Assembly (NCBI GenBank): GCA_014904985.1
Contig: MU129124.1
Coordinates: 3,869 to 21,241, forward strand
Length of the DNA stretch: 17,373 bases
DNA from: Hydnum rufescens UP504
Lineage: Eukaryota > Basidiomycota > Agaricomycetes > Cantharellales > Hydnaceae
Reading direction: 5' to 3'
Both the position numbers and the translations under genes were made by a program. Shown in pieces: positions 1-17,373 of the stretch. The first letter of the stretch is position 1. Each line of letters opens with the position of its first letter. The notes beneath the pieces were generated by a model that was given only the letters and a program-made list of their open reading frames with translations, made no database searches and was not told the DNA's origin.

Positions 1-120
1 GATAAAAATTCAACAGCAGCGCAAAAAGAGTAGCTTGCGCTACTCTTTTTGCTGGTATTGTATCTATTGAGATAAACTTACCTTATGACCACAACCCGCA
101 TCAGCAGGTGTGTGGTCGCG
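1..120 (-). repeat. Array unit, left arm of element 1 (unit 1; acceptor outside window)
   Basis: Read on the minus strand. Hairpin A lies at 87-117 and is imperfect (gaccacaaccc against gggtgtgtggtc-like arms). The donor AG|GTAAGT has its first intron base at 81. Hairpin B at 21-52 has a perfect 14-bp stem, gcaaaaagagtagc/gctactctttttgc, with loop ttgc. Relative to the common hairpin B, one stem pair is changed on both arms (gcagc/gctgc to gtagc/gctac). The conserved intron motif related to AGTAGATACA lies between donor and hairpin. The branch site and acceptor would lie beyond position 1. Confidence 0.6.
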
Positions 121-343
121 TGGTCGTGGTCATGCACTGTTGCCGTTGCTGCTGCTGCTGCTGCTGCTGCTGTTGCTGTTGCTGCTGCTGCTGTTGCTGC
201 TGCTGTTGTGTCATGGTTGTGCGGTTGCATTTTGTTGCTGGGTGTGGCTGCGTAGTTGCGAAATTCAATGCCGGCAATTGCCGACACTCACGAAGCGCCC
301 AAGCGCTGGCACTGCAAGCACAGTACACAATAGGAACAAGCAT
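101..343 (-). CDS. Possible first exon of left arm; N-terminal hydrophobic peptide then poly-Gln
   Basis: This minus-strand frame starts at an ATG inside the palindrome with MLVPIVYCACSASAWAL, a short hydrophobic stretch that could act as a signal peptide (SAWA-like cleavage site). It then runs through a CAG/CAA tract coding poly-glutamine and stops at a TGA at 103-101, just before the donor at 81. The right arm encodes the near-identical start MLVTIVYCVCSASAWAL because the two arms are palindromic, so similarity between the arms is not independent evidence of coding. A second frame (poly-Ala, 287-78) is open through the donor. The second element does not keep this ORF. It may be non-coding. 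Confidence 0.2.
   Translation of the reverse strand: MLVPIVYCACSASAWALRECRQLPALNFATTQPHPATKCNRTTMTQQQQQQQQQQQQQQQQQQQQQRQQCMTTTTRPHTC
138..208 (-). repeat. CAG/CAA (CTG/TTG) trinucleotide repeat
   Basis: About 70 bp of ctg/ttg triplets on the plus strand, which is CAG/CAA on the sense (minus) strand of the left arm's first exon-like segment. The equivalent position in the right arm (about 845-880) has only a few such triplets (caacaagcagccgcc), so the tract expanded in one arm only. Confidence 0.85.
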
Positions 344-817
344 GTATATTTAAAATAAATACTATATAATAATATTTGCCCAGGAAAACCTGAAGAAGCC
401 AATGATAATGAGTCAGAGCTCAATAAGGCATGAGATGGCTAATTGCAGAGTGATTGGGCCACTTCTACACATCTGAATTGGCCCAAATTTAAATATAGTA
501 ATGTATATATACACCCTACATGGGCGATTGATTATCGTCCGAGATAATCAATCGCCCATGTAGGTGTATATATACCATTACTATATTTAAATTTGGGCCA
601 ATTCGGATGTGTAGAAGTGCCCAATCCACTCTGCAATTAGCCATCTCATGCCTTATTGGGCTCTGACTCATTATCATTGGCTTCTTCGGGTTTTCCTGGG
701 CAGATATTTATTATATAGTATTTATCTTAAATATACATGCTTGTTACTATTGTGTACTGTGTTTGCAGCGCCAGTGCTTGGGCGCTTCTTGAGTATCGGC
801 AATTGCCGGCATTGAAT
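262..817. repeat. Long near-perfect palindrome, about 275 bp per arm
   Basis: The left arm 262-536 and right arm 543-817 are reverse complements with only a few substitutions and single-base indels, separated by a 6-nt centre (537-542, gtccga). The dyad begins at gattatc/gataatc and extends out to the caatgccggcaattgccg-like block on each side. It contains TATA-like AT-rich stretches (around 345-375 and 705-735) placed symmetrically, so it could carry identical outward promoters for both arms. At the equivalent place the second element has a centre that is not an obvious palindrome. Confidence 0.9.
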
Positions 818-1219
818 CTACATCTTGTTTCCCATCTCCGCAACCACAACAAGCAGCCGCCCGAAAAGGCAAGCGCACAACCACACACCTGCCGCTGCGG
901 GTGTGTGGTCACAAGGTGAGTGTTTTGTCTAGTAGATACAACGGTGCAAAAAGAGCAGCGGGAGCTGCTCTTTTTGCGCTCCTTTGACTCTTTATACTAA
1001 CATTTCCTGTATTATTCTAGATTGAAGCCTGAGGTCCAAGGCACGACGAAAACCCGCAAAACAAGGACCCAGACGGCAGCGCGCCAAACAAAGACGCACA
1101 AACGATGCGACACACAGCAACGCGCCACACGAAGATGCACCACACGAAGACATGCCACACGAAGACGCACCACATGCAGACGCGCCAAACGACGCACCCC
1201 ATGGCAACGTGCCAAATGA
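737..1219 (+). CDS. Possible two-exon small basic protein from right arm
   Basis: An ATG at 737 in the palindrome opens MLVTIVYCVCSASAWAL, a signal-peptide-like start. The frame runs to the donor at 916 (exon ending ACAAG, two bases of a codon left over). Splicing to the acceptor after 1020 keeps the frame open: AG+A gives Arg, then a basic Arg/Thr-rich stretch up to a TGA at 1217-1219, about 126 residues in all. The remaining units would then be 3' untranslated. Against it: the basic tail comes from low-complexity repeats, the equivalent segment of the second element has stops (for example after MLASTSCIVIERVSTSGRF), and exon lengths do not keep a frame further on. Confidence 0.25.
820..1020 (+). 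repeat. Array unit R1, element 1 (exon-like end 915; intron 916-1020)
   Basis: Hairpin A at 881-908 is ccacacacctgc/gcgggtgtgtgg with loop cgct. The exon-like part ends ACAAG at 915. The donor GTGAGT begins at 916, followed by the conserved agtagatacaac motif. Hairpin B at 946-977 is a perfect 14-bp stem with loop ggga. The branch-like actaac lies at 996-1001 and the acceptor ttctag ends at 1020. The intron would be 105 nt. The exon-like part is homologous to the start of the second element's right arm (about 14970-15148). Confidence 0.65.
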
Positions 1220-1376
1220 GGGCCCCAGGAACCACACACCCACTGCGGCGGGTGTGTGGTACTACATAAGGTGAGTCCCCGACCCCCAGTAAATACAACC
1301 GTGCAAAAAGAGCAACGAAAGCTGCTCTTTTTGTGCTGCTTTCGAACTTTTACTAATGTGTCTTTTATTATTCTAG
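1021..1376 (+). repeat. Array unit R2, element 1 (exon-like 1021-1270; intron 1271-1376)
   Basis: The exon-like segment begins ATTGAAGCCTGAGG and passes through a gacgaaaacccgc block shared by other units. It then runs through degenerate short repeats (acacgaagacgcacc, about 1128-1190) into hairpin A at 1231-1260 (11-bp arms). Donor GTGAGT is at 1271. Hairpin B at 1303-1334 has one mismatch (agcaac against gctgct) and loop gaaa. The branch-like actaat is followed by acceptor ttctag ending at 1376. The intron would be 106 nt and the exon 250 nt. Confidence 0.65.
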
Positions 1377-1756
1377 CTGTGCCTTCGTCCAACGCACGAC
1401 ATACCCACGAAACGACCAGAACCCAAACACCAACATGACACGCCAATGCGACCCGCCAATGCGACATGCCAATGCGACACAGCAACGCAACACGCCAACG
1501 CAACACGACATGCCCACACACCAACGACATGACATGCGGCGCCGCGCCAAACGAGGACGCGACCACGCCAAATGAGGATGAAACCGCGCCCAATGCGGGC
1601 CCCAGAAATCACACACCTGCCCCGGCGGGTGTGTGGTCCTATATAAGGTGAGTCCCCGTCCCCCCCTGTAGCTACACCCATGCAAAAAGAGCAGCCAAAG
1701 CTGCTCTTTTTGCGTGGTGTTTAACTCTTAACTAATTTAAAACTCTTATCCTTTAG
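1377..1756 (+). repeat. Array unit R3, element 1 (exon-like 1377-1647; intron 1648-1756)
   Basis: The 271-nt exon-like segment carries internal repeats of gccaatgcgacac type (about 1440-1520) and two copies of a ccaaatgaggatg-type motif. Hairpin A is at 1610-1636 (12-bp arms, one G:T). The exon ends TATATAAG and donor GTGAGT is at 1648. Hairpin B at 1682-1713 is a perfect 14-bp stem with loop caaa. Branch-like ctaactaat precedes acceptor ctttag, which ends at 1756. The intron would be 109 nt. Confidence 0.65.
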
Positions 1757-2032
1757 GTCTCGACTTCCCTTGCAAACGAATACCGACGCGAGCCCCCCCC
1801 TGCAACCCCATTTATCAACACCCAAACAACGGGGCGCAGAGAGGACCCGTATGTACGACCCAGAGTATACGGCCCCAGTACCCCACACTCCCACAGTGGG
1901 TGTGGGGTACTACAAAGTATGTTTTCTTTTTTATTTTCACTTCTTGTTCTTGTGGCGCAAAAAGAGCAGCATAAGCTGCTCTTTTTGCGCTGCGTTACTG
2001 TTCTACTAATGTTTCATCAATTATTTCTTTAG
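1757..2032 (+). repeat. Array unit R4, element 1 (exon-like 1757-1916; intron 1917-2032)
   Basis: The 160-nt exon-like segment matches unit L3 of element 2 (13634-13476, minus) along its length, including an acggggc-cag-gag-acccgta block. Hairpin A at 1878-1910 is gtaccccacac.../gtgtggggtac; compared with L3 it differs at positions that change together on both arms. The donor is GTATGT at 1917. Hairpin B at 1955-1990 is a perfect 16-bp stem (gcgcaaaaagagcagc) with loop ataa. Branch-like actaat and acceptor tttag (ending 2032) close a 116-nt intron. Confidence 0.65.
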
Positions 2033-2256
2033 GTCCTGAACCAGAACCCCTGCGAACCCCCAAATACGAACCCACCGAATGAGATGCCACACACGATAAC
2101 CGCGAACGAGCCCCCACAAACGAAAACCGACTCCCTCGAGGGAGTGCCCAAAGGGAACCGGCCCCCGACCGGGGTGTATGGGTATGGGCAGATGCGGGTG
2201 CATAACCCGCATGAACCATCCGCCCCCTGTGGTGGCAGACCCCCGGGGGGGGGGGG
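2033..2256 (+). repeat. Terminal array unit R5, element 1 (no following intron)
   Basis: This is an exon-like segment after the last acceptor. It holds several small palindromes: ctccctcgagggag (2131-2144), cccccgaccgggg-like (about 2162-2174), and atgcgggt/acccgcat (2192-2212), which probably derives from hairpin A. It ends in a run of C then G (about 2240-2256). No hairpin B or donor follows, so this looks like the last unit before the tail. Confidence 0.45.
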
Positions 2257-2345
2257 TAATATGTATATAGTGTAATATGTATATAATAATAGTAGTAATA
2301 ATAATAATAAATAGTAAACAAATAATAATAAATAAGTATATAATC
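2257..2345 (+). repeat. AT-rich tail (taa/ataa simple repeat), right end of element 1
   Basis: Runs of taatatgtatat, then taataataataa and aataaataag. Similar tails close both arms of element 2 (12709-12754 and 17041-17122), so this tail is a constant part of the architecture. Confidence 0.75.
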
Positions 2346-2419
2346 TAGCACAGCCATGGATTGGCCTACAGATGGCCCAAAAACTGAATTGGAATGGCCT
2401 GATTTCGGCCATAAGGTTT

Positions 2420-2490
2420 GGGGACCTATTAGGTACCATTTTCTGCCCCGAAAGTGGTACCTAAATTAGGTCCCCTATGTGACTGACCAG
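2420..2490. repeat. Dispersed self-complementary repeat, copy 1
   Basis: A roughly 70-bp block with ggggaccta..taggtacca facing tggtacctaa..taggtcccc around the loop ttttctgccccgaaag. It continues into tgactgaccag. A second copy in the same orientation lies at 6051-6122 with about four in five bases identical. A preceding ttcggcca-aa match suggests that homology extends slightly upstream. The two copies bracket the plus-strand pseudogene. Confidence 0.75.
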
Positions 2491-2588
2491 CCTGTCGATT
2501 CGGCTCGTCAGTGACCCATGAACATGGTGTCATTCTCTCTGGACTGGGCTGAGATGCAAGGGCTATCCACCCAATCTTATCAAGCAAC

Positions 2589-2873
2589 TTGCATTATCAT
2601 CGCCTACTCACTTTGATGCATGCTCAAGTCTATCACCGGGGCAAGAAGGATATCAGGGTTAATATATGGCCTACAGATGGTCTGTATGATGAAATCCTCC
2701 GTATTCTCACACGCTTGGCACACGATGTGTATGGTTCAAGTGTTACTCAACCATTGCTCGATGAGACCTTTGGGTATGTCTCTCACTTATGGGTGATAAA
2801 AATGGAGTTGGCATTAGATCGCCCTCAATTCAAAAAACACCCTAACGACATGTATGATCAAGAGAAGTTTTGA
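2589..2873 (+). CDS. Short ORF, unknown; possible gene fragment
   Basis: A 94-codon ORF with balanced composition. Its middle and end (DEILRILTRLAHDVYG, then DETFGYVSHLWVIKMELAL) read like a helical globular fragment rather than a shadow frame. There is no recognisable domain, and no obvious splice site joins it to the pseudogene that starts at 3237. It may be the 3' remnant of an older gene in this repeat-rich stretch. It lies just inside the first dispersed repeat copy. Confidence 0.3.
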   Translation: MHYHRLLTLMHAQVYHRGKKDIRVNIWPTDGLYDEILRILTRLAHDVYGSSVTQPLLDETFGYVSHLWVIKMELALDRPQFKKHPNDMYDQEKF

Positions 2874-3236
2874 ATACTTCTATACACTATCTATACATGG
2901 TTGTACTGTACTGCATTGTAGTGTAAATCGTATTTTGTTTGTGTTCGTATTTCCCGGGAATATCCAGTCCCAGGAGTAAACACGATACATTGTTCTCACT
3001 GTCCCCCTCTGCATGGACATAGACTTCTTCAGCTTTCCGCACGCAGCATTGCACTCTATATTCCGCCTTGGCATGGATTTCGGGTGATGCGCAAAACCAC
3101 AACTACGCTGTTCAGTGTTCCTTTCCACCTAGAGTGGAGGGTATCTGAGTGCAAGTTCTTAGTGTCTCCTCTTGCTCTCACACCTCGGCGCGTGTTGCAA
3201 GTGGTGATTTTTATCTCTGGCAGCAGTCTTCTCAGT
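2874..3236. other. Spacer without a supported gene
   Basis: About 360 bp between the short ORF and the plus-strand pseudogene. Only short overlapping ORFs with no recognisable content are present. It may hold the former promoter of the pseudogene. Confidence 0.5.
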
Positions 3237-5782
3237 ATGGCTGGTATGAAATCAAAGATTCAGACTGCAAGGAAGCACACTCCGCGGCCATGACATGCAG
3301 CAGTCGCCACACCCATGAGCTCCAGTAATGGAAGCAATGGCGGCAATGATCTGGATAGTGTGCTGGCATCTAAGAGGTCCTTGCAACGTGCTAGCACCAC
3401 AAAGCTCAGTACGACCTCAAATTCAGCCACGAAGGAGAAACCCTTCAGACCACCAGCCAGCCGAGTGGGAGCCATGCACCAGCCCTCACCCCTCCAGAAC
3501 GTCCTCAACTAGACTTGTGGTCGAGATCCCATCACGGAAGGTGTTAACTGCACCCTACACCTTGAATAAAATATCCAACAAGCCTACTCACGCGTCATCT
3601 CCATTCAGATATTTATCAGCGTCTTCGTCGGCATGCACACCAGTTGCTGACTTCGACTCTAATGATGAAGATTTTGGAACACCATTTGAACACAAGTTAG
3701 AGGATGGTCAAGCTAGTGTGACACAGGGAGATGATGGACTCGATGCTACTGGGGATTCTTTCCTTGACTCTATCAATGCCAGTAGTGTGCCTGCATATCA
3801 TGGCCCAAAAAGTTGCGATACCGACGTGAGAAATCAGCATGAGGTCTCACCCCCTGGTCTCTTGGACATCCAATCCCCTCCGTATTATAATCACGTTATT
3901 CCCAATCATGGCAACACCCCCATTCACAGTCCCCGTCCTGATTCCCCTGACACACCCATTTTGGATATCACGGATGGGACCCATGGCGACTTTTTGTTGA
4001 GCGATGGTGATAGTGATAATGCTGTGCCTCTGAAAGTGAGGGGCAATGCCAAGCCCCGTTCTAAGGCAGTTGTGTCCCCCCAACCTGTCTCCCACTTGTC
4101 GGAAGAGCCAAGTTCGGATGAAGATGATGAGGATCTCAAAGGAGGGCCGTTTACCACCCTGGAGGTAGAAAGATTAAGGCTGAATACACAGCGTTTGACA
4201 AGCGAATTGCGGGACTGGCGAGGGAAATGGGTCGTAGTGTTAATTCGATTCAAAAGATTGGTGGGCGGGTGTCACAAGTAGTTCATCCACGTAAAACTAT
4301 TGCCTGGACCGTGTTCCAATCCAGCTATCCTACCAACCCTGACAAGTCAGTGAGCCAATCTGATTATACCAAAAATACAGTTCACCCTGCCTATGATGAG
4401 CTCGTTAAGAAGTACGGAGGAGAGAAGTCTGAGGATTGGGCAGCAGATCAGCTCGCCTGGTTAAGGAGTACACAGAGACTAGGGCGGCGATAAGTGCAGA
4501 CATCGCAAAGCATGGGGGGGAAGTTGCGAAAATCATCACTAGCCACAAGAGGGCATGCAAAAGGATTTCAGGGCCTTGGCAAGCTTTGGGGTGCATTGCG
4601 AGTTGACAGTGCTTGCAGATAATGCCTGCTCTCCCGCTGCTCATGCTCAGAATGGGCAGCTATTTGGGACTGCAGAGATGGAATTGTACTACAAGTCCAG
4701 GCGTGACTTCAAGTCTCATGTTGGGGACGTATACACATTTATATTGTCTGCCAAGGCGGGGGTTAGGAAGGCAGAGGAGCATAAAGCTCAGACTTTGCGA
4801 CGTGAGCGAGAAGAGGCCTTCAAGAACCCCAATAAGGCAAAAGGGAAGGTTTCAAAAATGCTGATTCAGCTATTTGGTAAGTTTGCTCAATGCATAGCTT
4901 CTTGACAGTTCCTATGCTAATCCTGCTTGAGTAGAGCCGTTCATTTGTTGGACCACATTCCCTTGGCTGAAATTGCCCAAAAACTCCTCTCACACAACTT
5001 GGTGATCGATGGAGTACTGCCATTGTCTCGCTTCCGGCTTTTCGGTTCACTCTCGATTGATCACTACAGTGTCAGCGAGATCCAAGCCATGTATAATGCT
5101 CTAGAGAATGGGCAGCTCAAAGTATCTGAGTGTACCCATGAGGAATCAAACTCCGGGGAGACCACACTCATTACTGATAGTGGTGGCCAAGTGCTAATGA
5201 TGGTAGCGAGTGCATTGGAAATGATTGGGGCCAAGAAGAAGCTGGATTCGAAGAGGGCAGCTGAGCGGGCGGTTGTGAGGGCTCAGGCAGTGGATACGAT
5301 GATTGATGGAGGGGATTCTGGAGGGGATTCTGATGGGCATCATGGGAATGGGCGTCCGGTCAGGAACCCAAGTCACACTGTCATGGTGAACTTGGACAGG
5401 ATTGTGACCAAGGACTGGGGAAGAGGCCATGGAAGGGTGGGGATGATTTTAATCAGCCGCGCAAGACGAAGCGTCTGCAAGTCAAGTCTGCGGAGATCAT
5501 TGATGACTTGGATGAAACCCAACTGCTGGACCGTCCCACCTCCATGTGCAAGCTACGAGTTCTCATTGTAATGATGTGCAACAGCATTCTGCATTCTCAA
5601 GTGACAGTGAGGCTACTGTTGGGATTCCCCTTCAGCATACCACTGGGGTCCCAATTGTGCCAACGTTCAATCCGCATGATCCATTTTCTATGATGGATGA
5701 TGTGCCGATTCCAAATAGGGACATGAGTTTCCCTTTACTTGATCCTTTGTTATTTCAAGGCCCAAGTTTGAAGCACTTGTAG
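3237..5782 (+). pseudogene. Broken gene, paralogue of the minus-strand gene at 6098-10350
   Basis: Coding-like protein can be followed through the region only by changing frame repeatedly. From an ATG at 3237 an in-frame TGA lies at 3291-3293, and the same frame resumes with MSSSNGSNGGNDLDSV. Frame changes then fall near 3490-3512, 4150, 4475, 4555, 5417 and 5545. Order of parts: Ser/Pro/Asp-rich acidic N-terminal half (to about 4140); a helical segment around AFDKRIAGLAREMG; SQVVHPRKTIAWTVFQ; a segment around LADNACSPAAHAQNGQLFG; a 60-nt intron (4877-4936, GTAAGT...GAG); then a long C-terminal part ending at the TAG 5780-5782. The 4570-4740 segment aligns by eye with the minus-strand gene at about 7442-7270. 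The function is unknown; I recall similar uncharacterised proteins as abundant in agaricomycetes, which is unverified. Long-read indel errors could mimic part of the damage. Confidence 0.6.
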
Positions 5783-6050
5783 CACAATACCAAAGTAGAT
5801 ATGAAGTAGACAGATTTTATTAATGGTTTCTTAATGTGTTTGTACTGTGGCCTTAATGGAAGGTTGTTTTATTTAAGAATTCTAAGTTGTTCCTTCAAGG
5901 CAGAATGGAAAGACTTGCAATAGTGGTCTTCAATTGAGTCTGCTCAAGTCCTGAGTGCTAAGTCCTAATTCGGGTCAATTTCGGCCAACTTTCAGCCCAA
6001 AGCTCAAGTGAGAGATTTCAATGGGGCAGACCAATTCGGCCAAAATAGTG
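5783..6050. other. Spacer between convergent gene remnants
   Basis: An AT-rich stretch after the plus-strand stop, with no ORF of note. It ends at the second copy of the dispersed repeat. It probably holds the 3' end region of the plus-strand gene. Confidence 0.5.
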
Positions 6051-6122
6051 ATGGGACCTACTTAGGTACCATTATCTGCCCCAGAAGTGGTACCTAACTA
6101 GGTAGGCTTAGATGACTGACCA
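6051..6122. repeat. Dispersed self-complementary repeat, copy 2
   Basis: The same block as 2420-2490: gggaccta..taggtaccatt, loop atctgccccagaag, tggtacctaa, then tgactgacca. The right outer arm has decayed (aggtaggc instead of aggtcccc). It overlaps the 3' end of the minus-strand gene: the stop codon (TAG, 6100-6098) and the last codons are formed by the repeat, so the gene's present C-terminus was set by this repeat. Confidence 0.75.
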
Positions 6123-6199
6123 AGGTGTGACAGATCTCGAATCTCAGATCGAACACCACCACTATCATCAGTAGAATGAATGAAAGACAGGATGGGTGT

Positions 6200-6405
6200 T
6201 TGAGAGGGTGCATGAGAGGGTGCGCGAGAGGGTTCACGAGAGGGTTCGTGAGAGGGTTCACAAGAGGGTTCGCGAGAGGGAGCACGAGAGGGAGCACGAG
6301 AGGGAGCACGAGAGATTGCATGAGAGGGTGCAAGAAAGGGAGCACAAGAGGGAGCACGAGAGATTGCATGAGAGGGTGCAGGAAAGGGAGCACAAGAGGG
6401 TACAT
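6200..6405 (-). repeat. 12-bp tandem repeat encoding Ala/Glu-Pro-Ser-Arg/His/Cys
   Basis: About seventeen copies of gagagggnncac-type 12-mers on the plus strand, with a longer period superimposed (a gattgcatgagagggtgca block occurs twice). On the minus strand they encode four-residue units such as APSR, EPSC and APSH near the C-terminus of the minus-strand gene. The plus-strand ORFs across it are shadows. Confidence 0.85.
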
Positions 6406-9195
6406 GATGAGGTGACTGAGGTAGTGTATGAGATGAAGTAGTGGAAGAAGTTAGGGCCAGAGCAAGAGGCTGAACTCTCAATGTGGCATTGGGTTGTTGA
6501 CTAGTCCATGGTGGGATCCTTTCCGAATCAAGCCTAGTTAACTTCTGTATTATCTTTTTTTTCCATTGCTCTCCACTGCTTGTCTGAGACAGTGCCACTC
6601 GATCAAGGTCACAATTCGATCTGTATTTTTTCGACCATTTTGGCAAGTTTGCGACCTTCAGCACTGGATTGCCCTCGGTGTCCAAAATTAGGGCAATTTG
6701 TCCCATTTTGGCTTTGTCCATGATTGCTAATTCCGCTGAACACAAGTTTTAGAGTTGAGTTGATTCTATGTACTGCTGTAATACACACCAATGGACCAAG
6801 ATTCAAGAACCAACCCAACCCTGTTCCATTCCGTCCATATAAAATCAATTAATTTCTGAATTCCTACAGCACCAAGTTGACTATATCCAACATCCGGTGA
6901 TGCTGGGAAGGGCATGAACGAAGCCCAGCCACAAAGCCGCTGGTGATGGCTAAACAATGCAGGACCCAGTCCAACATATAGCTGCTTTTCTGAAATGTAG
7001 TTTGGGGAACTATGAGCCAACAATGTCAGTTAAGCATGCTTGATAGATAACTGAACCAATGTACGACAAGTCCTGAAAAATGCAGAGAAATGTCGCTTGG
7101 CACGATCGCGAGAGGTCACATCACTGCCTCGGAGTCTGTCACGAGCCTCTACAGACCAGTCCGCATTGACATTCCCGGTCTTCACCTTTTCCTTGTTGTG
7201 CGCACTATCGCACAATCCAAAGTTAGCCAGTGAATGCACGTACACTGTGAAGAATGCACATACTACAGAGTATGGACTACGTCTGCAAGATGATTTGCAA
7301 TATTTCCGTGTTCTTTTCCAAGTGCTTCAATAATATGAGGTGTTCCAAAGAACAAGTTCTGCGAAATGGCGCGGCCATCCGCAGCGTCTGCTGTAACTAG
7401 ATACCCTGAGAGGATAATGCCACATTTCTCCAGGAAAAAGGCCTAATGTAATAGTAATACTTGAATTAGTATGAAGGGCACATCATAGGATCAGTACGAA
7501 CCCTTCGCCCTAGTTCCTCACTGGTCTTAGCCATGATTTTGGTGCGATCACCATTCTCCGCAGCTCCTTGTTCCTTGGTGGCGACGTGGTCATTATAGTA
7601 CTGGATCATCTCGGTCTCAAACTGGACAAGGTTGTCTCCCAAGAGGGAGGCCCTCTTGGCATCATAGGTGGGCTTCACAACATCACGGGTCAGTGACCAA
7701 CCAATTGGGGTATCTGTGATATTCTGGTTTAATCCAGTGCATTGGGTCTCAAAAAGCACAATAGCTCACCCATTCCCATCACAAGGACACCTGTATTCCA
7801 ATGATATTGCTGGAATCCGTCCCACGCAGATGGTGCTCACAACCATTTTGAGAGAAAACTGGCCTCCTTCCAGATAGAATCGACCAGGACACCAAACCGT
7901 GATGCCATTTGCTTGGCAATAGAGTCGGCATCATCCAGAAAGCGATGGATTTCAGCTTTCTCAGCAAGTTTGAGATTGCGCTGGCATCCCAGCTTGCTGC
8001 TGCCATCTTCGTCCTTGTCAAGATCGTTTGCATCGCCACTGAGCTCATCGTCGCCATTTACATCAGGATCATTGCCTCCAGCACCACTCACAGCTTGCTG
8101 CTGCTCGAGATGAACCCGGCGATGAGTCTGTCACATGGATCATGGTTGTGATGCAGCATTCATCTTGGCCGAGAAGGGGGGGCAGTCTCTGACTCGCTGT
8201 CAGAGGGATCCTCATCAGGAGGGCCATTGTAAAGGTCATCTGTATCTACTTTGTCATCACTCTCGATAGGTGGTAGAGTACGTCTAGTCCCCATCTGTGT
8301 TTGCTGATGTTTCATGTTTGCTGCCGTATAGCGCGGCATGGGAGCAGGCTTACGACAACGATCAGGGGGCTTGAGAGGTGACATGACTGTTTTGGAACGA
8401 ATTTCCATATTAGATGGAGCAGGTTCCTGGGGTGGCAGCAGAAATTAGCTTTGTTAGAAAACCTAACCAATAATACATACCTCTACACCAAAGAATGTAT
8501 ATGAGGACAATGACATCTTGATAAGGTCATCAAGCCACAACAACATTGGCCCATCATTCGGCAGTTTGATTAGAGCTTGTTCAATGCCATCAGCAATCCA
8601 TATGGCATAAACACCGCATCCCCAAAGGCATGAACCATCCATCTTGGTGGCTTGATGGATAGGCGATGGATTTCCAGGTATATGCAGTTCAAGGGACATG
8701 GCATGGACCTTCGAACGATCTTCATACGACATCATAGCAGTCTGTATTGCGAAGTAATGCTGTCCGAAGACACTTGCGAAAACATTGTGGTATACCCCGG
8801 CAACAGAATACATCTCAACATCATTATCATCAAGGACGATGTTGAGAACATTGAAGTCATTTTTTTGGGCTTCAGCCAATTCATCAGGAAGATGCTGCAG
8901 CAAACATTGAAGGTGGTCGATTTTGAAGGTGTCATCCAAAGAAAGTTGGGGTGGGGGTGCCGACTGGGGGTGTGTAGTATATGGCATATTAGGCACTTGA
9001 GGGATTGGCATGGAATCATGTCATGTAAGCATGGGGGGTAGTGGATTCGCAATTGCCCGCCGCTGCTCTGCCTCATGTTCGTTGGGCCTGAACAACTTGC
9101 ACATATCCACAACTGGATCATGTTTGTTCTCCTCAACAGGACTGAGGACATCCTTGATGGGATTGCAATCATCTTCAACAGGGTCATGGTGGTCC

Positions 9196-9531
9196 TCAAC
9201 AGGACTGCGCTTGACAGGACCATGTAAGACAGGACCACATTCAACAGGACCACCTTCAACAGGACTGCCCTCGACACAACCACATTCAACAGGACCACAT
9301 TCAACAGGACCATATTCGACAGGACCATATTCGACAGGACCATATTCGACAGGACCATATTCGACAGGACCACGTTCGACAGGACCACGTTCGACAGGAC
9401 CACGTTCGACAGGACCGTGGTCGACAGGACCATGTTTGACAGGACCGTGTTTGACAGGGCCATGGTCGACAGGACTGTGCTCAACAGGACCGCGTTTTTG
9501 ACAGGACTGCAGTCACGTTTGACAGGATCAC
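9196..9531 (-). repeat. 15-bp minisatellite encoding GPVEx pentapeptides
   Basis: About 22 copies of acaggaccatattcg-type 15-mers. On the minus strand, in the frame that joins the flanking exon sequence, they read GPVEY, GPVER, GPVDH, GPVKH and so on. The frame is broken once by two extra T bases at 9495-9499, in a copy with ttttt where its neighbours have ttt. Homogeneous central copies (about 9301-9375, GPVEY) suggest recent expansion. Confidence 0.85.
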
Positions 9532-10350
9532 AGTCGCCTTCAACACCATTGTGCTTGTCCCTGGCTGCTTCATGCTGTTGTTCAATAGGCCTGCCATCTT
9601 TCATTGGGGAGTCCTCGGCTGGGTCTCGAGAGCCAAAACCCCCCTCGACAGTCCCACTATCAATGCCTGCATTCTGGTAAATAACTTAAGCAACCCAGTA
9701 GAGTGGAATCTAAGAATTTGCCACCATACCTGTTTGTTTGATCCCTCGACAGAGGTCGTGGGAGTAGCATTCTTCTGAGTATAGTTGTACATTAGATATG
9801 GTAGAAAATGGAACATTTGTCACGTACTATTTCATCCGTTGTATTATTTTTCAGCCTGGATCTTGCTGGAGCGCGCCTTGGCTTCTTCGGAATCACAGGC
9901 TCCTTATCATTGTCAAGCATCTGTTTTCCAATGTAAATTATGCAGCAACACCCAAAGGAGAACAAAAAAACCAATACCTTTCTGGCTTTATGCTTACGCT
10001 TGCCCCTGGCTTCGCGCTCGTCTGCTAGCAGATCTTCTTTGTTCGCACGGTAAGTGGCAACTGCAGTATTCTTTGTTGCTGCTTGACGAGAAGGATGCTA
10101 TGCAGGATGTGAGTCATTCAATCATGCTTGATTAACAAGCAATACCATACAAGGCTTTCCCCCTGGCATGTTTCCTATGTAGGCGTATGTCATCCACAGT
10201 GTGAATAAATATTCAAAAACGTACTTCAGCTTCCCGGTCTGAATTACCAAGCTGATTTGGATGAGAAACAGGTATCTCGAATGATTGCTAGCCTCTCTTA
10301 CTTACTTGTTGTCCTTGGGCAGGCAGGGCCACTGGTTTCTTTCTCGGCAT

Positions 10351-11498
10351 GGCCAACAGGAACACCAGGCGGTGGTTCGGCAACAGACGACCTGAGTCCC
10401 GGCATCCACCGGACCCCATTCAACAAATAGAGAGTGTGTAAATCTCGATTTATAGACCGTTACTTCCTGTTTTTGAATCAGAACCCATGGTGATATTCAG
10501 TCTGCAATAAATATCTCTACTAATGGAGGACTCATTTGATGTGTGGCATGGAGTCGAAGAAACAGGAATTACTGAATGAGATGGAATCAACCCATGAATG
10601 TGGATTGAAGGGAATGTTGGTTTTTTTATGAATCCATATCTATACCCAGAGAAATACTGCAGGAGAGAGTGGTGGCGAAATAGGGAATCCTGTTGACAAG
10701 TGAACATAGCTCAACACTGGCAGTTCCCAGAATGCAAGAAGCACCCATATTCCACCGGAAATCAGCCTATCCACGATCAGATTCATCAAATATGAATAGA
10801 CTCTCATATCTGAAGTGACATTCAATGGTTCTATACACAAAAATTGAAAGAACAGGGGAAGTGAGTAAGCTCTCAAAGGATGCGCTATATCAGAGCATTG
10901 AAAGGTAATTTCTGGGCATTGGAAAGGCCCTAAAATAAGGTATATTAGTGGTATATGTAAATATTTTAGGTTGATGCCTTAGGAACATCTCAGGGATTGC
11001 TCAAAACCATAATCATCATATTTGGTCAAGTGGATTTGCCACCTCTATCGGCTTGGGTCATGTCATTTCTTGGATTTCAAGTTCAATATCCCATACCTAT
11101 AATTTATTTAGAATTGTTTGAGGCAAAAAGTCTGGCCACTCTAACCGGTCTTTGTTCCAAACTCTGATCTCAAATAATTCCAAGTAAACTACCAACTTTC
11201 TGATCCAACTCATGATGATCCAAACCCCGAGGTGAATACACTTGAAAAAATATGGGAAGCTAGAAATGTGCCCATACATCTATCTGTCTCGTGTGACTGA
11301 AGTGACTACTTCAACTGTAGGCTCAGTCACGCATCGCTGTGACTTCTTTCTGCGTTTATGTTGAGTCTCATGGCTGTATCCCAATAGCGATATCCCAATT
11401 CATCCTCTTCATGAATGTCAACCATACAGTGGTACTACGTGGATTTATACATTGTATAGGTTCCAAGAAGTGGCCATTTATGGTACAGTTATCAATAC
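10351..11498. other. 1.15-kb region without a supported gene
   Basis: AT-rich sequence between the start of the minus-strand gene and the stop of the GRF gene. The short ORFs on either strand show no recognisable content. An 8-bp inverted repeat, gtgactga/tcagtcac, lies at 11293-11330. The part nearest 10351 is where the promoter of the minus-strand gene should be. Confidence 0.5.
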
Positions 11499-12397
11499 TC
11501 ATTCATCAGCAAAGATATCAGCCTGACTATCATCACCGTAGTTGTCAGCTTCTCCATCGCCGCCGTCAATGTCAGTATTGCGGTATTCCTGTTGACTAGC
11601 CATATACTCCAAGGCCTGGATACGATCTTCCAATGATGCAACCTTGCGCTGTACACTCACCACTCTTGTATTGAACCCGGTGAGGCCTTCTCTCATATCA
11701 CGATGCACTTCACGCATGCCCAAAACAACAGCATCTAGCTTCTGAGCCAAGTCATCTCCAGAGATGAGTGGCTGTGGAAGTCGGAGACCAGAGGGCGAAT
11801 CCGCAGGACTCTGTGACAAACGAATTAGCTTGTTCTAGAATACTCGTTTGAATTGACAACATATGGAACATCCGATGGCAACCTGTTGTGGAAATGGATG
11901 TTCTTTATGAGGCGAGCCCCTGAGTGTAGTAAGTATCTTCTGATTCCTGTACTCCCGCCAGGGTGCCTTTGATGGTGACACCATAACTGATGGTGACTTT
12001 GGCTTCGTGGGTGAACTGGGAGGGGTCAGCATGGTCGGCAGCATCTTGGATGGTGTTTCTGCCTGATCATCTGCCCACTCTGACCATTGGCCATCCATAA
12101 ATTTAGTATGTGTGTCTGAGAGTCTCAAATTCATGAGACGCACTGAAGAATTTACAAGATTCAGGCTCAGTATGATATTTTCGGCATCCCCAGTATTTGC
12201 GTCCAAGATTTTCATTATTTGTCTGCGATGTGTGAAGCACAGCTGCATCACTGTCAGATGAGTATCTGGCAGACTCTCTGGCATGCGTGACATACCTGGT
12301 TGATCGCATCGACATTTCTTAGGCAGCAGCATGGGGAGTGCTCCATCAGTATTTCTCCTTTGATGAAGGATACATTTGGTGAGTTGCTGTCACCCAT
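11499..12397 (-). CDS. GRF-type zinc-finger protein with C-terminal coiled coil (229 aa, four exons)
   Basis: Exons 12397-12296, 12222-12144, 12079-11883 and 11810-11499 join without breaks into 229 codons plus stop. Donors: GTATGT (12295), GTGCGT (12143), GTTGCC (11882). Acceptors: GCAG, TCAG, ACAG. The GRF zinc finger becomes visible only after splicing: CCC at residues 23-25, then NLGRKYWGC (39-47) and CKFFKWADD (57-65), matching the family pattern C-x-C...N-x-GR-x-(F/Y)-x-x-C...C-x-FF-x-W. Exon 3 is a Pro/Ser-rich linker. Exon 4 has a predicted coiled coil (VVSVQRKVASLEDRIQALEY) and an acidic end. GRF fingers bind single-stranded nucleic acid in DNA-repair enzymes; here the finger stands alone with a coiled coil, so the role is unknown. 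It is the only protein gene in the window without disabling changes. A coding-looking stretch upstream (about 12500-12560, minus) could be an extra 5' exon. Confidence 0.7.
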
Positions 12398-12570
12398 TTG
12401 TTGCTTCCGGTCATTCTAGGCCTTCCTTGTCATATGCGACTGCTAGTGTTGCTACACCTTGGCCCGAATCAATGGAAATTAGATTCGCAATCTATCCACT
12501 CACCTTCAGAGCCTGGACGTTCACAACCTCTAGATGGATCCAAAGCAGCCTGGTCAGCCAATTATCGGTA
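12398..12570 (-). other. Upstream region of GRF gene; possible extra 5' exon
   Basis: On the minus strand a coding-looking piece (ADQAALDPSRGCERPGSE, about 12560-12505) ends at a good donor (GAAG|GTGAGT, near 12503). A possible acceptor (gcctag) lies near 12417. If used, it would lie in the 5' part of the GRF transcript. I could not fix a continuous frame into the ATG at 12397. The region stops at the left terminal repeat of element 2. Confidence 0.3.
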
Positions 12571-12615
12571 TCTAACTAGATACTTCAAGGGTTGCATTTA
12601 TATGCTCTAACTAGA
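12571..12615 (+). repeat. Left terminal inverted repeat of element 2
   Basis: A 45-bp block, tctaactaga + 25 bp + tctaactaga, containing ttgcatttatat. The reverse complement of 17313-17357 has the same layout, with about 32 of 45 bases matching by eye: tctagttagata at the outer end, ttgcatttatat in the middle and tctaactaga inside. Confidence 0.7.
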
Positions 12616-12704
12616 TATCAGACCCAGGGGGCCCCCAGGGGCCCCTGCAATTCAGTCGAGGGGGCCGGTCAAGCAGCCCAGGGGCCCCTGGGGCCCCTAG
12701 CCAT
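12616..12704. repeat. GC-rich palindrome cluster (aggggcccct), left
   Basis: Two palindromic blocks built on gggggccccc and aggggcccct, separated by a spacer with caattcagtcgagg. A matching cluster lies next to the right terminal repeat (17231-17302). It is strongly hairpin-forming and belongs to the terminal structure. Confidence 0.7.
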
Positions 12705-12708
12705 TAGG

Positions 12709-12754
12709 ATTATTTATTTATTATTTATTCATTTATTTATTATTATTATATACA
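12709..12754 (-). repeat. AT-rich tail, left end of element 2
   Basis: attatttatttattatt and tattattattatata runs; on the minus strand this is the ataa/taa tail that closes the left arm, as at 2257-2345 and 17041-17122. Confidence 0.75.
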
Positions 12755-13016
12755 CTAGGCTCGCCCAGTGGGGCTCACCCATGCACCCAAGAAGAGCAGC
12801 CAGAGGCTGCTCTTCTTGCGCAATGTAGCTAAGGAAAATAAATACTAGGGGGGACTCACCGTATATAGGGCCACTCGTTGGGCGCGTTCGGTTCTCGTCT
12901 GGTGAATTGCCGTTTGTCATGTCACCGTTTGGTGTGTTGTCGTCCATTGCGTCGCCCTTTGGTGTGTTGCCATTTGGGCCCTTGTTTGTTTTGCGGGTTT
13001 TCATTGTGGCCACAAT
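12755..13016 (-). repeat. Array unit L5, element 2 (exon-like 13016-12860; intron 12859-12755)
   Basis: The exon-like segment begins ATTGTGGCCACAATG, then the aaaacccgcaaaac block typical of units, then degenerate repeats that can be read as TPNGD/SPDEN. No hairpin A is recognisable. Donor GTGAGT is at 12859. Hairpin B at 12788-12818 is caagaagagcagcc/ggctgctcttcttg, in which one A:T pair of the common stem has become G:C on both arms. The weak acceptor cctag gives a 105-nt intron, the same length as other units. Confidence 0.5.
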
Positions 13017-13359
13017 CTAGAGTAATAAAAGATATATTAGTACAAATATCCAAAGCAGCGCAAAAAGAGCAGCTTTCGCTGCTCTTTTTGCGCGGGTGTA
13101 GCTACTGGGGTGCAGGGACTCACCTTAAATCGTACCACACACCCGCTACGGCGGGTGTGTGGTACCTGGGGTCCTCATTTGGCGCCTTTGCGTGTCCCGC
13201 GTTGGTGCATGTTGCGTTGGTGCGTGTTGCGTGTTGCGTGTTGCGTGTTGCGTGTTGCGTGTTGCGTGTCGTGTGTCGCGTGTCATGTTGGCACATGTCG
13301 CATTACCGCTCGGTCCCTCATTGTTTCGTGGGTTTTCGTCGTGTCTTGGACAAGTCAAC
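13017..13359 (-). repeat. Array unit L4, element 2 (exon-like 13359-13124; intron 13123-13017)
   Basis: The exon-like segment (236 nt) begins GTTGACTTGTCC with the acacgacgaaaaccca block and contains the heptamer run at 13222-13270. Hairpin A at 13132-13165 is a perfect 15-bp stem, gtaccacacacccgc/gcgggtgtgtggtac, with loop tacg. Donor GTGAGT is at 13123. Hairpin B at 13058-13093 is a perfect 16-bp stem, loop tttc on the plus strand. The branch lies around 13036-13041 and acceptor CTCTAG ends at 13017. The intron would be 107 nt. Confidence 0.65.
13222..13270 (-). repeat. 7-bp tandem repeat (gcgtgtt)n
   Basis: About seven consecutive gcgtgtt copies (aacacgc on the sense strand) inside the exon-like part of unit L4. 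Seven is not a multiple of three, so this expansion would disrupt any reading frame. Confidence 0.85.
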
Positions 13360-13634
13360 CTAGAATAATAAACGAATCGTTAGTATGAATATTCAAAGCA
13401 ACGCAAAAAGAGCAGCTCATGCTGCTCTTTTTGCGCCACAAGAATCAGAAATAAAAAATAAAAATAAAAACTTACCTTGGAGCACCCTACACCCGCTGTG
13501 GCGGGTGTAGGGTACTGGGAGCGCGGACTCCGGCTCATACGTACGGGTTCTCCCTGTGCCCCGTCATTCGGGCGTCGATAAGGGGGGGTACGGGGGGTTC
13601 TGCGTCGGTATTGGTTCGCGAGAATGGTTAATAC
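13360..13634 (-). repeat. Array unit L3, element 2 (exon-like 13634-13476; intron 13475-13360)
   Basis: The 159-nt exon-like segment is the counterpart of unit R4 of element 1. Hairpin A at 13484-13513 is a perfect 13-bp stem, accctacacccgc/gcgggtgtagggt, loop tgtg. Donor GTAAGT is at 13475. Hairpin B at 13402-13435 is a perfect 15-bp stem, loop tcat. The branch ACTAAC lies at 13384-13379 and acceptor TTCTAG ends at 13360. The intron is 116 nt, the same length as in R4. Confidence 0.65.
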
Positions 13635-14062
13635 CTATAAAATAATATTGTTAAATTAGTTAAAAATTAAACACCACACAAAAGAGCAGCTTTCGCTGCT
13701 CTTTTTGCGTGGTTGTAGCTACTGGGGGTGGGGACTCACCTTATATGGGACCACACACCCGCCGTGGCGGGTGTGTGATTCCTGGGCCCTCATTTGGCGT
13801 GGTCACGTCCTCGTTTGGCGCGTTGCTGTGGGTCGCGTCCCCATTTGACGTGGTGCCGTATTTCGCATCGTTGCCGCGTTGCTGTGGGTCGTGTCCTCTT
13901 TTGGCGCGGTGCCGTATCTCACGTCGTTGCCGGCGTCGCGTCCTCATTTGGTGTGCTGCCGTATTTCACGCGTTGGCCCCTTGCTGTGGGTCGCGTGTCG
14001 GGCTGCCGTTTGGGTTCTCGTTATTTCGCGGGCTATCGTCGTGTGTTGAACGAAGCCTCAAT
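13635..14062 (-). repeat. Array unit L2, element 2 (exon-like 14062-13740; intron 13739-13635)
   Basis: The longest exon-like segment (323 nt). It begins ATTGAGGCTTCG, like unit R2 of element 1, and carries several degenerate copies of a ccaaatgaggacgcg-type motif. Hairpin A at 13752-13777 has 12-bp arms cacacacccgcc/ggcgggtgtgtg and a 2-nt loop. Donor GTGAGT is at 13739. Hairpin B lies at 13676-13709 with one weak position. The branch ACTAAT is at 13660-13655 and acceptor TTATAG ends at 13635. The intron would be 105 nt. Confidence 0.65.
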
Positions 14063-14376
14063 CTAGAATAATTAAAGTCGCGTTAGTAAAAAGTTTCAAA
14101 GCAGCGCAAAAAGAGCAGCTTTCGCTGCTCTTTTTGCGCCGTCGTACCTACTAGCAGACGAAGCTCACCCTTCATCGCACGACAACATACCTCCGCCGGT
14201 GGCGGGCGCATCGTGTCCGCCGCCGCATCGCGCTGGCTTCTCAGCGCGGGCCCACCGCCGTTGCTTTGGTGTGGTTTCGGACGACTCCCCGAGACGGAGA
14301 CAGATCCGACATTCAACTGCGCCATTGCCGCTACTCTCAACCGCAAGCGCCACCCCCGTCCGCGCGGCTCCCCCAA
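14063..14376 (-). repeat. Array unit L1, element 2 (first unit of left arm; intron 14168-14063)
   Basis: The minus-strand first exon-like segment is GC-rich with an ORF from 14376 (MGEPRGRGWRLRLRVAAM...) open through the donor. Only a short hairpin A-like dyad, ccgcc/ggcgg, remains at 14193-14205. The donor is GTGAGC at 14168. Hairpin B at 14104-14139 is a perfect 16-bp stem, loop tttc on the plus strand. The branch ACTAAC is at 14087-14082 and acceptor TTCTAG ends at 14063. The intron is 106 nt. Splicing to unit L2 leads to an immediate TGA in the ORF frame, so a protein product is doubtful. Confidence 0.55.
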
Positions 14377-14969
14377 ACTACACCAGATTGATAGCCAGCT
14401 CGTGCACCCTGACCTAATCAGACCACGTCACCCCATCCACCCCAACCTACTCCTCGCTCGCTCCTCACTTGAAGACAGAAGCTCTACAACCACATGCACA
14501 GAGCGCTCACTCAAGCGGCACTAACTGGCTCTCTCGCCCAGTGACTTCCAGACTCCACTCTCTCTACATCGCGCAACCTCTCCTTACAATATTACTGATG
14601 CGTACCCTACCACCCTACAATGTAGACACCAATTATATGCCAGACGATCTGGCATTCTTCAATTTTTCACAGCCTTCAATTCCTAAATCAGGGAACTTGA
14701 ACGGCGCTGATAAAATTGACAAATGCAGAAATCGTCCTGATATAATTCGTCTCCTCGTCGCGGTCGCTCACTTATACTCCATCCTATATATTTACCAACT
14801 TTGGGCATGTCTTGGTCTCAGCGAAGTGATCTAATCCTTTGCAATGAGGGCGATATCGTCCTGTATTGAGGCTCCGGCTCGATTTTTACTCGCCTCCCTT
14901 CTTCACATTTTTCAAAAACAAATATTCCTTTGTATCATCCTTTCCTATACTTACACGCAATCTACATGC
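14377..14969. other. Centre of element 2 (candidate bidirectional promoter region)
   Basis: Sequence between the two diverging arms. GC content falls from left to right. An ORF at 14469-14834 has no recognisable content and is probably chance. There is no long palindrome here, unlike element 1. If both arms are transcribed, the start sites for both directions should lie in this stretch. Confidence 0.35.
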
Positions 14970-15254
14970 TTGCATCAACCTCCTGTATTGTGATTGAACG
15001 CGTCAGCACTTCTGGGCGCTTCTGAGTAATCGCACTGCCGGCATCTTGAATTTCCGCAACTACGAGACCCCCAGCAACAGAACGACAACACGACGACCCC
15101 ACAACCACACGACCACAACACCCGCCTGCTGCGGGTGTGTGGTCTAAGGTGAGTTTTAGTCAGTAGATACCATTAGCGCAAAAAGAGTAGCACAACCTAC
15201 TCTTTTTATTGTGCACTTTGAATTCTTATACTAACATAGCTTTTATTATTTTAG
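14970..15254 (+). repeat. Array unit R1, element 2 (exon-like to 15148; intron 15149-15254)
   Basis: It begins with a segment homologous to the arm start of element 1 (acatgcttg...tgggcgcttct-gagta...ctgccggcat). Hairpin A at 15111-15144 is gaccacaacacccgc/gcgggtgtgtggtc with one bulge. Donor GTGAGT is at 15149, followed by cagtagatacc. Hairpin B around 15176-15214 keeps an 11-bp core, aaaaagagtag/ctactcttttt, with a changed pair matched on both arms. Branch ACTAAC is at 15230-15235 and acceptor tttag ends at 15254. The intron would be 106 nt. Confidence 0.6.
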
Positions 15255-15503
15255 ATTATGGCCTAAGGCCCGAGACGAAAACCCACCGCACGATGAGGGC
15301 CCGACGGCAAGAGCCAAACCAAAAGAAACGACAGACCGCCCAATGGGTGGCCCCAGGAACCACACCCGCTGCGGCGGGTGTGGTACTATTTAAGGTGAGT
15401 GTTGCCCCCCCCCCAATAGATACAGTTGCGCAAAAGACAGCGAAAGCTGGTCTTTTTGCGCTGAATTATAACCTTAACTAACATAGTATTTTTGATATTC
15501 TAG
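15255..15503 (+). repeat. Array unit R2, element 2 (exon-like 15255-15394; intron 15395-15503)
   Basis: The 140-nt exon-like segment begins ATTATGGCCTAAGG with a gacgaaaaccca block. Hairpin A at 15359-15384 is a perfect 11-bp stem, accacacccgc/gcgggtgtggt, loop tgcg; it is shorter by one ca on each arm than the common form. Donor GTGAGT is at 15395. Hairpin B at 15428-15461 is partly decayed. Acceptor ttctag ends at 15503. The intron would be 109 nt. Confidence 0.6.
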
Positions 15504-15733
15504 GTCACGCTTTGAACCACCATCCGCATGAGCGCCAACCGAAACTACACCAAGTGAAAACCCGATGAACACCCCACCGAACGATAAACCAACGCAAACC
15601 AGACACCCGCCACGGCGGGTGTCTGGTTATACATTCAAGGTATGTGTCCCCAACGGCGCAAAAAGAGCAGCGAAAGCTGCTCTTTTTGCGCTACTTTGAA
15701 TTTCTTTACTGATTCCTTTTTAATTCATTCTAG
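15504..15733 (+). repeat. Array unit R3, element 2 (exon-like 15504-15639; intron 15640-15733)
   Basis: Hairpin A at 15598-15627 is a perfect 13-bp stem, accagacacccgc/gcgggtgtctggt, loop cacg. Against the common accacacacccgc form, C to G on the left arm is matched by G to C on the right. The donor is GTATGT at 15640. Hairpin B at 15656-15691 is a perfect 16-bp stem, loop gaaa. Branch-like actgat is followed by acceptor ttctag ending at 15733. The intron would be 94 nt. All three exon frames contain stops. Confidence 0.65.
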
Positions 15734-16000
15734 GCCATCAAATGAAACCCCCCCAAACGACGAGGCCCAATCGGCCAGGGCCCCAGCGGCAACACGCAAA
15801 CAGAAACCACGCGAAATGAAAACGCGAGACGTGGCCATGCACCACCCGAGTGGCCGTGCGAACCGCGAACACACACCCGCTGTGGCGGGTGTGTGGTTCT
15901 ATACAAGGTAAGTGTACCCCCAACGGCGCAAAAAGAGCAGCAAATGCTGCTCTTTTTGCGCTGGTTTTAATTTATCTAACTAATACATCCATTATTCTAG
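15734..16000 (+). repeat. Array unit R4, element 2 (exon-like 15734-15907; intron 15908-16000)
   Basis: The 174-nt exon-like segment is fully open in one frame (starting PSNETPPNDEAQ, ending HTPAVAGVWFYT plus two bases). Hairpin A at 15867-15899 has a single missing base on the left arm. Donor GTAAGT is at 15908. Hairpin B at 15926-15961 is a perfect 16-bp stem, loop aaat. Branch ctaactaat precedes acceptor ttctag, ending at 16000. The intron would be 93 nt. Confidence 0.65.
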
Positions 16001-16248
16001 GCTGCCACAAACGAAGATCGGCGAAACAAACCCCTCCGAAACGATAACCCGCCCGCAAAGTCGAACGACGACACACCAAACGAAAACACGAGACGACGCC
16101 AACCCGGACGAACCACACACCCGCAGAAGCGGGTGTGTGGTAATTTCAAGGTAAGTACGATCACACAAAAGGAGCAGTGCACGCTGCTCCTTTGCGTGGC
16201 TTTCTGTTTTTTTTTTTTCTCTCTTTCATTAACATTATTTATCTCTAG
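16001..16248 (+). repeat. Array unit R5, element 2 (exon-like 16001-16150; intron 16151-16248)
   Basis: The 150-nt exon-like segment is open in two frames. Hairpin A at 16112-16141 is a perfect 13-bp stem with loop agaa. Donor GTAAGT is at 16151. Hairpin B around 16163-16199 has core aaaggagcag/ctgctccttt, where the common aaaagag/ctctttt pairs have become aaaggag/ctccttt on both arms. A pyrimidine tract and branch attaac precede acceptor ctctag, ending at 16248. The intron would be 98 nt. Confidence 0.65.
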
Positions 16249-16566
16249 GCTTTAATCTCAGCCTACAAACCCCGTCAACCCCCAAATAAAGATCCACCAC
16301 CCGCCGAAGACACCTGCGAGAATGGCAACCACCCGCCAGACGAAACCCACGAGAACGGAAACCCGCCAACCCCCTAAGTGGCGACCAGCCCCTGTACCAA
16401 GTACGAACCGCGTGACCATGGTACCAAATAGTACCACATACCCACTTAGGTGGGTGTGTGGTACTACAAAGGGGTTTTTTTTTTAAATTTTGATATCTTC
16501 AACGATGCCAAGGGAGCAGCGCAAGCTGCTCCTTTTGCGTCACTTCGAATTTTTTTTACTAACTAG
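16249..16566 (+). repeat. Array unit R6, element 2 (donor lost)
   Basis: Hairpin A at 16430-16465 is the longest of the arm: 16-bp arms agtaccacatacccac/gtgggtgtgtggtact with one G:T pair. Where the donor should be, the sequence reads tacaaaggggttttt, with no GTRNGT. Hairpin B at about 16510-16535 is shortened to an 8-bp core, ggagcagc/gctgctcc. An actaactag sequence ending at 16566 merges branch and acceptor. Splicing here is doubtful. Confidence 0.5.
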
Positions 16567-16788
16567 GATTCAAATTGAAGGACCCAAAATGCAACCCGTG
16601 CCCCGCGCTCAACGGTGAAGTGCCAAGCCACGCCCCAGTACCACACACCCACTTGGGCGGGTGTGTGGTGCTACTAGTTAATTTTTTTTTTTGAATTTCT
16701 ATATGTACAGCAACGCAAAAGGAGCAGCGCAAAGCTGCTCCTTTTGCGTGCCTTCAAATTTTTTTACTAACATATGCTATTATTGTAG
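16567..16788 (+). repeat. Array unit R7, element 2 (donor lost, hairpin B intact)
   Basis: Hairpin A at 16641-16668 has 10-bp arms ccacacaccc/gggtgtgtgg. The expected donor position reads ctagttaatttttt. Hairpin B at 16713-16749 is a perfect 16-bp stem, acgcaaaaggagcagc/gctgctccttttgcgt, loop gcaaa. Branch ACTAAC and acceptor ttgtag ending at 16788 are still good. Confidence 0.5.
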
Positions 16789-17040
16789 GATCCAAGCCGG
16801 AGCGCCCGAAATGACGACCCACCCCAACAGCAACCCGCCTGTCCAAATGACCTGCCCAACGGTGAAGGCCACGCCCCTGGTACCACACACCCGCCCAAGC
16901 GGGTGTGGTGCTACTAGATAGGTTTTTTTAATTTTAATTTCTATGGACTGTACCAACACCCGCCTAAGTGGGTGTGTGGTGAGTAGTTTTTTTTTCTTGG
17001 ATTTCTACAGATGGTACCACACCCCAGTGGGTGTGGTGAA
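16789..17040 (+). repeat. Distal hairpin-A-only repeats (R8 and two remnants), element 2
   Basis: Three hairpin A copies follow each other: 16882-16910 (one base missing on the right arm), 16952-16980 (imperfect) and 17016-17037 (accacaccc/gggtgtggt). Each is followed by a T run (ggttttttt, gagtagtttttttt, aattttta). There is no hairpin B. The spacing shrinks toward the tail. Confidence 0.55.
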
Positions 17041-17122
17041 TTTTTAAATAAATAAATAAATAATAAACAACTCAGTAAGAATGAAACACAGAACAGTGAT
17101 AATAATAAATAAGTAATTATAA
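17041..17122 (+). repeat. AT-rich tail, right end of element 2
   Basis: aaataaataaataaat and gataataataaataag runs, matching in character the tails at 2257-2345 and 12709-12754. Confidence 0.75.
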
Positions 17123-17230
17123 ATGGAACATATTATCTGTGATAAGCGCATATGGCCCACTGTGCAAGTCTGAGATTAGGTGACTGAAGAAAATGCCGAA
17201 CCAATATATTGGAGTTCTGTGGCATTCTAA

Positions 17231-17302
17231 GTCCCCCACAGGGGCCCCTGGGGGCCCTGCCTGAATCACGGAAATCAGGTTAGCCGGCCCCAGGGGCCCC
17301 AG
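17231..17302. repeat. GC-rich palindrome cluster (aggggcccct), right
   Basis: Blocks acaggggcccctgggggccc and ggccccaggggcccc around a spacer with gaatcacggaaatcagg. This is the inverted partner of 12616-12704. Confidence 0.7.
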
Positions 17303-17312
17303 CATCAAAACC

Positions 17313-17357
17313 TCTAGTTAGACTATATAAATGCAAGGCTCGTAATATCTAACTAGA
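17313..17357 (-). repeat. Right terminal inverted repeat of element 2
   Basis: tctagttaga + 25 bp + tctaactaga, containing atataaatgcaa. It is the reverse-complement partner of 12571-12615. The 16 bases beyond it show no clear duplication of the bases left of 12571. Confidence 0.7.
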
Positions 17358-17373
17358 CCTACATTTGTGGGCT

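What the first reader, a model, noticed from the sequence alone, without database searches (positions are those of the whole stretch)
820..17040. Tandem exon-intron-hairpin arrays: two alternating conserved hairpins, one at the exon end and one inside each intron
At least 14 units in two elements share one layout: exon-like segment, hairpin A (cacacaccc/gggtgtgtg) ending about 5-15 nt before a GTRNGT donor, a conserved AGTAGATACA-like stretch, hairpin B (gcaaaaagagcagc/gctgctctttttgc), a branch site, then a YAG acceptor. Predicted introns are 93-116 nt. Exon starts also align (gacgaaaaccc block), so whole exon+intron blocks were duplicated rather than introns inserted one by one. I know of no named element or RNA with this layout. 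Hairpin B would pull donor and branch site together; hairpin A would sit beside every splice junction.
Basis: partly seen in the sequence, partly recalled or inferred. Interest (0 to 1): 0.88.

Follow-up and report, generated by a model that had tools for sequence, protein, structure and literature searches.

The report
Spliced hairpin arrays in mushroom transposons
In what is most likely the hedgehog mushroom Hydnum rufescens, an estimated few hundred transposon-like elements carry two back-to-back arrays of exon-intron units with a conserved hairpin at each exon end and inside each intron; they are predicted to be non-coding RNA genes that are spliced, which would be a new kind of cargo for a transposon.

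Summary
All ten proposed junction pairs fit GT-AG introns with a branch-like site, and both hairpins covary. The window holds one nearly whole and one cut transposon-like element. Each has two arrays pointing away from a promoter-like centre (palindromic in the left element), AATAAA-bearing tails, and ends beginning CAGSCTGGTCAG and CACCYTGGTCAG. 6 of 17 tested end pairs have 7-8 bp target-site duplications. The genome (most likely Hydnum rufescens UP504) has at least about 2,100 hairpin-B copies and 577 promoter motifs. The donor word is upstream of hairpin B 573 times and on the wrong side 0 times. Predicted GT and AG are intact in 93-94% of related copies, other GT/AG in 65-67%. Exons keep no reading frame in 20 of 21 arrays tested. 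6 of 14 KDZ-transposase matches have a CAG end in the right place; one of three KDZ ends tested matches 4 of 7 array ends. Best reading: non-autonomous KDZ-type transposons carrying divergent, predicted spliced, likely non-coding RNA genes. What the RNAs do is inferred only; I favour the intron array keeping the element's transcription productive, so that a KDZ transposase can reach it. No RNA data were available.

The parts
1..81 (-). left element, left arm: predicted first intron with hairpin B (20-52), acceptor outside the window
263..817 (.). palindromic centre (arms 263-372/708-817 and 371-503/576-708, 94% complementary) with TATA-like, divergent promoter-like halves
   Evidence: a motif of it occurs 577 times genome-wide
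820..2494 (+). left element, right arm, up to the CAG end (CAGGCTGGTCAG on the minus strand at 2494)
880..909 (+). hairpin A before the first donor of the right arm
916..1020 (+). predicted intron with hairpin B 944-979
1271..1376 (+). predicted intron with hairpin B 1301-1336
1648..1756 (+). predicted intron with hairpin B 1680-1715
1917..2032 (+). predicted intron with hairpin B 1955-1990
2262..2345 (+). A/T-rich tail with AATAAA (predicted polyadenylation region)
   Evidence: sequence; tail counts
2483..2494 (-). terminal motif CAGGCTGGTCAG, right end of the left element
12546..12557 (+). terminal motif CAGCCTGGTCAG, left end of the right element
12709..12755 (-). A/T-rich tail of the left arm of the right element (AATAAA 5 sense, 0 antisense in 12546-12788)
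13017..13123 (-). predicted intron with hairpin B
13360..13475 (-). predicted intron with hairpin B
13635..13739 (-). predicted intron with hairpin B
14063..14168 (-). first intron of the left arm; donor degenerate (GTGAGC, boundary set by eye against other copies; the script chose another donor)
14200..15060 (.). centre of the right element, first-exon homology at its right side seen by eye (approximate limits)
15149..15254 (+). predicted intron with hairpin B
15395..15503 (+). predicted intron with hairpin B (the script chose a nearer acceptor, 15486)
15640..15733 (+). predicted intron with hairpin B
15908..16000 (+). predicted intron with hairpin B
16151..16248 (+). predicted intron with a shortened hairpin B
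16435..17040 (+). 3' part: several hairpin-A copies, two hairpin-B copies (16508, 16714) with weak or missing splice signals
17041..17075 (+). AATAAA-rich tail (5 sense, 0 antisense in 16980-17373)
17230..17373 (+). subterminal region of the right end; the CACC end itself is inferred to lie just past the window by homology (e.g. L021:9111), the flank is masked

Best explanation
These are likely non-autonomous KDZ-type DNA transposons whose interior is two divergent arrays of exon-intron units, predicted to be transcribed from a shared central promoter, spliced, and not translated. SHOWN by sequence: two kinds of end (CAGSCTGGTCAG, CACCYTGGTCAG), 7-8 bp duplications at some insertions, divergent arrays, AATAAA on the sense strand of nearly every tail examined, a hairpin A just before the donors, a hairpin B between donor and branch site, stems kept by paired changes, GT/AG kept better than other GT/AG, no kept reading frame. 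INFERRED: Pol II transcription from the centre; splicing; movement by a KDZ transposase in trans. INFERRED AND WEAKER (my commitment, about 0.3): hairpin B shortens the intron path, and hairpin A buries the GTGTGT decoy donor that its own 3' arm often contains, so each unit is spliced cleanly. The array of clean introns then keeps the transcripts productive, in a fungal phylum where introns can be needed for expression, and so keeps the centre open for the transposase. Arms grew by tandem duplication of whole units.
For: Ends: CAGSCTGGTCAG 511+497 against 3+4 for the reversed pattern; CACCYTGGTCAGNCA 217+243 against 1+1. Duplications: 6 of 17 end pairs that I chose from the two lists (4 of 15 fetched as short flanks, plus L022 and L044 read by eye), against 0 of 156 mispairings of 13 of these pairs with 5 bp or more. 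Five of those six contain arrays (L022; the four others by position). Divergence: minus-then-plus arrays in 15 of 19 stretches by eye; promoter motif 290+287 against 0+1 reversed, and among the 100 listed places 21 minus/plus pairs 602-619 bp apart, two more at 385 and 921 bp, no plus/minus pair within 1 kb. Splice signals: 93 of 149 sense against 3 of 149 antisense; 573 against 0; 1,860 against 64. Selection: GT intact 513 of 553 and AG 522 of 555 in related copies, other GT 1,967 of 3,035 and AG 1,894 of 2,839; the real site wins in 63 of 73 and 66 of 74 reference units and loses in 6 and 6. Covariation: hairpin A 56 two-sided cells against 16.6 +- 3.2 shuffled, hairpin B 83 against 30.6 +- 3.9, 0 of 500 shuffles reaching either. 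Non-coding: stop-free runs within 2 sd of shuffles in 20 of 21 arrays; 72 exon lengths mod 3 (0/1/2) = 27/19/26. Tails: AATAAA on the sense strand in 12 of 13, none on the antisense strand in 11 of 13. KDZ: at least 154 PF18758 matches; of the 14 listed on contigs 1-15, 6 have an inward CAG end 1.6-1.9 kb past their 3' side (P about 8e-8 with contig lengths partly estimated); the C1 KDZ element's subterminal sequence matches 4 of 7 array ends (scores 61-68, shuffled maximum 27). Decoy: GTGTGT upstream of donors (42 in 92 units) has median unpaired probability 0.0, the real donor 0.3.
Against: No RNA evidence. 11 of 17 end pairs lack a duplication; some pairs may be wrongly joined. L044, one of the six with a duplication, has no arrays. 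The C1 KDZ end does not match 3 of 7 array ends, among them the window's right element; two other KDZ ends match none of the 7 beyond the terminal 12 bases. 8 of 14 KDZ matches have no such end nearby and 2 of 14 also have one on the 5' side; no whole KDZ element with both ends was seen. Kyakuja is reported to lack TIRs, while these ends are short imperfect inverted repeats. Non-Watson-Crick stem pairs show no RNA-strand bias in hairpin A (G-U 72, A-C 67) and a slight one in B (81 against 53), so the stems could be kept at DNA level. Some two-sided swaps (A-U to C-G, 12 in A pair 4, 15 in B pair 5) have no one-sided intermediates, and for hairpin A the number of pairs with two-sided change is reached by 41 of 500 shuffles; the hairpins counted had been picked by stem score and loop length. 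One of 21 arrays (L023 minus, 126 codons against 65 +- 14) has a longer stop-free run than shuffles. 14 of 149 oriented units lack both signals. Copies are related, so counts are not independent. The closest anti-silencing precedent (HUSH, human cells) does not need splicing, and short introns protect little (passages of PMC8770142).
Confidence: 0.55

Rival explanations
1. The hairpins work (or persist) as DNA: palindromes kept perfect by hairpin-templated repair or used as cruciform or protein-binding sites in transposition, with splice signals a leftover of an ancestral gene.
For: No G-U over A-C bias in hairpin A; swaps without one-sided intermediates; the centre itself is a long palindrome in several elements.
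Against: GT/AG at the predicted sites are kept better than other GT/AG; donor and branch lie on fixed sides of a symmetric hairpin genome-wide; slight RNA bias in hairpin B.
Confidence: 0.25
2. Decayed or fast-evolving low-complexity protein genes of the transposon: exons once coded for repeats and the frame has been lost in these copies.
For: Exons are repetitive and T-poor; stop-free runs reach 67-148 codons and one of 21 arrays exceeds its shuffles; arm-1-like arrays also occur next to an accessory gene.
Against: 20 of 21 arrays have stop-free runs within 2 sd of shuffles; exon lengths are spread over mod 3; a protein search with one exon frame had no candidate.
Confidence: 0.08
3. Introner-like elements: single introns that spread one by one into other sequence.
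For: High-copy, similar introns with internal symmetry; introners with TSDs and TIRs exist (passage of PMC9860276).
Against: Exon ends, exon starts and hairpin A travel with the intron, and the units seen lie in arrays, many next to transposon ends. Host genes were not searched exon by exon.
Confidence: 0.05
4. Small-RNA factories: hairpins cut to miRNA-like or mirtron-like RNAs.
For: Excised introns would carry a stem; hairpin small RNAs are discussed in fungi (search listing).
Against: Stems counted are 13 and 16 bp, short for Dicer (recalled knowledge); no Rfam family at gathering score.
Confidence: 0.07

Closest known systems
Kyakuja / KDZ DNA transposons of Agaricomycetes
   Same: CA..TG ends and 7 bp TSDs for Kyakuja, 8 bp for a Dileera family (sections 3.2 and 3.1.1 of PMC12730594 read) and for Zisupton (passage); six KDZ loci in this genome have the same terminal 12-mer nearby and one shares subterminal sequence with 4 of 7 array ends.
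   Different: No KDZ gene was seen in the array elements; their interior is divergent hairpin arrays with predicted introns. Kyakuja is said to have no TIRs, these have short imperfect inverted ends. A term search of that paper's main text found 0 uses of 'hairpin' or 'nonautonomous'.
Introners / introner-like elements of fungi
   Same: Mobile, high-copy, intron-like, sometimes with TSDs and TIRs (passages of PMC9860276; listing of PMC4457414).
   Different: Here exon plus intron blocks are duplicated inside a longer element. A term search of PMC9860276's main text found no Hydnum or KDZ.
Internally symmetrical stwintrons of Hypoxylaceae
   Same: Related introns with internal symmetry in a fungus (listing of PMC8469720).
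   Different: Nested twin introns, in another phylum; seen as a listing only, so its transposon features were not checked.
Foldback-type elements (recalled)
   Same: Large inverted repeat.
   Different: The inverted repeat is the central promoter-like region, not the ends.

Membership tests
KDZ (Kyakuja-like) transposon, non-autonomous member | CA..TG termini | tested here: met
   CAG... and CACC... ends
KDZ (Kyakuja-like) transposon, non-autonomous member | 7 bp (Kyakuja) or 8 bp (Zisupton/Dileera) TSD | tested here: met
   6 of 17 pairs: two of 7 bp, four of 8 bp; 11 of 17 none
KDZ (Kyakuja-like) transposon, non-autonomous member | no TIRs (reported for Kyakuja) | tested here: inconclusive
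   the two ends are short imperfect inverted repeats of about 12 bases; whether these count as TIRs is a matter of definition
KDZ (Kyakuja-like) transposon, non-autonomous member | termini shared with a KDZ-coding element of the same genome | tested here: inconclusive
   terminal 12-mer in 6 of 14 loci; subterminal match for 1 of 3 KDZ ends, to 4 of 7 array ends
KDZ (Kyakuja-like) transposon, autonomous | encodes a KDZ transposase | tested here: not met
   no match on contig 216 among the listed KDZ matches (capped list); no coding frame in the arrays; the nine ORFs lie between the two elements and gave no KDZ match either
Introner-like element | the intron alone is the mobile unit, inserted in genes | tested here: inconclusive
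   exon parts travel along; host genes not searched
Spliceosomal intron (U2 type) | GT donor, branch CTRAY, YAG acceptor in order | tested here: met
Spliceosomal intron (U2 type) | removed from RNA | not testable with these tools
   no RNA reads held
Protein-coding gene | open frame kept across junctions | tested here: not met
   20 of 21 arrays like shuffles, 1 of 21 above
Rfam family | match at gathering score | tested here: not met
   0 matches in the window

The most novel reading that the evidence does not exclude
A transposon class whose cargo is splicing itself: hundreds of non-coding, divergent gene pairs made of tandemly copied, hairpin-assisted introns that act as a device keeping the element transcribed and mobile against host silencing.
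Probability: 0.25. Interest if true: 0.92.

Novelty: new variant of a known kind. Interest (0 to 1): 0.7.

Why it matters
DNA transposons are not known to me (recall) to maintain rows of non-coding introns, and the papers listed (open-licence library, top 5-20 listed per search) show no such description in the titles and abstract starts that I saw. With at least about 2,100 hairpin-B copies and 577 promoter motifs in one genome, the family is a large natural experiment. Many variants of one intron design with covarying hairpins can test how RNA structure sets splice-site choice, and whether introns shield mobile elements from fungal silencing. It also warns gene annotators: such arrays could be called as spurious multi-exon genes.

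Tried and rejected
Coding hypothesis: stop-free runs (20 of 21 arrays within 2 sd of shuffles, one above) and exon phase gave little support. A protein search with an exon frame had no candidate. Rfam found nothing in the window at gathering score. Pfam on nine ORFs from the middle of the window found only a sub-threshold low-complexity match. A viral-contig scan for the exact hairpin B found 0. The RNA-against-DNA test by G-U and A-C counts was indecisive (120 hairpin A and 116 hairpin B kept after a stem-score filter and removal of duplicates). 'Hairpin B holds a constant effective distance' was not supported: CV rises from 0.107 to 0.158 when the hairpin is taken off. The HUSH analogy was weakened by the paper itself. 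Rows dropped before counts: 51 of 200 hairpin-B units without clear orientation; 42 of 197 units without a full signal set, alignments above 97% or below 65% identity or not covering the unit, 42 of 141 hairpin A and 49 of 142 hairpin B (other loop length, or duplicate). In one search some printed introns are wrong calls (decoy GTGTGT donors, 172-nt ones, a too-near acceptor at 15486); later calls used a stricter donor. In one search the row named KDZ_C2_730160 is a CAG end that is not the nearest one to the KDZ match; it matches the other three array ends (scores 37-51, shuffled maxima 23-26). In one search two of 26 rows (L025-8762, L018-3672, the latter masked upstream) do not align well upstream.


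Full report
WHERE IT IS. The window is bases 3869-21241 of contig 216 of a 63.2-Mb genome in 539 contigs. A KDZ reading frame from contig 1 is 100% identical over 86% of the query to a protein of Hydnum rufescens UP504. The host is most likely that ectomycorrhizal hedgehog mushroom. The window's flanks are masked.

OBSERVATION. The units are real: 17 hairpin-B and 17 hairpin-A matches in the window. In 20 sequences, with orientation taken from hairpins only, both signals are on the sense strand in 93 of 149 units and on the antisense strand in 3 of 149; 51 of 200 units were not orientable. Genome-wide, the palindromic hairpin B has GGTGAGT upstream 573 times and never on the wrong side; ACTAA is downstream 1,860 times (some of them antisense readings of TTAGTAGATAC) and on the wrong side 64 times. 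The exact 14-base arm occurs 2085+2058 times, the reversed control 0.

ANATOMY. By eye, 15 of 19 stretches show arrays head to head (minus then plus; L016 and L020 show one direction, L018 and L019 are unclear), and several centres are inverted repeats (L012, L013, L015, L021, L025, L027). In the window the left centre is 263-817. An alignment of 26 first-unit upstream regions shows a conserved TATA-like stretch and a GGCAATTGCC motif in most rows. A 20-base motif from it occurs 577 times with up to 3 mismatches (1 for the reversed pattern). Among the 100 listed places there are 21 minus/plus pairs 602-619 bp apart, two more at 385 and 921 bp, and no plus/minus pair within 1 kb. By eye, two first-exon types exist and paired arms usually show one of each; the type-2 arm lies at the CAG end in W left, L013 and L014, and the type-1 arm at the CACC end in L022. 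In other elements the link is by homology only. Tails carry AATAAA on the sense strand in 12 of 13 examined; totals were 49 sense and 2 antisense (W2- and L013- are near-identical copies).

ENDS AND MOBILITY. One end begins CAGSCTGGTCAG, the other CACCYTGGTCAG. I chose 17 end pairs from the two lists. Six have perfect 7-8 bp duplications (four of 15 fetched as flanks; L022 and L044 read by eye), and 11 have none. 0 of 156 mispairings among 13 of the pairs match by 5 bp or more; one alternative pairing of nested ends shares 4 bp. Five of the six contain arrays (L022; the four others judged from positions); L044 contains none. One of them (C5:102535-108997) sits inside another (C5:98049-109487), in what looks like an array intron.

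LINK TO KDZ. PF18758 has at least 154 matches. Of the 14 listed on contigs 1-15, 6 have an inward CAG end 1.6-1.9 kb beyond their 3' side (P about 8e-8, contig lengths partly estimated); 2 of these also have a CAG end on the 5' side. Leaving out the terminal 12 bases, the contig-1 KDZ element's end matches 4 of 7 array ends (scores 61-68, shuffled maximum 27) and not the other 3, which include the window's right element; two other KDZ ends match none. Kyakuja is reported with 7 bp TSDs, CA..TG ends and no TIRs (PMC12730594, sections 3.2 and 3.1.1 read). I therefore call the elements KDZ-type, most likely non-autonomous; the exact lineage is open.

NON-CODING. In 21 arrays with at least three introns, the longest stop-free run of the joined exons is within 2 sd of shuffled exons in 20 and above it in one (L023 minus, 126 codons against 65 +- 14). 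72 exon lengths fall 27/19/26 on 0/1/2 mod 3.

SELECTION AND STRUCTURE. In 555 alignments of 92 reference units to related copies, predicted donor GT is intact in 513 of 553 and acceptor AG in 522 of 555; other GT and AG outside hairpins are intact in 1,967 of 3,035 and 1,894 of 2,839. By reference unit the real site wins 63 and loses 6 of 73, and wins 66 and loses 6 of 74. Copies are related, so these are not independent events. Stem pairs covary: hairpin A 56 two-sided cells (16.6 +- 3.2 shuffled), hairpin B 83 (30.6 +- 3.9), no shuffle of 500 reaching either, and slid structures lower. The number of pairs with two-sided change is less clear for A (7, reached by 41 of 500 shuffles). The hairpins counted had been picked by stem score and loop length. 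Against an RNA-only reading, G-U and A-C departures are about equal in hairpin A (72, 67) and slightly skewed in B (81, 53), and some A-U to C-G swaps lack one-sided intermediates.

HOW IT WOULD WORK (inference). Transcription starts in the centre in both directions. Hairpin A's 3' arm often contains GTGTGT, a decoy donor that is predicted to be paired (42 cases in 92 units, median unpaired 0.0 against 0.3 for real donors). Hairpin B would shorten the intron path from a median of 106 to 72 nt, although it does not hold a constant distance. Clean splicing in rows would keep the RNA productive. [quoted passage not shown] The HUSH precedent for intron shielding is only a loose analogy, since it does not need splicing and short introns protect little (passages of PMC8770142).

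SURROUNDINGS. Next to one CACC-like end, an arm-1-like array follows an accessory gene (L016 and L049, 96% identical over 3.1 kb; sequence). The window's own frame at 4227-4490 resembles that gene over 47 residues (32%, E 1e-8 in a small two-file comparison) and lies before a CACC end at 6127, so the middle of the window is probably the remains of a coding relative.

VERDICT. The thing is a transposon-borne, predicted spliced, likely non-coding hairpin array: a new variant of a known kind, with an untested and potentially important role for splicing.

Noticed in passing
window 263-817: About 555-bp near-perfect palindrome at the divergent centre; long palindromes are usually unstable (recalled), so recent formation or active homogenisation is likely.
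   Followed up: partly
window 4227-6127: Frame related over 47 residues to an accessory gene of L016/L049 (E 1e-8), followed by a CACC-type element end at 6127: probably remains of a coding relative.
   Followed up: partly
window 6202-6401 and 9213-9475: 12-bp (16.7 copies) and 15-bp (17.5 copies) tandem repeats inside frames that stay open and encode repeated peptides.
   Followed up: no
window 147-205: (TGC)n repeat of about 20 units in the first exon of the left arm.
   Followed up: no
G000 C5:98049-109487 and C5:102535-108997: One element nested in another, with 7- and 8-bp duplications; the inner one lies in what looks like an array intron.
   Followed up: partly
L011:1-1405 and L011:4755-6161: 98.9% identical 1.4-kb duplication of part of an array region within one stretch.
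   Followed up: no
window 12620-12690 and 17230-17300: Subterminal GGGGCCCC-rich motifs near both ends of the right element.
   Followed up: no
L016:2427-5529, L049:4899-8001: Arm-1-like array with three introns downstream of an accessory protein gene, next to a CACC-like end; may show the ancestral arrangement or a chimera.
   Followed up: partly
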